A stretch of 64,000 nucleotides of DNA, from contig NZ_JAIQZB010000017.1 in NCBI RefSeq assembly GCF_020164555.1, forward strand, positions 35,983 to 99,982. The letters are read 5' to 3'. A program made the position numbers and the translations under genes. The notes under the pieces were generated by a model that was not told where the DNA came from, did no database searches, and saw only the letters and a program-made list of their open reading frames with translations. Of this stretch, positions 1-64,000 are shown piece by piece (the first letter of the stretch is position 1; each line of letters opens with the position of its first letter). This stretch comes from Salegentibacter lacus. GTDB taxonomy: Bacteria > Bacteroidota > Bacteroidia > Flavobacteriales > Flavobacteriaceae.

Positions 1-74
1 TCCTGTGCAGAAAAATTCAGTATAAAAAAGCTGAACAATAACAGACTGAAAAGCGATTTTGTAGTTATTTTCAT
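1..74 (-). CDS. N-terminus of a secreted protein (cut by window edge)
   Basis: A minus-strand ATG at 74-72 opens a frame that runs off the left edge after 24 residues. The visible part is a signal peptide: Lys residues at 2 and 6, a Leu/Phe-rich core, then an Ala-Gln end typical of flavobacterial signal peptidase I sites. It begins 19 bp after the rmuC stop on the same strand, so the two may be co-transcribed. The mature protein is outside the window and its function cannot be told. Confidence 0.6.
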   Translation of the reverse strand, partial: MKITTKSLFSLLLFSFFILNFSAQ

Positions 75-93
75 GTTAAGTAATAGTTTGATT

Positions 94-1482
94 TTATTCA
101 ATCTCTTCTTCATCTATAGCTGAAAGCATTTTAGGATCTATTTGTTTACTGGCTTTCGCGCCCAGTTTTTTGAGTTTTTCTACCCGGCGAAGTAGATTAC
201 CTTTTCCGGTAAGCTTTTTCATCGCTCCTTCATAGGAATTCTGAACTGTTCCCAACTGCCTTCCGATTTTGGTAAGCTCTTCGGTCAATGCGGTAAACGA
301 ATCGTACAAAGCACCTGCCTGAGTGGCGATAGCAATGGCATTTTGCTTTTGTTTCTCGTTTTGCCACATACTGTCTATGGTTTTGAGTACGGCAAGCAGG
401 GTAGTGGGCGTAACGATTATAATATTTTTATCAAAAGCTTCAGAATACAATCCAGGATATTCGTTTGAAGCTACGGCAAAAGCAGCTTCAATAGGGATAA
501 AAAGCAAGACAAAATCCGGGCTTTCCATCTGGTATAATTGATGATAATTTTTGCTGCCGAGTTCGTTTACCCGATTTCTAATGGCCGTAAGATGATTTTT
601 TAAATGTTGTTTCCTGTCGGTTTCTTCGGTTTCATTGCTGTAGCGCTCGTAGGCATTAAGAGAAACTTTAGAATCTACAATCATCTTTTTATCGCCGGGA
701 AGATTAATCACCACATCGGGTAAAACCCGTTTTCCATCGGCATTGGTGAAACTTTGCTGTACCGTATATTCGCTGCCTTTTTGCAGTCCGCTGCGTTCCA
801 GGACCCGCTCCAGGATCATTTCGCCCCAGTTCCCCTGCGTTTTAGTGTCACCTTTTAGCGCTTTAGTAAGGTTGGTGGCTTCCTTGCTCATTTGTTCGTT
901 AAGCTCTTTTAACCCTATAATTTGCTGCCGGAGCATCGCGTGGCGGTCTATACTTTCTTTATTTCCCTCTTCGATGCGTTTTTCAAAATGAAGAATTTTT
1001 TCCTGCAAAGGATTTAATATATTCTGAATGTTTTCTTTATTCTGAAGCGTGAATTTCTCAGATTTTTGCTCTAGAATTTTATTGGCGAGGTTTTCAAATT
1101 CTTTTTCAAATTTCTTCTGAAGTTGTTCAACTTCATTCTTTTGCTCTTTATTTCTTTTTTCTAAGTTTTTAAATTCGGCATTTCTACGGGTGAGTTCAGT
1201 ATTTAAAAAATCTTTTTCTCTACGTATTTCTTCTCGTTCGTTTTCTAGTTTTTCAGCCTGTAGTTTAGCGGTATTTTTATAATCTGATAATTCAGATTTA
1301 TAATTCTCTAAATTGCTGTTTAGTTGAATCTTAAGATCTTCGTTTGTAAGTAATAATTGATTGTTTTTTTCCTCAAGAATAGCCTCTTTATTTTTATTTT
1401 TTAATCCTGAAATAAGTTTTCCGAAGTAAAGTCCGAGCAGTAAAGCGGCAAAAATTAAAGCAATAAGTAAGTAATCGTTCAT
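94..1482 (-). CDS. rmuC: DNA recombination protein RmuC
   Basis: A 462-residue RmuC-family protein. In this family the protein is a predicted nuclease-like factor that limits rearrangement at inverted repeats. Residues about 4-22 form one membrane anchor, about 30-135 are a Glu/Lys-rich coiled coil, and about 150-430 are the conserved RmuC domain, with the recognisable stretches TQGNWGE, LPDVVINLPG and VDSKVSLNAY. Length is normal for Bacteroidota. A possible -7 element (TATCTTTG, complement of 1502-1509) lies just upstream of the ATG. A secreted protein gene follows 19 bp downstream. Confidence 0.93.
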   Translation of the reverse strand: MNDYLLIALIFAALLLGLYFGKLISGLKNKNKEAILEEKNNQLLLTNEDLKIQLNSNLENYKSELSDYKNTAKLQAEKLENEREEIRREKDFLNTELTRRNAEFKNLEKRNKEQKNEVEQLQKKFEKEFENLANKILEQKSEKFTLQNKENIQNILNPLQEKILHFEKRIEEGNKESIDRHAMLRQQIIGLKELNEQMSKEATNLTKALKGDTKTQGNWGEMILERVLERSGLQKGSEYTVQQSFTNADGKRVLPDVVINLPGDKKMIVDSKVSLNAYERYSNETEETDRKQHLKNHLTAIRNRVNELGSKNYHQLYQMESPDFVLLFIPIEAAFAVASNEYPGLYSEAFDKNIIIVTPTTLLAVLKTIDSMWQNEKQKQNAIAIATQAGALYDSFTALTEELTKIGRQLGTVQNSYEGAMKKLTGKGNLLRRVEKLKKLGAKASKQIDPKMLSAIDEEEIE

Positions 1483-1501
1483 TGGGAAACAGGAGTTTTC
1501 T

Positions 1502-1509
1502 CAAAGATA
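1502..1509 (-). promoter_or_regulatory. Possible -7 element for rmuC
   Basis: On the minus strand this reads TATCTTTG, matching the Bacteroidota -7 consensus TAnnTTTG, 20 bp before the rmuC ATG. I see no convincing -33 TTTG at the right distance, so the call is tentative. Confidence 0.35.
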
Positions 1510-1563
1510 CTTATTTGCCCGAATTGTTTTAAAATTTCGGACTTAGATTAGCAGGGATTTAAA

Positions 1564-2544
1564 TTATTCTTTGGCTTCAAAATACTGATAACCGTCTATA
1601 ATATCCAGATAAACACCGTCAAAGTCGGCATTAGTTATTTTGGTTAGATACGCGTTTTCGCTTCCATATATTATTTTTTTCCAATCCTCGTTCCAGTATT
1701 CTACCTTAAAATTTCCTTCCCAATAGGGATTCTCTTCTACAAGCCAGTTTGGATAATTAGAACTCCACTTATCTTTCCAGTAGAAACGGTAATTTTCAGC
1801 TTCACCAATAGACATATAAGCAATTACTAATCGGTCTCCACCGTTTTTCTTCTTTTTCAACTGCTTAATTTCTTCAGAGGTGAATGTTTCGTTGTTAAAA
1901 AATAGATCCATTACAATTAGGTCGTAATTAGTAAAGGAAAGTTCAGCAATTAGGTCTTGCTTATTAGAATATTCAGCGTAGTTAATCAGATATAAGAAGT
2001 TCTGTGCTTCAGTAAGTACATTTATGTCTTTGCTGTTTTCATTAAAAACCGAATATACAGGAATTCTATCCAGCCCTCGGCTTGACGCAGCAAAAGAAAT
2101 GTAATTGTTCTCTTCATTTAGCTGATACGAGTTCTTCATTAGTTGAGGATTGTAGCAATAATCTGTAACAAGTACTTGTTTTCCATATTCTTTTGCGAGA
2201 TCAAGGTATTCTCTCAAATATGTATTGTCAGCTTTTGGTGTGATTTGGTTGAACTTAGGATAACCATAAAAAAGATCTTCCTGGGCTACCGCGTCTATAG
2301 CATTTAAATAATCTAATGCAGGAGTTTTATGAGAATTGCACTTTTTTGAAACCAGCTGAACGCCATTTTGGGGTATAATAATAAAATTAGGATCATCAGC
2401 TTTTGTAGCTTCACTTAGCTCAATTACAAACTGCTGCATTTCGTGACGGTAATCTATATTTACTATCGGTTCCTGTGCCTTATGTTCAAAGCAGGAAAGT
2501 AATAAGCAACATAGCATATAGGTGCTTATTTTAAAGAAGTTCAT
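1564..2544 (-). CDS. GH114-type (endo-alpha-1,4-polygalactosaminidase-like) lipoprotein
   Basis: A 326-residue protein with a lipoprotein signal (LLLSC, lipid Cys about 18). The C-terminal half has features of the GH114/TM1410-like TIM-barrel family: VIAYMSIGEAE, a W-rich middle, and the closing FDGVYLDIIDGY with acidic residues on strand ends. Family members cleave alpha-1,4-galactosaminoglycan, the kind of polymer Pel is. It is transcribed away from pelF across a 200-bp divergent region, so a role in trimming or releasing the exopolysaccharide made by the neighbouring locus is a reasonable inference. The N-terminal third (about 30-200) looks like a less conserved second copy of the fold. 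Confidence 0.8.
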   Translation of the reverse strand: MNFFKISTYMLCCLLLSCFEHKAQEPIVNIDYRHEMQQFVIELSEATKADDPNFIIIPQNGVQLVSKKCNSHKTPALDYLNAIDAVAQEDLFYGYPKFNQITPKADNTYLREYLDLAKEYGKQVLVTDYCYNPQLMKNSYQLNEENNYISFAASSRGLDRIPVYSVFNENSKDINVLTEAQNFLYLINYAEYSNKQDLIAELSFTNYDLIVMDLFFNNETFTSEEIKQLKKKKNGGDRLVIAYMSIGEAENYRFYWKDKWSSNYPNWLVEENPYWEGNFKVEYWNEDWKKIIYGSENAYLTKITNADFDGVYLDIIDGYQYFEAKE

Positions 2545-2563
2545 AGTAGCGGTAAATTTCCTA

Positions 2564-2571
2564 CAAATGTA
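2564..2571 (-). promoter_or_regulatory. Possible -7 element for the GH114-type gene
   Basis: Reads TACATTTG on the minus strand, a full match to TAnnTTTG, 19 bp before the ATG of the divergent gene. The -33 region is poor (AATT), so strength is uncertain. Confidence 0.4.
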
Positions 2572-2707
2572 AGTGAAATTACATTACATAAATTGTCATT
2601 AAAAAGAATCATTCTTTATAAGATAAAATCCTACAGGCCTGAATATTTATCAAATTAACGAGCAAATTTAAATTTAAGTTTTGTATTCAAAATTTATGAT
2701 ATAGAAG

Positions 2708-2738
2708 TTGCCAAGTGAATGATTTTAACATATTTTTG
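2708..2738 (+). promoter_or_regulatory. Promoter of the Pel-like operon
   Basis: TTG at 2708-2710, a 20-bp gap, then TATTTTTG at 2731-2738, matching the Bacteroidota consensus (TTTG-N19-TAnnTTTG). Transcription would start around 2745, just before the ATG at 2754. That places the upstream in-frame ATG at 2715 inside the promoter and decides the start of pelF. Confidence 0.6.
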
Positions 2739-2753
2739 GCACAAAGCGTTTTA

Positions 2754-4277
2754 ATGGCTAAACCATCTGTATTGCTTATTTTGGAAGGTACCTACCCTTT
2801 TAATGGAGGCGGCGTCTCTACCTGGGCGCATACTTTATGCAACAGGGTTAGTAATGTAGATTTTAAATTGTATTCTATAAATGCTTCTTTCGAGAAGGAA
2901 TTTAAGTATAAACTAAGCGATAATATTAGCGAAGTAATACAAGTTCCTCTTTGGACTCCAGATGAGCCTTATGACTATATAAGTTACGGGGAGGAATATT
3001 ACAAAACGGTAGCTAAAAAGGAATGGACTAATGATGAGGTAGTTGCCCAAAAGTTTATTCCTATTTTTAGAGGTTTACTGGAATTTATTTATAGCGACGA
3101 CAGGGATATTGAGGACCTTGATATAATTTTTCACCAACTGTGGTTTTATTTTGAAGATTACGATTATAAAGAAACCATTAGAAATGAGCAGGTTTGGTTA
3201 ACTTATCGAGATACCCTTGCAGAATTTATTATCGGGGAACGTAACCCTGATGCTTCTTTAATAGATATCACCATTGGTTTACGCTGGATTTACAGATTTT
3301 TGATCCCTCTTGCCATTGTAAATATTCCCAGGGTAGATGTATCCCATTTAACTCTTAGCGGATTTCCCGTAATCCCGGCGCTTATTGCGCATTATAAGTA
3401 CGGGACGCCTATTATATTAACGGAGCACGGAGTTTTTATAAGAGAAAGGTTACTGGCCATTAATAATTCAGAATACCCGTATTTTCTAAAGAATTTACTT
3501 ATTCGGTTTTCTGAAGCCATTGCCCGTTTGGTTTATCATAAGGCCGAGGTAATTATTTCGGTAAATAAATTCAATCAAAAATGGGAAAAATGGTATGGTG
3601 CCGATCCGGAGAAATTTAGAATAATTTATAACGGTATTGATCCTAATGTATTTAAACCTGGTCCAAAACCGGCGCACCTAAAAGATATTCCTACAGTAGT
3701 AGCCTTGGCAAGGATATTCGAATTAAAAGATATTCTTACTATGATTAGATCTTGCGCCGTAGTTAAGAGAACCATTGCCAACGTGCAATACCTGGTTTAT
3801 GGTGATGATGATGCCGTGCCTGAATATACCAAAGAATGTCTTGATCTTATCGCAGAATTAGATTTACAAAACAATTTTAAGTTGATGGGAACAAGGAGTA
3901 ATCCGCAGGACGTTTTTCTAGAGGGAGATATTTCCATCTTAACTTCTATTTCTGAAGGATTTCCTTATACAGTTATTGAATCTATGGGTTGCGGTATCCC
4001 CGTGGTCTCTACCGATGTGGGCGGAGTAAAAGAAGCGCTTGATGATAGCTGTGGTTTTACCTGCAAACCAAAGGATGCCGAAGAGATTGGTAAAAATGTG
4101 CTTAAATTGCTTTTAAATGAAAATTTAAGAAAAACTATGGGGAAAAATGCCAGGGAAAGAGTCTTAGGTAATTTTACCTTATCTAAATTTATAGGAGAAT
4201 ATGAAGCAATTTATGAAGAGATTGTAAAAACAGGCAAAGTAGAAAAAAAGCTTACCAAGATTGAAGATTTTTCCTGA
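2754..4277 (+). CDS. pelF: PelF-type GT4 glycosyltransferase
   Basis: A 507-residue cytosolic glycosyltransferase. It opens with LLILEGTYPFNGGGVSTWAH, the hallmark of PelF (DUF3492 N-terminal domain, about 1-270). The GT4 catalytic domain follows (about 280-500) with the donor-site motif EGFPYTVIE and GIPVVSTDVGG. PelF polymerises the N-acetylhexosamine backbone of Pel from UDP-sugar. I chose ATG 2754 over 2715 because a promoter sits between them and the family starts right at this motif. The stop is 2 bp before pelG, so the genes are translationally coupled. The organism would use PelF without any visible PelD c-di-GMP receptor. Confidence 0.92.
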   Translation: MAKPSVLLILEGTYPFNGGGVSTWAHTLCNRVSNVDFKLYSINASFEKEFKYKLSDNISEVIQVPLWTPDEPYDYISYGEEYYKTVAKKEWTNDEVVAQKFIPIFRGLLEFIYSDDRDIEDLDIIFHQLWFYFEDYDYKETIRNEQVWLTYRDTLAEFIIGERNPDASLIDITIGLRWIYRFLIPLAIVNIPRVDVSHLTLSGFPVIPALIAHYKYGTPIILTEHGVFIRERLLAINNSEYPYFLKNLLIRFSEAIARLVYHKAEVIISVNKFNQKWEKWYGADPEKFRIIYNGIDPNVFKPGPKPAHLKDIPTVVALARIFELKDILTMIRSCAVVKRTIANVQYLVYGDDDAVPEYTKECLDLIAELDLQNNFKLMGTRSNPQDVFLEGDISILTSISEGFPYTVIESMGCGIPVVSTDVGGVKEALDDSCGFTCKPKDAEEIGKNVLKLLLNENLRKTMGKNARERVLGNFTLSKFIGEYEAIYEEIVKTGKVEKKLTKIEDFS

Positions 4278-4279
4278 AA

Positions 4280-5893
4280 ATGAATAAAGATCAAATTAAA
4301 GCTATTGCTAAACTTGTGGTTGCGGTTAAAGAGCGTAACGGTAAACCTGTGAATGTTTTTGTAGTTGCTGCCACAATAGAATCTTTTGGAATTAGGGAAG
4401 TAGATGTAAAAGAAGATTATGGATTTGAAAGTATAATGCATCTTTCAAACTATATTTATAAAGCTTACGATGCCATAACCCTGGCAAATCTTAAAAATAA
4501 TAACCAGCGTATTGCCGAGGCAAAAACCTATAAAAGGCTGGCTCTAACCGAATATATTACTACAAAAAATACTAAACGCTTTCTTGTAGATTACAGTTCT
4601 GGGCTTTTTCATTTATTTCCGGTTTTTCTCCAGGTGTTTGCTATAATATTATTTGGATTTTCTTTATGGACCTACTCACACTTTAATAACCTGCAATCTA
4701 CCTCGGTAGTGCTTGGGGTGATTATTGGATTTATTACCAGTGCGGGCTTTGTACAGGTTATAGGGAAACAAGTATCGTACTATTGGTATAACAAAGATTA
4801 CCATATGGCCAGGTATTCTACCATACAAATTATAAAAAACGGGACTATTGCTATATTAGGTTTTTTCGTATTTTCGGTAATTATCAATTTTGTTATTCCA
4901 CTCTACAGCTTTCTATTTGTGGTGATTACTTTTGTTTATGCCCTGTTTATAGGGTTTCTCCTCTTAGTTTTAGCGCCCTTATACGCCTTAAAACAAAGAT
5001 GGATGCTTTCTTTAAGCGTTTTTGTAGGTACTGCTTTGGCACTTTTCCTTCATTTTTATACTGATTTGCATCCGTATTTTATTCATTGGATTGGTATTCT
5101 AGTTGCTTCTTTAATTTCAGTAGGTTATATCTATACTTTCTTTTATTATAAACTAAAAAATAACACAGCGGTAAAAAAGAAGCCTAAAGTAATGCTTTCG
5201 TTATATCGAAATTTTAATTACTTCTTATACGGAACGTTTATTTTTCTTTTTGTTTTCCTGGACAGGATTGTTGCGTGGTCTTCTACTTTAAACAGAGATA
5301 TTCCCTATATAATATATTACGAAAAAGATTATGAGATAGGAATGGATCTCGCTATTCTAATTTTCTTTTTATTAGGTGGGGTAATGGAATATGCAATTCA
5401 TTCCTACATACGGCACATGGATTTTCATCAATTACAAACAAATTATTCAGATTTTCAGAGTTTCAACGATAAAATGAAAAGGATGTACTTTAAACATTTA
5501 CGTCTCTTTGCACTTAGTGCCTCTGGTATTGCTGTATTATTATATCTTATCGTTACACAACCCTGGGGATATACCTCTGGTTTTGATGAAATTCTTAGTC
5601 CTTTGAGCATAAAAGTTTGTATTCTTGGAAGTATTGGCTATTTATTTCTTAGCCTGGGGATGCTTAATGTATTGTATCTTTATACGTTAGGGCAACATAG
5701 AAAACCACTTATTGCTATTATAAGCGCTTTTTTAGTCAATTTTATAATTGGGGTTCTTTTAAGTAGATGGGTCTCCTATGAATACAGCGTTATTGGAATG
5801 CTGGTAGGCTCCTTACTATTTGCAACGCTCACCACACGGGAAACATACAGTTTCTTTAAAAATCTGGATTATTACTATTATGCATCTTATTAA
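4280..5893 (+). CDS. pelG: PelG-type exopolysaccharide flippase
   Basis: A 537-residue inner-membrane protein with about 12 predicted helices, of the MOP/Wzx-like superfamily that includes PelG, the Pel translocase working with PelF. The first 90 residues are soluble and Lys/Glu-rich, unlike standard PelG, and resemble a short DNA- or protein-binding domain (for example the stretch VNVFVVAATIESFGIREVDV); this N-terminal extension is worth noting. Hydrophobic segments begin at about residue 108. The gene sits 2 bp after pelF, and its last 14 bp overlap the next gene. Confidence 0.85.
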   Translation: MNKDQIKAIAKLVVAVKERNGKPVNVFVVAATIESFGIREVDVKEDYGFESIMHLSNYIYKAYDAITLANLKNNNQRIAEAKTYKRLALTEYITTKNTKRFLVDYSSGLFHLFPVFLQVFAIILFGFSLWTYSHFNNLQSTSVVLGVIIGFITSAGFVQVIGKQVSYYWYNKDYHMARYSTIQIIKNGTIAILGFFVFSVIINFVIPLYSFLFVVITFVYALFIGFLLLVLAPLYALKQRWMLSLSVFVGTALALFLHFYTDLHPYFIHWIGILVASLISVGYIYTFFYYKLKNNTAVKKKPKVMLSLYRNFNYFLYGTFIFLFVFLDRIVAWSSTLNRDIPYIIYYEKDYEIGMDLAILIFFLLGGVMEYAIHSYIRHMDFHQLQTNYSDFQSFNDKMKRMYFKHLRLFALSASGIAVLLYLIVTQPWGYTSGFDEILSPLSIKVCILGSIGYLFLSLGMLNVLYLYTLGQHRKPLIAIISAFLVNFIIGVLLSRWVSYEYSVIGMLVGSLLFATLTTRETYSFFKNLDYYYYASY

Positions 5894-6686
5894 AATACTT
5901 ATGATAACAGGCGCAATTTGTTTAAATACTGCCCAGTCGGTCGCCCAAAAACTTACTCAGGAAAAGCAGGTGCTTTTCACTTATGGCGATTTTTATCCGG
6001 CAGAGGTTTCAGGCTATGAAATTCTGGTTATAGAAAGTGCACATTTTGATAGTGAAGATATCGCTGTTTTAAAACAAAACAACAATACGGTTTTAGCCTA
6101 CATAAGTCTTGGAGAAGTAAATGAAGCTGCAGCCCACTTTCCCGTATTAAAAGATTTCACCTTCGGAAAAAATGAAATATGGAATAGCCATATTTTGGAT
6201 ATTGAAAATGAAGAAACACGGGAAGCGCTAATGGCCATTTTTGATTACAATATGAAAAAAGGACTGGACGGAATGTTTTTAGATAATATTGATAATTATA
6301 CAGAATTTGGGCCTACTCCAGAGAAGAAGGAGGCATTAATTGATTTTTTAAAGGTTTTAAATATAGTTTATCCCAATATTTATTTAATGCAAAATGCCGG
6401 AGTTTCGATTATAAAAGATACTCATCCTTATATAGAATCGGTAGCAAAAGAAAGCATAGCTACAGATTTTAATTTTTTATACAGCAAATATCAATTGAGA
6501 GATGAAGAAGTATTTAAACAGCTTTTAGAGGAACTTAATGAAGTTTACAAGAAATATGAAGTCCCGGTTGTTTTAATTGAATATGCTGAGACACCAGAAT
6601 TAAAAAAAGCTATTAAACAAAGATTAGAGCAGACCAATTGGCCCTATTTTATTGGGAAAATAGACTTACAAGATATTCCTGATTAA
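5880..6686 (+). CDS. Second GH114-type secreted glycoside hydrolase
   Basis: A 268-residue protein with a signal peptide (ending about AQSVAQ). It has the GH114/PelA-hydrolase-like pattern: AYISLGEVNE near residue 70, then GLDGMFLDNIDNY near 130, where the Asp residues are placed like the catalytic acids of the family. In P. aeruginosa the PelA hydrolase domain degrades Pel in the periplasm; here that function appears split from the deacetylase. ATG 5880 is preferred because it gives a proper signal peptide. It overlaps pelG by 14 bp, so it belongs to the operon. The GH114 gene at 1564 is a distant paralogue. Confidence 0.78.
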   Translation: MHLIKILMITGAICLNTAQSVAQKLTQEKQVLFTYGDFYPAEVSGYEILVIESAHFDSEDIAVLKQNNNTVLAYISLGEVNEAAAHFPVLKDFTFGKNEIWNSHILDIENEETREALMAIFDYNMKKGLDGMFLDNIDNYTEFGPTPEKKEALIDFLKVLNIVYPNIYLMQNAGVSIIKDTHPYIESVAKESIATDFNFLYSKYQLRDEEVFKQLLEELNEVYKKYEVPVVLIEYAETPELKKAIKQRLEQTNWPYFIGKIDLQDIPD

Positions 6687-6702
6687 GGTTGAAATTTTTT
6701 AT

Positions 6703-8694
6703 ATGTTTTTAGAACCCTACCTATTAACCGGCCCCTTGAGGATCATTCTGTTGTTTGTATTAATTTTATTAATACATCGCATAATTTCTACCAGGATTTC
6801 GGCACAAACAGCCTTAAACTTCCTGGTTCCAACCATTACACTGGTTATGGCTGCCGTGTTGCTCGGTGGTTTTATATTGATTCTAGCCAATATTTTTGAT
6901 CTCTTCGTTATAATAAGTATTGTAATTGCCCTGACTATTTTAACCTTTATGAACCTTAATTTTAATCATTCGATAAAAGGTCAGCTACGCAAAATTTACA
7001 CCCGAATTATTTTATATGTTACCATAAAACTTGAAAGAGGCCAGAATTTTCTGGATAGAGATAATATTATTAAACCAACATATAAACATCCAGAACACGG
7101 ACTTTCCCAATACAATAAAAACTGGCAATTAGCCATAGGGCTTTTGTTACCGGTAGTAACATATATTTCCCGAAGTTCACTTTTTCAAGAGGACATTTAT
7201 ACACTTTCTCCGGCCTGGTTCAGTAAACTGGATTTTATAAACGGTATATCTTCTAAAACTTGGTTTTTTCAATCTGGGGAAATGATGGGAGATTATTTAC
7301 TTATAAATCTATACGCTAAATTAACTCACATTACCAACGCACAAGCTTTGCAATCTTTTGGACTCTTAGAATCGGCTTTGCTTTCCTTAATAATTTATTG
7401 GATAGTTTTTAAAATTTCAAGAAAACACGCTCCCGGTATATTCGCAGGTTTAAGTTTTGCGCTTTTTTATGCCTTTCTGCCTATAAATATAGAGTTGCTT
7501 GCCGAGCACAAATCGGTTTTTACCGCGCTTATTATTGCTTTGCCTACTATGTTTTTCTGTATTTATCCTCAAAGTTTTCGGTTTAATAAAAAGGCTAAAT
7601 TTAATTGGTTAATTGCGTTGTTTAGTGCTATTCTATTGTTAGACTTATTTGTTGGCATTCTACTTGTATTTCCTTATTTAATCATACTTTTCTTTTTTAA
7701 GCTTAAAGATAATTTAAGGCAAATCACACAAATCTTTCTAGCCTATTTTTCTTCTGTAGCTTTTATAGGAGTAATTTATGGTGTTGCTGCATTTATCACT
7801 AAAGAGGATTTCGGCGAATTTATTTCATCTAATTTCTACTCTTTTGATACTTACACCTATAATCCACATTTAGTTGCTCCATTAAAAGACCTTATGTATT
7901 ATTACCAGATAGCAGCTTTGGCTTTTTTGATTATTACGGTGTACAGCTATATTAAAAAACCAAAAAAATGGTTAGCCAGTATTGTCTTTCTTATTTTTAT
8001 AAACGTTTTATTCGGAGTTTACCGGTTAGACAAAGTTTTGGTTGACCTGGATGTTTTAAGTCAGGTGCTTTGCATATTCATTCCCATATTCTTTGGTATT
8101 GTTCTTAACGTAATAGTTAATCTGTTTTCCATTTTTAATTTTTCGTCCCGGGTAGGAACACGTCTGGAAGTAGGAATAGGTGCTTCAGTAATTGCGGCAC
8201 TTACATTCTTGACTTTTCCGCCTGTTGCGACTTTAAATTTTGAAGAAAGTAAAACAGAAAATATGATTTTTGAGGCTTACTCAAAAATACAATCAGATAA
8301 TTTACCTTATTCGTATGCGGTTGTGAATGCTTTACCATACTTCAGTTTTAGTAAGAACAGTCATTATTATTATAACTACGATTATTTTAATAATACCTAC
8401 ATAGAGCGAGATAGAAGATTCAATAGGTATAAAGACAACTTACAATACCTGCAGAATAACCCCGATATTATTTTACCCGAAACAATGTATGTCTTTGTCT
8501 ATGAGGATAAAAAGGAAAGCAAGGTAGCTATGCAAAAAATAATTAGCAAACAAAGAGATTTAACTATTGAAAGAATTGAACTTTTAGAATTAAAAGGAAG
8601 AAATGTTGGAGTGTATTATGAAGATAAAAATTTAAAAGTCTACCAGATTGAGAACAGGGAGCGTGCTAGTAATATTAATCAACTATTATTTTGA
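6703..8694 (+). CDS. Large membrane protein of the Pel-like operon, unknown function
   Basis: A 663-residue protein with about 12 hydrophobic segments between residues 8 and 515, then a soluble C-terminal domain (about 525-663) rich in Tyr and Asn. I do not recognise the family. The layout (many helices and an extracytoplasmic tail) resembles membrane glycosyltransferases or polymer-handling proteins, but no catalytic motif is clear. It occupies the place where PelD/PelE would stand in Proteobacteria, but shows no GAF or GGDEF-like domain. The stop TGA overlaps the ATG of the next gene (TGATG), implying coupled translation. Likely an inner-membrane partner of PelG or of the export lipoprotein. 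Confidence 0.7.
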   Translation: MFLEPYLLTGPLRIILLFVLILLIHRIISTRISAQTALNFLVPTITLVMAAVLLGGFILILANIFDLFVIISIVIALTILTFMNLNFNHSIKGQLRKIYTRIILYVTIKLERGQNFLDRDNIIKPTYKHPEHGLSQYNKNWQLAIGLLLPVVTYISRSSLFQEDIYTLSPAWFSKLDFINGISSKTWFFQSGEMMGDYLLINLYAKLTHITNAQALQSFGLLESALLSLIIYWIVFKISRKHAPGIFAGLSFALFYAFLPINIELLAEHKSVFTALIIALPTMFFCIYPQSFRFNKKAKFNWLIALFSAILLLDLFVGILLVFPYLIILFFFKLKDNLRQITQIFLAYFSSVAFIGVIYGVAAFITKEDFGEFISSNFYSFDTYTYNPHLVAPLKDLMYYYQIAALAFLIITVYSYIKKPKKWLASIVFLIFINVLFGVYRLDKVLVDLDVLSQVLCIFIPIFFGIVLNVIVNLFSIFNFSSRVGTRLEVGIGASVIAALTFLTFPPVATLNFEESKTENMIFEAYSKIQSDNLPYSYAVVNALPYFSFSKNSHYYYNYDYFNNTYIERDRRFNRYKDNLQYLQNNPDIILPETMYVFVYEDKKESKVAMQKIISKQRDLTIERIELLELKGRNVGVYYEDKNLKVYQIENRERASNINQLLF

Positions 8695-11600
8695 TGAAAA
8701 TATACTTATCAATCCGAGTATTAAAAGCAATTTTTATAGCGTTTTTCCTATTTGTAACAGGTTGCGCGAAAGATATAGATGAGGAAAAGATAGAAGCAGA
8801 TAATCCAAGGGTGGAGTATGACCAAATGAGTAGTACTCCTTTGGTAACTTATCTCCAGGAGCCTGGAAATGATTTAAGCATTCAGAATAGTAGGCATATT
8901 AGAAAAGCGCTTAATTACGCTAAAATTCCTTACAATGAAATAAATAGATTTGATTTTAATGAGAAACCTGAAGTAGCTAATTCTGCAAAGGTAATTGTAG
9001 TTTATGATCTTGAACGATTGAATAAATTGGCAATGAATTATCTAATTGATTTTGTTGCAAAAGGCGGCCATATATTTATTCCTTCGGTAGGCACTAATAA
9101 AAATTATGGATTTTTAGCGGGAGTAAAGGGAGATGCAGGCTTTCAAATTGATACTGCAGCACAGGGGTTTTTATTCCAGTCAAATTTTCTTCCGGCATTA
9201 AAAGGAAAAAAATATAGAAATGGAAATAAACATTTTGGCCTGCAAGCCGATAACTTCAAAGATGATATTGAGATTATAGCCACTTCAATTTCTGTAGAAG
9301 ATTATCCTTTGATAATAAGAAATAAAATAGGCAATGGTTCGGTAATTTCATTTAATACAGACCAGTATTCAGAAAAACGGGAGAGAGGATTATTCTTTGC
9401 TGCAATTTTGCAGGGTTTAGAGGGTGTGCCTTACCCCATAGCAAATGTATCAAGTATCATGTTAGACGATTTCCCGGCGCCGCTTTATAACGTGAAAATG
9501 GAGCCGATACAATCAGAAATGAATATTAGTCAGGCACGTTTTTATACGGAAGTTTGGTGGAAAGATATGCTTAAACTAGCCAGGGAAGAAGGACTGGAGT
9601 ATTCAGCTTATGTTTGTTTTGATTATTCTAATCGTACATCGCCGCCGTTTAATTTTCCAGAATGGGAACAGTCTGTCTTAACAGGTTCGAATGGTGCCAA
9701 TGCAGCAGATAAACTAATGGTAGAGTTTGATAATTCTATTCATGAAGTAGCTTTACACGGTTACAATCACGCTTCTCTTACAATTGAAGAATGGCCCAAT
9801 AAAAACTATATGGGCTTAAGTCTTCAAGCGGTAAAAAAACGCTGGTCGGCGCTGGGTTATGGTGAATTACCAGTTTCTTATGTACCACCATCTAATACTA
9901 TAGATAGTATTGGCTTTGTTGCCTTAGAAGAGAATATACCCAAAATTATATACAATGCCAGTATTTACCTGGGAAATTTTGAAGACGGTGGAGATAGAGA
10001 ATTTGATAGTGAACCTTATAATAACCATTTTTTTAATTTTCCACGAATCACCAGCGGCTTTGCTTTGACTTCTACCAGGCAATTCAATCAGCAATCTTTA
10101 TATCTCTATACGGGCTTATGGACGCATTTTATTCACCCGGATGATATTTACCAGATTCCCGGGGAGGAGCCCCTGGAAAGTGCGGGTGATTATACTTTAA
10201 GGAATATAAACTCTTATGGTTGGAAAGTTTCAGAAGATGGGTCTCCGGGTTTATTTCCAAGGTTTCGTCAGTACATTAAAGATGTAAAGAAAACCTTTCC
10301 TTTGATTCGATTTTTAAAAGTTTCAGAAGCAGCAAAAATTACTCAAAACTGGAGGGAAATACCTTATAATTTTACTGAAAATGATAGTGAAGTTGAAGTT
10401 GCTGCAAGTATTCAAAATAGCGAGAACCAAAACTTCTGGTTCGCCTATATTTCAGAAAAAAATACTGTTGAGGCTGAAGATTACCTGAAAAGTAAGCAAC
10501 TTAAATTTACCAAAACTCCTTTTTTAGAGGGGTTTCTTTTCAATATTCAAACCCAGGAAAAAACATTAAGCTTACCGAAGTTTGATAATAAATATTCTGA
10601 AAATTTACTAGGCGGACTAATGGAAAATTATGAATCTTATCTTTTGGTAGAAGCTTCACAAGAACTTGGTGATATTGAAAAAGAAATAAATGATTTAAAA
10701 TCTAAAATTTCTCAAAGTAACCAATTTGAACGTGAGGATTGGACGAATCTATTTCAGTATTTAGGTTGGGAAAGTCGGCAAAATGAGATCTGGCCTTTGC
10801 TGGAAAAAAAATACAGCCAGGATAAATCTTCAGTTTACGTAAATCTTTCATCAGAATTCACAAGTCAAAGCGATTATTCAGATCTTGAAACCAGAAAGCG
10901 CTGGATGCTTAGACAAATAGAGTTGCGTCCCGAAAATGTAAAACTTAGAAGAAATTTTATAGCTTATTTTGGAAATGATACCGATGTGCAGTTAAGTAGA
11001 GAAGAATTACTGAAACTTATAGAAAACACTGAGGTAGATGAAGAGCGTTTTGCCTATTTCTTACTGCTTAACGATAAACATCCTGAAGCAGCTTTTAATT
11101 TGGTAAAGGATATAGAACCTTGTCGGGAAGATTTTAGCCTGGCGGCTTCTACAATATCTTGGGTATTTGCCGATGCTAAAGAGTATGAAAAGGCAATTTC
11201 CTGGTCTAAATGCAGTGAAGACATTCCTGAAAGTGCCATAGTTGACTGGCGGGTGCAATCAGGGGAATATGAATTTTTAGAAGAAAAGAATTTTCCACTT
11301 TATATAGAATATCTTATTGCCGATAAGGATAAAAGAGCCGCACAGGAATTATTGGAAATAGAACCTTGCCGCGAAGACTTAAAACATTTGGCAACAACAA
11401 TCGCCTATACTTATGGCGGCCAGGGAAGTTATAGAAAAGCCCTGGAATGGTCTTCCTGCGCTTCGGGTTTCCCTTTAGTTGAACGAATGCAATGGTTATA
11501 CTCTCTGGAGAATTTCAGCGAAGTAGAGCGTTTGTATGCAAATTATTCTAAAAAGGCTAATCCAAAAGAAAAGGAAGCTATTCAGGTTTTTATGACTGAA

Positions 11601-12686
11601 TATTATTTAGGACGTAGCGAAATGCTTAAAGCCTGGGAGCTCGCTTCAGAATTGCCAAATTCAATCAATAAAGAACGCATAAGAACACAACTAAATAGTA
11701 GCGTTGTTTATCTTAATACTGAACAAAAAAGATTTTTATTAAAAGAATATCCATCTTTCTTTTATCCAGAGGTCGCTTCTAAAATAAAGCAAAATCTAAG
11801 GTTAACTGAAGGTGATTTTTTACAAATTGGCAGTAATATTATTAGTGATAGGTTAGATCCAACGTCTGTGGGTATAGAAGCCGTGTATGGTACTCGAGAT
11901 CAGAAGTACAATCAACATCAATTTGGGCTAAATCGTTATAATGCCTATGCAATTCCGTTCCAGGGCGAATTGGAGAGTAATGAAGACATGGAGTTATACG
12001 GCTTGGTTTACAGGTTTAAAACCAGGGAAAGAATTGAAAAATTTAATTATGGTTTGGGAACACGGCTGGAATTTAATGAAGCAGGGAAAGCCTATCTTCA
12101 TTTAGAAGCTTCAGCTTCTATCGCAAAAGACAGCTTGTATAGCTCCTTTCAATTTTTTAGAAAACCGGCAATTACCGGCCCGGCTTATACTCTGGATATT
12201 TATCAAACACAATTAAATGTATATGAAGAACTTCGGTTTAAAAAGAAATTTCAGGCTGTTTTTTATTTAGAAGGAAACCATTATAACGACGAAGATATAA
12301 TGGATGTGCAGGCCCTTACCAGTTTATCTATGGATTTTAAACTGAATAAAATGGCCAAATTTAGACCTTATACCGAATTTTCAGGAATGTTGGGTAATTC
12401 TAATAGATCTAGCGGCTTTCCATATTGGACTTTAGATGAAAGATTTTATGGCGGTTTAGGAATGGCTTATGAATATGTAAATGAAAATAATTTATGGAAG
12501 ATTAACCTTGACGCCGGATATTTTCTGGATACGTTTTCCGATGAATTTCAAAGGTATCGTGGGAGTGTGGTATGGCCAATCACGAAGTATCTCCATCTTA
12601 ATACGCAAGCCGAATTCTATACCCTTAAAAACTTTTATTCCAACAACTTCACTTTTGGCTTAAAATACTTTTTGAAAGATAATTAA
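8694..12686 (+). CDS. Fused DUF2194 deacetylase, TPR and outer-membrane barrel lipoprotein
   Basis: A 1330-residue lipoprotein (FVTGC, Cys 24). Residues about 40-250 look like a Rossmann/GATase-like part. Residues about 255-560 are a DUF2194 polysaccharide-deacetylase domain with MLDDFP (metal Asp) and ALHGYNHAS (HxxxH), matching the Asp-His-His metal triad. Residues about 690-1045 are helical TPR-like repeats, including the repeated CREDF/CREDL units. From about 1050 to the end are alternating beta strands ending in FTFGLKYFLKDN, typical of an outer-membrane barrel. It therefore seems to combine the roles of PelA (deacetylase) and PelB (TPR plus porin). ATG 8694 overlaps the previous stop. 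Confidence 0.82.
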   Translation: MKIYLSIRVLKAIFIAFFLFVTGCAKDIDEEKIEADNPRVEYDQMSSTPLVTYLQEPGNDLSIQNSRHIRKALNYAKIPYNEINRFDFNEKPEVANSAKVIVVYDLERLNKLAMNYLIDFVAKGGHIFIPSVGTNKNYGFLAGVKGDAGFQIDTAAQGFLFQSNFLPALKGKKYRNGNKHFGLQADNFKDDIEIIATSISVEDYPLIIRNKIGNGSVISFNTDQYSEKRERGLFFAAILQGLEGVPYPIANVSSIMLDDFPAPLYNVKMEPIQSEMNISQARFYTEVWWKDMLKLAREEGLEYSAYVCFDYSNRTSPPFNFPEWEQSVLTGSNGANAADKLMVEFDNSIHEVALHGYNHASLTIEEWPNKNYMGLSLQAVKKRWSALGYGELPVSYVPPSNTIDSIGFVALEENIPKIIYNASIYLGNFEDGGDREFDSEPYNNHFFNFPRITSGFALTSTRQFNQQSLYLYTGLWTHFIHPDDIYQIPGEEPLESAGDYTLRNINSYGWKVSEDGSPGLFPRFRQYIKDVKKTFPLIRFLKVSEAAKITQNWREIPYNFTENDSEVEVAASIQNSENQNFWFAYISEKNTVEAEDYLKSKQLKFTKTPFLEGFLFNIQTQEKTLSLPKFDNKYSENLLGGLMENYESYLLVEASQELGDIEKEINDLKSKISQSNQFEREDWTNLFQYLGWESRQNEIWPLLEKKYSQDKSSVYVNLSSEFTSQSDYSDLETRKRWMLRQIELRPENVKLRRNFIAYFGNDTDVQLSREELLKLIENTEVDEERFAYFLLLNDKHPEAAFNLVKDIEPCREDFSLAASTISWVFADAKEYEKAISWSKCSEDIPESAIVDWRVQSGEYEFLEEKNFPLYIEYLIADKDKRAAQELLEIEPCREDLKHLATTIAYTYGGQGSYRKALEWSSCASGFPLVERMQWLYSLENFSEVERLYANYSKKANPKEKEAIQVFMTEYYLGRSEMLKAWELASELPNSINKERIRTQLNSSVVYLNTEQKRFLLKEYPSFFYPEVASKIKQNLRLTEGDFLQIGSNIISDRLDPTSVGIEAVYGTRDQKYNQHQFGLNRYNAYAIPFQGELESNEDMELYGLVYRFKTRERIEKFNYGLGTRLEFNEAGKAYLHLEASASIAKDSLYSSFQFFRKPAITGPAYTLDIYQTQLNVYEELRFKKKFQAVFYLEGNHYNDEDIMDVQALTSLSMDFKLNKMAKFRPYTEFSGMLGNSNRSSGFPYWTLDERFYGGLGMAYEYVNENNLWKINLDAGYFLDTFSDEFQRYRGSVVWPITKYLHLNTQAEFYTLKNFYSNNFTFGLKYFLKDN

Positions 12687-13477
12687 GGATTAATTTTAAA
12701 TGAAGCTGAAGCTTTATCAAAAACGATTAACCCTTCCGGAAAAACAGTAGAAAATGCTCCTGATTCCAGTAGTTCTTTAGGAGAACCGGTGGTAACTTTA
12801 TTGTTTTGCATCAAAATAATCTTATCACAAAGCTGAATTGCCAGGTTAATTTCGTGCGAGGCAAAAACAATGGCTTTATTTGTTTTCCGGGTGAGTTTTT
12901 TGAGCAATTTCAGTACGTAGGCTTTATGATATAGATCTAAATGCGTGGTGGGTTCATCTAAAATAACCAGTGGCGTATTTTGGGCAATGGCACGGGCAAT
13001 TAACACTTTTTGAAGCTGGCCATCACTTAACTCGTAGCATTTTTTGTGCTGCAAATCTTCAATCCCTACATTCTGCAAAGATTTTTTGATTTGGCGTAAA
13101 TCGTTTTTACTTAATCTCCCAATCCAATTGGTATAGGGTTGTCGGCCAAGCGCTACCAGTTCAAAAACGCTTAAATTTTTGGAAATAGGTTGTTCGGTGA
13201 GCACGAGACTCACTAAAGAAGCAAGTTCTAAAGAATCTATATCCTGAATTTGCTCATTTTTAACCAATACTTTTCCCTTCAGCGCATCCTGAACTCCGCT
13301 TAAAGTTCTTAAAAATGTAGATTTTCCGACTCCGTTAACGCCAATAACAGCAACCAATTCCCCTTCGTTTACTTCAATATTAATCGCTTCAGTAATAATG
13401 GTTTTTTCGGTTTTATTACTGTAACCAATATCAAGATCAATGGTTTTAAGGATGCTATGTTTTTCAGTATGGTTCAA
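12683..13477 (-). CDS. btuD: ABC transporter ATPase, cobalamin type
   Basis: A 264-residue ABC ATPase of the FecE/BtuD group. Walker A is GVNGVGKST, the signature is ELSDGQLQK (unusual LSDGQ for LSGGQ), Walker B is LVILDEPT, and the switch His lies in FASHE. It supplies energy for import across the inner membrane. Its ATG is 2 bp after the permease stop, so both are in one unit. Iron siderophore uptake is a possible alternative, but the facing cobalamin riboswitch and receptor favour B12. Its stop is at the end of the Pel-like operon, which runs convergently with 4 bp of overlap. Confidence 0.82.
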   Translation of the reverse strand: MNHTEKHSILKTIDLDIGYSNKTEKTIITEAINIEVNEGELVAVIGVNGVGKSTFLRTLSGVQDALKGKVLVKNEQIQDIDSLELASLVSLVLTEQPISKNLSVFELVALGRQPYTNWIGRLSKNDLRQIKKSLQNVGIEDLQHKKCYELSDGQLQKVLIARAIAQNTPLVILDEPTTHLDLYHKAYVLKLLKKLTRKTNKAIVFASHEINLAIQLCDKIILMQNNKVTTGSPKELLESGAFSTVFPEGLIVFDKASASFKINP

Positions 13478-13479
13478 CT

Positions 13480-14511
13480 TCAGAATAAAAATTTGCGTTT
13501 ACGCACTAAAAGCCAAATTACTACCGGTGCGCCAATTAGCGAAGTTATAGCATTTATAGGTAAAGTATATTCCTGTCCCGGCATTTGTGCGGCGATATCA
13601 CAAATAAGCATTAAAGCTGCACCGCCCAAAATAACGGCAGGAACTAAAATACTGTGGTTATTTACAGGAATTATTTGCCGAATCAAATGCGGAACGGCTA
13701 AACCTACAAAAGCAATTGGCCCGGCAAAAGCGGTTATGCTTCCTGCAAGTAAACTGGTAGCAATTATTATAATAAGTCGGTTTTTTTGAATACTTACACC
13801 CAGGCTTTTGGCATATTGTTCGCCCAGTAATAAGGTGTTGAGGTTTTTTATACAGGAAACCGCTAAAATTATTCCCACAAACCAAAACATTGCCAGAATT
13901 CCAACTTCATTCCAGGAGAGATCGCCCAAACTTCCAAAAGACCAGAATACATATTGCTGAAGTTGGGCTGCCGGACTAAAATATGAAAGCACGCTTACCA
14001 CTGCAGCGGTTAAACTTGCAAACATTAAACCTATAATTAGAATAGCCATAGTATCGCGAAGTCGAAGCGAAGCAAGCATGACGGCGATAAGCACCAGTAA
14101 ACTCCCTAAGCTGGAAGCAATAACCAAACTCCATTTTGAAAGTAAAATACCGGCAAAAGCGCCCCCAAAGACCGAAGCTCCCATAATAACAATTGCCACA
14201 CCCAAACTGGCACCACTGCTCAAGCCTAAAACATAGGGTCCAGCAAGGGGATTGCGAAATAGGGTTTGCATTAAAAGCCCGCTAATGGCAAGTCCGGAGC
14301 CGGTTATGATTGCTGTGATTGCTTTGGGTAACCGGTATTCCACAATTATATATCGCCAGGTTTCTTTAGAAACTTCTAAATTAAAAATTGACGCAAAAAC
14401 ATCTTTAAATGGAATATTTACTGAGCCCAAACTGATGTTTAAAAAACCCAGAAAGATTACCCCAAAAAAAAGGAGTAGAAGTGGAAGTACATATTTTTGG
14501 GACTGCAACAA
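13480..14511 (-). CDS. btuC: FecCD/BtuC-type ABC permease
   Basis: A 343-residue FecCD-family permease with about 10 helices. Family landmarks are visible: EYRLPKAITAIITGSGLAIS near residue 60, NPLAGPYVLGLSSGASLG near 90, and GPIAFVGLAVPHLIR near 265, the last being the ATPase-coupling region. It forms the inner-membrane channel together with the ATPase 2 bp downstream. A 136-bp gap separates it from the binding-protein gene upstream on the same strand; that gap shows no terminator. Confidence 0.87.
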   Translation of the reverse strand: MLQSQKYVLPLLLLFFGVIFLGFLNISLGSVNIPFKDVFASIFNLEVSKETWRYIIVEYRLPKAITAIITGSGLAISGLLMQTLFRNPLAGPYVLGLSSGASLGVAIVIMGASVFGGAFAGILLSKWSLVIASSLGSLLVLIAVMLASLRLRDTMAILIIGLMFASLTAAVVSVLSYFSPAAQLQQYVFWSFGSLGDLSWNEVGILAMFWFVGIILAVSCIKNLNTLLLGEQYAKSLGVSIQKNRLIIIIATSLLAGSITAFAGPIAFVGLAVPHLIRQIIPVNNHSILVPAVILGGAALMLICDIAAQMPGQEYTLPINAITSLIGAPVVIWLLVRKRKFLF

Positions 14512-14647
14512 GGCCGGTGATTTATTTCGATGTAAATATCTGAAATAAAATGAGGAGATAAAATTAAAGAAGAAGGATAATACAATATTAGCCTATATCT
14601 ATTACAATGGACAAATTTCTATTTGAGTTCAAATTCCAAGCAGAAGA

Positions 14648-15802
14648 TTAATCTTTCAACGCCTTAAAAAATGTGGTTTGGTAATCTGATAGTAAATCGG
14701 GATGAAAAATTGAAACTAAATCTTTCAGGACCAAATCCGGGCGTTGAGGGCCAAGTTCAAAGTATAGTACACCACCGGTTTCTCCTTTGGTTAGGCTTAC
14801 GCTGTAAACATTTTTATTCTGTACGGCTTCAAATTGCTGGTAATGTTGAGATTCTTTTAAAAGCTGTGTATAAGAAGTATATTGTCCCGCGCTTATCCAA
14901 AAATCGGAATCCTGGGCTTTGTCAAGTACATTTTCAAAAGATAAAGCCATACTACCGTTACCTTCTGTATCGGCATAAATATAATTAGCATTAGCATCTT
15001 TTATAAATTGGGCCTGCCAGGAATTTCCGTACGGTAAATACCACTGGTCTTTGTACATTGCTCCGCTTAGAACTTTCGGAGTCTTTTCTGCCGATTTTGC
15101 TAATTCTTTCGCCTTAGTATAATCGGTTTCTATTTCATTAAAAATTTTTTCAGCTTCATCTAATTTATCGTAAAATACGCCGAAGAATTTAATCCATTCG
15201 GCTTTTCCCAAAGGAGTTTTTTCAGTCCAATCGCCGTTGTACATAACGGGAATTCCAGTTTTCTGAATAGTTTCAAATGTTTTATTATTTCCGTCTATGG
15301 CAAAACCAATCACTAATTGAGGATCAAGATTTATAAGCACTTCGGTGTTGATGTTTTCGTTCTTCCCTAATTCCTTAATTTTTCCTGAATTAATTAGTTT
15401 TCTGGTTTTTTCTGAAGAAATATAATCAAGACCGGGAAATCCTTTTAGGCTGGTTTCTTCATTTAAAGCTTCTAACGCCGGAATATGTGTAGTAGAAGTC
15501 ACCACCATTTTCTCTATCGGAATTTTTACTTTTTGATCGTAGTTTAAATCTTCTGGGATCTCAGTATTTTTTCTCGTAAGAAGGTAAGTAAAAGTCTTTT
15601 CAGCATCCGGCCAGGGTGTTTCTATATCTAAAATATAATAATCTCCGAAATCACTGATACTAAAATTGTTAGCATAGCTTAAATCAATGGATTTTTCAGG
15701 TTGAGCAGAAACTGTATTTTGATTGTTTTGCTCGTTTTTGCAGGCGGTAAATACTAAAAACAGGAGTAAGAAATTAAGCCTTTTTACAGTCTTTATTTTC
15801 AT
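14648..15802 (-). CDS. btuF: ABC transporter substrate-binding lipoprotein, cobalamin type
   Basis: A 384-residue lipoprotein (VFTAC, Cys about 21) with a class III periplasmic-binding fold: residues about 105-380 contain KMVVTSTTHIPALEALNE, the inter-domain helix, and LGPQRPDLVLKDLVSIFHP at the end. It would hand substrate to the BtuCD-like pair. It is divergent from the riboswitch-controlled receptor, so the riboswitch RNA does not include it. A TACTTTTG box on the minus strand (complement of 15860-15867) may be its -7 element. Substrate assignment rests on context. Confidence 0.8.
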   Translation of the reverse strand: MKIKTVKRLNFLLLFLVFTACKNEQNNQNTVSAQPEKSIDLSYANNFSISDFGDYYILDIETPWPDAEKTFTYLLTRKNTEIPEDLNYDQKVKIPIEKMVVTSTTHIPALEALNEETSLKGFPGLDYISSEKTRKLINSGKIKELGKNENINTEVLINLDPQLVIGFAIDGNNKTFETIQKTGIPVMYNGDWTEKTPLGKAEWIKFFGVFYDKLDEAEKIFNEIETDYTKAKELAKSAEKTPKVLSGAMYKDQWYLPYGNSWQAQFIKDANANYIYADTEGNGSMALSFENVLDKAQDSDFWISAGQYTSYTQLLKESQHYQQFEAVQNKNVYSVSLTKGETGGVLYFELGPQRPDLVLKDLVSIFHPDLLSDYQTTFFKALKD

Positions 15803-15859
15803 TTTTTAATTGGTTAAATGAAATTGAATTAAAGTGATTTTATTTAAAACAGGAATTCT

Positions 15860-15867
15860 CAAAAGTA
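15860..15867 (-). promoter_or_regulatory. Possible -7 element for btuF-like gene
   Basis: Reads TACTTTTG on the minus strand, a full match to TAnnTTTG, about 58 bp before the ATG. No clean -33 at 19 bp. Confidence 0.35.
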
Positions 15868-15929
15868 AGATTATTTAGAATTTTATCGTTGCAACTCAGA
15901 TAAATGTTTAATTTCGCATTGAAATTTTT

Positions 15930-16165
15930 GGTTCGGATGTGATTTTTTCATGCCGATTAAAAGGGAATCAGGAAGAAGTAGGAAATTAGAAATATTTCAT
16001 TTCATATTTCAAACTTTGCAAAGCCTGAGCTGTTCCCGCAACTGTAAGCTTAGTTCCGATTTTTACATCGGAATGCTTGTTGTTATCACTTCAAAAACCA
16101 CTGTTCCTTTTTAGGGATGGGAAGGTAAACAACAAGACGCGAGCCAGGAGACCTGCCAGAATATA
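15930..16165 (+). promoter_or_regulatory. Cobalamin (AdoCbl) riboswitch
   Basis: The 406-bp gap before the receptor gene holds a B12-box leader. In order: AAAAGGGAATCAGG (15959-15972), CTGTTCCCGCAACTGTAAG (16030-16048), CCACTGTT (16099-16106), GGGAAGG (16119-16125), and the strongly conserved GCGAGCCAGGAGACCTGCC (16139-16157). Extra sequence at 16049-16098 includes a hairpin TTCCGAT/ATCGGAA. The leader reads on the plus strand, 50 bp before the receptor ATG. It should repress the receptor and the BtuG-like gene when cobalamin is plentiful. Confidence 0.93.
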
Positions 16166-16208
16166 ACCAATAAATTCTTAGACTTTCGGGATAAAAGTCA
16201 GAGGGCAG

Positions 16209-18050
16209 ATGAAAAAAACGCACTTTTATACTATATTCCTTGGCCTGCTTTGTGGCTTGCCGGTACTTGCTCAAAACGACACATTAAACGTTTTGGACGA
16301 GGTATTTTTGACCGATACCAAGTTGAAAGATTTTTCTACCGGCCAGCAGGTTACTGTTTTAAATGATTCAATTTTAAAGAAAAACGGGGCGCTGCTAACT
16401 TCAGCCTTAAATTTTAATACTAATATCTATTTTAAAGAAAATGGCCTGGGGATGGTTTCCTCACCTTCTTTTCGAGGCACGAGCGCTTCACAAACTGCAG
16501 TTTTATGGAATGGGATTAATATTAATTCACAGTTTAATGGCCAAACCGATTTCAACACACTAAACGCTGCCGGATACGATAATATTAGTGTTCGCGGTGG
16601 GGGAGGAAGTGTAGTTTACGGTACCGGAGCTATTGGTGGAACTGTGCATTTAAATACGAATCTTGATTTTAGCGAAAAGACGAAGCAGGATATCTTTTTG
16701 AAATATGGAAGTTTTAATACTCTGGATGCCCGGTATAAAGTAAAAACTTCAGGAAATAAATGGAGTTTAAGTGTTGCTGCGGCCCGGAATTCTTCAGATA
16801 ATGACTATGAATGGCCCATTGAAGGTAAAAAGAACGAAAACGGTGAATTTTATAACAACAATCTAAACCTGGGTTTTGCTTACCGATTAAATGAAAAAAG
16901 CACTTTAAAATTTTACAGTGAAATTTTTGACGGGGAAAGGCATTTCTCACTTATTCGTCCTTCGGAAACCAAAACAAAATATCAGAATTTTGATACCCGA
17001 AACCTACTGGAATGGGTAAGTGAATTTGGAGATTTTGTCTCGGTGGCCCGGCTGGCACTTCTGGATGAGAACTACCGGTATTACGCGAATATAGCTACTG
17101 AAAACTATTCTTCAGGAGATGCACAAACCTTTATTGGTAAATACGATTTGAATTATTCGGTATCAAAAACCCTGGAACTTAATTCCGTATTAACAAATAC
17201 CTATACCGATGGCAACGGCTCTGGAATTACAGAGAATACCCGAAACATCTTTTCTTCGGCAGTATTAATGAAACACAGGCCGTTTCAGAAATTTCAATAC
17301 GAATTGGGAATTAGAAAAGAAATAACCGATAATTATGAGAGTCCATTGTTATTTTCTGCAGGCACACATTATAAATTTAACGATTTCTATAGCTTAAAGA
17401 TGAATATTTCCAGGAATTTTAGAATTCCTACCTACAATGACTTATACTGGGCGGGAGCAGGAAATCCAGAGCTTAACCCCGAAACTTCCAATCAGGTAGA
17501 ACTGGGAAATCATTTTAAACATAAAGACTTCAAATTTAGCCTTACCGGATATTATATTCAAATTGATGATATGATTCGGTGGTTGCCATCCGAAACTGGA
17601 ATGTGGCGCCCCAGGAACGAAGAAAGTGTGGAAACTTATGGTATTGAAGTGCTAACCGGTTGGCAGAAACAAATTTTTAAAGGCCATCAAATAAGCGCTT
17701 CAGGTACCTATGCCTATACGGTTTCTGAAAATATGAATACCGGTTACCAGCTTATTTATGTTCCCTTTCACAAGGCTACAGGGTCACTCACTTATGCTTT
17801 CAAAGATTTCAGCATAGATTATCAGTTGCTTTACAATGGGGAAGTTTATACCAGATCTGATAATAATTCCCGCTATAATATGGATGCCTATTTAGTTTCA
17901 AACCTTGGGTTGTCATATAATTTTGGCAAGAAAAATACTTATAAAATTGGTGCAAGAGTGCTTAATTTTTTTGATGAAGAATACCGAAGTGTAGAAGACC
18001 GGTGGATGCCCGGCAGAAATTTTAATATATACCTAAACCTTAATTTTTAA
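16209..18050 (+). CDS. btuB: TonB-dependent cobalamin receptor (BtuB-like)
   Basis: A 613-residue outer-membrane receptor. It has a signal peptide (ending about VLAQ), a plug domain (about 30-150) with LSFRGTSASQTAVLWNG-like motifs and VRGGGGSVVYGTGAIGGTV, and a 22-strand-type barrel ending in aromatic NFNIYLNLNF. The length fits the short BtuB class. The cobalamin riboswitch directly upstream, and the BtuCDF-like genes facing it, support B12 as substrate. The stop is followed by a small hairpin, then the BtuG-like gene. Confidence 0.9.
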   Translation: MKKTHFYTIFLGLLCGLPVLAQNDTLNVLDEVFLTDTKLKDFSTGQQVTVLNDSILKKNGALLTSALNFNTNIYFKENGLGMVSSPSFRGTSASQTAVLWNGININSQFNGQTDFNTLNAAGYDNISVRGGGGSVVYGTGAIGGTVHLNTNLDFSEKTKQDIFLKYGSFNTLDARYKVKTSGNKWSLSVAAARNSSDNDYEWPIEGKKNENGEFYNNNLNLGFAYRLNEKSTLKFYSEIFDGERHFSLIRPSETKTKYQNFDTRNLLEWVSEFGDFVSVARLALLDENYRYYANIATENYSSGDAQTFIGKYDLNYSVSKTLELNSVLTNTYTDGNGSGITENTRNIFSSAVLMKHRPFQKFQYELGIRKEITDNYESPLLFSAGTHYKFNDFYSLKMNISRNFRIPTYNDLYWAGAGNPELNPETSNQVELGNHFKHKDFKFSLTGYYIQIDDMIRWLPSETGMWRPRNEESVETYGIEVLTGWQKQIFKGHQISASGTYAYTVSENMNTGYQLIYVPFHKATGSLTYAFKDFSIDYQLLYNGEVYTRSDNNSRYNMDAYLVSNLGLSYNFGKKNTYKIGARVLNFFDEEYRSVEDRWMPGRNFNIYLNLNF

Positions 18051-18051
18051 C

Positions 18052-18066
18052 CAGCATGATGCTGGA
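18052..18066 (+). other. Intergenic hairpin
   Basis: CCAGCA-TGA-TGCTGG directly after the receptor stop. There is no T-run, so it is more likely an RNA-stabilising or attenuating hairpin within a receptor/lipoprotein operon than a full terminator. Confidence 0.4.
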
Positions 18067-18137
18067 GGCAAAATAGATAACAACCAAATTATTTAAATCC
18101 CTCTATTTGCTCAGCTTATTGCTAAATTTTAAAACCA

Positions 18138-19205
18138 ATGAAAAGAATCAGTAAACTATTAACTATGGCCATTTTGAGTGGCTTCTTTTTGAATTCATGT
18201 AGCAGCGATGATGATATTGTTGATCCAATTGAAGAACCACAACCAGAGCAAGCTTACTCTGATGGGTTTTTTGTTCTAAATGAAGGCGGTTCCGGTGGCG
18301 GTTCGGTTACTTTTATAGATAATGATTTACAAAATGTTGAAAATGAAATTTATCAGCAGGTAAATGCAGAAGATGATCCTGGACAATATATACAGTCAAT
18401 TTTCTTTAATGAAGACTTAGCTTATATTGTTTCTAATGGATCAAATATGATAACCATAGTTGATCGTTATACTTTTGAATATGTAGATAGGATTGATAGT
18501 GGCCTATTATCTCCAAGATATGGAGTTATTGAAAATGGAAAAATTTATGTAACCAATCAGGGTAATTATGAAGCTCCCGGAATAACCGAATTTGACGATT
18601 TTATAGCAATAATTGATTTGGAAACTCTGGAAATTGAACAAACTATAGAAACAAATACCGTGCTTGAGTATATTCATGAAGAAGATGGATTAATCTATGT
18701 GCAAAAGGCTGCATTTGGGACGGGTAATGAAATAGCGGTGATTGATTCTAATTCAGATGAAATTATCACCACGATTGGTACTGAAGAAACTCTAAATTCT
18801 TTTGAAATTGAGGACGGAGTGCTTTACGCCTTAAGTTCTAATAAATTAGAGAAAATTGATTTAGCCACCGGAGAACTTTTAGTTGAATTTGAGATTAATT
18901 CTGACGCCGGAAACGCAGGTAATCTTGAATTTGAAAATGATATGATTTACTATACCATAGGTAATTCCGTATTTATGATGGAAGAAAGCGCTGATACGGT
19001 ACCAGAGGAAGCTTTATTTTCTTATACTTCCAATTCAGATTATGGGGTAATGTATGGTTTTGAAGTAGAAAATGACAGAATTTATATCGCTGATGGTGGA
19101 GACTTTGCTTCCAACAGTTTTGTGGAAATTTATACTACCAGTGGAGAATTAATTGAAAATATAGAAGTGGGAGTAGGGCCTAATGGTTTCTATTTTAACG
19201 ACTAA
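18138..19205 (+). CDS. BtuG-like surface beta-propeller lipoprotein
   Basis: A 355-residue lipoprotein (LNSC, Cys 21) followed by SSDDD, an acidic run typical of surface export in Bacteroidota. The rest is a YncE/DUF5074-like seven-bladed propeller, with repeated units such as IFFNEDLAYIVSNGSNMITI, YGVIENGKIYVTNQG and GVLYALSSNKLEKID about 45 residues apart. In Bacteroides, BtuG is such a propeller that captures B12 with high affinity and feeds BtuB. Its place 87 bp downstream of a riboswitch-controlled receptor supports that role. Sequence identity to BtuG cannot be judged here. Confidence 0.75.
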   Translation: MKRISKLLTMAILSGFFLNSCSSDDDIVDPIEEPQPEQAYSDGFFVLNEGGSGGGSVTFIDNDLQNVENEIYQQVNAEDDPGQYIQSIFFNEDLAYIVSNGSNMITIVDRYTFEYVDRIDSGLLSPRYGVIENGKIYVTNQGNYEAPGITEFDDFIAIIDLETLEIEQTIETNTVLEYIHEEDGLIYVQKAAFGTGNEIAVIDSNSDEIITTIGTEETLNSFEIEDGVLYALSSNKLEKIDLATGELLVEFEINSDAGNAGNLEFENDMIYYTIGNSVFMMEESADTVPEEALFSYTSNSDYGVMYGFEVENDRIYIADGGDFASNSFVEIYTTSGELIENIEVGVGPNGFYFND

Positions 19206-19237
19206 AAATTGTTTTTCTGTTTGTTTAAATTTGAATA

Positions 19238-19273
19238 AAAAAGCCCCATTTCAATTAAGAAACGGGGCTTTTG
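19238..19273. terminator. Bidirectional terminator
   Basis: AAAAGCCCC-(A)TTTC / GAAA(C)-GGGGCTTTT stem between two convergent genes, with A and T runs on each side, so it can act on both strands. Confidence 0.85.
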
Positions 19274-19293
19274 CATTTAATATGGTTTTAAAA

Positions 19294-20784
19294 TTATTTC
19301 TTGAATTCAGCAGCTTTTTTTCTGATTTCTTCTGGAATTTCGTCAACATACATTCTTTGATAATCTACATCAGTATCACCACGTTCTCCAATTTTAGTAA
19401 ATCTGGAATCGTGAGAAACTGCCGGGATTGCCATTCTGTTACCAGTAATATCGGCTAAAGCAGCAGCAAGTAATGGCTCTTCAGGATCACCTAATGGCAA
19501 GAGGTTTACAATATCTTCTTCAGCTTCAATATCAGGAATTAGACCTTCCTCGTAATAAGCATCTTCATTCGCATTCTTAGATTCATAAATAAGTGGTTGT
19601 ATTACGTATTTATGATTAGGGTTGCGGTTTTGACGTGTGAAGTTAGGAGAATCATATAAAGGGGCAGCAGCCTGGAATTTTCCAACTGTACCTTCTCCAA
19701 CGTGTATAACATCTATGTAAGGAGCCAAGCCATTCATCACCAACTCGCTGGCTGAGGCTGTATATCTCGTACCAATAATGTAAACCTTGGTTAGCCCAAG
19801 GCTGTTGATCATTTCTTCGGTTCTAATTTTATCATTGAACCTGTCTACCAATTCTTCTTGTGTAAACTGGCTTTGCAAAAGATCGTTCCAGGTTTGTTTA
19901 GAAAAAATTTCACCTTCAAACTGCCCAGTAATCATACTGGAAAGATCTACCGCACTTTCTACAGAACCACCACCATTATATCTAAGATCTAAAACCAATT
20001 CGTCTACACCTGCAGCTTGCAATTCTCCAAAAGCAGCATTTAATTCACCATCAAAATCTGCAGTAAAACTATTGTACATGATGTAGCCTACATTTACACC
20101 ATCTACTTCTAAAACTTTAGATAGAAGAACAGGATTTTCGGTGATTTCTATTCTATTTAGCGCTATAACTTCATCGGTATTACTAATAGTGTTTGTCTCA
20201 TTATTAATTTGAGCTACACTTATTTCATAGCCATCTCTTCCTAAAAGAGATTGATAATTATCAAGGGTCATTGTTTCACCATCAATATCGGTAAAAAGCA
20301 CACCTCGTGTAACTCCGGCTTCGTCTGCAGGGCTTCCGGGAATTACGTACCGAACATAGGCCAACACACCATTATCTCCAATTCTTACCAAACCGTAGTC
20401 CATACCGGTTGTAGTGCTAATTCCACTCTGGCTGTTTTCTAAAATAGTATAATCGTCTACTATAAAACTAAAGCGATCTTTAGGTGCAGGAACTTTGAGT
20501 CCGTTTCTAAAAAGATCTTCGGGAGAGTCAAAACCAGCCAACCATTCCTCCTTATCGGTTTCAGAATCAAAATAATTCTGTCCTAATTCAGGAACATCAG
20601 CTTCATATACATAATAGATGCTCATGGCATCATATAAATAATTCTCAATTTCTAAATTAGGAGTTTCGTCTGGATCCTTACCTCCTGGTTCCACTGGAAA
20701 ACGTTCATCGTCATCGTCTTTAGAACAGGAGCTTAAAATCCCGGCAGATAAGAATAAAAGTAAAATAAGTTTATTAATCTTCAT
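19294..20784 (-). CDS. S41-family peptidase lipoprotein
   Basis: A 496-residue lipoprotein (LSSC, Cys 20) followed by SKDDDD, a strong surface-export signal. A PDZ-like region lies at about 125-195 (ending PADEAGVTRG), and the S41 domain at about 225-430. The catalytic Ser is in TASASELVMNG near 325, and LDLRYNGGGSV near 255 is a family mark. It resembles C-terminal processing proteases but, as a surface lipoprotein, more likely acts on external proteins. It is convergent with the BtuG-like gene and divergent from the sigma-factor operon. Confidence 0.9.
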   Translation of the reverse strand: MKINKLILLLFLSAGILSSCSKDDDDERFPVEPGGKDPDETPNLEIENYLYDAMSIYYVYEADVPELGQNYFDSETDKEEWLAGFDSPEDLFRNGLKVPAPKDRFSFIVDDYTILENSQSGISTTTGMDYGLVRIGDNGVLAYVRYVIPGSPADEAGVTRGVLFTDIDGETMTLDNYQSLLGRDGYEISVAQINNETNTISNTDEVIALNRIEITENPVLLSKVLEVDGVNVGYIMYNSFTADFDGELNAAFGELQAAGVDELVLDLRYNGGGSVESAVDLSSMITGQFEGEIFSKQTWNDLLQSQFTQEELVDRFNDKIRTEEMINSLGLTKVYIIGTRYTASASELVMNGLAPYIDVIHVGEGTVGKFQAAAPLYDSPNFTRQNRNPNHKYVIQPLIYESKNANEDAYYEEGLIPDIEAEEDIVNLLPLGDPEEPLLAAALADITGNRMAIPAVSHDSRFTKIGERGDTDVDYQRMYVDEIPEEIRKKAAEFKK

Positions 20785-20905
20785 AAATGTTAAGTTTGTT
20801 TTAGATTGCTAAAAATACCCACAATAAATTAAATTCAAAATCCTTTTGTAACAATTATTACCGCTAATCGTTTTAAAGGTAAGAAGGTTATTAAACCAAC
20901 TATCA

Positions 20906-21421
20906 ATGAAACAACAAGCCTTCCTGGACAAAATAAACCCGGTTAAAGATAAAATGTACCGGCTCGCATTGCGAATGCTTATTTCTAAAGAAGCAGCCGA
21001 AGATGCTACCCAGGAAGTAATCTTTAAACTATGGGCTCGGAAAGATAAAATCAAGGATTATACCAATGTTGAAGCTTTTGCAATGACAACTACAAAAAAT
21101 TACTGTTTAGATGAATTAAAAGCTAAAAAGAACAATAATTTAAGAATTGTTCATCAGAATTATGAAAACAATTCAATTTCGCTTCAAAAGGGATTGGAAG
21201 TTAAAGATGAAATGCACTGGATAGAGAAAATTGTAAGCCAGCTGCCCGAACAACAAAAAATTGTTTTTCAGCTAAGAGATATTGAGCAATTGGAATTTGA
21301 AGAAATTATTGAAATTACAAAGATGAAACCAACGGCCATTAGGGTAGCATTATCCAGAGCAAGAAAGAAAATTCGGGAAAGCTTAACAAACAAGCATAAT
21401 TATGGAATCACAAAAAATTAA
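20906..21421 (+). CDS. ECF-type RNA polymerase sigma factor
   Basis: A 171-residue sigma-70 family protein. Region 2 (about 15-75) includes KEAAEDATQEVIFKLW, and region 4 (about 110-160) includes LPEQQKIVFQLRDIEQLEFE and a helix-turn-helix with VALSRARKKIRE. It is the first gene of a tight four-gene unit with a membrane protein and two DUF4252 proteins, the usual flavobacterial arrangement. It overlaps the next gene by 20 bp. The next protein probably controls it. Targets cannot be inferred. Confidence 0.93.
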   Translation: MKQQAFLDKINPVKDKMYRLALRMLISKEAAEDATQEVIFKLWARKDKIKDYTNVEAFAMTTTKNYCLDELKAKKNNNLRIVHQNYENNSISLQKGLEVKDEMHWIEKIVSQLPEQQKIVFQLRDIEQLEFEEIIEITKMKPTAIRVALSRARKKIRESLTNKHNYGITKN

Positions 21422-21854
21422 AGAATTACTGGAAAAATATGATGCCGGGGAAACATCTTTGACTGACGAAAAAGCACTTCGGGAATATTTCCAAAATAAT
21501 GAAGTGACGGATAATTTAAAAACATATCAGTTATTATTTGCATATTCTGAAAAAACCGGTGCGCAAAAAATGGAACGGGAAGTAGAAATGCCTGCATCAA
21601 AACAAGGTAATAGGTATCTCTGGACTGCGATTGCAGCAAGTATAATTTTAGTAGTCGGACTTTTCTTTTTTCAGAATAAACCTATGGAAATGAATCAAAG
21701 CGATCTTGGCACTATTCAGGATAAAGAAGAAGCATTGCAAAAAAGTATGGAGGCTTTAAAAATGGTTTCCGAATTAATGAACGAGGGCAAAGAAAACCTT
21801 ATTTACCTAAAAGAATTTAATAACACCAAAGATAAATTTATCAAAACTGAATAA
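21402..21854 (+). CDS. Single-pass membrane protein, likely anti-sigma factor
   Basis: A 150-residue protein overlapping the sigma gene by 20 bp. Residues 1-60 are cytosolic and acidic, with a KYDAGETSLTDEKALREYF start often seen before anti-sigma membrane proteins. One helix spans about 67-85, and the C-terminal part (about 90-150) is a charged helical segment. Coupling to the sigma gene and topology support an anti-sigma role; no named domain is certain. Confidence 0.7.
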   Translation: MESQKIKELLEKYDAGETSLTDEKALREYFQNNEVTDNLKTYQLLFAYSEKTGAQKMEREVEMPASKQGNRYLWTAIAASIILVVGLFFFQNKPMEMNQSDLGTIQDKEEALQKSMEALKMVSELMNEGKENLIYLKEFNNTKDKFIKTE

Positions 21855-21857
21855 CCC

Positions 21858-22385
21858 ATGAGAAAGATAGCAATAGTTATTATTATTGGACTTTTACCAA
21901 TAATAACGCAGGCCCAGTCGTTTGCCAAGTATGAAAACATGAAGGATGTTGATGCGATGGTGATGACCAGCAAGATGTTTAAAATGCTTGCTAAAGTAGA
22001 TTTAAGTGAAGATAATCCTGAAGCCCGGGAATATCTAAAGCTTATAGAAAACCTTGATGAGATTAAAATGTTCACCAGTACCACGGCGTCGGTTAGAAGT
22101 GAGATGCAAAAAGACGTAGAGAGCTATTTAAGCTCAAATTCTTTAGAGCAGTTAATGCGGATAAATGAAGACGGTAAGAACATTCGGTTTTATTCAAAAG
22201 GAGGAAAAAACGATAATTATGTAAGCGAGCTGTTTATGTTTATGGAAGGTGAAAAAGAAGGAGAACTAATTTCTGTGATCTTGAGTATTACCGGGGAAAT
22301 AGACCTTTCGCAATTATCGCGCTTAACATCAGACCTTAAAATTCCCGGTGCTGAAGAGCTTAAAAATGTAGAAAATAAATCTTAG
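21858..22385 (+). CDS. DUF4252 secreted protein
   Basis: A 175-residue protein with a signal peptide (ending TQAQS). The body has the DUF4252 pattern: a Met-rich helix near 30-50, KLIENLDEIKMFTS near 72, and a closing EISLSQL-like segment (GEIDLSQLSRLTSDL). The function of DUF4252 is unknown, but it is regularly encoded with ECF sigma factors. It starts 3 bp after the putative anti-sigma gene. Confidence 0.82.
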   Translation: MRKIAIVIIIGLLPIITQAQSFAKYENMKDVDAMVMTSKMFKMLAKVDLSEDNPEAREYLKLIENLDEIKMFTSTTASVRSEMQKDVESYLSSNSLEQLMRINEDGKNIRFYSKGGKNDNYVSELFMFMEGEKEGELISVILSITGEIDLSQLSRLTSDLKIPGAEELKNVENKS

Positions 22386-22407
22386 AATAACTTTTAATTC
22401 ATATAAA

Positions 22408-22953
22408 ATGAAATCAATAAAAATTTTAGGTCTGGCTCTGGCTGCTGCTGCATTTGTTTCCTGTGCAAACGAGCCGAGTTTACAGGAATACTATGTAGAA
22501 AATCAGCAGGATAATAAGTTCATAGCTTTAGACGTCCCTACCAGTATGTTTACAAATACTGAAGAGCTGGATGAAAATCAAAAAGCAACACTGGAAAGTG
22601 TGAAGAAGATAAATTTGTTGGCTTTACCGGTGAAAGAAAACAAAGAAGAATATGAAGCTGAAAAAACAAAATTAAGCAGTATTCTTCAGGATGAAAAGTA
22701 TCAGCTTTTAATGAAATATGGCTCAAACGACCGTAGAGCGGAAATCTATTTTACCGGAAATGAAGATGCGATAGATGAAATTATCGTATATGGTTATGAT
22801 GACACCAAAGGAGTTGGAGTAGCCCGTGTTCTAGGTGAAGATATGAATCCACAGAAACTAATGGAATTAATGAAATCCCTGGATAAAGGAGATATAGATG
22901 TAAACGGCCTTAAGGGAATTACAGGAATGTTTAAAACTGAAATTGAAGAATAG
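22408..22953 (+). CDS. DUF4252 lipoprotein
   Basis: A 181-residue lipoprotein (FVSC, Cys 19), a diverged paralogue of the preceding DUF4252 protein, ending in DVNGLKGITGMFKTE. It is the last gene of the sigma-factor unit, 22 bp after its paralogue, and a long hairpin follows. Function unknown; probably envelope sensing or output of the sigma system. Confidence 0.78.
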   Translation: MKSIKILGLALAAAAFVSCANEPSLQEYYVENQQDNKFIALDVPTSMFTNTEELDENQKATLESVKKINLLALPVKENKEEYEAEKTKLSSILQDEKYQLLMKYGSNDRRAEIYFTGNEDAIDEIIVYGYDDTKGVGVARVLGEDMNPQKLMELMKSLDKGDIDVNGLKGITGMFKTEIEE

Positions 22954-22974
22954 TTTTTTAGTTGAAAACTATTG

Positions 22975-23041
22975 AAGAGGTTGTTTAATGGAGATTCGTC
23001 ACCCTCATCTTGTTTCAGGGTCTACCTTCAAACAACCTCTT
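22975..23041. terminator. Terminator-like long hairpin with embedded repeat
   Basis: Perfect 12-bp arms AAGAGGTTGTTT (22975-22986) and AAACAACCTCTT (23030-23041), followed by a T-run on the plus strand and preceded by an A-rich stretch for the minus strand. The loop holds a second small hairpin, ACCCT...AGGGT, of the kind of intergenic repeat common in this group. It separates convergent genes. Confidence 0.7.
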
Positions 23042-23048
23042 TTTAATT

Positions 23049-24386
23049 TTAAATCCCCGTATAATTCTGTGGGGTGATTTTTTTAAGTTCTTCTTTTACA
23101 GATTCAGAAACATCTAAGGTTTCAATAAAATCTGCGATGCTCTTTTTATTGATTTTTTCGTTAGTTCGTGTTAGACCTTTCAAGGCTTCATATGGATTTT
23201 TAAATCCTTCCCGGCGCAGAATTGTCTGAATAGCTTCAGCAACCACAGCCCAATTCGCTTCCAGATCTTCATTCAGCTTTTCTTTATTAAGTAATAATTT
23301 ATCCAGGCCTTTTAAAGTGCTTTTAAAAGCGATACTGGTATGTCCCATTGGTACGCCAATATTTCTTAGCACCGTACTGTCGGTAAGATCACGTTGCAGA
23401 CGGCTAAGTGGTAATTTTGCTGAAAGGTGTTCAAAAATAGCATTGGCAATACCTAAATTTCCTTCGCTGTTTTCAAAATCTATAGGATTCACTTTATGCG
23501 GCATTGCCGAAGAACCTATTTCACCTTCTTTTATTTTCTGCTTAAAATAATCCATAGAAACATAAGTCCAGATATCGCGATCTAAATCTATTAAAATGGT
23601 ATTTATCCTTTTTAAGCCATCAAATAAAGCGGCCATATGGTCGTAATGCTCAATTTGGGTAGTGGGAAAAGAATGGTGTAAACCGAGTTTTTCCTGAACA
23701 AAATTACTTCCGAATTCTTTCCAGTCAATATTTGGATAAGCCACTTTATGTGCATTGAAATTTCCCGTGGCACCTCCGAATTTCGCCGCGTGTGGTACTT
23801 TATTTAAAAGATCTAATTGAGACTCTAAACGGGTGATAAAAACTTCTATTTCTTTACCTAAACGGGTAGGGGAAGCAGGTTGGCCGTGGGTTCTTGCAAG
23901 TAAAGGTACGTTAGCCCAGTCTTGAGAAAATTGGGTTAATTTCCTGATAATCTGTTCTATTTCCGGAATATATTCGGCTTCAATTGCATCTTTTAAACTT
24001 AATGGAACGGCCGTGTTGTTAATATCCTGGGATGTGAGTCCAAAATGAATAAACTCTTTGTGAGCTTCCAGGCCTAATTCATCAAACTTATTTTTTATAA
24101 GATATTCTACCGCTTTTACATCGTGATTGGTAGTTTTTTCAATCTCTTTTACCGCTTGCGCATCAATCGTAGTAAAATTTTCATAAATAGCTCGCAAGTC
24201 ACTAAAAACCGAATGATCTACGTCTTTGAGCTGAGGTAGCGGCAATTCGCAAAGTGCGATAAAATATTCTACTTCAACCTTTACACGATACCTTATCAGC
24301 GCTTCTTCGCTAAAATAAGCTGAAAGTTGTTTGGTTTTGGAATGATATCTTCCATCTATTGGGGAAATGGCGGTTAGCGGTGTCAT
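23049..24386 (-). CDS. purB: Adenylosuccinate lyase
   Basis: A 445-residue PurB of the long form. It cleaves SAICAR to AICAR and adenylosuccinate to AMP, with fumarate released. Visible marks: TNHDVKAVEYLI, the catalytic-His region ARTHGQPASPT, and the flexible loop signature GSSAMPHKVNPIDFENSEGN. Length is normal. It stands alone, with a sirtuin gene 97 bp upstream on the same strand. Confidence 0.97.
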   Translation of the reverse strand: MTPLTAISPIDGRYHSKTKQLSAYFSEEALIRYRVKVEVEYFIALCELPLPQLKDVDHSVFSDLRAIYENFTTIDAQAVKEIEKTTNHDVKAVEYLIKNKFDELGLEAHKEFIHFGLTSQDINNTAVPLSLKDAIEAEYIPEIEQIIRKLTQFSQDWANVPLLARTHGQPASPTRLGKEIEVFITRLESQLDLLNKVPHAAKFGGATGNFNAHKVAYPNIDWKEFGSNFVQEKLGLHHSFPTTQIEHYDHMAALFDGLKRINTILIDLDRDIWTYVSMDYFKQKIKEGEIGSSAMPHKVNPIDFENSEGNLGIANAIFEHLSAKLPLSRLQRDLTDSTVLRNIGVPMGHTSIAFKSTLKGLDKLLLNKEKLNEDLEANWAVVAEAIQTILRREGFKNPYEALKGLTRTNEKINKKSIADFIETLDVSESVKEELKKITPQNYTGI

Positions 24387-24483
24387 GTATTTGATTTATA
24401 AATTAAAAGCCGTAAAGATACTGCTTCCAAATAATCTTTAAAACCGCAGCGGCATTTCTTTTTCTATCATTACCCTCAATTTT

Positions 24484-25167
24484 TTATGCCGAATTTATTA
24501 AATCCTGAACGAGTTTAGGCACGCCTACTGAAGCTTTTTCTACAATGATATGTAAGTTTCCTTTTTCTGAAATATTTGGTTTCGGATCTATAAAATAAAC
24601 AGGTATTCTATTTGGCGCAAAATCTACCAGGCCTGCCGCGGGATAAACCTGCATGGAAGTTCCTACAATAATAAGTATTTCAGCTTCTGCAACAATTTCC
24701 ATCGCTTTTTCAAACATTGGTACAGCTTCTCCAAACCAAACAACGTGTGGCCTAAGCTGATAATTAAACTCGCAGAAATCTCCCGGATTAATATCCTGCT
24801 TCCAGTCCATTACTAGTTTTTCATTAAAAGTGCTTCTTGCTTTTAAAAGCTCGCCGTGTAAATGGGTGACATTTGTACTTCCGGCTCTTTCGTGCAGATC
24901 GTCTATGTTTTGTGTAATAATTTCTACATCATAAATTTTTTCTAAATCGGCTAAAGCATTATGTGCAGCATTGGGTGCTACCGTTAATAATTGCCGGCGT
25001 CTTTTATTGTAAAAATCCAAAACTAACTCCTGGTTGTTTTCCCACCCCATAGGGGAAGCCACTTCCATAACATCGTGACCTTCCCAAAGGTTATCGGCAT
25101 CCCTAAAGGTTTGGATACCGCTTTCGGCACTAATCCCAGCACCGGTAAGAATTACTATTTTTTTCAT
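24484..25167 (-). CDS. cobB: Sir2-family NAD-dependent protein deacylase
   Basis: A 227-residue class III sirtuin. Motifs: GAGISAESGIQTFR (NAD site), TQNIDDLHERAG, catalytic His in HLHGE, PHVVWFGEAVP, and GTSMQVYPA. The zinc Cys pair typical of other sirtuins is missing (RSTF... and GDFCEF leave one Cys), and the length is short, as in several Bacteroidota CobB proteins. The presence of a Tyr/Arg pair fitting desuccinylase activity was not resolved. Confidence 0.93.
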   Translation of the reverse strand: MKKIVILTGAGISAESGIQTFRDADNLWEGHDVMEVASPMGWENNQELVLDFYNKRRRQLLTVAPNAAHNALADLEKIYDVEIITQNIDDLHERAGSTNVTHLHGELLKARSTFNEKLVMDWKQDINPGDFCEFNYQLRPHVVWFGEAVPMFEKAMEIVAEAEILIIVGTSMQVYPAAGLVDFAPNRIPVYFIDPKPNISEKGNLHIIVEKASVGVPKLVQDLINSA

Positions 25168-25315
25168 ATTAACATAGTTTATGAGTCATTTTTATAAACC
25201 TTAACATCCGTTAAAACCTGGTAGCCCGTATCTATAGATAGATTAGATAACGGAAGCGAAAATTAATTGCGTCTTCCAAACTCTAAATTTACTAATAACT
25301 TAAATTTTTAAACTT

Positions 25316-27295
25316 ATGAAAAAATTTTTATTGGCTATGTTTTTAGCCTTACCGTTTATGATTATGAGCTGTAGCAGTGATGATGATGCAGTAGATCCCG
25401 ATGGGGATGGCGACGATTTCGAAGGAGAAACAAAATCTTTCGAACTTTATTCGGTTGCCGATCCTTCAATCTCCGGTACAGCTACCTTTATGGAGAATGA
25501 AGATAATAGCACAACCGTTGAACTTGAACTAGACGGTACTCCGGACGGAGGAATGCACCCGGCACACATTCATTACAATACTGCTGCCGAAGGTGGTGAT
25601 ATCGCAGTTTCTTTTGAGCCTGTTGATGGATCTACCGGAATGAGTACTACAACATTTTCTACCTTAGATGATGGAACAAGTATTACTTATGAAGAAGCTA
25701 TTAATTTTGATGGATATATCAACGTGCATATAAGTGCCGACGATCTTGGTACTTTGGTAGCACAGGGAGATATCGGTGTAAATGAGCTTACGGGAGAATC
25801 TAAAAACTACATGCTTGAAGAAAGAGCTGTAGAAGGAATTTCTGGAAATGTAATGTTTCAGGAGAGAGTAAATGGTGAGGCTTTAGCAACCATTATGCTT
25901 GAAGGAACTCCGGAAGACGGTGAGCACCCGGCACATATCCATATGGGTTCTGTTGCTGAAGCTCCGGGAAGTATTGCTTTCAGCTTTAATCCGGTTAACG
26001 GAGCAACAGGAATGAGTAAAACCAATGTTGCTGCATTAGACGATGGTACCACATTTATGTATAGCGATGTACTTAGTTACGATGGTTATGTAAATGTACA
26101 CCTAAGCGCAGATGAACTTGGAACTCTAGTTGCCCAAAATGATATTGGTGGTAACGAACTTACAGGTGAGACTAAATCTTACGAGCTTGATGAAAGAGCT
26201 GTTGAAGGAATTAGCGGAACAGTGATGTTTGAAGAACGTATGAGCGGTGCTGCTCTTGCAACGATCATGATTGATGGTACTCCGGAAGATGGAATGCACC
26301 CGGCTCATATTCATATGGGCTCTTTTACTGAAGGTCCAGGAGGTATTGCTTTTACTTTTAATCCTGTAAATGGAGCAACCGGAATGAGTATGACTCAGGT
26401 TGAGATGCTAGACGATGATACAGAATTTGGTTACGAAGAAGTGCTGAATTATGATGGTTACGTTAACGTTCACCTAAGTGCAGAAGAACTTGGTACGGTC
26501 GTAGCTCAGGGAGATATAGGAGCTAACGAATTAACCGGTGAAAGCAAAACTTACGAATTAGGTGAGAAAGCTGTTGATGGAATTAGTGGTTCTGTAATTT
26601 TTGAAGAAAGAATGAGTGGAGAAGCTTTAGCAACTATTATGTTAGATGGAACTCCGGAAGATGGAATGCATCCGGCTCATATTCATATGGGAACTGCTGC
26701 TGAAGGTCCAGGCGGAATTGCTTTCACTTTTACTCCAGTAAATGGAGCAACAGGAATGAGTATGACTCACGTAGCTATGCTTGATGATGATACTGAATTC
26801 GGATACGAAGATGTATTGAATTATGATGGTTATGTAAATGTTCACTTAAGCGCAGATCAACTTGATGTTCTTGTAGCACAGAGTGATATCGGTCAAAACG
26901 AATTGACTGGAGAGTCAGCTTCTTATAACCTTGGGACTGCAGATGTTGATGGAATAATGGGAACAGCAATGTTTGAAGAACGTGTAAATGGTGAGACTTT
27001 GGTAACTATTATGCTAGAAGGAACACTTGATGGAGGAATTCACCCTGCACACATCCACATGGGATCTGTTGCTGATGCTCCTGGAGATATCGCGATCTCT
27101 TTAAATTCAGTTAATGGTGATACCGGAATGAGTATGACCAATGTTTCCGCCTTTAATGATACTGAAGAAGGAGAAGATGGAGAAATGATAGATTATAATG
27201 AGCTTTTAGAATATAATGGTTATCTAAACGTGCACTTAAGTGCAGAAGATTTAGGAACTCTTGTAGCTCAGGGAAATGTAGGTTCTAATTCTTAG
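25316..27295 (+). CDS. Five-repeat CHRD-domain surface lipoprotein
   Basis: A 659-residue lipoprotein (IMSC, Cys 19, then SSDDDAVD, a surface-export type sequence). It holds five tandem CHRD units of about 118 residues, each with a HPAHIH core (five copies), a FxPVNGxTGMS stretch and YDGYVNVHLSA. CHRD is a beta domain named from chordin; its bacterial role is unclear, perhaps binding. Units 2-4 are much alike at protein and DNA level, which points to recent internal duplication. Monocistronic, with two terminators downstream. Confidence 0.9.
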   Translation: MKKFLLAMFLALPFMIMSCSSDDDAVDPDGDGDDFEGETKSFELYSVADPSISGTATFMENEDNSTTVELELDGTPDGGMHPAHIHYNTAAEGGDIAVSFEPVDGSTGMSTTTFSTLDDGTSITYEEAINFDGYINVHISADDLGTLVAQGDIGVNELTGESKNYMLEERAVEGISGNVMFQERVNGEALATIMLEGTPEDGEHPAHIHMGSVAEAPGSIAFSFNPVNGATGMSKTNVAALDDGTTFMYSDVLSYDGYVNVHLSADELGTLVAQNDIGGNELTGETKSYELDERAVEGISGTVMFEERMSGAALATIMIDGTPEDGMHPAHIHMGSFTEGPGGIAFTFNPVNGATGMSMTQVEMLDDDTEFGYEEVLNYDGYVNVHLSAEELGTVVAQGDIGANELTGESKTYELGEKAVDGISGSVIFEERMSGEALATIMLDGTPEDGMHPAHIHMGTAAEGPGGIAFTFTPVNGATGMSMTHVAMLDDDTEFGYEDVLNYDGYVNVHLSADQLDVLVAQSDIGQNELTGESASYNLGTADVDGIMGTAMFEERVNGETLVTIMLEGTLDGGIHPAHIHMGSVADAPGDIAISLNSVNGDTGMSMTNVSAFNDTEEGEDGEMIDYNELLEYNGYLNVHLSAEDLGTLVAQGNVGSNS

Positions 27296-27318
27296 AATTT
27301 GTAATTTCATTAAAATTA

Positions 27319-27349
27319 AAAACCCGGTCTCGATGAGGCCGGGTTTTTC
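27319..27349 (+). terminator. Rho-independent terminator of the CHRD gene
   Basis: AAACCCGG-t-CTC / GAG-g-CCGGGTTT stem with a GAT loop, followed by a T-run, 24 bp after the stop codon. Confidence 0.88.
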
Positions 27350-27437
27350 TTTGTTATTAATGATCCGAGAATTAATAAGATCAGTATTATAGAGCCTAAA
27401 ATTTTTAGCTGAAAAATTTTAAAATATTCCTCCTGAA

Positions 27438-27463
27438 AACGCCCGACTTCGAGTCGGGTTTTA
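27438..27463 (+). terminator. Second hairpin before trmH
   Basis: CCCGACT-TCG-AGTCGGG with flanking A and T runs, 13 bp before the trmH ATG. It can act as a backup terminator, or as an attenuator in the trmH leader. Confidence 0.6.
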
Positions 27464-27475
27464 TAATTTTAGCCT

Positions 27476-28135
27476 ATGCAAAAAACTACCCTGTTAAACC
27501 ATCTTGAAACTTTTCTCACACCAAGACGAATCGGTTTGTTTGATAAAGTTATTCGGCAGCGCACCAATCATTTTACGGTTGCAACGCAAGACGTTTACCA
27601 GCTGCATAATACCAGTGCTGTAATTAGAAGTTGCGAGGTTTTTGGGATTCAGAACATTCATGTGATAGAGGAGCGCAAGCCTAAAAGAATAGACAGAGAG
27701 ATTGCAATGGGGGCTCAAAAATGGGTAGATGTTAATCGGTATTCTACTTCAAAAGCATGTATTAAAGAATTACGAGCTAAAGGCTATCAAATTGTAGCCA
27801 CCACACCTTACGGAGAAAGTACAACACTTAAAGATTTTGATATTGAAAAGCCATCAGCTATTTTCTTCGGAACTGAAAAAGATGGTCTAAGCGAGGAAAT
27901 ATTGAAAGAAGCCGATTGTAGATTGCATATTCCTATGGTTGGATTTACCGAAAGCCTTAATATATCGGTTTCTGCAGCTATAATTTTACAGAGCATTACT
28001 TCTCGTTTAAAAAACAGTGAAATTGCCTGGCAACTTTCTGAAGAAGATAAAATTAGTCTTAAATATGATTGGCTGAAGAAATGTATTAAGAATTCAGATT
28101 CAATTATAGCGCAATACGATACAGAAAATCCTTAA
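27476..28135 (+). CDS. trmH: tRNA (guanosine-2'-O)-methyltransferase TrmH
   Basis: A 219-residue SpoU/TrmH-family enzyme, which methylates G18 of tRNA with SAM. Family motifs: NTSAVIRSCEVFGI (motif 1, with the catalytic Arg), FFGTEKDGLSEE (motif 2), and IPMVGFTESLNISVSAAI (motif 3, knot and SAM site). The N-terminal extension with TPRRIGLFDKVIRQRT matches TrmH proper rather than RlmB. Start at ATG 27476 leaves a hairpin in the leader. Confidence 0.93.
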   Translation: MQKTTLLNHLETFLTPRRIGLFDKVIRQRTNHFTVATQDVYQLHNTSAVIRSCEVFGIQNIHVIEERKPKRIDREIAMGAQKWVDVNRYSTSKACIKELRAKGYQIVATTPYGESTTLKDFDIEKPSAIFFGTEKDGLSEEILKEADCRLHIPMVGFTESLNISVSAAIILQSITSRLKNSEIAWQLSEEDKISLKYDWLKKCIKNSDSIIAQYDTENP

Positions 28136-28157
28136 ATTAGTTGAATAATTTTAACGA

Positions 28158-28700
28158 ATGACCCTTTTCTTCTACCTACTTATAGCGTTTATTACTTTTA
28201 TTGCTTTTTTGCACGCCTGGGCAAAGAAAAAATATGACATAAGCCGAACTATGGTTATTAATGCTCCACGCGATGTAGTGTTTAGTTATGTAAGGCAATT
28301 AAAAAAACATCCGGTTTGGGTACCGTGGTTTTCAAAACATCCTAAGGCTGTTTTAAAACACAAAGGGGAAGATGGTAAACTGGGGGCGGCTATTTACTGG
28401 AGGAGTAAAAATAATGAAATAGGGGAAGGTCTTCAAAAGATTATAAAAGTAAAACACCCAAGAGTTTTTGAAACAAGAGTGTTATTTGTAAAACCGGTGA
28501 AAGTAAGTTTGCTAACCTATTTCGCAGCAAAAGAACTGGAACCCGGAAAATCTAAAGTTGTTTGGGGAATTCGTGGTAATTTACCTTTTCCACTTTCAGT
28601 GATGAGCTTGTTTTATAGCCCCGATAAATTAATGGGACAGGACCTTGAAAAAGGTTTGATCAAATTAAAAACTAGAATGGAAAAAGGGGTGAAGATTTAA
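28158..28700 (+). CDS. SRPBCC-family protein
   Basis: A 180-residue protein with an N-terminal membrane helix (about 3-20), then a START/SRPBCC (polyketide cyclase-like) ligand-binding fold: MVINAPRDVVFSYVRQLKKHP and WKSKNNEIGEG-like strands, ending in a C-terminal helix LEKGLIKLKTRMEK. Family members bind small hydrophobic molecules; the ligand is unknown. It lies 22 bp after trmH and may be co-transcribed. It is convergent with the next gene, with 4 bp of overlap. Confidence 0.82.
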   Translation: MTLFFYLLIAFITFIAFLHAWAKKKYDISRTMVINAPRDVVFSYVRQLKKHPVWVPWFSKHPKAVLKHKGEDGKLGAAIYWRSKNNEIGEGLQKIIKVKHPRVFETRVLFVKPVKVSLLTYFAAKELEPGKSKVVWGIRGNLPFPLSVMSLFYSPDKLMGQDLEKGLIKLKTRMEKGVKI

Positions 28701-29452
28701 TTTCGTTGCAGCACTCGATATTCTTCATAACAACCACTTAAAGCATCCAAAATTTGCAGATCGTTGGCCGATCTTAAAAAATCTTTAGAATAGCTGCAGC
28801 GTTGCAGAATTTCATCAATCTCTACTTTATTAATTGGTAGTAGGGCGATAAGCGTTTCCCGGTCAAATTTATTTCTAAGCAGCGTTCTAATTTCGTCATC
28901 TTCTTTCATCTGCCTTAGTTTTCGCATTTGTTTCGGCTTTTTACCAAAAATATTATGCATTAAATCGGCAGGATTAAAGATTGCTCCTAATGTACGGGAA
29001 ATCGCGCTAGTTGAATTATCTCCGCCTTCATAACCGGCATTTAATCCGGAGATGCTGTAACGGTTATTTTCATAAATAGGAATATTCCTGGCATCAATCT
29101 CAAGATAACCAGTAAGTGTTACCGGTTTTAAAACTACTTCTTCCAGGGCAATTCCTAACTCGGTCATTTTTACTTTTACACTTCCATATTTAAGCCAGTC
29201 GTTTGTGACTCTAACTTTTATAGATCTAAATCCCAGGTACGAAAAATACAGCGTATCGTTAACCGTGGCCTGTAGTTCAAAAGTTCCATCTTCTTCACTA
29301 ACGGCACCTTTAACCTGGTTGAGGTTTACGATATGTACTTTTTCAATAGGTTTATCATCGGCCGCATTCATAACGGTTCCTGATACGACATCCTGTGCGA
29401 ATGCCTGGAGAGATAAAATAAGTAGTAAAAAGGTAAAAAGGAATTTCTTCAT
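28697..29452 (-). CDS. Carboxypeptidase-like regulatory-domain secreted protein
   Basis: A 251-residue protein with a signal peptide (ending LQAFAQ). Residues about 20-95 are the CarboxypepD_reg-like beta-sandwich (VVSGTVMNAADDKPIEKVHI ... YFSYLGFRSIKV), as seen at the N-terminus of many TonB-linked proteins. The C-terminal part (about 120-251) is helical and basic, with no domain I recognise. Probably periplasmic or outer-membrane associated. Confidence 0.82.
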   Translation of the reverse strand: MKKFLFTFLLLILSLQAFAQDVVSGTVMNAADDKPIEKVHIVNLNQVKGAVSEEDGTFELQATVNDTLYFSYLGFRSIKVRVTNDWLKYGSVKVKMTELGIALEEVVLKPVTLTGYLEIDARNIPIYENNRYSISGLNAGYEGGDNSTSAISRTLGAIFNPADLMHNIFGKKPKQMRKLRQMKEDDEIRTLLRNKFDRETLIALLPINKVEIDEILQRCSYSKDFLRSANDLQILDALSGCYEEYRVLQRN

Positions 29453-29528
29453 AACAATTGGCGCCTAAATTATAAAATACTTATAAAAAACAATGCCATA
29501 ATTGAAAATTTAGGCGCCAGATGTGAAT

Positions 29529-31322
29529 TTAATTTTTACTGCGTCTTCTTTTTAAAGAGCTTTCAATGTTACCGCTTCGGTTACCGGATTTTTTTCCTCT
29601 TCCCGAATCGCTACTTTCTGAACGCCTGCGGCCTCCGCCACCTCCTTTAAAGTCAGATTTTCCTCCGCCTTTATTGAATTTGCCTCCTTTGCGACCGCCA
29701 CCGCCACCGCCGCCGCGTTTTCCACGTCCGCCGGTATCTGTAGTTTCTTCAACATTTATAAATCTACCCTGATGTTTAAAGTCTTTAAATGTACTTAAAA
29801 CACTTTCGGTATTTTTTGCATCAGTATTAAAGAAAGAGAAGCTATCTTTTACATCAACTTTGTAAACATCGTCACGTCCAAGGTCCAGAGTTGCCTTAAG
29901 GAAATCCTTTAAGCTCATCCAATCGAATCCATCTTTGGAACCAACATTAATAAAGTAACGCGTAGAGTCTCCAGAGCCACCACCATCTGCCGGAGCGGAA
30001 GGAGAGCTTAAACCTTCAGAATTTTTGTAATAGTTGAAGAATCGGGTGAATTCTACAGAAAAGAACTTTTTAATAAGCTCCTCTTTGGTAAAATCTTCCA
30101 AAACCTCATTAATACTGGGTAGATAAGCTTCTATCTCGGGATTAATCTTTGTTTCCTTGATATCGTTGGCAAGGTGAAACAACTGAACACGACAAATTTC
30201 CATTCCGTCAGGAATATCTTTTTGCTCGAATTTCTGCTGAATAATACGCTCAATACTTTTGATTTTACGCATTTCACTTTTAGTAACAATTACCATAGAA
30301 ACTCCACTTTTCCCTGCACGACCGGTACGGCCACTACGGTGAGTGTACGTTTCAATCTCATCAGGAAGCTGGTAGTTGATTACATGAGTAATATCATCTA
30401 CGTCAATTCCACGGGCAGCAACATCTGTAGCGACCAACATCTGGATTTGTTTGCTTCTAAAACTTTTCATCACCAAATCACGCTGGTTCTGACTAAGGTC
30501 TCCGTGCAATGCTGCAGCGCTGTACCCGTCTTCGATAAGTTTTTCAGCTACTTTTTGAGTGTCTCTTTTTGTTCGACAAAAAATCACCGAAAAAATATCT
30601 GGATTGGCATCTGCCAGTCTTTTTAAAGCTTCGTAACGTTGTCTTGAATTTACAAGGTAAAACTCATGAGAAACATTAGATGTTCCCTGGTTTTTAGATC
30701 CTACGGTAATTTCAATAGGAGTACGCATAAATTTCTTGGCGATTATTGCAACTTCTTTTGGCATAGTTGCAGAAAATAACCAGGTATTCTTTTCTTTTGG
30801 TGTATGCGAAAGAATTGCTTTAATGTCTTCAAAGAAGCCCATATTAAGCATCTCATCGGCTTCATCTAAAACACAATATTCGATTTTAGTAATATCTACC
30901 AGGTTACGATTAATCATATCCTGCATACGTCCCGGAGTAGCTACAATAATTTGAGCTCCACGTTCAATTTGACGTGCCTGATCTGTAATACTGGCGCCAC
31001 CATAGATAGCAACCGGATTAAGACCTTTTTCAAATTTAGAGTAATTCTTTAATTCGTTGGTAATTTGCAGGCAAAGTTCACGTGTTGGTGAAAGAATTAA
31101 TGCCTGGGTATGTTTTTTACTTACGTTTATTTTCTGGATAAGCGGGAATCCAAAAGCAGCTGTCTTTCCTGTACCGGTTTGGGCTAATGCCACCATATCG
31201 GTATCTTCGTTTAGTAAAACAGGAATTGCTTTTTCCTGTATTTCACTGGGGTCTGTAAAACCCATTTCTTCGACTGCTTTAAGAATAGAAGGGTTTAAAC
31301 CTAATTGTTCAAATTTGTTCAT
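29529..31322 (-). CDS. DEAD-box RNA helicase with DbpA-type RNA-binding domain
   Basis: A 597-residue helicase. Motifs: Q motif (GFTDPSEIQEKAIP), AQTGTGKT, PTREL, DEAD, SAT, and HRSGRTGRAG. A DbpA-like RNA-binding domain lies at about 450-535, followed by a Gly/Arg/Lys-rich tail (about 540-597) that contains a run of Gly and RG boxes, likely for non-specific RNA binding. It resembles flavobacterial CsdA/DeaD-like proteins working in ribosome assembly or cold growth. Monocistronic. Confidence 0.95.
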   Translation of the reverse strand: MNKFEQLGLNPSILKAVEEMGFTDPSEIQEKAIPVLLNEDTDMVALAQTGTGKTAAFGFPLIQKINVSKKHTQALILSPTRELCLQITNELKNYSKFEKGLNPVAIYGGASITDQARQIERGAQIIVATPGRMQDMINRNLVDITKIEYCVLDEADEMLNMGFFEDIKAILSHTPKEKNTWLFSATMPKEVAIIAKKFMRTPIEITVGSKNQGTSNVSHEFYLVNSRQRYEALKRLADANPDIFSVIFCRTKRDTQKVAEKLIEDGYSAAALHGDLSQNQRDLVMKSFRSKQIQMLVATDVAARGIDVDDITHVINYQLPDEIETYTHRSGRTGRAGKSGVSMVIVTKSEMRKIKSIERIIQQKFEQKDIPDGMEICRVQLFHLANDIKETKINPEIEAYLPSINEVLEDFTKEELIKKFFSVEFTRFFNYYKNSEGLSSPSAPADGGGSGDSTRYFINVGSKDGFDWMSLKDFLKATLDLGRDDVYKVDVKDSFSFFNTDAKNTESVLSTFKDFKHQGRFINVEETTDTGGRGKRGGGGGGGRKGGKFNKGGGKSDFKGGGGGRRRSESSDSGRGKKSGNRSGNIESSLKRRRSKN

Positions 31323-31385
31323 ATAAAAAATTAAATAAGCGGCAAAGGTACGGCTTAGATAGCAATTAACACCTATCTACTTGCT

Positions 31386-31958
31386 TTATTTTGAAAGATA
31401 GGCGATTAGCTCTCTAAAGGCTATTGAGCGGTGGCTTATTTTAGATTTTTCGCTTAGGCTCATTTCTGCAAAAGTCTTTTTGAAGTTCTCAGGTTTAAAG
31501 ATAGGATCGTATCCAAAACCTTTATCGCCGCGCTGCTCTTTTATAATTTCTCCCTTGCAAATTCCTGTAAACAAGTTTTGCCTTTCGTTTAAATTTAAAG
31601 CTATTGCAGTTTTAAATTGCGCATTTCGATTTTCTTTATCTTCTAATTGACTAAGCAATTTCCTCACATTTGCGGCATCATTTTTATCATCGCCTGCATA
31701 CCGGGCAGAGAAAACGCCAGGTTCACCGTTTAGTGCTTCCACTTCGAGACCTGTATCATCGGCGAAACAATCGTACCCATATCGATTTCTCACATGTTCT
31801 GCTTTTAAAATGGCGTTACCTTCTATAGTGTCGGCAGTTTCCGGGATTTCTTCATCACAACCTATATCATCCAGAGATAAAAGTTTGATGTAATGTGGAA
31901 ACAGAAATTTAATTTCCTCAAGCTTATTCTTATTGTGCGTAGCGAATACAAGTTCCAT
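31386..31958 (-). CDS. rdgB: XTP/dITP diphosphatase (RdgB/HAM1)
   Basis: A 190-residue HAM1-family pyrophosphatase that removes non-canonical purine NTPs (ITP, XTP). Motifs: start [46 protein letters not shown] and [11 protein letters not shown] longer frame begins at 31991 and would overlap rlmH by 23 bp, but the family starts exactly at the ATG 31958, giving a 10-bp gap, so I take that start. Confidence 0.93.
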
Positions 31959-31968
31959 AGGATGTGTT

Positions 31969-32442
31969 TTAGCGGTGGTGGTAAGGTTCATTTTTTAAAA
32001 TTGTAAAAGCACGGTATAATTGCTCGGTAAAAAATAATCGCACCATTTGATGGGAGAAAGTCATTTGTGAAAGGGCAACTTTTGCGTCTGACCTTTGATA
32101 AACTGCTTCAGAAAATCCATAAGGGCCACCAATTACAAAAATAAGCTGCTTGAGACCGCTATTTAATCGCTTTTGAATATATGCTGAAAATTTTTCTGAA
32201 GAAAATTCTTTTCCATTTTCATCTAAAATCACCAGGTAATCAGAATTCTGCACTTTACCCAGAATTAATTCTCCTTCCTTTTCTTTTTGCTGATTCTCAT
32301 CGAGATTTTTCGTCTTTTTAAGATCTGGAATAATTTCAATTTCAAATTTATTATAAAACTGAAGTCGATTTTTATAAACCTCAATAAGCTGTTTTAGCTC
32401 CCTGTTATCGGTCTTTCCTATGCAGAGTAATTTTATGGTCAT
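31969..32442 (-). CDS. rlmH: 23S rRNA pseudouridine-1915 N3-methyltransferase
   Basis: A 157-residue RlmH of the SPOUT class, acting on helix 69 of the assembled 70S ribosome. Marks: [12 protein letters not shown] start, [20 protein letters not shown] strand, FVIGGPYGF (SAM knot), and the invariant C-terminal [14 protein letters not shown]. Length is exactly that of the family. Precedes rdgB on the same strand. Confidence 0.96.
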
Positions 32443-32493
32443 TCGGTATATTTAACGCAGACTTTGCTACATTTACAAAAATAAGTATTGCAA

Positions 32494-33351
32494 ATGATCT
32501 CAAAAGAACAATTTAAAAAAGAAATAGATCTAATAATAGAAAATGCGCTTAGGGAAGATGTAGGAGATGGTGATCATAGCTCCTTAGCCTGTATTCCTGC
32601 TAATGCTAAAGGAAAAGCCAAGCTTCTGGTGAAGGATAAAGGAATTTTAGCCGGCGTGGATTTTGCTTTAAAAGTTTTTGAAAAAGTTGATCCAGAATTA
32701 AACGTTGAAGTTTTAATTAAAGACGGGAAAACTATTGACCGTGGAGACATTGCATTTTTTGTTGAAGGAAGCTCCCAATCAATACTAAAGGCTGAAAGAC
32801 TGGTATTGAATGCGATGCAAAGAATGAGTGCAATTGCAACAAAAACCAACACTTTTGCACAAAAATTAGAAGGTACAAATACCAAAATTTTAGATACCCG
32901 AAAAACTACTCCAGGAATACGGGCTTTAGAAAAATGGGCAGTAAAAATTGGAGGAGGGGAAAATCATAGGTTTGCTTTGTATGATATGATCATGTTAAAG
33001 GACAATCATATAGATTTTGCGGGTGGAATTACTAAGGCAATTAACAAAACTAAAGATTACCTTAAAAGCAATCAACTTGATCTTAAAATTATTGTTGAGG
33101 CAAGAAATTTAAAGGAAATTGAAGAAATCCTTGAAAGTGAAGGTGTGTACCGTATTTTAATAGATAATTTTAATTATGAAGATACGCGCCAGGCTGTAAA
33201 GCTTATTAATGGTAAATGCCAAACAGAATCCAGTGGTGGAATTACGCTGGATACCACACGTAAATATGCAGATTGTGGGGTAGATTATATTTCCAGCGGT
33301 GCTTTAACCCATTCGGTTTACAATTTAGATCTTAGCTTAAAAGCAATATAA
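32494..33351 (+). CDS. nadC: Nicotinate-nucleotide diphosphorylase (carboxylating)
   Basis: A 285-residue NadC (quinolinate phosphoribosyltransferase), converting quinolinate and PRPP to nicotinate mononucleotide in NAD synthesis. Marks: REDVGDGDHSS, NAMQRMSAIAT, LDTRKTTPGIRALEKWAVKI (shown here in part), GGGENHRFALYDMIMLKDNH and VDYISSGALTHS. A TTG at 32488 is in frame, but ATG 32494 is the likelier start. YihY follows after 3 bp. Confidence 0.96.
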   Translation: MISKEQFKKEIDLIIENALREDVGDGDHSSLACIPANAKGKAKLLVKDKGILAGVDFALKVFEKVDPELNVEVLIKDGKTIDRGDIAFFVEGSSQSILKAERLVLNAMQRMSAIATKTNTFAQKLEGTNTKILDTRKTTPGIRALEKWAVKIGGGENHRFALYDMIMLKDNHIDFAGGITKAINKTKDYLKSNQLDLKIIVEARNLKEIEEILESEGVYRILIDNFNYEDTRQAVKLINGKCQTESSGGITLDTTRKYADCGVDYISSGALTHSVYNLDLSLKAI

Positions 33352-33354
33352 TGT

Positions 33355-34272
33355 ATGGCTCCAAAGAAAGCCTTTCTATCTAAACTAGAGCAATTTTCAA
33401 ATTGGTGGGAGAGAAAAACCAAAGGAATAATTTTGCCCGGTTTTGATGGTTTATCGCTTTACGATCTTTGGGAAATCTATTCTGGTGGAATTATAAAAGG
33501 AACTTTTTCTACAAGAGCAAGCGCTATTGCATTTAGTTTTTTTATGGCACTGTTTCCGTTTTTGTTGTTTATGCTTAACCTTATTCCCTATGTTCAATTT
33601 ATAGATGATTTCCAGCTGCAGTTCCTGCTATTTATGGAATCCTTATTGCCGCCCGATACCCAGGAATACTTTAATGATATTTTACTTGATATTGCCAATA
33701 CACCTCGTGGTGGTCTACTTTCAATTGCCTTTATCGTATCCATTTTTTTAATGACAAATGGAATAAATGCAATTTTTACCGGTTTTGAGTTTTCATATCA
33801 CACTAATGCCAACAGATCTATCGTAAGGCAATACCTTGTAGCTGTGGGTATTTCCCTTATTATGGCATTGTTGTTGCTCCTTACTATAATACTGGTTGTC
33901 TATTTAACTTATGCAATAGACGATTTACAAAATTTGGGATTGGCCACAGAAGGAGGTTCCGCTTTTATAAAATATGCCGGATTTGTGCTATTAGTGTATA
34001 TTGCTGTAGCTACACTTTATTACTTTGGAACAAAAGAGGCGAGACAGGCAAAGTTCTTTTCCATAGGAGCCCTTTTTACTACATTATTGATCATTATAAC
34101 TACCTATTTCTTTGGCTTATATATTGAAAATTTTTCAGCTTATAATGAATTATATGGTTCTATTGGAGCATTGCTAATTTTAATGGTGTATATCTGGTTG
34201 AATTCTAATATATTGCTCTTAGGATTTGAATTAAATGCATCTTTAATAAAAATGAAGAAAAAAATTAAATAA
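33355..34272 (+). CDS. YihY/BrkB-family inner-membrane protein
   Basis: A 305-residue protein with six helices between about 45 and 300. It has the family pattern TRASAIAFSFFMALFPFLLF (helix 1), and LYGSIGALLILMVYIWLNS near the end. The family was once called RNase BN in error; its function is unknown, perhaps an envelope transport or assembly role. The gene follows nadC by 3 bp and is likely co-transcribed. Confidence 0.9.
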   Translation: MAPKKAFLSKLEQFSNWWERKTKGIILPGFDGLSLYDLWEIYSGGIIKGTFSTRASAIAFSFFMALFPFLLFMLNLIPYVQFIDDFQLQFLLFMESLLPPDTQEYFNDILLDIANTPRGGLLSIAFIVSIFLMTNGINAIFTGFEFSYHTNANRSIVRQYLVAVGISLIMALLLLLTIILVVYLTYAIDDLQNLGLATEGGSAFIKYAGFVLLVYIAVATLYYFGTKEARQAKFFSIGALFTTLLIIITTYFFGLYIENFSAYNELYGSIGALLILMVYIWLNSNILLLGFELNASLIKMKKKIK

Positions 34273-34298
34273 CTTAACAACCTAAAACCAAATTAAAA

Positions 34299-34862
34299 AT
34301 GAAAAAACTATTAGTCCTTTTAGTGGCCATTTTTGGCTTAAACCTAACTTCAGCCCAAACCGAAATAGGTGGCGCTACATTACCTCAAACCTTAGAATAT
34401 GGTTCTGAAGAAATGACGCTTAATGGAGCCGGAGTTAGAGAAAAGTTTTGGATGGATATGTATGCAGGCGGACTTTATCTTAAAAATAAATCTGAAAATG
34501 CATCAGAAATCATGAATAAAGATGAAGCTATGGCAATAAGATTGCATATAGTTTCAAAAATGATTACCAGCGATAGGATGATTGATGCAGTAACTGAAGG
34601 TTTTGAAAATTCAACCAATGGAAACACCGCACCAATTTCAGCAGAAATCAAAAAATTTATAAGTTTTTTTAAGGATGAAATAAATAAAGAAGATGTTTTC
34701 GATATCGTATACCTGCCAAGTAGAGGTTCCGTAATTTACAAAAACGAAAAAGAAAGTGGCTCAATCCAGGGAATGGAGTTTAAAAAAGCTCTATTCGGAA
34801 TATGGCTTTCTAATGAACCCGCAGATGACGACCTTAAAGAAGGTATGCTGGGTAAACAATAA
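34299..34862 (+). CDS. Secreted chalcone isomerase-like protein
   Basis: A 187-residue protein with a signal peptide (ending TSAQT). The body fits the CHI-like fold of bacteria: GGATLPQTLEYGSEEMTLNG, REKFWMDMYAGGLYLK, AIRLHIVSKMITSD and FKKALFGIWLSNEPAD. Bacterial members of this family usually bind fatty acids or similar small lipids rather than isomerise chalcones. Followed after 12 bp by the DUF2147 gene. Confidence 0.88.
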   Translation: MKKLLVLLVAIFGLNLTSAQTEIGGATLPQTLEYGSEEMTLNGAGVREKFWMDMYAGGLYLKNKSENASEIMNKDEAMAIRLHIVSKMITSDRMIDAVTEGFENSTNGNTAPISAEIKKFISFFKDEINKEDVFDIVYLPSRGSVIYKNEKESGSIQGMEFKKALFGIWLSNEPADDDLKEGMLGKQ

Positions 34863-34874
34863 AATATAGAGATA

Positions 34875-35312
34875 ATGAAAACCAAATTCAACTTACTTAA
34901 CCTATTACTTTTTGGATTTATCCTGATTTCCTCAGGAATCCAGGCGCAAGGGGTATTTGGTAAATGGAACGTAGTTAACGATGCGGGTCGTGTAAATTCT
35001 ATAGTAGAGATCTACGAGAAAAATGGAGCTGTTCACGGTAAAGTGCTGAGAATAACCAAAGAGGAACACCGCGATCGTAAATGTACCGAATGCCAGGGTG
35101 AACTTAAAGACAGACCTATAGAGGGCCTGAATGTGATTCGTGATTTTGTAAAAGAAGGCGATGAATATGTTGATGGGACTTTAATTGATCCAAAATCCGG
35201 AAAAGAATATGATGGAAAAATTTGGGTTGATGATAACAATCCCGACAAGCTAAATGTGAGAGGTTATATCGCTTTTTTCTATAAAACGAAAGTTTGGGAA
35301 CGAGCCGAATAA
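34875..35312 (+). CDS. DUF2147 secreted protein
   Basis: A 145-residue protein with a signal peptide (ending SGIQAQG). The DUF2147 body reads GKWNVVNDAGRVNSIVEIY, a CTEC pair near 75 (Cys residues likely structural), and LNVRGYIAFFYKTKVWER. The family is a small lipocalin-like beta barrel; its ligand is not known. It appears to form an operon with the chalcone isomerase-like gene, and a terminator follows. Confidence 0.88.
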   Translation: MKTKFNLLNLLLFGFILISSGIQAQGVFGKWNVVNDAGRVNSIVEIYEKNGAVHGKVLRITKEEHRDRKCTECQGELKDRPIEGLNVIRDFVKEGDEYVDGTLIDPKSGKEYDGKIWVDDNNPDKLNVRGYIAFFYKTKVWERAE

Positions 35313-35335
35313 AACTTTCTAAAATTTAAAATACT

Positions 35336-35370
35336 AAAACCATTCTTTTTTAAGGATGGTTTTTATTTTT
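35336..35370 (+). terminator. Rho-independent terminator
   Basis: AACCATtCTT / AAGgATGGTT stem with a T-rich loop and a T-run after it, 24 bp past the DUF2147 stop. Confidence 0.85.
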
Positions 35371-35477
35371 GAACAAACTTACTTATTAAGTAAGTCAAAA
35401 AGTGCTCTGGCGAAAAAGCCGATATATTAAATTTTTATCAACTTAATACGCTGGGATAAGCAGCTTACCTCATTAAT

Positions 35478-37931
35478 ATGGCATATTTTATAGATGTTAT
35501 TTTACCACTTCCTTTACAGAAGCGTTTTACTTATGCAATAACTAAGGATGAAGCCGGTTTTTTGGAAGAAGGTATGCGGGTTGCAGTTCCATTTGGAAAG
35601 TCTAAAGTATATACCGCTATAACAGCTAAAATTCATCAGAACCCGCCACAGGTTTACGAAGCGAAACCAATAAATCAGATCCTTGATAAAAGTCCTTTGG
35701 TGACCAAACATCAACTAAAGTTTTGGGCGTGGATCGCTTCCTATTATATGTGTGCCGAAGGAGATGTACTAAAGGCCGCATTACCGGGAGCGTTTTTATT
35801 AGAAAGCGAAAGTATAGTTCAGCTAGTTAAAGATGTTGAAATTGATGAAAACGAGCTTAAAGACGAAGAATATTTAGTAATTGAAGCTTTGCAGCGCCAG
35901 TTTTCGCTAAAGATTCAGGAAGTGATGAAAATCCTGGATAAAAAAGCTGTTTTACCTGTTATTAACGCTTTGGTGGAAAAAGGTTTGGTAGTGCTCAATC
36001 AGGAGATTTATGAGCAGTATAAACCGAAAAAAATACGCTTTGTAAAACTCAATCCTGTTTACGATAATGAAGCCGAAATGCACCAGCTTTTAGATGAACT
36101 GGAAAAAGCACCAAAGCAGAAAGAAGCTTTATTAAGTTTTTTCAGCATAAAAGCCCAACATAAGAAACCATTAAAGGTAAAGGAGCTCAGCGAAAAATCT
36201 GGGGTTTCAGCAGCCATTATAAAAAGCCTGGTTAAAAAGAAAATTCTCGAGGAATATTATGAGAAAACCGACAGGGTAACTTTTAGCGGAGATGCTTCGG
36301 AAACAGGAATTCAATTAAGTGAAATTCAGCAACAAGCTTTCTCAGAAATAGAGAACGGGCTAAAAGAACAGGATGTTTGTTTATTCCACGGAATTACTTC
36401 TTCAGGAAAAACCGAAATCTATATTAAACTTATTGAAAAAGTTATTGAACGTGATGAACAGGCACTTTATGTTTTGCCTGAAATCGCATTAACCACACAA
36501 TTAATAGAGAGGCTGCGAGTTTATTTTGGGGATAAAGTTCTGGTGTATCACAGTAAATATTCGGTAAATGAAAGGGTAGAAGTATACCGCCATATTTTAG
36601 AAGATTCAGAAAAAGCGAGAATTGTAATTGGGGCGCGATCTTCAATTTTTCTTCCTTTTGCAAATTTAGGCTTAGTGGTGGTAGATGAAGAACACGAAAC
36701 TTCCTTTAAACAATTTGATCCCGCGCCGCGTTACCACGCAAGAGACGCCGCAGTTGTTTTGGCGAATTTATTTAAAGCGAAAACAATTTTAGGATCGGCT
36801 ACTCCTTCCCTGGAATCTTATTTTAATGCGCAGCATCATAAATATGCTTTGGTGGAATTAAACCGAAGATATGGTGATGTTTTACAACCGGAAATTGAAA
36901 TTGTTGATATAAAAACCAAATATAAAAAGAAGGAAATGAAAGGGCATTTTTCTGACAGGATGCTCGCTGAGATTAAAGATACATTGAATGGTGGAGAGCA
37001 GGTGATTTTATTTCAAAATCGAAGAGGCTTTTCTCCTGTGTTGGAATGCAATACCTGCGGCCATTCACCACAGTGCCCCAACTGTGATGTGAGTTTAACT
37101 TATCATAGCCATAACAACCAGTTGCGCTGTCATTATTGCGGTTATCATATTGCGATGCAAAAAAAATGTATGGCTTGCGACAGTACTGAAATTACTACTA
37201 AAGGCTTTGGAACCGAACAAATTGAAACCGAATTGAAAGCTATTTTCCCTGAGTATAAAACTGCGAGGATGGACCAGGATACGACCCGCGGAAAATATGC
37301 TTACGAAAAACTGATCAATGCTTTTGAACAACAGGAAATAGATATTTTAATCGGAACCCAGATGCTTACCAAAGGACTTGATTTTAGGAAAGTGAACCTG
37401 GTAGGAATTATGAATGCCGATAATTTGCTGAATTTTCCCGATTTTAGAGCGCACGAGCGTAGTTTCCATTTAATGCTTCAGGTAGCGGGTAGGGCAGGAA
37501 GAACCAAAAAACGTGGGAAAGTATTAATCCAAAGTTATAATCCTCATCACCAGATTATTCAGCAGGTTTCCATGGGGGATTATTTCGGAATGTATAAAGA
37601 CCAGTTAGAAGAGCGCTATAATTATAAATATCCGCCTTTTTACCGTTTGATAAGGATAACATTGAAATGCCGGGATTACTCCAAAACCAATGAAGCTGCT
37701 GACTGGTTGGCGGTAGGAATGAAAAATGTTTTCAAAGAAAATGTGCTGGGACCGGAGTTTCCACCGGTCGCCCGTATCAGGAATGAATATTATAAAAATA
37801 TACTGCTAAAAATTCCACAACAACAATCTTTAGGGAAAACAAAAGAAGTGCTGCAACGAATTATGGGAAGTTTTAATGCTATTGGCGCTTTTAGAAGTGT
37901 AAAAGTAGTAATTAATGTAGACCCTATTTAG
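35478..37931 (+). CDS. priA: Primosomal replication-restart helicase PriA
   Basis: An 817-residue PriA. The DNA-binding domain lies at about 1-190. Helicase motifs follow: GITSSGKTEIY (Walker A), DEEHETSFKQ, GSATPS and GRAGRTKKRG-like. Two zinc sites use CNTCGHSPQCPNC and CHYCGYH...KCMAC (about 515-570). It reloads the replisome at stalled forks. Length is normal for Bacteroidota. The stop overlaps the first base of a toxin fragment frame. Confidence 0.97.
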   Translation: MAYFIDVILPLPLQKRFTYAITKDEAGFLEEGMRVAVPFGKSKVYTAITAKIHQNPPQVYEAKPINQILDKSPLVTKHQLKFWAWIASYYMCAEGDVLKAALPGAFLLESESIVQLVKDVEIDENELKDEEYLVIEALQRQFSLKIQEVMKILDKKAVLPVINALVEKGLVVLNQEIYEQYKPKKIRFVKLNPVYDNEAEMHQLLDELEKAPKQKEALLSFFSIKAQHKKPLKVKELSEKSGVSAAIIKSLVKKKILEEYYEKTDRVTFSGDASETGIQLSEIQQQAFSEIENGLKEQDVCLFHGITSSGKTEIYIKLIEKVIERDEQALYVLPEIALTTQLIERLRVYFGDKVLVYHSKYSVNERVEVYRHILEDSEKARIVIGARSSIFLPFANLGLVVVDEEHETSFKQFDPAPRYHARDAAVVLANLFKAKTILGSATPSLESYFNAQHHKYALVELNRRYGDVLQPEIEIVDIKTKYKKKEMKGHFSDRMLAEIKDTLNGGEQVILFQNRRGFSPVLECNTCGHSPQCPNCDVSLTYHSHNNQLRCHYCGYHIAMQKKCMACDSTEITTKGFGTEQIETELKAIFPEYKTARMDQDTTRGKYAYEKLINAFEQQEIDILIGTQMLTKGLDFRKVNLVGIMNADNLLNFPDFRAHERSFHLMLQVAGRAGRTKKRGKVLIQSYNPHHQIIQQVSMGDYFGMYKDQLEERYNYKYPPFYRLIRITLKCRDYSKTNEAADWLAVGMKNVFKENVLGPEFPPVARIRNEYYKNILLKIPQQQSLGKTKEVLQRIMGSFNAIGAFRSVKVVINVDPI

Positions 37932-38080
37932 ATTTTAAGTCAAATGAAGCGGTCGATTTTATAAGAGAAGGTTACAGACACTGTGTTCGTGGTTCCGATA
38001 GTATTTATTATCGAGTGCGTGCAGAAGAAGTAGAAATTATGGCAATAATAGGAAGACAAGATTTAAGCAAATTCCTTTAA
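37931..38080 (+). pseudogene. ParE/RelE-type toxin fragment
   Basis: A 49-codon open frame directly after priA reads as the C-terminal half of a ParE-family toxin: REGYRHCVRGSDSIYYRVRA, then EIMAIIGRQDL and a stop. The N-terminal half and any antitoxin gene are missing, and there is no start codon in place. Most likely the tail of a decayed toxin-antitoxin pair. Too short to have been found as an ordinary gene. Confidence 0.7.
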
Positions 38081-38118
38081 TGAGTAATTTAGAATAAATT
38101 CCTGTCGCAAAAAATTAA

Positions 38119-38856
38119 TTACTGAATAGCACTTAAAGCCTCAACCAGGTTAGTTTTCTTGTGGCGACTAAGGGGCAGTTTCTGTTTGTCGATCTCAATA
38201 TTCTTGGAATTGTAGCGCTCAATTTTATCGAGGTTTACAATATAAGACTTATGGGTTCTTAGAAATTTATCGTTAGGTAGTTGCTCTTCAAAAGATTTCA
38301 TCGTAGCGAGAACCACAAAGTTTTCTTTTTCGGTCACAAATTTTACATAATCTCCCAAAGCCTGGATGTATTTAAGCTTATTCAGAAAAACCTTTCGATT
38401 TTTAAGATTGCTTTTCACGAAAATATAGTCTTCATCCTCCGGTGGAGTGGCGATTTGATGTTTTAATTTATAAAGATTTATCGCTTTATTTACGGCGTTA
38501 TTAAAGCGTTCTTTAGTTACCGGTTTATGAATATAATCTACAGCATCATAATCAAAAGCTTTAAAAGCATATTGCGTTTTTCCGGTTACAAAGATAATCT
38601 GTGGTTTATTGGGAAGATCGTCCAAAAGTTCAAAACCTGTTAAAACCGGCATTTCAATATCGAGAAATATTAAATCGATTTCATTATCGAGAAGGCCGTT
38701 TTTTGTTTCAATAGCGTTATTGTATTCGGCAACTAATTTAAGATTAGAATGGTCTTTAATCAACTTTACGATAGATAATCGTTGTAAGCTGGAATCATCA
38801 ACAACAATACATTTGAGTAAAATTTCTTCCACAATAGTTAGGTTAAGTAATAACAA
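38119..38856 (-). CDS. LytTR response regulator
   Basis: A 245-residue LytR/AlgR-type regulator. The receiver domain (about 14-130) has the acidic pair in VVDDS, the phospho-acceptor Asp in LIFLDIEMP and the Lys in IHKPVT. The LytTR DNA-binding domain covers about 145-240 (YIFVKSNLKNRKVFLNKL, FLRTHKSYIVNLDKI). The true start may be a GTG at residue 9, where a purine-rich stretch lies, since the first residues before LKCIVVDD are atypical. No kinase gene is adjacent. Confidence 0.92.
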   Translation of the reverse strand: MLLLNLTIVEEILLKCIVVDDSSLQRLSIVKLIKDHSNLKLVAEYNNAIETKNGLLDNEIDLIFLDIEMPVLTGFELLDDLPNKPQIIFVTGKTQYAFKAFDYDAVDYIHKPVTKERFNNAVNKAINLYKLKHQIATPPEDEDYIFVKSNLKNRKVFLNKLKYIQALGDYVKFVTEKENFVVLATMKSFEEQLPNDKFLRTHKSYIVNLDKIERYNSKNIEIDKQKLPLSRHKKTNLVEALSAIQ

Positions 38857-39042
38857 TATTAAACATAAAATACCTAAATCACAAGATAAAGTTTATATTC
38901 ATAGGCCAAATTTAAATTTTATCCTCTCTTTATAAATAAATCTTTATAAATAAAGTAAAGTGCTTTAGCCTTAGCATTGGAGTATTTTAAATTTTCATTT
39001 CAATTACTGTTTAATAAGCATAACCTTAGTTTACTTTTAAGC

Positions 39043-39073
39043 TTTGAAAATAGAAATAAATAAGCTACTTTTG
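39043..39073 (+). promoter_or_regulatory. Promoter of rpsF-rpsR-rplI
   Basis: TTTG at 39043-39046, exactly 19 bp, then TACTTTTG at 39066-39073: a perfect Bacteroidota promoter, about 28 bp before the rpsF ATG. Confidence 0.85.
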
Positions 39074-39101
39074 CAGCCAAATAAATTTAAAGTAAATTTT
39101 T

Positions 39102-39443
39102 ATGAACACTTATGAAACTGTTTTCATCTTGAATCCCGTTTTATCTGATGAGCAGATAAAGGAGACAGTTCAGAAATACGAAGAATTTCTTGTTTCTAAA
39201 GGGGCCGAGATGGTATCGAAAGAAGATTGGGGGCTTAGAAAATTAGCCTACCCAGTTCAACACAAAAAAAGCGGGTTTTACCACCTGTTTGAATTCAAAG
39301 CTCCAGGAGAGGCTATAGAGCCGTTGGAACTTGCTTTTAGAAGAGACGAGCGTATGATGCGTTATTTAACTGTGAGGTTAGACAAACACGCTATCGCCTG
39401 GGCTGAGAAAAGAAGAAATAGAAGACAACAAGAAAAAGCGTAA
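39102..39443 (+). CDS. rpsF: 30S ribosomal protein S6
   Basis: A 113-residue S6 protein ([19 protein letters not shown] start; [16 protein letters not shown] near the end). It binds 16S rRNA helix 23 together with S18. First gene of a three-gene ribosomal operon behind a perfect consensus promoter; 2 bp separate it from rpsR. Confidence 0.98.
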
Positions 39444-39445
39444 GT

Positions 39446-39745
39446 ATGGCTACATCTATTGAACAACAAGCAAAAGGAAAAAAAGACGGAGAGATCAGGT
39501 ATCTTACTCCTCTTAATATAGAGACCAGTAAAACGAAGAAGTATTGTCGTTTTAAAAGGTCTGGAATTAAGTATATCGATTATAAAGATCCAGATTGGTT
39601 AATGAGTTTCGTGAACGAGCAGGGTAAATTGTTACCTCGTCGTCTAACTGGTACTTCTTTAAAATACCAAAGAAAAGTGGCTGTTGCTGTAAAAAGAGCA
39701 CGTCACCTTGCGTTAATGCCATATGTTGGTGATTTACTAAAATAA
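39446..39745 (+). CDS. rpsR: 30S ribosomal protein S18
   Basis: A 99-residue S18 (family core [43 protein letters not shown]). The N-terminal extension of about 25 residues is usual for Bacteroidota. Bacteroidota S18 and S21 are tied to their lack of Shine-Dalgarno use, so the three-gene set is well conserved. Confidence 0.98.
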
Positions 39746-39757
39746 AAAGAGGCAATT

Positions 39758-40207
39758 ATGGAATTGATACTTAAACAAGACGTAGATAATTTAGGCTTTA
39801 AAGATGACCTGGTAAACGTGAAGAACGGTTACGGTAGAAATTATCTTATTCCTCAGGGATATGCACATCTTGCAACTCCTTCAGCTAAAAAAGTATTGGC
39901 TGAGACCCTGAAACAAAGAGCTTACAAAGAACAGAAACATATCGATGAAGCTAAGAAGCAAGCTGAAAAACTTAATAACGTAGAGATTAAGTTAACTGCT
40001 AAAGCTGGTGCCGGAGACAAATTATTTGGATCTATCACTAACGGCGATTTAGCTGACGCTTTTGCAAAAGAAGGCATTGAAATCGATAAGAAATATATAA
40101 GCATCGCAGGTGGAAACATCAAAAGATTGGGACAGTACGAAGCAACTTTGCGTTTTCACCGTGAAGTAGTGACTACTTACAACTTTGATGTTGTAGCTGA
40201 AGCTTAA
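39758..40207 (+). CDS. rplI: 50S ribosomal protein L9
   Basis: A 149-residue L9. The N-terminal rRNA-binding domain reads MELILKQDVDNLGFKDDLVN, with VKNGYGRNYLIPQGYA. A central helix (about 45-75) links it to the C-terminal domain with KLFGSITNGDLADAF. Last gene of the operon; a terminator follows 20 bp on. Confidence 0.98.
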   Translation: MELILKQDVDNLGFKDDLVNVKNGYGRNYLIPQGYAHLATPSAKKVLAETLKQRAYKEQKHIDEAKKQAEKLNNVEIKLTAKAGAGDKLFGSITNGDLADAFAKEGIEIDKKYISIAGGNIKRLGQYEATLRFHREVVTTYNFDVVAEA

Positions 40208-40226
40208 TTTATTTTATTACAAAGTT

Positions 40227-40254
40227 AAAAGCCCGCTCCAGTAGTGGGCTTTTC
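40227..40254 (+). terminator. Terminator of the rpsF operon
   Basis: AAAAGCCC (40227-40234) pairs with GGGCTTTT (40246-40253), with T-rich sequence after it. Confidence 0.85.
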
Positions 40255-40305
40255 TTATTTTAGTGAGCCCCTGATTTACAAGAAGTGTTTCAGAATCATT
40301 ATTTT

Positions 40306-40388
40306 TGTCAAGCTGAATTGGTTTCAGTTTCTGACGTGTTTGGGCTTTTTTACAATTTAGATCCTGAAATAAAATCAGGATGACGATT
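40306..40388. repeat. Paired intergenic repeat hairpins
   Basis: Two palindromic units in tandem: GCTGAA/TTTCAG around 40312-40333, and ATCCTGA-aataaaa-TCAGGAT at 40364-40384, followed by TGACG. The same kind of unit (CGTCACCCT...AGGGTCTAC) sits inside the hairpin at 22975-23041. Such repeats are scattered between genes in many flavobacteria; their role is unknown. Confidence 0.5.
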
Positions 40389-40431
40389 TTGGCACATTTG
40401 CAATTCGATCTTATTTTAATTTTTACCAAAA

Positions 40432-40908
40432 ATGAAATATTCCAGATTAACAAAAGAACAGTTTGAAGAAATGAAGCAGGAATTCATCAATTTCCTGGCT
40501 GCACAATCAATAACTGCTGAAGAGTGGGATGGTATTAAAAAGAATAAGCCAAAAGCCGCAGAGCAAGAGCTTGATGTTTTTAGCGACCTAATTTGGGAAG
40601 GTGTTTTAAATAAAGTGGAATTCCTGGAGCATTTTTCAGCCAATCAAATTTATTTATTTCATATTACCGAAGTTACCATTCATCTTATTGCTATTAAAAT
40701 TGAGCATGAAGGAGTAGATCTAACCACAAGAAAAGGTTACAGCTGGTTACAAACTAATTTGCTGGATGAATCTGTGAATATTTACACGTCCTCTAAAGTT
40801 TTAAGTGACGATAGGAATAAGGATATTTTTGCGCTTATAAAACAAGGTGCAAATATCACTAAAGGAGATCTTTACCGCTATTTCGACAATATGGTTGAAA
40901 GTAAATAA
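40432..40908 (+). CDS. Conserved flavobacterial protein (DUF6495-like)
   Basis: A 158-residue cytosolic protein starting MKYSRLTKEQFEEMKQEFINF and ending DLYRYFDNMVESK. I believe it matches a family widespread in Flavobacteriaceae (DUF6495), with no known function. It is mostly helical, with one mixed region near 85-105 (YLFHITEVTIHLIAIKIE). Monocistronic, between rplI and a convergent ABC permease gene. Confidence 0.72.
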   Translation: MKYSRLTKEQFEEMKQEFINFLAAQSITAEEWDGIKKNKPKAAEQELDVFSDLIWEGVLNKVEFLEHFSANQIYLFHITEVTIHLIAIKIEHEGVDLTTRKGYSWLQTNLLDESVNIYTSSKVLSDDRNKDIFALIKQGANITKGDLYRYFDNMVESK

Positions 40909-40980
40909 TTACGACTGAAACTTTATTTCACGAAATTTGGAGTTTAAGTTTAACAGCCACCTATTCATTAAATAGAAAAA

Positions 40981-42228
40981 TTATTCATACCTAAGCGATT
41001 CGATAGGATCTTGTCTGGCTGCTTTGGCTGCGGGATAACTTCCGGCGAGAATAGCTACTAAAATGGTAATAGCAGTTGCCCAGATCATTGCAACCCAGGG
41101 CGTGGTAAAGTCAAAATCGGCTGCTGCAGAAACGGCCATTCCGATTAATATTCCAAAGATAATACCTACGATGCCACCTATCTGACCAATAATAAGAGTT
41201 TCCATAAAGAACTGGGTGGCAATTGTTTTCCGCTTTGCGCCCAGGGCTTTTCTCACCCCAATTTCACGGGTTCTTTCGGTTACACTTACCAGCATAATAT
41301 TCATTAAAGCGATAGAGGAACCAAAAATGGTAATTATAGAAATAATCCAGGCTGCAAAATTAAGATAACTGGTAATGGAGAATATTCGGTTAATAAGATC
41401 GTCGCTGCGTTCCAGTCCAAAATTATTTTCCTCTATAGGATTAAGTTTCCTAATGTTCCTAAAAGTCAGGATCGCTTCATCTTGTGCACCTTCCAGTAAT
41501 TCTTTATCATCAACCTTAACGCTAACCGCATAATTTATTTGTGGTTGGGTAAACATAGACCGCGCCACCTGTATGGGCATCAGAACACGTAGATCCTGGT
41601 TGTTTCCAAATGTTGAACCTTTGGATTCCAGAACTCCAATAACCCTGAATTTCCCTCCTCTAATACTAACAATTTTATCAATGGGATTTTCGCCTTTAAA
41701 AAGTCCTTCAGGCTTAGCAAAATCGGCTCCAAGAATTACAACGTTATTGTTATTCTGAATATCAAAAATGTTGAATTCGCGTCCTTCTTCAACATCTAAA
41801 CCAGAATTTTCCATAAAATTTTCGTTCACGCCAAGCACACGTACTTCAGGATCGGTTTTTTCGTTGATGTATTTTACTTCAGCGCCTGCAGTCCCGGTAA
41901 AAGAAACCGCAGTTTGCGCTTGCGGATATTGATAATTTTCTTCAAATTTCTTTACTTCCCGGTAAGTGATGATCGGGTTAATTTTTTCAACTTCCCCGCC
42001 GCCTTGCCGCTGCGAATTGAAATCATATCGCTGAATATTAAAAGTATTAGCCCCCATAGAGGCAAAATCGCTACTAATGGTGTTTTCCAGCGCGGTTACC
42101 GCACTCAAAATTCCAACCAGCGCAGTGATTCCAATAGCGATGATTAATACGGTAAGTATGGTTCTAAGTAGCTGACTTTTAATGGAATTAAAAGCGATGC
42201 TTATATTTTCTTTTAATAACCCGAACAT
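40981..42228 (-). CDS. MacB-type ABC transporter permease
   Basis: A 415-residue permease with the MacB/FtsX layout: one helix at about 22-42, a large periplasmic domain (about 45-285), then three helices (about 290-400), ending in GSYPAAKAARQDPIESLRYE, the family's hallmark tail. Such proteins drive export or lipoprotein/antibiotic mechanotransmission with a separate ATPase, which is not encoded next to it. Divergent from hisS. Confidence 0.92.
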   Translation of the reverse strand: MFGLLKENISIAFNSIKSQLLRTILTVLIIAIGITALVGILSAVTALENTISSDFASMGANTFNIQRYDFNSQRQGGGEVEKINPIITYREVKKFEENYQYPQAQTAVSFTGTAGAEVKYINEKTDPEVRVLGVNENFMENSGLDVEEGREFNIFDIQNNNNVVILGADFAKPEGLFKGENPIDKIVSIRGGKFRVIGVLESKGSTFGNNQDLRVLMPIQVARSMFTQPQINYAVSVKVDDKELLEGAQDEAILTFRNIRKLNPIEENNFGLERSDDLINRIFSITSYLNFAAWIISIITIFGSSIALMNIMLVSVTERTREIGVRKALGAKRKTIATQFFMETLIIGQIGGIVGIIFGILIGMAVSAAADFDFTTPWVAMIWATAITILVAILAGSYPAAKAARQDPIESLRYE

Positions 42229-42298
42229 AAAATGTTTTTTCAGTGCTATTTAATTAGACTTCATAAGTCCTATAATGTTACTTAAAATATGAAATTTG

Positions 42299-42328
42299 TT
42301 TGGGTTCGGGTAAAATTTAAGATATTTG
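42299..42328 (+). promoter_or_regulatory. Likely hisS promoter
   Basis: TTTG at 42299-42302, an 18-bp gap, then GATATTTG at 42321-42328 (7 of 8 to consensus). It lies inside the N-terminal extension of the longest open frame, so it argues for the ATG at 42397. Confidence 0.5.
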
Positions 42329-42396
42329 CAGCATTGTTTCAGCCGGTTTTCGGCGCTAACTTTAAACCAAAAACGGAAAGTATACCCAAAGATTTT

Positions 42397-43767
42397 ATGG
42401 CACAAAAACCTTCTATCCCAAAAGGAACTCGAGATTTTAATCCAGCAGAAGTCGCTAAAAGAAATTATATTTTTGATGTGATCAAAACTGAATTTAAAAA
42501 ATTCGGCTTTCAGCCTATCGAGACACCGAGTTTTGAGAATTCTGATACCTTGATGGGAAAATATGGAGAAGAAGGGGATCGTTTAATTTTTAAAATTTTG
42601 AATTCCGGGGACTTTCTAAAAAAAGCAAATTCGGATGCTTATGAAGCTAAAGACAGTTTAAAAATAACTTCTTCCATTAGCGAAAAAGCTCTTCGTTATG
42701 ACCTGACAGTGCCTTTCGCGCGTTATGTGGTACAGCACCAAAACGAGATAGATTTTCCGTTTAAACGGCACCAAATTCAGCCGGTTTGGCGAGCCGACAG
42801 GCCACAAAAAGGACGCTTCAGAGAGTTTTTTCAGTGTGATGCCGATGTTGTTGGGAGCAAAAGCCTGTGGCAGGAAGTAGAGTTTGTGCAACTATACGAT
42901 GCGGTTTTTTCGGCTTTAAAATTAGAGGGTGTCACTATAAAAATCAATAATAGAAAGGTGCTTTCTGGTTTTGCCGAAGTGATTGGCGAAAAAGATAAAC
43001 TTATAGATTTTACTGTTGCCCTGGATAAACTGGATAAAATAGGGGAAGAGGGCGTGAAAAAGGAAATGCTACAAAAAGGTATTTCTGAAAGCGCTATCGA
43101 AAAGATTCAGCCTATTTTTGGCTTACAGGGAGATTTCCCTGAAAAGATCGCCGGGATTAAAGAAATCCTGAGCACTTCTGAAACTGGAATGGAAGGAATT
43201 AAAGAGCTGGAATTTGTCGAAAAAGCTATCAAAGAAATGCCTTTGCAAACCGCAAAGCTGGACCTTGATGTAACCCTGGCGCGCGGACTTAATTATTACA
43301 CCGGGGCAATTTTTGAAGTTTCAGCACCTGAGAATGTGAAAATTGGGTCTATTGGCGGCGGTGGCCGTTACGATGACCTTACCGGAATTTTCGGTTTAAA
43401 AGATATGAGCGGTGTAGGAATTTCTTTTGGATTGGACCGAATTTATCTGGTACTGGAAGAACTAGGACTTTTCCCAGAAGCCGTAACTCAAAATACCAAG
43501 GCACTTTTTATCAATTTTGGAGATGAGGAAGCACTGTATGCATTAAAAGCAGTGAATAAATTAAGAACCGAAAATGTTACGGCTGAATTATTTCCGGATG
43601 CAGCCAAGATGAAGAAGCAAATGAATTATGCAAATAAACGCGAAATTCCATTTGTTATCCTGGCGGGAGATGAAGAGATGCAAGCTGAAAAATTCACGCT
43701 AAAAAATATGAAATCTGGTGAGCAACAAAAAGTTGATTTTACTGAGTTGGTAAAAGCTTTAGGTTGA
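42397..43767 (+). CDS. hisS: Histidyl-tRNA synthetase
   Basis: A 456-residue class II synthetase charging tRNA-His. Motifs: KPSIPKGTRDFNPAE start, motif 2 FQCDADVVGS, the histidine loops LARGLNYYTGAIFEV and GGGGRYDDLTG, motif 3 GVGISFGLDRI, and the anticodon-binding domain (about 365-456). The open frame extends upstream to 42289, but a promoter lies in that extension and the family starts at this ATG. Confidence 0.96.
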   Translation: MAQKPSIPKGTRDFNPAEVAKRNYIFDVIKTEFKKFGFQPIETPSFENSDTLMGKYGEEGDRLIFKILNSGDFLKKANSDAYEAKDSLKITSSISEKALRYDLTVPFARYVVQHQNEIDFPFKRHQIQPVWRADRPQKGRFREFFQCDADVVGSKSLWQEVEFVQLYDAVFSALKLEGVTIKINNRKVLSGFAEVIGEKDKLIDFTVALDKLDKIGEEGVKKEMLQKGISESAIEKIQPIFGLQGDFPEKIAGIKEILSTSETGMEGIKELEFVEKAIKEMPLQTAKLDLDVTLARGLNYYTGAIFEVSAPENVKIGSIGGGGRYDDLTGIFGLKDMSGVGISFGLDRIYLVLEELGLFPEAVTQNTKALFINFGDEEALYALKAVNKLRTENVTAELFPDAAKMKKQMNYANKREIPFVILAGDEEMQAEKFTLKNMKSGEQQKVDFTELVKALG

Positions 43768-43769
43768 AA

Positions 43770-43862
43770 TTCGTCATTATGACGTGGTAATCTTTTTCGA
43801 GATATACTAGATAAATGGGAAGAGATTGCTTCAGCCGCCAAAAAAAAGTGGCTTCGCAATGG
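43770..43862. repeat. Possible intergenic repeat
   Basis: CGTCATTATGACG is a palindrome at 43774-43786, followed by GAAGAGATTGCTTC and GGCTTCGCAATGG, the kind of motif found in scattered flavobacterial intergenic repeats. No coding content is visible between hisS and the aldo/keto reductase gene. Confidence 0.4.
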
Positions 43863-43939
43863 CGTTCAGGTTTTTTTATAATTTCTAAGCTTTTAGTTGA
43901 AGCAATTATCTCTCAGCAGATCATCTCTCGGCAGTATTT

Positions 43940-44896
43940 TTACTCAGTTTCACTGGCTTTATTTAAAACATCCATATCTTCACTAAAAAGCGAAACTTTA
44001 ACTGCTTCGGTAAAAGATTTAAGATGGGAAGATTTAGTTGCGCTGGCAATTGGAGCGCTTACTCCGGGTCTGTTCATTAGCCATGCAAGAGCAACGCCGG
44101 CTTGAGAAATATTGTGTTTTTCTGAAATCTCATCAAGGCTTTTTAAAACTTTTTCGCCACGATCGTTTAAGAATTTATCAGCGAACATTTTTCGCTCTTT
44201 GCCTTCAAAATCTTCCTTTTTCCGGTATTTACCGGTTAGGAATCCGCTGGCCAACGAGAAATAGGGAATTACTCCTAAATTATTCTTAGTGCAAATTTCT
44301 TCGATTCCCCCTTCAAATTTATCCCTTACCATCAAGTTATATTCAGGTTGAAAAACTTCGTAAGCCGGTAAATTATTATCAGCGGCAACATCTAACGATT
44401 TTTGTAATCTTTCTGCAGAAAAATTTGAAGCGCCAATATGTTTTATTTTCCCGCGATCCAGAAGTTTTTGATAAGCTTCCAGGGCTTCGGTTACAGGGGT
44501 TTCCTCATCATCAAAATGTGTGAAATAAAGGTCTATATAATCGGTTTGTAGTCGCAAAAGCGAATCTTGTACCGCACCGGTAAGATAATCGCGTGAATTA
44601 TTTTTAGGTCCGCCGGGCTGTAAACTAGAACCGCCTTTGGTGATTAAAGTGATTTTATCACGTAAATTGCGTTCTTTCATCCATTTACCAATAATTCTTT
44701 CTGAAGTTCCGTGTGGAACTCCATCTGCCCATCGGGAATAAACATCGGCTGTGTCTATGGTAGTAAAGCCAAGCTCAAAAAGCTTGTCTAGCATCTTGAA
44801 AGATTCATTTTCATCTAAAGTCCATCCAAAAACATTACCGCCAAAAATAATTGGCGCCGATTTTAAGCCTGATTTTCCTAATATAACTTTTCTCAT
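43940..44896 (-). CDS. Aldo/keto reductase
   Basis: A 318-residue NADPH-dependent oxidoreductase of the AKR superfamily. The catalytic tetrad is seen in TIDTADVYSRW (Asp, Tyr), LITKGG (Lys) and DLYFTHFDDE (His). NADP-site residues are near GVAPIASATKSSHLK-like SAPIASATKSSHL. ATG 44896 (MRKVILGKSG) is chosen over 44926 because the family starts here. Substrate unknown. Confidence 0.92.
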   Translation of the reverse strand: MRKVILGKSGLKSAPIIFGGNVFGWTLDENESFKMLDKLFELGFTTIDTADVYSRWADGVPHGTSERIIGKWMKERNLRDKITLITKGGSSLQPGGPKNNSRDYLTGAVQDSLLRLQTDYIDLYFTHFDDEETPVTEALEAYQKLLDRGKIKHIGASNFSAERLQKSLDVAADNNLPAYEVFQPEYNLMVRDKFEGGIEEICTKNNLGVIPYFSLASGFLTGKYRKKEDFEGKERKMFADKFLNDRGEKVLKSLDEISEKHNISQAGVALAWLMNRPGVSAPIASATKSSHLKSFTEAVKVSLFSEDMDVLNKASETE

Positions 44897-45038
44897 TATT
44901 AATACCTTTACCTTAAAATTAGGCATCAGTTATAAGAAAGGCGAATTTTAATAGAGCTTTTAGACAGATTTAACTTTGTATAGGATGGAACTTTAAGTAA
45001 GAAACTTATAAAGGAGAGATAACTTATAAATCGAAACC

Positions 45039-45248
45039 CTAAAAATCTGTGTTTTCTTCTTCGGTGGGATTGCTTTTTCTACGCCATATCACGAAAATTG
45101 CTGCTATTGTTCCCAGTCCTAAAACTAAAGCAAATAATTTAGGAGGGGCATCAAGAGTATTTTCCTGTTCAAAGACAAAGGAACCAACCAGCACAAAACT
45201 TCCCAGTAAAACCCCAAGGGTCATTAATATTTTTCCCAATACTTTCAT
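45039..45248 (-). CDS. Small two-helix membrane protein
   Basis: A 69-residue protein with helices at about 8-26 and 38-57 and an acidic tail (NPTEEENTDF). It resembles short flavobacterial membrane proteins of unknown function. No operon partner. Confidence 0.55.
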   Translation of the reverse strand: MKVLGKILMTLGVLLGSFVLVGSFVFEQENTLDAPPKLFALVLGLGTIAAIFVIWRRKSNPTEEENTDF

Positions 45249-45501
45249 TCACTTGCAATTTTTATAACGCTATTAATGGTAGATTAAAACCTCCTTTCTG
45301 AAATAGAACTACCTGTTTATATTTGTTTTTTCAGACATGATTAATTTAAATGATATGAATTACTGGAAGGTTAATTTAAAGTCAACTAATCGTTAAGCCT
45401 GATTTTAAAATTTTGGTAAAAAGAAATTCAGGTAACTAATTAAAAGTTTGAAGCCGGTTGGATTTTATTATATTTATTGGGTTGGTAGCAAGGATAAAAG
45501 A

Positions 45502-45928
45502 ATGGAGGTTTTTACAATTTTTATGTCAGGATTGGTTGCTACTACTGTAATGACACGATTTAGTTATTTGTTTTCCAACAATTCAGGGAGCCCGAGTTGT
45601 TAAATAATTTAATTTTAAGATCTGAAAAGATTAATCTTAAAACTTCAAAATACCATTTTTTGGGCTGGTTTATACACTATTTAATCGGTTGGTTCTTCGT
45701 TGTGATTTTTAGTTTAATATGGAAAATAGACCCCAATTTTAAGCAGGAATAATTTCTGGAACTGTTCTTGGTTTTATAGCTGAAATTATAAGGATATTAG
45801 GATGGAAAATAATGCTCAGGCTTAACAGAAATTCTCCCGAATTAGATTTTAGTCAATTCTACTTCCAACTTATCATCATCCATATTTTATTCGGAAAAAG
45901 TGCGGCTATGGTTTATTCTTATTTTTAA
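45502..45928 (+). pseudogene. Frameshifted membrane protein
   Basis: Three successive frames join into one plausible protein of about 140 residues. It starts MEVFTIFMSGLVATTVMTRF; shifts near 45593 into EPELLNNLILRSEK and LGWFIHYLIGWFFVVIFSLI, ending in a stop near 45750; and continues in another frame from GIISGTVLGFIAEIIRIL to AAMVYSYF and the stop at 45926-45928. Each part is hydrophobic in a way that fits one four-helix protein. Two indels have killed it. The 250 bp before it (45249-45501) show nothing I can name. Confidence 0.7.
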
Positions 45929-46587
45929 CCTATTTGCTCTAAAATTTCAGTAATTCCGGTTACCGAAATATCAGGTTTTTCGGCTAATTCATATAAAGTT
46001 TTCTCGGGTCTCTCAACAAAACAGGTTTGAAGTTTGGCCCTTTTTGCACCAATAATATCCCAGCTGTGCGCTGCCACCATCATTGCTCTTTTAGGAGTTA
46101 CCTGGTATTTTTTAAGAATATACCTGTAGCTCTCAGGATGTGGCTTATATTTTTTTACTTCTTCTACGCTGTGGATTCCTACAAAATAAGAATCAATCTC
46201 AGCAAATTTCAGCTGTGCTTCTAAAACATCGGGTTTACCATTGCTAAAGGCAATAAGCTTGTAACCTTCATTTTTCAATTGTTCTAAACCCGGCTTTACA
46301 TCGGGATAGGGTGGGAGATTGGTGATTTCAGAAAGAATATTTTGAATTTCATAATCAGAAAATTCTTTATCAAATTTATCTGAAATCATTTTAAAAGTAG
46401 CCGCGGCAATTTCACTAAAATTACTATAACCTCCGGTAGTGGTTTCCACCAGAGAATAGTGCAACAACTTTGGAAACCAAACATCAAAACCCATTTCGTT
46501 TTCCAGCGCAGCATTGATTTCTTCCTTTAGCGGAATTAGGTTTAGGAGGGTTTCATTTACATCAAAAATTATGATTTTGGGTTTCAT
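45925..46587 (-). CDS. Type II haloacid dehalogenase (HAD superfamily)
   Basis: A 220-residue HAD hydrolase. Nucleophile Asp in IIFDVNETL, Ser/Asn in LIAFSNGKP, Lys in KKYKPHPESY and the acidic site in VAAHSWDIIGA. These match L-2-haloacid dehalogenases, which hydrolyse 2-halo acids, although many homologues act on phosphate esters. Monocistronic, last chromosomal gene before the island junction. Confidence 0.9.
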   Translation of the reverse strand: MKPKIIIFDVNETLLNLIPLKEEINAALENEMGFDVWFPKLLHYSLVETTTGGYSNFSEIAAATFKMISDKFDKEFSDYEIQNILSEITNLPPYPDVKPGLEQLKNEGYKLIAFSNGKPDVLEAQLKFAEIDSYFVGIHSVEEVKKYKPHPESYRYILKKYQVTPKRAMMVAAHSWDIIGAKRAKLQTCFVERPEKTLYELAEKPDISVTGITEILEQIG

Positions 46588-46642
46588 TATTAATTAATGT
46601 TTAGAAAAGGAAAGATAGGTTTTCTTTAGATAAAACATAAAA

Positions 46643-46669
46643 AAATCCCTCCTGAAAAAGAAGGGATTT
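46643..46669 (-). terminator. Terminator of the displaced tRNA gene
   Basis: AAATCCCT and AGGGATTT arms with a T-run on the minus strand, directly after the tRNA 3' end. It marks the left side as the original chromosomal flank. Confidence 0.8.
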
Positions 46670-46670
46670 C

Positions 46671-46713
46671 TAGTAGCGAGACCGAGATTTGAACTCGGGA
46701 CCTCCGGGTTATG
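46671..46713 (-). other. att site: 3' fragment of initiator tRNA-Met(CAT)
   Basis: Read on the minus strand this is CAT-AA-CCCGG-AGGTC-CCGAG-TTCAAAT-CTCGG-TCTCGCT-A: anticodon, 3' half of the anticodon stem (CCC, as in initiator tRNAs), variable loop, full T arm, 3' acceptor strand and discriminator base. Sequence beyond the anticodon on the other side does not match a tRNA, so the 5' half is absent. This is the scar left when an element integrates at a tRNA 3' end. The intact tRNA should lie at the far end of the island, beyond the window. Confidence 0.82.
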
Positions 46714-46819
46714 AAAATTCAAAATGGCAAATTAAAACACTCGTAATTACTTCAAAATCAATTAAATATGAAAATTTTAATAGCATTTGATATCAAAAAA
46801 TATTGTTAAAATAGCCAAA

Positions 46820-46841
46820 ATGTTGTACCTATGTTGTACCT
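46820..46841 (+). repeat. Tandem 11-bp repeat, possible recombinase arm sites
   Basis: ATGTTGTACCT twice in direct tandem, 46 bp before the recombinase gene. A related GTTGTAC stands just after the gene (about 48,113). Tyrosine recombinases with an N-terminal arm-binding domain bind such short direct repeats beside the att core. Confidence 0.5.
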
Positions 46842-46886
46842 AAAATTTGTATCTTTAAGTATTATTTTTATCTAAAATAATTATTA

Positions 46887-48092
46887 ATGTCGTCGGTAAA
46901 TGTAGTTTTAAGAAAAAAAGCAAATAAATTTGGTCAATTTCCAATTGCCGTTAGAATTACTCGAAATAGACGTTCGATTTATTTGTATACAGGGCAGTAT
47001 ATTGAAAAAAAATATTGGGATAGTAAAAAACTTAACGTTAGATCCTCCCATCCTAATTCTGCACGATTAAATCATCTTATTCTTACTAAGCTTACAGAAG
47101 CCAGTGAAAAACTTCTTGAGAATGAATCTGCTAAGAGAAAGCTGTCAGTAGGAAAACTCAAGGAATCTATTCAAAGGCAAAATTCTTGTGATTTTAAAAC
47201 TATGGCTGATGTCTATTTAAATAATATTAAAGCCAGAAAGAAATCTAATCAATATATCACCGAAAAAAATAGGGTTGATCTATTTCTGAGTTTTGCAGGA
47301 AATGGAATTGAATTTCACGAGATCGATGTTCCCTTACTTAAAAATTTTGCTGCTTATATTGAGTTCAAAAGGAAAAGAGCTAAGCGCACTGTGGTTAATT
47401 ATATGATATGTATTCGTGCTATTTATAATTTAGCATTAGCCGCCAACAAAGCCGACCGTAATGATTATCCATTTGGAAAGGGTAAATATCAGATTAAAAT
47501 TCCTGACGCTAAAAAAATAGGCTTAACAATCGAAGAATTGAAGAAGTTGGAAAACGCCCAAGATTTAAATGAGGCTAATCAACATGTTTTAAATGTATGG
47601 TTACTGAGTTTTTATTTTGCCGGTGTCCGAATAACAGATATTATTCAATTGAAATGGACTGACTTAAAGGATAACCGATTATATTACCGAATGAGAAAAA
47701 ATGATAAGCTGGTTTCTTTGCAAATTCCTACTAAAGCTCAGAAAATTTTAGACTTATACCTTCCGAAGAAAAGTAAAACCAGTGATTTAGTTTTCCCGGA
47801 ATTAAGATGTACTAATCTAGATGACGAAATAGAAGTGCGTACTCGAGTAAAAACGATAACGCGTAATTTTAATAGACAATTAGGCCGAATTTCTGAAAAA
47901 TTAAAAATTGAAAAAAAGCTTACCATGCACATAGCTCGGCATAGCTTTGGAAACATTTCCGGAGATAAAATCTCTATTCAATTATTACAACAACTTTATC
48001 GGCATTCTTCGATCACTACCACTATGATGTATCAATCTAATTTTATAAATAAGCAGACAGATGATGCTTTAAATAACGTGGTGGATTTTTAA
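46887..48092 (+). CDS. Tyrosine recombinase (phage/island integrase)
   Basis: A 401-residue site-specific recombinase of the Bacteroidota type. Residues about 1-85 are the arm-DNA-binding domain (VVLRKKANKFGQFPIAVRIT), about 105-195 the SAM-like core-binding domain, and about 215-395 the catalytic domain. The active-site set is complete: Arg in FAGVRITDI, Lys in MRKNDKLVSL, HxxR in HIARHSFG, His in YRHSSITTT and Tyr in MMYQSNF. Its position 170 bp from the tRNA fragment implies it inserted the island there. It is not of the integron IntI type. Confidence 0.93.
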   Translation: MSSVNVVLRKKANKFGQFPIAVRITRNRRSIYLYTGQYIEKKYWDSKKLNVRSSHPNSARLNHLILTKLTEASEKLLENESAKRKLSVGKLKESIQRQNSCDFKTMADVYLNNIKARKKSNQYITEKNRVDLFLSFAGNGIEFHEIDVPLLKNFAAYIEFKRKRAKRTVVNYMICIRAIYNLALAANKADRNDYPFGKGKYQIKIPDAKKIGLTIEELKKLENAQDLNEANQHVLNVWLLSFYFAGVRITDIIQLKWTDLKDNRLYYRMRKNDKLVSLQIPTKAQKILDLYLPKKSKTSDLVFPELRCTNLDDEIEVRTRVKTITRNFNRQLGRISEKLKIEKKLTMHIARHSFGNISGDKISIQLLQQLYRHSSITTTMMYQSNFINKQTDDALNNVVDF

Positions 48093-48856
48093 ATTCGGTA
48101 TTATTTTATCCACGTTGTACAGTATACTTATCATTGGAAATTTTTGAGACAATTGTAAAATACCTTTAGGATAGTTACAATAGTTCCGGTATTTGTACCA
48201 TTTCTGGAAAATCATAAAATACTTTGATATTATTTTTATTTCCTCTTAAATATACCCAGTAGAATATACTTTTAAAAGCAAAAGATCATAATGCTGTAGG
48301 TTATGAAAAATGTTGAATCCAGACTCTATCAGGTTTTTCCATTTTATAGAATTAGCCAAATCAAAAAAAGAGATTAACCCTTTAAGGACTTAAGTGGAAA
48401 ACCAGAACCGGAAATGAAGCGTTTCCGCCATTTGTACGGAAAAAGTGAAATGGGAGTTGCCGGTTTTTTACTTGTTTCCGGTGTTTGTTAATGAAGCTCT
48501 TTAGCCTGGAGGTACGAAAGGCTAAAGTGCTGAATGGGTTATTGGATATTTCAACTTATTCTAATCTTTTAAAGCTTTAAGGGTTTACTGCTGAATGTAT
48601 ATTGAAAATTTTAATAAGGTAAAAAATCAAGGTATTATGTAAACCGTACAAATAGTACGGTTTAATTTCATCAGGAATTCCTGAAAAAAATTATTTTTGG
48701 GTTATTTAAGGAAAATTTAAGATATCAATGTGATTGACGGCGGCGAAGCCATGTCGTTTTTGATTGGAGATAAAGTGGAAAGAAAAAAACGTCTATTATT
48801 CGTTTAATATACGACTATTGTTTTTATTCCTTTTATTTTTAAATGTCTAAATTATT
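48093..48856. other. Gap without intact genes
   Basis: 764 bp between the recombinase and the integrase remnant. All frames are broken by stops. The only structure I can name is a perfect 9-bp inverted repeat (AAACCGTAC-aaata-GTACGGTTT, 48,643-48,665). The region probably includes the unrecognisable N-terminal part of the decayed integrase. Confidence 0.6.
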
Positions 48857-49141
48857 AAATACCAGCCTGATAAGTAGGGACTATAGGCAACCTTTTTTTT
48901 GAAGGAACGTTTGGATAAAAATATGCGGCTGAGAGTTAGTAATGGAACCAGCTAAAGGGCCTTGTTCATTAAGAGAATAAAGTCACACATGCTTCAACAT
49001 CCGTTTGACACCAATTTACTGGAAAGTGGTAACGATTTAAGATATTTACAAATAATGGGACATAGAAGCACCAAGACTACCGAAATTTACAAGCACGTGG
49101 CCACAAATATCTTTTTAAAGATCAAAAATCCGCTAGATTAG
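48857..49141 (+). pseudogene. Decayed integron-type integrase, C-terminal part
   Basis: One frame of 95 codons, with internal stops, ends at 49141 and reads as the C-terminus of a IntI/XerD-like recombinase: KYQPDK..., then SHMLQHPFDTNLLESGNDL, GHRSTKTTEIYKHVA and KIKNPLD-stop. The family normally has HMLRHSFATHLLE, so the catalytic Arg of HxxR has become Gln and one residue is missing before the GH motif; the nucleophile Tyr remains. It points toward the cassette array that begins 51 bp later, the reverse of most integrons but like the spirochaete type. It is the best candidate for the ancestral cassette integrase. Confidence 0.75.
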
Positions 49142-49196
49142 CTGAAGTAAAGGCATAATAGATATAAATGTAATACTGCATTTATATGTACGTTGT
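49142..49196 (+). other. Candidate attI (array start)
   Basis: Between the integrase remnant and the first cassette. It holds a perfect inverted repeat ATATAAATG-taatactg-CATTTATAT (49,162-49,187) and ends in TACGTTG, the same ACG|TT junction seen at every cassette boundary. This is where the primary integration site of an integron would lie. Confidence 0.5.
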
Positions 49197-49664
49197 ATGC
49201 AATTTCTTGTCGCGAAGGGTCATCTTTTGAAAGTCCTGGGCTGATTTTAAATAGGAGTACAGGTAATGGAAAGCAAAGGATATGACCATAGGAAGTATCC
49301 CCAAGTATGTTGCGATGAGATCGTGGAGAGTTTTTTAACTATCCAAACGTTATCACGTTACCAATACTTGAGGTTAAGGTAGTTTAAATTTGAGGTATAA
49401 TCAATAGGGGAAACTCCCTTAATTTTTCCTTTACCTGGACGTATAATTGATTGACGCCCACCCCTTATTCCACGGATGTTTAGATCTACTTCTAAACACA
49501 ATGTAAACGGGGCACGGATCTCAAAAGAAGGATTTTAAATGTTTCCGCTCCAAGCAACAGTTCCTTTTATACTTATCTTAGAATGCAGATAACCAAAAAA
49601 GCAGACAACACCATCTAACTGCAATAGCCGCGAAAATGCGACTACAACAGTTAGATCTACGTTG
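49190..49664 (+). repeat. 475-bp direct repeat, copy 1 (first cassette)
   Basis: Identical to 56214-56688 except for one base (C here, A there, in TTTCCGcTCCAAG). It equals one cassette (49193-49661) plus its boundary bases. No full gene is seen. One minus-strand frame fragment near its start (LIATYLGILPMVISFAFHYL) looks like the membrane end of a sensor kinase; a 37-codon plus-strand frame (MESKGYDHRKYPQ...) follows an AGGAG-like stretch. Probably decayed cargo. Confidence 0.85.
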
Positions 49665-49667
49665 TGC
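49601..49667 (+). repeat. Short attC-like site of cassette 1
   Basis: GCAGACAAC (R'') pairs with the cassette start GTTGTATGC with one mismatch; inner arms ATCTAACTG and CAGTTAGAT match perfectly; it ends in CTACGTTG. Total about 65 bp, a classical attC length, unlike the long sites that follow. Confidence 0.72.
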
Positions 49668-49705
49668 ATAATATCTCACTGGATACAAAAACCTATAATT
49701 GACCT

Positions 49706-50224
49706 ATGAAACATTTTGCTTTTTTATTAATTATGCTTGTCTTTATTAGTTGCAAGGAATCAAAAAAAACTAATGATGCTATTGTTTTCCACAGTATGTC
49801 AACGGACAAAAACTTCGAATATTCTGTAAATTTTCCTGACACCGTCTATGTGAATGAACCCAATGACGGTGAATTTCAATACAAAAGCCCACTCGACACT
49901 ATAACCAAAAACTTTTCTGATCCACGACAGAATAGATATGTGGTTTTTAGGACTCTTCCAGATAATACGTATGATTTCCACAGGGATTTTTTTAATGATT
50001 CCCTCCAAGAATATCGGATAGGTGCAACTGATAATAGATCTATTCCATTCTATGATTTATCTTTTAAGACAACAGGAGTTTTTGAGATAAACGGATTAAT
50101 CAATGATCTTGTACTTATAGAACCGCAAACAGAAAATAACCAGGATAAAACTAAGATTAGATTGATAGAGGAAGATTTCCCAGTATCTTTTAAAGTTGTT
50201 GTAATTGATAGAATTAGCAATTAA
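49706..50224 (+). CDS. Cassette 2: lipoprotein of unknown function
   Basis: A 172-residue lipoprotein (VFISC, Cys 16). The mature part has alternating short strands (YSVNFPDTVYVNEPNDGEFQ, RYVVFRTLPDNTYDF) and ends with FKVVVIDRISN, suggesting a small beta domain. I recognise no family. Only gene in its cassette; no promoter seen. Confidence 0.7.
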   Translation: MKHFAFLLIMLVFISCKESKKTNDAIVFHSMSTDKNFEYSVNFPDTVYVNEPNDGEFQYKSPLDTITKNFSDPRQNRYVVFRTLPDNTYDFHRDFFNDSLQEYRIGATDNRSIPFYDLSFKTTGVFEINGLINDLVLIEPQTENNQDKTKIRLIEEDFPVSFKVVVIDRISN

Positions 50225-50259
50225 TAAAATGCGGATTTAACCTCGTAGATAATTAAAAC

Positions 50260-50391
50260 TATGCACAACAACATATAAAAACAATGCTTAAATCAGTCTC
50301 GAATCGAAACTCGTTGCCCGCTTGCTCAGCGGATTGTCCTGCGGACAATCACGCCCGCCCGCTCGCACAGTTTTTATACGAGACGTTGGCA
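50260..50391 (+). repeat. Long attC-like site of cassette 2
   Basis: R'' TATGCACAAC is the exact complement of this cassette's start GTTGTGCATA. Inner arms ATAAAAAC and GTTTTTAT; central hairpin GATTGTCC-TGC-GGACAATC. Confidence 0.85.
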
Positions 50392-50412
50392 AACATTTAA
50401 AAAAATAATTCA

Positions 50413-51360
50413 ATGAAAAGAATATTTATCATTCTTACAATATTAATTTTTACAGGATGCAGTAAAGATCCTTTAGAGGATTATGATATAAATAATAAAG
50501 AAAGTTCCAATTCGATTTTTAAACCTTATTTAAATCAGTTTAAAAAAGAAGCTGAAAAACGTGGTTATGATTATACAGACTATGAAATAGAATTTTATTT
50601 GGCTGATATAGACGGTAAACCCGCAGGAGGTGTAGCTAATTTTTCTAATAACGAAATTTTTATAGACAGAGATAATTGGTCTGCTATTCATCCAACTCGA
50701 AAAGAAGAACTAATTTTTCACGAACTAGGGCATTCAATCCTAAAAAGGAAACATACAAATAAGCAGACAGAAAATGAAGGGTGTTTAAGTTATATGATGG
50801 AAAATTCTTACGAATGCCAAAAAAACTCTTATTCTCTTTTATGGAGAGAGTATTATTTTGATGAATTATTTGACGAAAGCACATCTCTTCCGCTTTGGTA
50901 TAGGAAAAATAACAAGTATAACTTCAACTACGAAAATAAAGAGCTTTTAGTTCAAGAATTAGATAATGATAATAGATCTTTTCAATTTGATATAGATACA
51001 GATACCATTTCGAATTTTGTTTTGGAAGTAACATTCAAAAACTGGCAATCAGCTTCAGAAAGAGATCCATTCAGGAACACTAAGGTCAATTTGAACGGAA
51101 TTAATTATGAAAGTAACCCTAATCGCAATTCGATTCATATTTCTGACAATGAATATTCAAAACGATATTGGTCGAAATGGGATTACAATTATGAAGAAGA
51201 TATCAAGTTAACTGTAAGAAGATACGATGGAATTTATTCTTTCTTTATAGATGAAAAGTATATACATGCTACAGATATTGAATACTTCGAGACTCAAAGC
51301 ATAAATATTAGTTTTAGTCAGGGAGTAAATAAAGATATAGTATTATTCAAATTTGACTAA
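50413..51360 (+). CDS. Cassette 3: HExxH metalloprotease-like lipoprotein
   Basis: A 315-residue lipoprotein (FTGC, Cys 16). Residues about 35-150 contain LIFHELGHSILKRKH, a zinc HExxHxxxxx motif, after NEIFIDRDNW, which fits a small metallopeptidase domain. Residues about 165-315 are a beta-rich domain like a concanavalin/LamG fold (NFVLEVTFKNW, YSFFIDEKYIHA), perhaps for binding. Only gene in its cassette. Substrate unknown; as an envelope lipoprotein it may act on outside proteins. Confidence 0.75.
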   Translation: MKRIFIILTILIFTGCSKDPLEDYDINNKESSNSIFKPYLNQFKKEAEKRGYDYTDYEIEFYLADIDGKPAGGVANFSNNEIFIDRDNWSAIHPTRKEELIFHELGHSILKRKHTNKQTENEGCLSYMMENSYECQKNSYSLLWREYYFDELFDESTSLPLWYRKNNKYNFNYENKELLVQELDNDNRSFQFDIDTDTISNFVLEVTFKNWQSASERDPFRNTKVNLNGINYESNPNRNSIHISDNEYSKRYWSKWDYNYEEDIKLTVRRYDGIYSFFIDEKYIHATDIEYFETQSINISFSQGVNKDIVLFKFD

Positions 51361-51365
51361 TAAAC

Positions 51366-51498
51366 GTTTGCCAACAGTATATAAAAACAATGCTCAAACC
51401 TGTCTCAAATCAAAACTCCTTGCTCGCTTCCAACGCTTGATTGTCCGCAGGACAATCAAGCTCGCCAGTTCGCACAGTTTTTATACGAGACGTTGGCA
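51366..51498 (+). repeat. Long attC-like site of cassette 3
   Basis: R'' GTTTGCCAAC is the exact complement of the cassette start GTTGGCAAAC. The central hairpin has a changed loop, GATTGTCC-GCA-GGACAATC, with the stem kept. Confidence 0.85.
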
Positions 51499-51539
51499 AC
51501 AAGTAGAAAAATCAATGGTAAACTTAAGTTGATTGTAGT

Positions 51540-51773
51540 ATGAATTTTATCGCATCTAGCGCACTTTATTATCCTATTGGTTGGCTTTATTTATGGGTAA
51601 GGTATCGGAAAAAGGAAAAGGTTAAAAAGGTCCTTAAAGAAGAATATGACGGAAGATATTACAATGCAGGCGCACAATTAATTATCGGCAGTTTCGGAAT
51701 TATTTTAATCGGTCTTTTAAGTGTCTTTCTGATTCTGGTAATTGGACGGATCATATTTGATATTTTCACCTGA
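51540..51773 (+). CDS. Cassette 4: small membrane protein
   Basis: A 77-residue protein with two hydrophobic segments: about 5-22 (ALYYPIGWLYLWV) and 51-72 (FGIILIGLLSVFLILVIG), joined by a basic stretch rich in Lys and Arg. Unknown family. Sole gene of a 418-bp cassette. Confidence 0.6.
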   Translation: MNFIASSALYYPIGWLYLWVRYRKKEKVKKVLKEEYDGRYYNAGAQLIIGSFGIILIGLLSVFLILVIGRIIFDIFT

Positions 51774-51785
51774 CTCATAAAACCA

Positions 51786-51916
51786 GTTGCCAACATTATA
51801 TAAAAACAATGCTAAAACCTGTCTCAAATCGAAACATCGTGCTCGCTTGCTCAGCGGATTGTCCTGCGGACAATCACGCACGCCAGCTCGCACAGTTTTT
51901 ATACGAGACGTTGGCA
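51786..51916 (+). repeat. Long attC-like site of cassette 4
   Basis: R'' GTTGCCAAC is the complement of cassette start GTTGGCAAC; standard long-site core with GATTGTCC-TGC-GGACAATC. Confidence 0.85.
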
Positions 51917-51972
51917 ACAAGCTGAGCTAACTCTAATATCAATATGTATATTTTTTAGATATTTAAAATTAA

Positions 51973-52602
51973 ATGAAAAAAGCTTCTTGGGTTATAATTG
52001 GACTGCTATCGATAATTATCGGCTTATATCCCGTTATATATTTGTTTATTGACAGGAAGTTTGGATTACTAGGCACAAAATCAGTAGAACTTTTAAGTAA
52101 CAATGTATGGAACATTATGTTTTACGCTCATATTTTTCTTGGAGGGCTTGCTTTGTTAATTGGATGGCTACAATTCAGCAAAAAATTGAGAAATAAATAT
52201 ATGACGCTACATAGAAGAATAGGGGAAACATACATTATTTCTGTTCTTATAAGTGGAATTTGCGGATTGTATATAGCCTTTTTTTCGACAGGAGGTGCCA
52301 CAAGTGTTTTTGGCTTTGGTTCGCTTGCACTGATTTGGTTAATTTCAACTTTTCTCGCTTATAAAAGTATAAGAAATGGTAAGATTCGGCTACACGAGAA
52401 TTTAATGATTTATAGTTATGCTGCCTGTTTTGCGGCAGTTACTTTAAGGATTTGGCTTCCCCTTCTGACAATAGTATTAAACGATTTTATTTTTGCATAC
52501 CGTATTGTTGCGTGGTTATGTTGGGTGCCAAACTTATTTGTAGCTTATCTAATTATTAAAAATAAAAGCCAGTTGCCAACAATATATAAAAACAATGCTT
52601 AA
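51973..52602 (+). CDS. Cassette 5: DUF2306-like membrane protein
   Basis: A 209-residue protein with about six helices. The pattern YAHIFLGGLALLIGWLQF, KYMTLHRRIGETYIISVL (conserved His-Arg pair) and RLHENLMIYSYAACFAAVTLR matches DUF2306, a possible haem-linked or redox membrane family. The last ten codons (QLPTIYKNNA) come from the recombination site itself, so insertion has changed its C-terminus. Sole gene of its cassette. Confidence 0.78.
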   Translation: MKKASWVIIGLLSIIIGLYPVIYLFIDRKFGLLGTKSVELLSNNVWNIMFYAHIFLGGLALLIGWLQFSKKLRNKYMTLHRRIGETYIISVLISGICGLYIAFFSTGGATSVFGFGSLALIWLISTFLAYKSIRNGKIRLHENLMIYSYAACFAAVTLRIWLPLLTIVLNDFIFAYRIVAWLCWVPNLFVAYLIIKNKSQLPTIYKNNA

Positions 52603-52702
52603 ACCTGTCTCAATTCAAAACTTTTTGCTCGCTAGCATTGCGAATTGTCCTGAGGACAATCACGCTCGCCCGCTCGCACAGTTTTTATACGAGACGTTGC
52701 CA
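52572..52702 (+). repeat. Long attC-like site of cassette 5
   Basis: R'' GTTGCCAAC complements the cassette start GTTGGCAAC. Central hairpin loop is TGA. The cassette gene's stop codon lies inside the site (52600-52602). Confidence 0.85.
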
Positions 52703-52735
52703 GTAATTTAAGAAAATCGTCCTAAAAAATATAAC

Positions 52736-53428
52736 ATGAAAGAACTCGAAATATCTACTATCGGAAAATCTATAAAATACTTTATGGTTATTTTCCTTTG
52801 CTTAAATCTTACATCCTGTTATTATGGATTAAATGATGATGATGACCCGTCAGTAATTGGTCAGAACTCATATAAAGGAGTTTTAATTGATTTAAATGGT
52901 AATCCTCTTAAAAATATGACAATCGTTCTGAGAAGCAACTTTGATCAACATATTGCTGAATTTATTACCGATGAAAATGGTGTATTTGAGGGGCAAGGAA
53001 ATATTTACAACACAGGTCTTAAGGTCGGTATTAAAGAAGAAGGTAACAAATATTTGACAGAATACATATTTGATTATACCGAGTATCCTATCGATGAAAC
53101 AATAGAATTTCCGCCGCTTATTAACACACCAACTTCTTCAGTTTCGATTAAAATTATGAATAATTCTGGGTTAGATTATAGTGTAGATTATCAATACATA
53201 ATCGGTATTTGTCAAAAGTACTTCGAAGATAACCTTGAAGTCGACTCTTTATGTTATGAAGAATATCATGATACGATTAATTTTGATAGCGATAATTCAA
53301 AAAGTTTTAGTATTGGAGCTGTAAGGGGCACTACAATTTCTCTTACAGTTAGTAATTCCGACAATTCTTTAACTCAAACAATTACAGTTGACGAGCAAAA
53401 TCAAGTAGAAACAATCGTTTTTGAATAA
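52736..53428 (+). CDS. Cassette 6: lipoprotein with regulatory-type beta domain
   Basis: A 230-residue protein with a hydrophobic N-terminus and a Cys at about 28 (NLTSCYYG), probably a lipoprotein. The segment about 40-110 (YKGVLIDLNGNPLKNMTIVL ... FITDENGVFEGQGNIY) is a carboxypeptidase-regulatory-like beta-sandwich. The rest is a second beta domain with two Cys (CQKYF, CYEEY). Unknown role. Sole gene of its cassette. Confidence 0.7.
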   Translation: MKELEISTIGKSIKYFMVIFLCLNLTSCYYGLNDDDDPSVIGQNSYKGVLIDLNGNPLKNMTIVLRSNFDQHIAEFITDENGVFEGQGNIYNTGLKVGIKEEGNKYLTEYIFDYTEYPIDETIEFPPLINTPTSSVSIKIMNNSGLDYSVDYQYIIGICQKYFEDNLEVDSLCYEEYHDTINFDSDNSKSFSIGAVRGTTISLTVSNSDNSLTQTITVDEQNQVETIVFE

Positions 53429-53461
53429 AACTTTGAAACCTGAATCACAACAATAGAAAAC

Positions 53462-53593
53462 TACTGGCAACAAAATATAAAAACAATGCTTAAATCAGTC
53501 TTGAATCGAAGCTCCCTGCTCGCTAGCTTAGCGGATTGTCCTGCGGACAATCACGCTCGCCCGCGCGCACAGTTTTTATACGAGACGTTGCCA
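53462..53593 (+). repeat. Long attC-like site of cassette 6
   Basis: R'' TACTGGCAAC is the exact complement of cassette start GTTGCCAGTA, a pairing different from neighbouring sites while the core stays the same. Confidence 0.87.
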
Positions 53594-53598
53594 CACAT

Positions 53599-54339
53599 AT
53601 GAGAGAAAAACTTGCGATCATAGTTCTAGCGTTAATAATCACTTCAATCTTTCAAAATTGTAAAGAAGATAAAAAGTTGTCTGTAACTGAATTTGAACAA
53701 TCTGTATTTTATGAAATATTCCCTTCAATAATCGATTCTATTCATTCCGATATGAGATTGATTCCACCACCGCCACCGCCGCCAAACGTTTTAAAAGAAA
53801 AAGGTTATGATATAAATAATAAATCGGACCCTTACAACAAAGCATATGAAGAATGGTTAAGGTCTGATGATTATAAACAGACAATGAAAACCTGGGAAAA
53901 GGTAAGAGATTCTATTGTGAAAGATACAACTTCTTATTTTTTAGTAGTCCAAGATTCAATTTCTTCTATTGAAAAAGATACTAAACCTCAATTTGCGGAA
54001 CATTTTAAAGAATACAATATCGCACCAGACACATTAGACCACAGAAAAAATTTCGCTCTAGAATTAAATAAACTTAAAACAAATCATAAAAAAGTCAAAT
54101 TCAAATATCGGACTGAATTTCCTGAAGGACGAGAATTCTGGAGAAATAAATATAAATATAATGTGGTTGCATACGTCGGATTTTCTAGAATATTATTTGA
54201 TAAAACAAGAACTTTTGGAGTTCTTGATGGTAGTTATTCTATGGCACCTTTGAATGGTTCTGGTTACCGCATTTTCATTAAAAAAACCAAAGACGGTAAG
54301 TGGATTATAGATGAAATTATTGGAACTTGGATATCATAA
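53599..54339 (+). CDS. Cassette 7: secreted or lipid-anchored protein, unknown
   Basis: A 246-residue protein. ATG 53599 is right; the longer frame from 53536 is translated recombination site. The N-terminus (MREKLAIIVLALIITSIF, then QNCKED) looks like a lipoprotein signal. A run of seven Pro near 58 is followed by a helical, Asp/Lys-rich middle and a C-terminal beta part (VVAYVGFSRILFDKTRTFGV, KDGKWIIDEIIGTW) resembling a nuclear-transport-factor-like fold. No family recognised. Confidence 0.7.
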   Translation: MREKLAIIVLALIITSIFQNCKEDKKLSVTEFEQSVFYEIFPSIIDSIHSDMRLIPPPPPPPNVLKEKGYDINNKSDPYNKAYEEWLRSDDYKQTMKTWEKVRDSIVKDTTSYFLVVQDSISSIEKDTKPQFAEHFKEYNIAPDTLDHRKNFALELNKLKTNHKKVKFKYRTEFPEGREFWRNKYKYNVVAYVGFSRILFDKTRTFGVLDGSYSMAPLNGSGYRIFIKKTKDGKWIIDEIIGTWIS

Positions 54340-54344
54340 ATTAC

Positions 54345-54476
54345 GTGTGGCAACAATGTATAAAAACAATGCTTAAGCCTGTCTCAATTCAAAACTCCGT
54401 GCTCGCTAGCCCAGCGGATTGTCCTTCGGACAATCACGCTCGTCCGCTCGCACTGTTTTTATACGGGACGTTAGCG
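54345..54476 (+). repeat. Long attC-like site of cassette 7
   Basis: R'' GTGTGGCAAC is the exact complement of cassette start GTTGCCACAC. Central hairpin loop is TTC, right arm ATACGGGACG. Confidence 0.87.
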
Positions 54477-54492
54477 CACATTTGAAAACAAA

Positions 54493-55635
54493 ATGAAAAA
54501 AGTAATTGCATTTGCAGATGAATTTGGAAATAATTCCTTTGAGTTTAACACTCAGGGAAGCCATTTCATTATTGCCAGTGTTATAATGAACCAAGATGAA
54601 TTAGACGAAATACAAATTCAACTTGAAGAAATTCGAAAAAAATTCTTTCAAACTGGAGAAATAAAGTCCAGTAAAGTTAAAAACAATCATAACCGAAGAA
54701 TCTTAATCTTAAGGGAGCTTAAAAAGGTGAATTTTTCTGTTTATGCTGTGGTCATCGACAAAAGAAAACTTTACGGTGAAGGTTTTAAATATAAACAATC
54801 TTTCTACAAATATCTTAATGGAATTTTATACAAAGAACTTTATCGGACTTTTCCTCAACTTGAATTAAAAGTGGACGAACACGGAGGAAACGATTTTATG
54901 AGAAGTTTCAAAAAATACGTTGAGAAAAATCATATTAGAAACCTATTTGCCGGTTCTGATTTTCATATTCAAAAAAGCCATAATGATCTGGGAGTACAAT
55001 TAGCGGATTTTATGGCTGGCACTTTAGGTTACATTTTCGATGAACTAAAGAAATCCTATAAATCAAGCGAATTTGCGGACTTGATAAATGAAAAACTAAT
55101 TAGTTTAAACCAATTTCCAAAAGCCTACAAAATTGAAAAATTCAATGAAAAGGATACCTTCAATGAATATGATGAAACCATTGCAACCTTAAGTTTAAAC
55201 AGAGTATTCGATTTTATTGATAAAGCCACAGGAAATACACAAGATAATCGTGACAGAATTAATTTTCTAAAACTTTTACTTCTATATCATCAATCAAACC
55301 ACCCAAGAAAATATACCACATCAAATGAATTCGTAAAACACTTGAGTGTAAATAGACAAAAACAACTAAGTAAAGAGCAATTCAGTTCTAAGGTAATAGG
55401 ATATTTGAGAGATAAAGGAGTTTTGATTGCAAGCAGTAGAGACGGTTATAAGATACCAACTTCAGCAACCGATATGAAAAAATTTATAAATCACGGCAAT
55501 AGTATAATTTTGCCTGTGCTTCGCCGAATTGAGGAATGCCGTAGTGCAATTTTACTTGCGACGACAAATGAATACGATATTTTAGATGACCCTGCTTATG
55601 GCCAATTAAGGGAACTAATAGAAAACGTGCGCTAA
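54493..55635 (+). CDS. Cassette 8: DUF3800 protein
   Basis: A 380-residue protein. Residues 1-200 match DUF3800, an RNase H-like domain, with the acidic residues in IAFADEFGNN, KVDEHGGND and GVQLADFMAGTLG. Residues about 255-380 are a helical domain with a winged-helix-like part (KVIGYLRDKGVLIASSRDGY). DUF3800 proteins are often seen in defence islands and mobile DNA; activity is unproven. The stop codon is inside R'' of the site that follows. Confidence 0.8.
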   Translation: MKKVIAFADEFGNNSFEFNTQGSHFIIASVIMNQDELDEIQIQLEEIRKKFFQTGEIKSSKVKNNHNRRILILRELKKVNFSVYAVVIDKRKLYGEGFKYKQSFYKYLNGILYKELYRTFPQLELKVDEHGGNDFMRSFKKYVEKNHIRNLFAGSDFHIQKSHNDLGVQLADFMAGTLGYIFDELKKSYKSSEFADLINEKLISLNQFPKAYKIEKFNEKDTFNEYDETIATLSLNRVFDFIDKATGNTQDNRDRINFLKLLLLYHQSNHPRKYTTSNEFVKHLSVNRQKQLSKEQFSSKVIGYLRDKGVLIASSRDGYKIPTSATDMKKFINHGNSIILPVLRRIEECRSAILLATTNEYDILDDPAYGQLRELIENVR

Positions 55636-55758
55636 CAACATATAAAAACAATGCTTAAATCGGTCTTTAATCGAAACATTGTGCTCACTTGCTCAGCGGA
55701 TTGTCCTGCGGACAATCACGCGCGCCAGCTCGCACAGTTTTTATACGAGACGTTGGCA
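55627..55758 (+). repeat. Long attC-like site of cassette 8
   Basis: R'' GTGCGCTAAC is the exact complement of cassette start GTTAGCGCAC. The gene's stop codon (55633-55635) is part of R''. Confidence 0.87.
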
Positions 55759-55792
55759 ACAAGCTCAAACATTAATTAACTAACCATTAAGA

Positions 55793-56083
55793 ATGAAAAA
55801 TTTCTTTGAAAAATACACGGAAAAGCCGTCTTCAACCTTTAGCCGACTTTTTATTACCTTTCTTTTCGGATTTTTACCCTTTGCGATCATTTTTGGTTTG
55901 CTGACCATTGCAGGAATTGAACCTGTTACTTTCAATGGAGAGGATTATTATGGATTTGCGGGATTATTAGTGTTACTGATCGCTACCCCAATTACCGCAC
56001 TGGTTTTTGCGATTTTTATCTATCTATACTTATTGATCGGGTTTTTGATGTTGAGTGGATTTAAAAAACTTTTGGTACGGTAA
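55793..56083 (+). CDS. Cassette 9: small membrane protein
   Basis: A 96-residue protein with two or three helices (about 18-42, 52-88) and a basic end (GFKKLLVR). No family recognised. Sole gene of a 464-bp cassette. Confidence 0.6.
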   Translation: MKNFFEKYTEKPSSTFSRLFITFLFGFLPFAIIFGLLTIAGIEPVTFNGEDYYGFAGLLVLLIATPITALVFAIFIYLYLLIGFLMLSGFKKLLVR

Positions 56084-56090
56084 AAAGCCA

Positions 56091-56222
56091 GTTGCCAACA
56101 AAATATAAAAACAATGCTTTAACCTGTCTCAAATCCAAAGTCTGAGCTCGTTTGCAACGCCTGATTGTCCTGCGGACAATCACGCACGCCAGCTCGCACA
56201 GTTTTTATACGAGACGTTGTAT
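56091..56222 (+). repeat. Long attC-like site of cassette 9
   Basis: R'' GTTGCCAAC complements cassette start GTTGGCAAC; core as in the others, with a CCTGATTGTCC variant on the left arm. Confidence 0.85.
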
Positions 56223-56688
56223 GCAATTTCTTGTCGCGAAGGGTCATCTTTTGAAAGTCCTGGGCTGATTTTAAATAGGAGTACAGGTAATGGAAAGCAA
56301 AGGATATGACCATAGGAAGTATCCCCAAGTATGTTGCGATGAGATCGTGGAGAGTTTTTTAACTATCCAAACGTTATCACGTTACCAATACTTGAGGTTA
56401 AGGTAGTTTAAATTTGAGGTATAATCAATAGGGGAAACTCCCTTAATTTTTCCTTTACCTGGACGTATAATTGATTGACGCCCACCCCTTATTCCACGGA
56501 TGTTTAGATCTACTTCTAAACACAATGTAAACGGGGCACGGATCTCAAAAGAAGGATTTTAAATGTTTCCGATCCAAGCAACAGTTCCTTTTATACTTAT
56601 CTTAGAATGCAGATAACCAAAAAAGCAGACAACACCATCTAACTGCAATAGCCGCGAAAATGCGACTACAACAGTTAGATCTACGTTG
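56214..56688 (+). repeat. 475-bp direct repeat, copy 2 (cassette 10)
   Basis: Same cassette as at 49190-49664 with one base changed. Here it lies between two ordinary cassettes. It holds no full gene, so 56217-56711 has no coding sequence I can support. Confidence 0.85.
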
Positions 56689-56691
56689 GCA
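56625..56691 (+). repeat. Short attC-like site of cassette 10
   Basis: Same as the site at 49601-49667: GCAGACAAC, ATCTAACTG/CAGTTAGAT arms, CTACGTTG end. Confidence 0.72.
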
Positions 56692-56711
56692 AATATTAAA
56701 AAACAAAACTT

Positions 56712-57200
56712 ATGAGATTGACATTTATTTTTATGCTTTTTACCTCGGCATTACTTGCGCAAAAAAACCGGATTGATGTTGGAGGTGGAGATTCTGACAA
56801 GGTAAAACTAGCTATTTCGATTTTGAATAAAATTGAAAAAAATCAAGAATTAGAGATTGGTAACTATTTCCTCAACGAGGGAGATTTTCAGGAAAAGGAA
56901 TGGGATAAGTATATTAAGCTAATTCAATCTGACTTCCCCAATAGTGACAATTCTCTTCCTACTTCTGATGTCACACCTGGTAAGAAACTTTGGTATGAAA
57001 GAACTTACTTTGAGGAAATGAATAATGAAATTAAGTATCACTTCCAAATCTACTTCGAGCTTATAGAATCCAATAACAAGATCAAAATCAATAAATTAAT
57101 TTTTAAAGAAGGTGACGAAATAATCAATAGGGATAAAGAAATAGAAAGACTCGGAGATAGATCCGTTCCTCCACCACCTCCTGCATTTTCAGATTTTTAA
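56712..57200 (+). CDS. Cassette 11: secreted protein, unknown
   Basis: A 162-residue protein with a signal peptide (ending ALLAQ). A GGGDSD turn near 24 is followed by a helix with KLAISILNKIEKNQ, then strands (NEIKYHFQIYFELIE, KIKINKLIFKEG), and a tail of six Pro. No family recognised. Sole gene of its cassette. Confidence 0.68.
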   Translation: MRLTFIFMLFTSALLAQKNRIDVGGGDSDKVKLAISILNKIEKNQELEIGNYFLNEGDFQEKEWDKYIKLIQSDFPNSDNSLPTSDVTPGKKLWYERTYFEEMNNEIKYHFQIYFELIESNNKIKINKLIFKEGDEIINRDKEIERLGDRSVPPPPPAFSDF

Positions 57201-57207
57201 AAAGAAC

Positions 57208-57339
57208 ATTTGCCAACAGTATATAAAAACAATGCTCAAACCAGCCTCAAATCGAAACTCCCTGCTTGTTTGCTTTGCGGATTGTCCTGCGGACAATCAC
57301 GCACGCCCACTCGCACAGTTTTTATACGGGACGTTAGCT
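57208..57339 (+). repeat. Long attC-like site of cassette 11
   Basis: R'' ATTTGCCAAC is the exact complement of cassette start GTTGGCAAAT. Confidence 0.87.
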
Positions 57340-57375
57340 ACAATTTGCCGATAAATCCTGAAACCTTTAGATCTA

Positions 57376-57406
57376 TTTGTCAAAACGAAAAACATAACTA
57401 TATTTG
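57376..57406 (+). promoter_or_regulatory. Promoter inside cassette 12
   Basis: TTTG at 57376-57379, exactly 19 bp, TATATTTG at 57399-57406: a perfect consensus, 34 bp before the PadR-like gene. It is the only cassette promoter of this quality I found. Confidence 0.82.
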
Positions 57407-57433
57407 TATTATTCAAGTTGTATAATACAAATA
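57401..57433. promoter_or_regulatory. Likely PadR-type operator
   Basis: Perfect 12-bp inverted repeat, TATTTGTATTAT (57401-57412) and ATAATACAAATA (57422-57433), 9 bp apart. It overlaps the -7 element and the expected start of transcription, as an autorepressor site would. Inference: bound by the PadR-like protein encoded next to it. Confidence 0.72.
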
Positions 57434-57440
57434 GAAAATA

Positions 57441-57815
57441 ATGAAAAATGAGGACAATTTAAATGAACTATTGCTTTCTTGGGAAAACACATATAAAAAA
57501 GGTCAATTGACACTTTGGATTTTTATGGCACTTCAAGAAAGCAGAAAATATGTTGATGAAATTAAAAGTTTTATTGAAAAGAAATCTAACGGAACAATAA
57601 GTTGCGAAGAACAAAGCTTATATCGGGCGTTAAGAAAATATGAACATATTAATGTTTTAACTTTTGAGTTAAAAGAAGGAAATAAAGGTCCTGAAAGGAA
57701 ATATTATTCTTTGACAAATTTAGGACAAGAACTCTTCAAGCAGTTTGTGAATAGAAACATTAAACTTTTCTATTCAGAAGAAATTAAAAATATTCTAAAA
57801 TTAAACGACCAATGA
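57441..57815 (+). CDS. Cassette 12: PadR-family transcription regulator
   Basis: A 124-residue PadR-like winged-helix protein: KGQLTLWIFMALQESRKYVDE (helix 1-2), LYRALRKYEHINVLTFEL (recognition helix and start of wing), GPERKYYSLTNLGQELF (wing and final helix). The sense/response couple is unknown. It overlaps the next gene by 4 bp (ATGA), so both form a small operon, with an operator over their promoter. The usual partner is a small membrane protein, as here. Confidence 0.87.
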   Translation: MKNEDNLNELLLSWENTYKKGQLTLWIFMALQESRKYVDEIKSFIEKKSNGTISCEEQSLYRALRKYEHINVLTFELKEGNKGPERKYYSLTNLGQELFKQFVNRNIKLFYSEEIKNILKLNDQ

Positions 57816-58231
57816 AAACCATCACACTTTATTTAATGAGATTTGCATTAACTGTAACTATTCTAACTATATTATTTAGATATTTTTTGAGTTACGGTAT
57901 AGAAAATCTATCAGGAATTATAATTACTTTATCCGCAGGAATTTATGGGATTTTAACGTTTGTTGCTGGTTGGTATTTTGGACGAAAGGATGGAGAATAT
58001 TTACCAATATTTGATGTCGGATTTAGATTTCACCTAACAACATTTTTAATTCATAATGGGATTTCATTATTGTGGATTGGATTTGGATTTGGCTCAAAAA
58101 GTGAAAATCTGAATGCTCCTATTATGGGTGCTATTATTTGGAGTGTTTTTCTATTAATACATTTCATCTTTTACCTTTGGGCAAGAAGAAATTCCATTCA
58201 TAATTTGAATAAAGAAGACATATTTGAATAA
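57812..58231 (+). CDS. Cassette 12: four-helix membrane protein
   Basis: A 139-residue protein with four helices (about 8-27, 33-52, 72-90, 105-128). A Gly/Trp pair and GRKDGEYLPIFDVGFRFH lie in the cytosolic loop. It starts inside the PadR gene's stop, so its expression is tied to that regulator. Unknown family; probably the regulated output of the pair. Confidence 0.72.
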   Translation: MKTITLYLMRFALTVTILTILFRYFLSYGIENLSGIIITLSAGIYGILTFVAGWYFGRKDGEYLPIFDVGFRFHLTTFLIHNGISLLWIGFGFGSKSENLNAPIMGAIIWSVFLLIHFIFYLWARRNSIHNLNKEDIFE

Positions 58232-58239
58232 TGAAAACA

Positions 58240-58369
58240 GTAGCTAACAGCATATAAAAACAATGCTTAAATTTTGCTCAATCCATATTCCGTGTTCGTT
58301 TGCTTAGGTGATTGTCCTACGGACAATCACGCTCGCCCGCTCGCACAGTTTTTATACGAGACGTTGTAA
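58240..58369 (+). repeat. Long attC-like site of cassette 12
   Basis: R'' GTAGCTAAC complements cassette start GTTAGCTAC. Central hairpin GTGATTGTCC-TAC-GGACAATCAC has longer arms than in other sites, with both sides changed together. Confidence 0.87.
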
Positions 58370-58384
58370 ATAATTGTTAAAGAT

Positions 58385-59488
58385 TTGAGTAATAATAGAT
58401 ACTATGTTTACGGACTTATAGATCCTCGGGATAACCAAATATTTTATATTGGAAAAGGAACTGGTAAAAGATATTCTTCTCATTTAAAGAAAAATAGACT
58501 TGATTTTAATTCAGGTAAAATCGATCAAATAATAGAAATTCAAAATTCCGGATTAGAAGTTAAAATAGAAATCTTATTTCAAAACCTTGATGAAGAAACG
58601 GCTTACGATTTAGAGAAAGTAATAATTTACAAATTAGGACGTAAAGTTTTTTCGGAAGGAACATTAACTAATCTTATTCCAGGTGGAAGATGGAAAACAG
58701 GCGATCCAATTTTTTATGATAACTCTTATACACCTGCTTTCGATTCAAATAGATTAGGTCTTTTTGGAGAAAATGAATTTCTAAGAATTAAAACAAAATC
58801 AACTTTTGATTATTTAAATACGAATAAAGAAAGGCAAATAGTTTATAGGTATAACTGGGATGGTAGTTTTGATAAAGAAAAAACTCTAAATGAGCTTTTT
58901 ATAGAAGGTGTTAGAGAGGTGGAAATGAATATACTTAAGTTTTTAAGAATTGAAAACTTGCCAATTTATGGTAGAGGAATTCATTCCAAATTCTTTTATG
59001 AGAATATTTATATTTCAGAAAAAATTCCGACCTGTGATTATGATATAATTGATCAGGATTTTCATAAAGAGTTTGATTTAAAATTTGGTATGGAAGAAGA
59101 TTTCACAATTCATAGTTACGAAAATGATATCTTAAGACTGGAGTTATGTAAAAACAAAACTACGATTGATTACCAATCTTATTATATAACGGGGCAGAAA
59201 AAATCCTTCCGAAGAACAAAATATGGCAGACCCTACGAATTAGCTTTAGAGTGGTTTGAAAATGGGAATTTAAGCGTTAAAGAAGAATTAATAGATGGTT
59301 ATTCAGAATATATAAGGACCACATATTACGAAAGTGGTGAAAAATATATTCGCATAAGTCGAGGAAAAGGAAAGAAAGAGTATGATAGATGGTTCAAAAA
59401 TGGAAAGAAAGAAGTAGAATTTATAGATAACGGTTACAACTATTATAATGAGAGCGGAGAATTGGTCAAAATTATAAAGCCGGAATAA
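58385..59488 (+). CDS. Cassette 13: GIY-YIG nuclease-like protein with YwqK-type tail
   Basis: A 367-residue protein starting at TTG 58385, because the domain needs RYYVYGLIDPRDNQ, and no ATG fits. Residues about 5-105 are a LEM-3-like GIY-YIG domain: YVYGLID, FYIGKGTGKR, DLEKVIIYKLG (metal Glu), NLIPGG. Residues about 265-367 hold YwqK/MORN-like units (ALEWFENGNLSVKEEL, DRWFKNGKKEVEFID, YNESGELVKII). Such a fusion could be a toxin or defence effector; that is inference. Confidence 0.8.
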   Translation: MSNNRYYVYGLIDPRDNQIFYIGKGTGKRYSSHLKKNRLDFNSGKIDQIIEIQNSGLEVKIEILFQNLDEETAYDLEKVIIYKLGRKVFSEGTLTNLIPGGRWKTGDPIFYDNSYTPAFDSNRLGLFGENEFLRIKTKSTFDYLNTNKERQIVYRYNWDGSFDKEKTLNELFIEGVREVEMNILKFLRIENLPIYGRGIHSKFFYENIYISEKIPTCDYDIIDQDFHKEFDLKFGMEEDFTIHSYENDILRLELCKNKTTIDYQSYYITGQKKSFRRTKYGRPYELALEWFENGNLSVKEELIDGYSEYIRTTYYESGEKYIRISRGKGKKEYDRWFKNGKKEVEFIDNGYNYYNESGELVKIIKPE

Positions 59489-59493
59489 ACAAC

Positions 59494-59625
59494 TATTTAC
59501 AACAATATATAAAAACAATGCTCAAACCTGTCTCAATTCAAAACTCCGTGCTCGCTTGCTCAGCGGATTGTCCTGAGGACAATCACGCTCGCAAGCTCGC
59601 ACAGTTTTTATACGAGACGTTAGGC
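59494..59625 (+). repeat. Long attC-like site of cassette 13
   Basis: R'' TATTTACAAC is the exact complement of cassette start GTTGTAAATA. Hairpin loop is TGA. Confidence 0.87.
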
Positions 59626-59644
59626 ACAATAAAAATTTACTCTT

Positions 59645-60604
59645 TTGGAAGATAATATTAGAAAACTGGAAAAGGAATTACAAGAGGTGTTCTTTATTAG
59701 GTTTAATAATAAAGATTTGGAAGAAAAACTTAAGGTTTACCATAATTCAAAATTAGATGAATTACAAGAAGTTTATTTAGCTTTTAAAGATAACATCAAT
59801 TCTATAGTTTCGACTGCAACTATCCCAGATATAATGGCGAGAGGTAAAGCAAATCTCGAAATCTTTAATAGTATTCGGACCCAGGAGTCTATTCTTTCAA
59901 TGCGAGATGACATTGATACGGAAGATCAAAAAAAAGATGAAAAAGCTGCCGCAAATAAATTACATAAAAAAGTTCACGAGAGGTTTTTGGCTGAACGCGA
60001 GACTCTGAAGGGTAAAAATCAATTTCGGCTAATTTCGGCGATTTTTCTAAAAGATTTATCTGACTCTGAAACTTTTGAAGTTGCATCAAAAAATCTTCTG
60101 AACCAATGCGCTTTATCCACCTGGGCAGCCTTTGAAATTTTTTGCCGGGACTGTTTTATTGTACTTTTAAATAAGAACAGCCAATTAGTGGAAAACCTCT
60201 CCGCAAAAGCAGAACTAAAGCAAAAGTTTAACTTGAAAAATATACCTGTACAAAAATTGATAGAGTTTGATTTTAATCTGTCTAATAGTATGGGGACTAT
60301 TTTAATTGAAAATTTTGAGTTCAGTAACCTCCGTACAATTAAAACGATTTATAAAACCATATTTACCAGCGACGATTTAAGAGAAAAGTTAGATGATGAT
60401 AAACTATGGTCGCTTTTTCAAAGAAGAAATTTATTAGCACATAAAAGCGGAATTGTTGACACCCAATATCTAAGATCAACTAATGAATCTTTACCTCTAA
60501 AAAGTAAAATTTGGACTAGACCAAACGAATTGATGGAATATTTAGAATTAGTAATAGAGACTTCAAAGGAAATCAGAATGGAAATAGAAAATTACTGTGC
60601 CTAA
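59645..60604 (+). CDS. Cassette 14: HEPN-like protein
   Basis: A 319-residue helical protein starting at TTG 59645 (no ATG fits). Residues about 1-135 are coiled helices. Residues about 150-319 look like a HEPN domain: STWAAFEIFCRDCFIVLLN, then RRNLLAHKSGIVD, which carries the Rx4H catalytic motif of HEPN RNases. This points to a toxin or anti-phage RNase, but the match is by motif only. The stop codon lies in R'' of the next site. Confidence 0.72.
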   Translation: MEDNIRKLEKELQEVFFIRFNNKDLEEKLKVYHNSKLDELQEVYLAFKDNINSIVSTATIPDIMARGKANLEIFNSIRTQESILSMRDDIDTEDQKKDEKAAANKLHKKVHERFLAERETLKGKNQFRLISAIFLKDLSDSETFEVASKNLLNQCALSTWAAFEIFCRDCFIVLLNKNSQLVENLSAKAELKQKFNLKNIPVQKLIEFDFNLSNSMGTILIENFEFSNLRTIKTIYKTIFTSDDLREKLDDDKLWSLFQRRNLLAHKSGIVDTQYLRSTNESLPLKSKIWTRPNELMEYLELVIETSKEIRMEIENYCA

Positions 60605-60727
60605 CAATATATAAAAACAATGCTAAAACCAGTCTTGAATCGAAATTCCGTGCTCGCTTGCTCAGCGGATTGTCCTGCGGACAATCACGCACGCCAGCTC
60701 GCACAGTTTTTATACGGGACGTTGTAA
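60596..60727 (+). repeat. Long attC-like site of cassette 14
   Basis: R'' TGTGCCTAAC is the exact complement of cassette start GTTAGGCACA; the gene's stop is inside it. Confidence 0.87.
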
Positions 60728-60767
60728 CCAATGGCTCCAAAAAAAATACTAATCAAAAAGATCAAAT

Positions 60768-61358
60768 TTGAAATTTGCCAAAAATTTATATTATATAAAA
60801 AGTGTAGTTAGGGTAATTTCTGTAATTATCCTGTTGATTAGCGGAAATAATATCATAGCACAAAATGATGAACAAAAAATTCCTATTGTATACTTAGAAT
60901 CTTTTCTAGGTGGATACACTGGAGAGAATGGCGGTTTATTATGGGGTGGAGTATTGAATTATCAGTTTAGTAAAAATCTTCTGAGTTTAAGATATTCAAA
61001 AATAAATGACATAAGTGTTAGTTCAGTAGTGCTTATTCCTGTTTCTAATACAAATGCATTTGCTGATGAAATAGCAGTACTCTATGGGAGAAGAAAGATT
61101 AATGACGGTCATTCTTTGAGTATATCGCTCGGACCTTCATACACTATTTACGCATCTAATAGTTTAAATGATCTAGAAAGAGAAAGAATCCGGGCTTTCG
61201 GCGCAGCATTTGAAACAAATATTAAATGGTTTAAAAAACAAAAAAGGAATCCTTTTGGTTTCAGTTATGGTATAAAATTATCAGGAAATGTTTCAAAAAA
61301 TTACTATTTCGGTTTATCTTTTATGTTGGGGATAGGTTGGCATAAATTATACAATTAA
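60768..61358 (+). CDS. Cassette 15: outer-membrane barrel-like protein
   Basis: A 196-residue protein from TTG 60768, which gives a proper signal peptide (ending NIIAQN). The body has alternating amphipathic strands (GGLLWGGVLNYQFSKNLLSL, SLSISLGPSYTIYA, YYFGLSFMLGIGWHKL), as in small beta barrels. An ATG at 60731 only opens a short dead frame. Sole gene of its cassette. Confidence 0.68.
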   Translation: MKFAKNLYYIKSVVRVISVIILLISGNNIIAQNDEQKIPIVYLESFLGGYTGENGGLLWGGVLNYQFSKNLLSLRYSKINDISVSSVVLIPVSNTNAFADEIAVLYGRRKINDGHSLSISLGPSYTIYASNSLNDLERERIRAFGAAFETNIKWFKKQKRNPFGFSYGIKLSGNVSKNYYFGLSFMLGIGWHKLYN

Positions 61359-61384
61359 ACACACATACTCGAACGTGTCGCCAC

Positions 61385-61516
61385 TGTTTACAACATTATA
61401 TAAAAACAATGCTTAGACCAGTCTTAAATCGCAACTCTGTGCTCGCTTGTTTAGCGGATTGTCCTGCGGACAATCACGCTCGCCGGCTCGCACAGTTTTT
61501 ATACGAGACGTTGGGC
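61385..61516 (+). repeat. Long attC-like site of cassette 15
   Basis: R'' TGTTTACAAC complements cassette start GTTGTAACCA at 9 of 10 positions. Confidence 0.85.
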
Positions 61517-61590
61517 ACAATGCAATCATTTAGAAAAGATAAAATTATTAATTAAATAAATTCGTATTCTAAAAACTCCTATTTACAAAT

Positions 61591-62133
61591 ATGAAAATAA
61601 ACACTTTATTTTTCTTATTGGCACTTGCTTTTTCGATGCCCACTAACGCACAAATAACCAAAAACAATTGGCTGGTTGGCGGGGATGTTGCATTTTCTTA
61701 TTCTAAAACCAAACCTGAATCTACAGTTGATTCCCAATCATTCACCATAAACTTGACTCCAAATGTGGGTTACTTTTTTTTGGATAAATTAGCTTTAGGT
61801 ACGAGAGCTGAATATACTCTTTCTCGTTATAAAAGCGACTCAGGAACCTCCAAGTTTGACCGCTTTCTGATATCCCCTTTTGCAAGATATTATTTACTGA
61901 ATATAGACAAAATGGTTAATCCATTTTTAGAAAGTTCTTATCGATTTAGCCTTATAAATGAGAATAATTCTAGAGAATTTTCCGCTAAGGGTGGTGTTGC
62001 AATATTTTTAAACAATAGTGTGGCTTTTGAGGCATCTCTAATTTATTTTAATTCAACATCAAACAACACTTACGTAGGGAACCACACCTTGCTGTTGGGG
62101 TTTGGAATCCAGGTGCATTTAGAAAAATTATAA
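61591..62133 (+). CDS. Cassette 16: outer-membrane beta-barrel protein
   Basis: A 180-residue protein with a signal peptide (ending TNAQI) and eight-strand barrel pattern: NWLVGGDVAFSYSKT, NLTPNVGYFFLDKLALGTRA, FDRFLISPFARYYL, and a final HTLLLGFGIQVHLEKL. It resembles the OmpX/outer-membrane barrel family common in Bacteroidota. Sole gene of its cassette; its start is 81 bp from the boundary. Confidence 0.78.
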   Translation: MKINTLFFLLALAFSMPTNAQITKNNWLVGGDVAFSYSKTKPESTVDSQSFTINLTPNVGYFFLDKLALGTRAEYTLSRYKSDSGTSKFDRFLISPFARYYLLNIDKMVNPFLESSYRFSLINENNSREFSAKGGVAIFLNNSVAFEASLIYFNSTSNNTYVGNHTLLLGFGIQVHLEKL

Positions 62134-62244
62134 TAGGCTTCATAATGACACATACGCCGATTAGTGGCAGATTATTGGATATTCTAGTATTCGGACATTA
62201 ATAATGGTTAAAATAATCGAAATTCAACAAGCGTAGTAAGCACA

Positions 62245-62375
62245 GTGCCCAACAGTGTATAAAAACAATGCTTAATTTGTTCTTGAATCGAAACTCTGTG
62301 ATCGCTTGCTCAGCGGATTGTCCTGCGGACAATCACGCACGCCAGCTCGCACTGTTTTTATACGGGACGTTGTGA
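62245..62375 (+). repeat. Long attC-like site of cassette 16
   Basis: R'' GTGCCCAAC complements cassette start GTTGGGCAC. Right arm ATACGGGACG. Confidence 0.87.
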
Positions 62376-62392
62376 ATAATGCATAGAAAAAT

Positions 62393-63235
62393 ATGAACAA
62401 AATATATAAAATTGTGTTTCTAGCATTGTTAGGATCAGTCTTTTTTTCTTTCCAGATAGAAAAGACAAATACCCTGACCGATTCTCAATTTTATATAGAT
62501 TCGATTTTCAGCAAAAGTTTGGGAGAATATAGAAAACATACTGTTTATCTCCCCAAAGGGTTTAATAAGCAACATAATTATCCAGTAATTTATGCAACCG
62601 ACGGATCTACTTCATTAGAAAACAACTTCTATAAAATTACTTTGGATTCCCTAATCGACAATAAGATTATAGAGCCCACAATTTATATCGCCAGTCATTC
62701 GAATCGTAAAATTGCTTATAGCACTACAAATGCTCTTGATGGGGAGAAAATTTTAATTGATTATAGAAATCTGGAATATGTAGAGACTTTCCAATTTGGA
62801 ACATCTGACCCAGATCTTTCCAATAGATTTAAGAACCATTTATTTTATTTTAAAGATGAATTGATTCCTCAAGTTGAAAAGGAATTGAATCAAGGCCTTC
62901 AAAAAAGTGATAGATTTTTCTATGGATTTTCTAATGGAGCCGGATTTGGTGTGAATCTACTCAACAAATATCCCGATGTAATAGGAACCTATATTTGCTA
63001 TTCTACATTAGGTTCTAATGTCAAAGGAAATAAATGGCACAGTGAAGAAAAATATCCAGATTTATATTTACAATATGGAGATGAAGAAAGCTTTGTTTAC
63101 AAACGGGAAGCAGAGGATCTTGTAAGAAATTATAAAAACTCAAACTCTTTTGTCGAAGTGGAAATATTCAAGGGAGGACATAATTACAAGAAATGGAATG
63201 AAGGTTTTATAAGAACGATTAGTAAATTGTTATAG
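62393..63235 (+). CDS. Cassette 17: esterase-like alpha/beta hydrolase
   Basis: A 280-residue protein with a signal peptide (about 1-22). The alpha/beta-hydrolase fold of the esterase D/Fes type is seen in HTVYLPKGFNKQHNYPVIYA, the nucleophile elbow FYGFSNGAGFG (catalytic Ser), an acid in LYLQYGDEESF and His in FKGGHNYKKW. All three catalytic residues seem present. It would hydrolyse an ester in the periplasm or outside; substrate unknown. Sole gene of its cassette. Confidence 0.82.
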   Translation: MNKIYKIVFLALLGSVFFSFQIEKTNTLTDSQFYIDSIFSKSLGEYRKHTVYLPKGFNKQHNYPVIYATDGSTSLENNFYKITLDSLIDNKIIEPTIYIASHSNRKIAYSTTNALDGEKILIDYRNLEYVETFQFGTSDPDLSNRFKNHLFYFKDELIPQVEKELNQGLQKSDRFFYGFSNGAGFGVNLLNKYPDVIGTYICYSTLGSNVKGNKWHSEEKYPDLYLQYGDEESFVYKREAEDLVRNYKNSNSFVEVEIFKGGHNYKKWNEGFIRTISKLL

Positions 63236-63250
63236 GCGGCCTAAAAGCAC

Positions 63251-63382
63251 TATTCACAACAACATATAAAAACAATGCTCAAATCAGTCTTGAATCCCAA
63301 ATCCTTGCTCGCTTGCTTAGCGGATTGTCCTGCGGACAATCACGCTCGCCAGCTCGCACAGTTTTTATACGAGACGTTGGCG
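63251..63382 (+). repeat. Long attC-like site of cassette 17
   Basis: R'' TATTCACAAC is the exact complement of cassette start GTTGTGAATA. Confidence 0.87.
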
Positions 63383-63499
63383 GTAATTTTCAGCAATTCG
63401 TTAGCACAAAACGACATTTCAGAAAAACAAATTGCAGATAGTGTGAATTTTTTTGGAAACTTTATTTATCTAACCAACCATACAAATTACAAAAAATGA
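63377..63499 (+). pseudogene. Start-less open frame at the head of cassette 18
   Basis: From the boundary a frame reads AVIFSNSLAQNDISEKQ and on to LTNHTNYKK and a stop that overlaps the next ATG. The part SNSLAQ looks like the end of a signal peptide, yet no start codon is left inside the cassette. Probably a gene cut at its 5' end when the cassette formed. Confidence 0.45.
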
Positions 63500-63873
63500 A
63501 ATTTTTTAAAGTTTTAGGAAAAACTCTCTTAGTACTATTGGTATTAAACCTCCTAATCATTGCATTCTTTTGGATCAAAAATGAAAACTATTTAGAATCT
63601 ACGAATGAGAAAAACTTATCGTATTTAGGAAATAATAAAAAAATTATATTTGAAAAAGAGGAAAATCAGTATAATTTAAATGGATTTTTTGACCAGGATT
63701 TTTACGATTCAGATGTTTTCTTATTGGGAGAAAATCACGGGTTTGAAGAAGTTCAAAAGATAGATTTTGAATTATTTAAACATCTTAACCAGAAAATCGG
63801 ATTGAAATATTACATCGCAGAAATGGATAGTATTAGATCAAAAAGACTAAATCAATATTTAAATGATTCAATT
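63496..63873 (+). pseudogene. Cassette 18: esterase/Tiki-like membrane-anchored protein, cut by an IS
   Basis: The frame starts MKFFKVLGKTLLVLLVLNL (membrane anchor), then VFLLGENHGFEEVQKIDFE and YYIAEMDSIRSKRLNQYLN, which match the erythromycin-esterase-like/ChaN group with its GENHG motif. After residue 126 the sequence becomes the end of an IS66-type element (from about 63874), so the gene is interrupted. The frame that runs on to the window end is IS DNA, not protein. Confidence 0.75.
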
Positions 63874-64000
63874 GTATCCGTCCGAGCAACTGCACTCACT
63901 ACCCCTTCTGATAGCCGGGCAATAACTCCTCCAATTTTTGGATGCTATGATCGGGTATTTTTTGCAGGGTATCCTCTAACCACTGCTGGGGATTAACACC
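63874..64000 (-). mobile_element. IS66-family element, one end
   Basis: Begins near GTATCCGTCC (63874), a plausible terminal repeat of the GTAnnCG type seen in IS66 elements. On the minus strand it carries the C-terminal end of an IS66 transposase. The element continues past the window. Confidence 0.72.
63899..64000 (-). CDS. tnpC: IS66-type transposase, C-terminus (cut by window edge)
   Basis: The last 33 codons on the minus strand read GVNPQQWLEDTLQKIPDH, then KLEELLPGYQKG and a stop. This is the conserved tail of IS66 TnpC (NPxxWLxDxLxRIPxH...LLPxxW). The rest lies beyond the right edge. Confidence 0.82.
   Translation of the reverse strand, partial: GVNPQQWLEDTLQKIPDHSIQKLEELLPGYQKG

What the first reader, a model, noticed from the sequence alone, without database searches (positions are those of the whole stretch)
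49193..63873. Large integron-like cassette array in a flavobacterium
Seventeen full units and part of another, all genes on one strand, each ending in a structured 65-130 bp site and joined at ACG|TT. In every unit the first 7-10 bases pair with the 5' box of that unit's own site (examples: GTTGGCAAAC/GTTTGCCAAC, GTTGCCAGTA/TACTGGCAAC, GTTGCCACAC/GTGTGGCAAC, GTTAGCGCAC/GTGCGCTAAC, GTTAGGCACA/TGTGCCTAAC). The pairing differs from unit to unit while the core is constant, which only makes sense if each unit was once a circle with a joined site. Integrons are well known in Proteobacteria but scarcely in Bacteroidota, and these sites look unlike the known VCR or class 1 types.
Basis: partly seen in the sequence, partly recalled or inferred. 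Interest (0 to 1): 0.95.

Follow-up and report, generated by a model that had tools for sequence, protein, structure and literature searches.

The report
Flavobacterial integron with unusual recombinase
This flavobacterium carries a row of 17 complete gene cassettes that are likely captured and shuffled as in integrons, but by a predicted recombinase lacking an insert thought essential for integron function, and matching cassette sites occur in most related genomes searched.

Summary
From 49192 to the contig end the window has 17 complete head-to-tail units plus a cut one, joined at ACG|TT; each unit's first bases pair with its own 5' box (0 of 100,000 permutations reach the sum). It is an integron-type array. 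New here: (1) it starts at an attI-like palindrome behind the decayed end of a tyrosine recombinase gene; an intact copy on another contig has nearly the same attI and another first cassette. (2) Flavobacteriaceae relatives repeat this plan: 74 of 90 have the inverted repeat plus a GTT head right behind the gene; 46 of 52 first heads have their own box. (3) Across Salegentibacter species homology ends at the attI crossover. (4) The recombinase lacks the ~42-residue IntI insert (32 of 32; present in 20 of 20 IntI). (5) The bottom strand folds more stably than the top in 42 of 42 sites, and the stems carry conserved A.C non-pairs (T.G on the bottom). (6) A site model hits 339 of 397 genomes of the family. 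Eight full-text searches listed no description. Recombination itself is untested.

The parts
46887..48092 (+). separate tyrosine recombinase (Arm-DNA-bind_5, Phage_int_SAM_5, Phage_integrase), not taken for the array's recombinase
   Evidence: Pfam; intact relatives of the system have another recombinase at attI
48971..49138 (+). decayed 3' end of the array's recombinase gene (residues 318-374 of the intact copy on contig C54; 75% identical, one residue missing)
   Evidence: tblastn; intact copy L009:1204-2328 minus strand
49162..49194 (+). attI-like site: ATATAAATG / CATTTATAT inverted repeat, GTAC, then crossover G|TT
   Evidence: same site but for a base behind the intact gene on C54 and in three other Salegentibacter species
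49192..49660 (+). cassette 1, 469 bp, no ATG ORF of 50 aa, short site of another type
   Evidence: differs by one base from cassette 10
49661..50384 (+). cassette 2, ORF 49706-50224; attC-like site 50267-50387
50385..51491 (+). cassette 3, ORF 50413-51360 (weak metallopeptidase-like match below cut-off); site 51373-51494
51492..51909 (+). cassette 4, ORF 51540-51773; site 51792-51912
51910..52695 (+). cassette 5, ORF 51973-52602, DUF2306; site 52578-52698
52696..53586 (+). cassette 6, ORF 52736-53428; site 53469-53589
53587..54469 (+). cassette 7, ORF 53602-54339; site 54352-54472
54470..55751 (+). cassette 8, ORF 54493-55635, DUF3800, PADLOC candidate PDC-M04A; site 55634-55754
55752..56215 (+). 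cassette 9, ORF 55793-56083; site 56097-56218
56216..56684 (+). cassette 10, second copy of the 469-bp unit
56685..57332 (+). cassette 11, ORF 56712-57200; site 57215-57335
57333..58362 (+). cassette 12, two ORFs 57441-57815 (PadR) and 57812-58231; site 58246-58365
58363..59618 (+). cassette 13, ORF 58385-59488 (from TTG), GIY-YIG, PADLOC PD-T4-3; site 59501-59621
59619..60720 (+). cassette 14, ORF 59645-60604 (from TTG); site 60603-60723
60721..61509 (+). cassette 15, ORF 60768-61358 (from TTG); site 61392-61512
61510..62368 (+). cassette 16, ORF 61591-62133, outer membrane beta-barrel; site 62251-62371
62369..63375 (+). cassette 17, ORF 62393-63235, esterase; site 63258-63378
63376..64000 (+). 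incomplete cassette 18, cut by the contig end

Best explanation
This is the cassette array of an integron-type system of Flavobacteriaceae in which a tyrosine recombinase encoded just in front of the array, without the IntI-specific insert, likely inserts circular gene cassettes at an attI-like site and would excise or reorder them through hairpin attC-like sites. Shown: the array, the attI-like site, the recombinase family in front of it in relatives, exact cassette boundaries, and almost the same attI carrying different first cassettes in related species. Inferred: that this recombinase does the work; that it uses the bottom strand of attC folded as a hairpin; that strand choice comes from conserved positions which are A.C non-pairs on the top strand and T.G wobbles on the bottom, instead of the extrahelical bases of IntI sites. 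In this genome the copy next to the window's array is decayed; the intact copy on contig C54 would act in trans.
For: Own-box pairing in 17 of 17 window units at 8 or more of 10 bases. Intact recombinase L009:1204-2328 with nearly the same attI and its own first cassette and site. 90 distinct relatives: 74 have an inverted repeat ending 2-8 bases before a GTT head (shuffles 46 of 1800); of 52 with at least 1.5 kb downstream, 46 first heads have their own 9-base box within 3.5 kb, against 106 of 3766 for heads of other loci. Palindrome centre lies 16-18 bases before GTT in 63 of 74. Contiguous arrays: 9 cassettes in L014, 8 in L013. S. salarius L012 and own C54 are 93.5% identical over 4790 bp and diverge at the attI crossover; L011, L015 and the window do so within about 12 bases of it. 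The 469-bp unit sits once at attI and once mid-array, one base different, and a 78% relative lies second in L011. L-stem: in 26 of 27 cleanly delimited first cassettes (control 100 of 1350; 21 other loci dropped for want of a following unit); covariation 79 double-change cells against 23.8 in shuffles. Bottom strand more stable in 42 of 42 sites. Site model and recombinase profile co-occur: recombinase in 35 of 37 site-positive genomes, 4 of 20 site-negative (Fisher p 1e-8).
Against: No recombination, circle or strand preference was measured. The recombinase next to this array is decayed. Wider relatives found with the family profile are not all at arrays: only 5 of 23 loci (about 1.5 kb or less after the stop) showed a head with its own box, and several have no attI-like sequence. 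14 of the 20 site-negative genomes are under 2 Mb, so part of the co-occurrence may be genome size. Part of the strand asymmetry is base composition: shuffled sites average -1.3 kcal/mol against -3.4 observed, and 6 of 42 sites do not beat their own shuffle mean. Six of 52 first heads lack an own box, and 16 of 90 loci fail the repeat test. One covariation measure, further pair types, is weak: 21 against 18.4, reached by 48 of 500 shuffles.
Confidence: 0.87

Rival explanations
1. The array is a cluster of canonical attC sites (CALIN) assembled by an ordinary IntI elsewhere, and the neighbouring recombinase is unrelated.
For: CALIN elements, attC clusters without a neighbouring IntI, are known (passages of PMC9024848). 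Canonical IntI exists in 84 of 296 Bacteroidota genomes.
Against: No match at E 1e-60 in the own genome, and none of the 85 matching genomes is of this family. The non-IntI recombinase sits in front of a palindrome and GTT head in 74 of 90 loci. The site model hits only 6 of 25 canonical-IntI genomes, 1-2 times each, against 339 of 397 Flavobacteriaceae, and nothing in 11 canonical-IntI loci with short flanks.
Confidence: 0.05
2. A housekeeping Xer enzyme of the cell, not the linked recombinase, moves the cassettes, and the linked gene is a passenger.
For: Xer enzymes share the fold, and Xer-type matches appear in most genomes.
Against: Three genomes with Xer-type matches only (G004, G023, G077) have no site by the model. 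The attI palindrome lies immediately behind the linked gene in many genera with changing sequence but fixed spacing.
Confidence: 0.05
3. A fixed tandem repeat family: the sites are dispersed repeats such as terminators or repeat hairpins behind genes, and the array arose by duplication.
For: Sites of the window are very alike (88% mean column identity) and the model hits most genomes of the family. Some units recur with the same length and head (L024, L203).
Against: Head and own box covary unit by unit in the window and in first cassettes of other genomes; cassette contents are unrelated; homology between species ends at attI; the sites of each fetched stretch lie on one strand.
Confidence: 0.03

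Closest known systems
Integrons with IntI integrases (class 1, Vibrio superintegron)
   Same: attI next to a tyrosine recombinase gene; head-to-tail one-strand cassettes; R and L boxes in attC; crossover at G|TT; cassette start pairs with the cassette's own 5' box; bottom-strand hairpin favoured; large arrays and ORF-less cassettes (features of the known kind partly recalled, partly from passages)
   Different: recombinase lacks the ~42-residue insert and scores under the IntI cut-off; attI is a palindrome behind the gene's 3' end; gene and cassettes run the same way; head is not GTTRRRY; A.C non-pairs where IntI sites have extrahelical bases
Treponema integrons
   Same: integrase and cassettes on the same strand (PMC3607928, passages)
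   Different: that paper calls the integrase IntI; here it is not IntI
Archaeal XerA recombinases (NF040815, PDB 5hxy and 4a8e)
   Same: best family match, over its cut-off (227.8 vs 220), and highest structural Z (23.6, rmsd 13.6, 265 aligned)
   Different: the extra ~100-residue N-terminal part is outside all these matches; XerA is known for chromosome dimer resolution (recalled), not cassettes
Insert-less members of the 'integron-like' subgroup of tyrosine recombinases (PMC8138268)
   Different: the passages seen link them to no attI or cassette array and call the insert essential for integron function
IS91-associated tyrosine recombinase (Bradyrhizobium septentrionale plasmid, L171)
   Same: 40% identical catalytic part, no insert
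   Different: next to an IS91 transposase; no site-model hit in the 6.8-kb stretch

Membership tests
Integron (by function) | attC-type site at the end of each cassette, own head pairing with own 5' box | tested here: met
   17 of 17 units, 8 or more of 10 bases; 0 of 100,000 permutations
Integron (by function) | attI as primary insertion site next to the recombinase gene | tested here: met
   74 of 90 loci; homology between species ends at the crossover
Integron (by function) | cassette content differs between close relatives | tested here: met
   five different first cassette heads behind almost one attI: window, C54, L011, L012, L015; species, not strains, compared
Integron (by function) | recombinase catalyses attI x attC and attC x attC | not testable with these tools
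   needs an assay
Integron (by function) | bottom strand of attC is the substrate | tested here: inconclusive
   folding only: bottom more stable in 42 of 42, partly composition
IntI integron integrase | IntI-specific additional domain between patch III and the HxLRH motif | tested here: not met
   72-73 residues from GKG to LRHSF in 32 of 32 family members, 114 in 20 of 20 IntI (two of the 20 Bacteroidota IntI loci were dropped for frame length)
IntI integron integrase | NCBIfam TIGR02249 over cut-off 265 bits | tested here: not met
   212.1 bits
IntI integron integrase | falls in the IntI clade | tested here: not met
   20 IntI form one side of a branch (SH-aLRT 100) without the family (quick trees, long branches)
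IntI integron integrase | catalytic R, K, H, R, H, Y | tested here: met
   R234, K259, H323, R326, H349, Y358 invariant in 31 rows; shared by tyrosine recombinases at large
Canonical attC | L'/L'' inverted repeat inside R'/R'' | tested here: met
   26 of 27 first cassettes; covariation
Canonical attC | extrahelical bases in the L stem | tested here: inconclusive
   conserved A.C opposed positions (29 of 29 and 19 of 29), read as mismatches, not bulges
Canonical attC | R' box GTTRRRY (consensus recalled) | tested here: not met
   2 of 17 window heads fit (heads)
Typical integron layout | integrase gene transcribed opposite to cassettes | tested here: not met
   gene, attI and cassettes on one strand in the loci; layout as in Treponema
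CALIN | attC cluster without linked intact integrase | tested here: met
   for the window's array alone: only residues 318-374 are recognisable

The most novel reading that the evidence does not exclude
Flavobacteriaceae have their own class of integrons, nearly universal in the family, run by a recombinase lineage outside IntI. It works without the IntI insert and without extrahelical bases: strand choice is built into the hairpin as T.G wobbles on the bottom strand that are A.C mismatches on the top, one in the R arm at cassette base 11 and two in the L arm. This would be a second solution to single-strand cassette recombination, hidden so far because searches demand the IntI insert.
Probability: 0.55. 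Interest if true: 0.95.

Novelty: new variant of a known kind. Interest (0 to 1): 0.9.

Why it matters
The IntI insert is held to be needed for cassette recombination (PMC8138268 passage; Messier and Roy as cited in PMC9668308), and at least one published survey kept only candidates that carry it (PMC2426708 passage). A recombinase without it, sitting in front of attI and cassette arrays across a large family, would show that integrons have at least two recombinase lineages and that a big reservoir of mobile genes in Flavobacteriaceae has gone uncounted. It makes a question testable: what does the IntI insert do, if a relative works without it? Two of nine window cassette proteins scanned match candidate anti-phage models, so the reservoir may include defence genes.

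Tried and rejected
Canonical IntI in the own genome: searched; TIGR02249 gave matches below its cut-off only and none at E 1e-60. The neighbouring recombinase 46887-48092 was considered as the array's enzyme and set aside. Rfam found only a cobalamin riboswitch, ARAGORN no tRNA. Phage records gave only partial relatives of the recombinase (49 records, none covering 80%). RNAalifold found no consensus pair on the 29-site alignment, so model R1 had no structure and was not used; R2 used the stem that I read from the sites, so its pair counts lean towards that stem. The structure search left residues 1-100 of the recombinase without a match; a weak or missing match is no evidence of a new fold. 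A pattern search of 397 genomes had a wrong gap length and missed even the own genome; it says nothing. The own-box test on wider relatives was weak: 5 of 23. IntegronFinder and HattCI models were not at hand and not run. Rows dropped: 13 distant loci (L044-L047, L049-L057) from the attI test; 15 weak places and two short frames (G048, G086) not fetched; 11 of 107 loci without a recombinase frame. Literature: search listings and passages; no paper was read whole; preprints and most subscription papers are not held, so an unseen description is possible.
Full report
Observation. The window is contig C38:35983-99982 of a 4.05-Mb draft genome in 128 contigs; the window ends with the contig. The closest recombinase relatives are from Salegentibacter (91-94% identical), so the organism is Salegentibacter or near it. 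The 17 units, their ACG|TT joints and the pairing of each head with its own box are confirmed. In one search three rows used a wrong AAC; one search repeats the test: runs of 9-10 bases in 14 units, 7 in one, 5 in two (those two with 8 of 10 matching), sum 152, highest of 100,000 permutations 114.

Boundary of the array. At 48971-49138 lies the decayed end of a tyrosine recombinase gene (residues 318-374, 75% identical). Behind it comes ATATAAATG-8 bases-CATTTATAT-GTAC-G|TT. On contig C54 an intact gene (L009:1204-2328, minus strand, 374 aa) is followed by the same site but for one base, then by another cassette with its own attC-like site.

Relatives. One scan of named genomes gave 47 loci, of which 13 distant ones were left out of the attI test. 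The N-terminal 108 residues, searched in 397 genomes of the same family, matched in 82 at E 1e-6, in 64 of 237 genera. I fetched 73 of the 90 matching places outside the own genome, leaving out the 15 weakest and two with short frames. Of 107 named and unnamed loci 96 gave a recombinase frame; after removing repeats and short ends 90 were tested. 74 have an inverted repeat with arms of 7-14 ending 2-8 bases before GTT[AG] (46 of 1800 shuffles). Of 52 with at least 1.5 kb behind, 46 first heads have their own 9-base box within 3.5 kb (106 of 3766 for foreign heads). The 16 without the repeat are printed; by eye many of them show a less perfect repeat. The repeat's sequence changes from genus to genus while its centre stays 16-18 bases from GTT in 63 of 74.

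Movement. S. salarius L012 and C54 are 93.5% identical over 4790 bp through flank, gene and attI and stop matching at the crossover; S. tibetensis L011, S. agarivorans L015 and the window stop within about 12 bases of it. The five first cassette heads differ. The 469-bp unit lies at attI and again at 56216 with one base different, and a 78% relative lies second in L011. L129 has one 851-bp cassette twice, 99.8% identical; L024 has three successive units of 451 bp with the same head. Units found by head, box and L repeat together: 132 in 911 kb against 9 in the same sequences reversed; some of the 132 overlap.

Sites. Twenty-nine sites (24 of the 27 clean foreign ones, without L120, L139 and L144, and 5 of the 15 of the window) align with AAC, three bases, L'', a variable part, L', a few bases, GTT. 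The L stem covaries: 79 cells with changes on both sides against 23.8 in shuffles, score 0.458 against 0.110, and the slid versions fall to 0.036-0.113; the number of further pair types is weak evidence, 21 against 18.4. The stem was read by me from these sites, which favours it. Inside it columns 18/116 are A opposite C in 29 of 29 and columns 13/123 in 19 of 29. The head stem shows the same: base 11 pairs in 0 of 24 own units, 0 of 63 and 3 of 97 units elsewhere, although bases 12 and 13 pair again in most (23 and 23 of 24; 56 and 54 of 63; 81 and 89 of 97); the opposed letters are A and C in 23 of 24, 50 of 63 and 80 of 97. On the bottom strand these become T.G wobbles. Folded as DNA the bottom strand is the more stable in 42 of 42 own-joined sites (mean -3.4 kcal/mol); shuffles give -1.3, 36 of 42 beat their own shuffle mean, and the stems alone favour the bottom in 41 of 42. 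In IntI systems strand choice depends on extrahelical bases (PMC2727003 passages). I infer that the wobbles take that part here; this is untested.

Spread. Model R2 hits 339 of 397 genomes of the family at E 1e-5 (rough E-values, stricter filters, at most 8 candidates scored per genome). Of twelve 20-kb stretches chosen from its hits 11 hold five or more sites, each stretch on one strand, and L199 has one; no hit in the E. coli, IntI1, IntI2 and Bradyrhizobium loci of the same call, one in Persicobacter behind its recombinase. Many of these genomes have a more distant recombinase (214-418 bits with profile A1). Of 13 such loci fetched, 12 could be measured and lack the insert (71-73 residues), and in 9 a GTT head within 250 bases behind the gene has its own box, mostly behind an ATATAAC-like attI (no shuffle control there). 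Of 37 site-positive genomes 35 have a recombinase at E 1e-48 or better, of 20 site-negative 4. The 13 positives were picked by hand (9 for strong sites, 2 with the recombinase already known, 2 of the same genus), the 24 are the next handles in order, and the 20 negatives are those printed out of 58. Small genomes tend to lack both, which weakens this. Outside the family, of 25 Bacteroidota genomes with canonical IntI 6 have one or two hits. The own genome has at least 40 sites: 15 in the window and 25 in stretches of C36, C44, C52, C54 and C62.

Judgement. Works like an integron: very likely. Is an IntI integron: no, defining features were tested and not met. I file it as a new variant of integron. 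I found no description in eight full-text searches, but the library lacks preprints and most subscription papers. Known before: intI in the Bacteroidetes/Chlorobi group (PMC2426708), one complete integron in Salinibacter ruber (PMC9024848), Bacteroidota in a list of phyla with integrons (PMC8618304).

Noticed in passing
window 15912-16174 +: Cobalamin riboswitch, 89 bits, in front of the ORF 16209-18050.
   Followed up: no
window 58385-59488 and 54493-55635: Cassette genes matching PADLOC PD-T4-3 (GIY-YIG) and PDC-M04A (DUF3800): cassettes may carry anti-phage genes.
   Followed up: no
window 49192-49660 and 56216-56684: 469-bp cassette without an ATG ORF of 50 aa, in two copies, with a site of another type; one TAnnTTTG-like motif on the + strand. 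Could be a promoter or RNA cassette.
   Followed up: partly
window 63906-64000: The last 95 bases match S. agarivorans L015:3802-3896 at 83%, near its recombinase: perhaps the end of an insertion element in the last cassette, where the assembly broke.
   Followed up: no
L098, L099, L100, L102, L106, L107: The stretch behind the recombinase holds two similar palindromes or parts of them in a row (by eye), as if attI had been duplicated.
   Followed up: no
L016 (Salinimicrobium marinum), after the recombinase stop: attI-like site with a large inverted duplication in it.
   Followed up: no
84 of 296 Bacteroidota genomes: Canonical IntI over the cut-off is frequent in other families of GTDB Bacteroidota; none of the 85 matching genomes is of this family.
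   Followed up: partly
L170 (Persicobacter sp. JZB09 plasmid, Cytophagales) 8001-9119 and 14202-14323: Relative of the recombinase (45%) with an attI-like sequence and one attC-model hit downstream, on a plasmid.
   Followed up: partly
L203: A 640-bp unit with the same head occurs four times in one array.
   Followed up: no
hits of about 190 bases in L195, L196, L197, L200, L203, L206: A longer class of sites, about 170-190 bases, beside the usual 124-base class.
   Followed up: no
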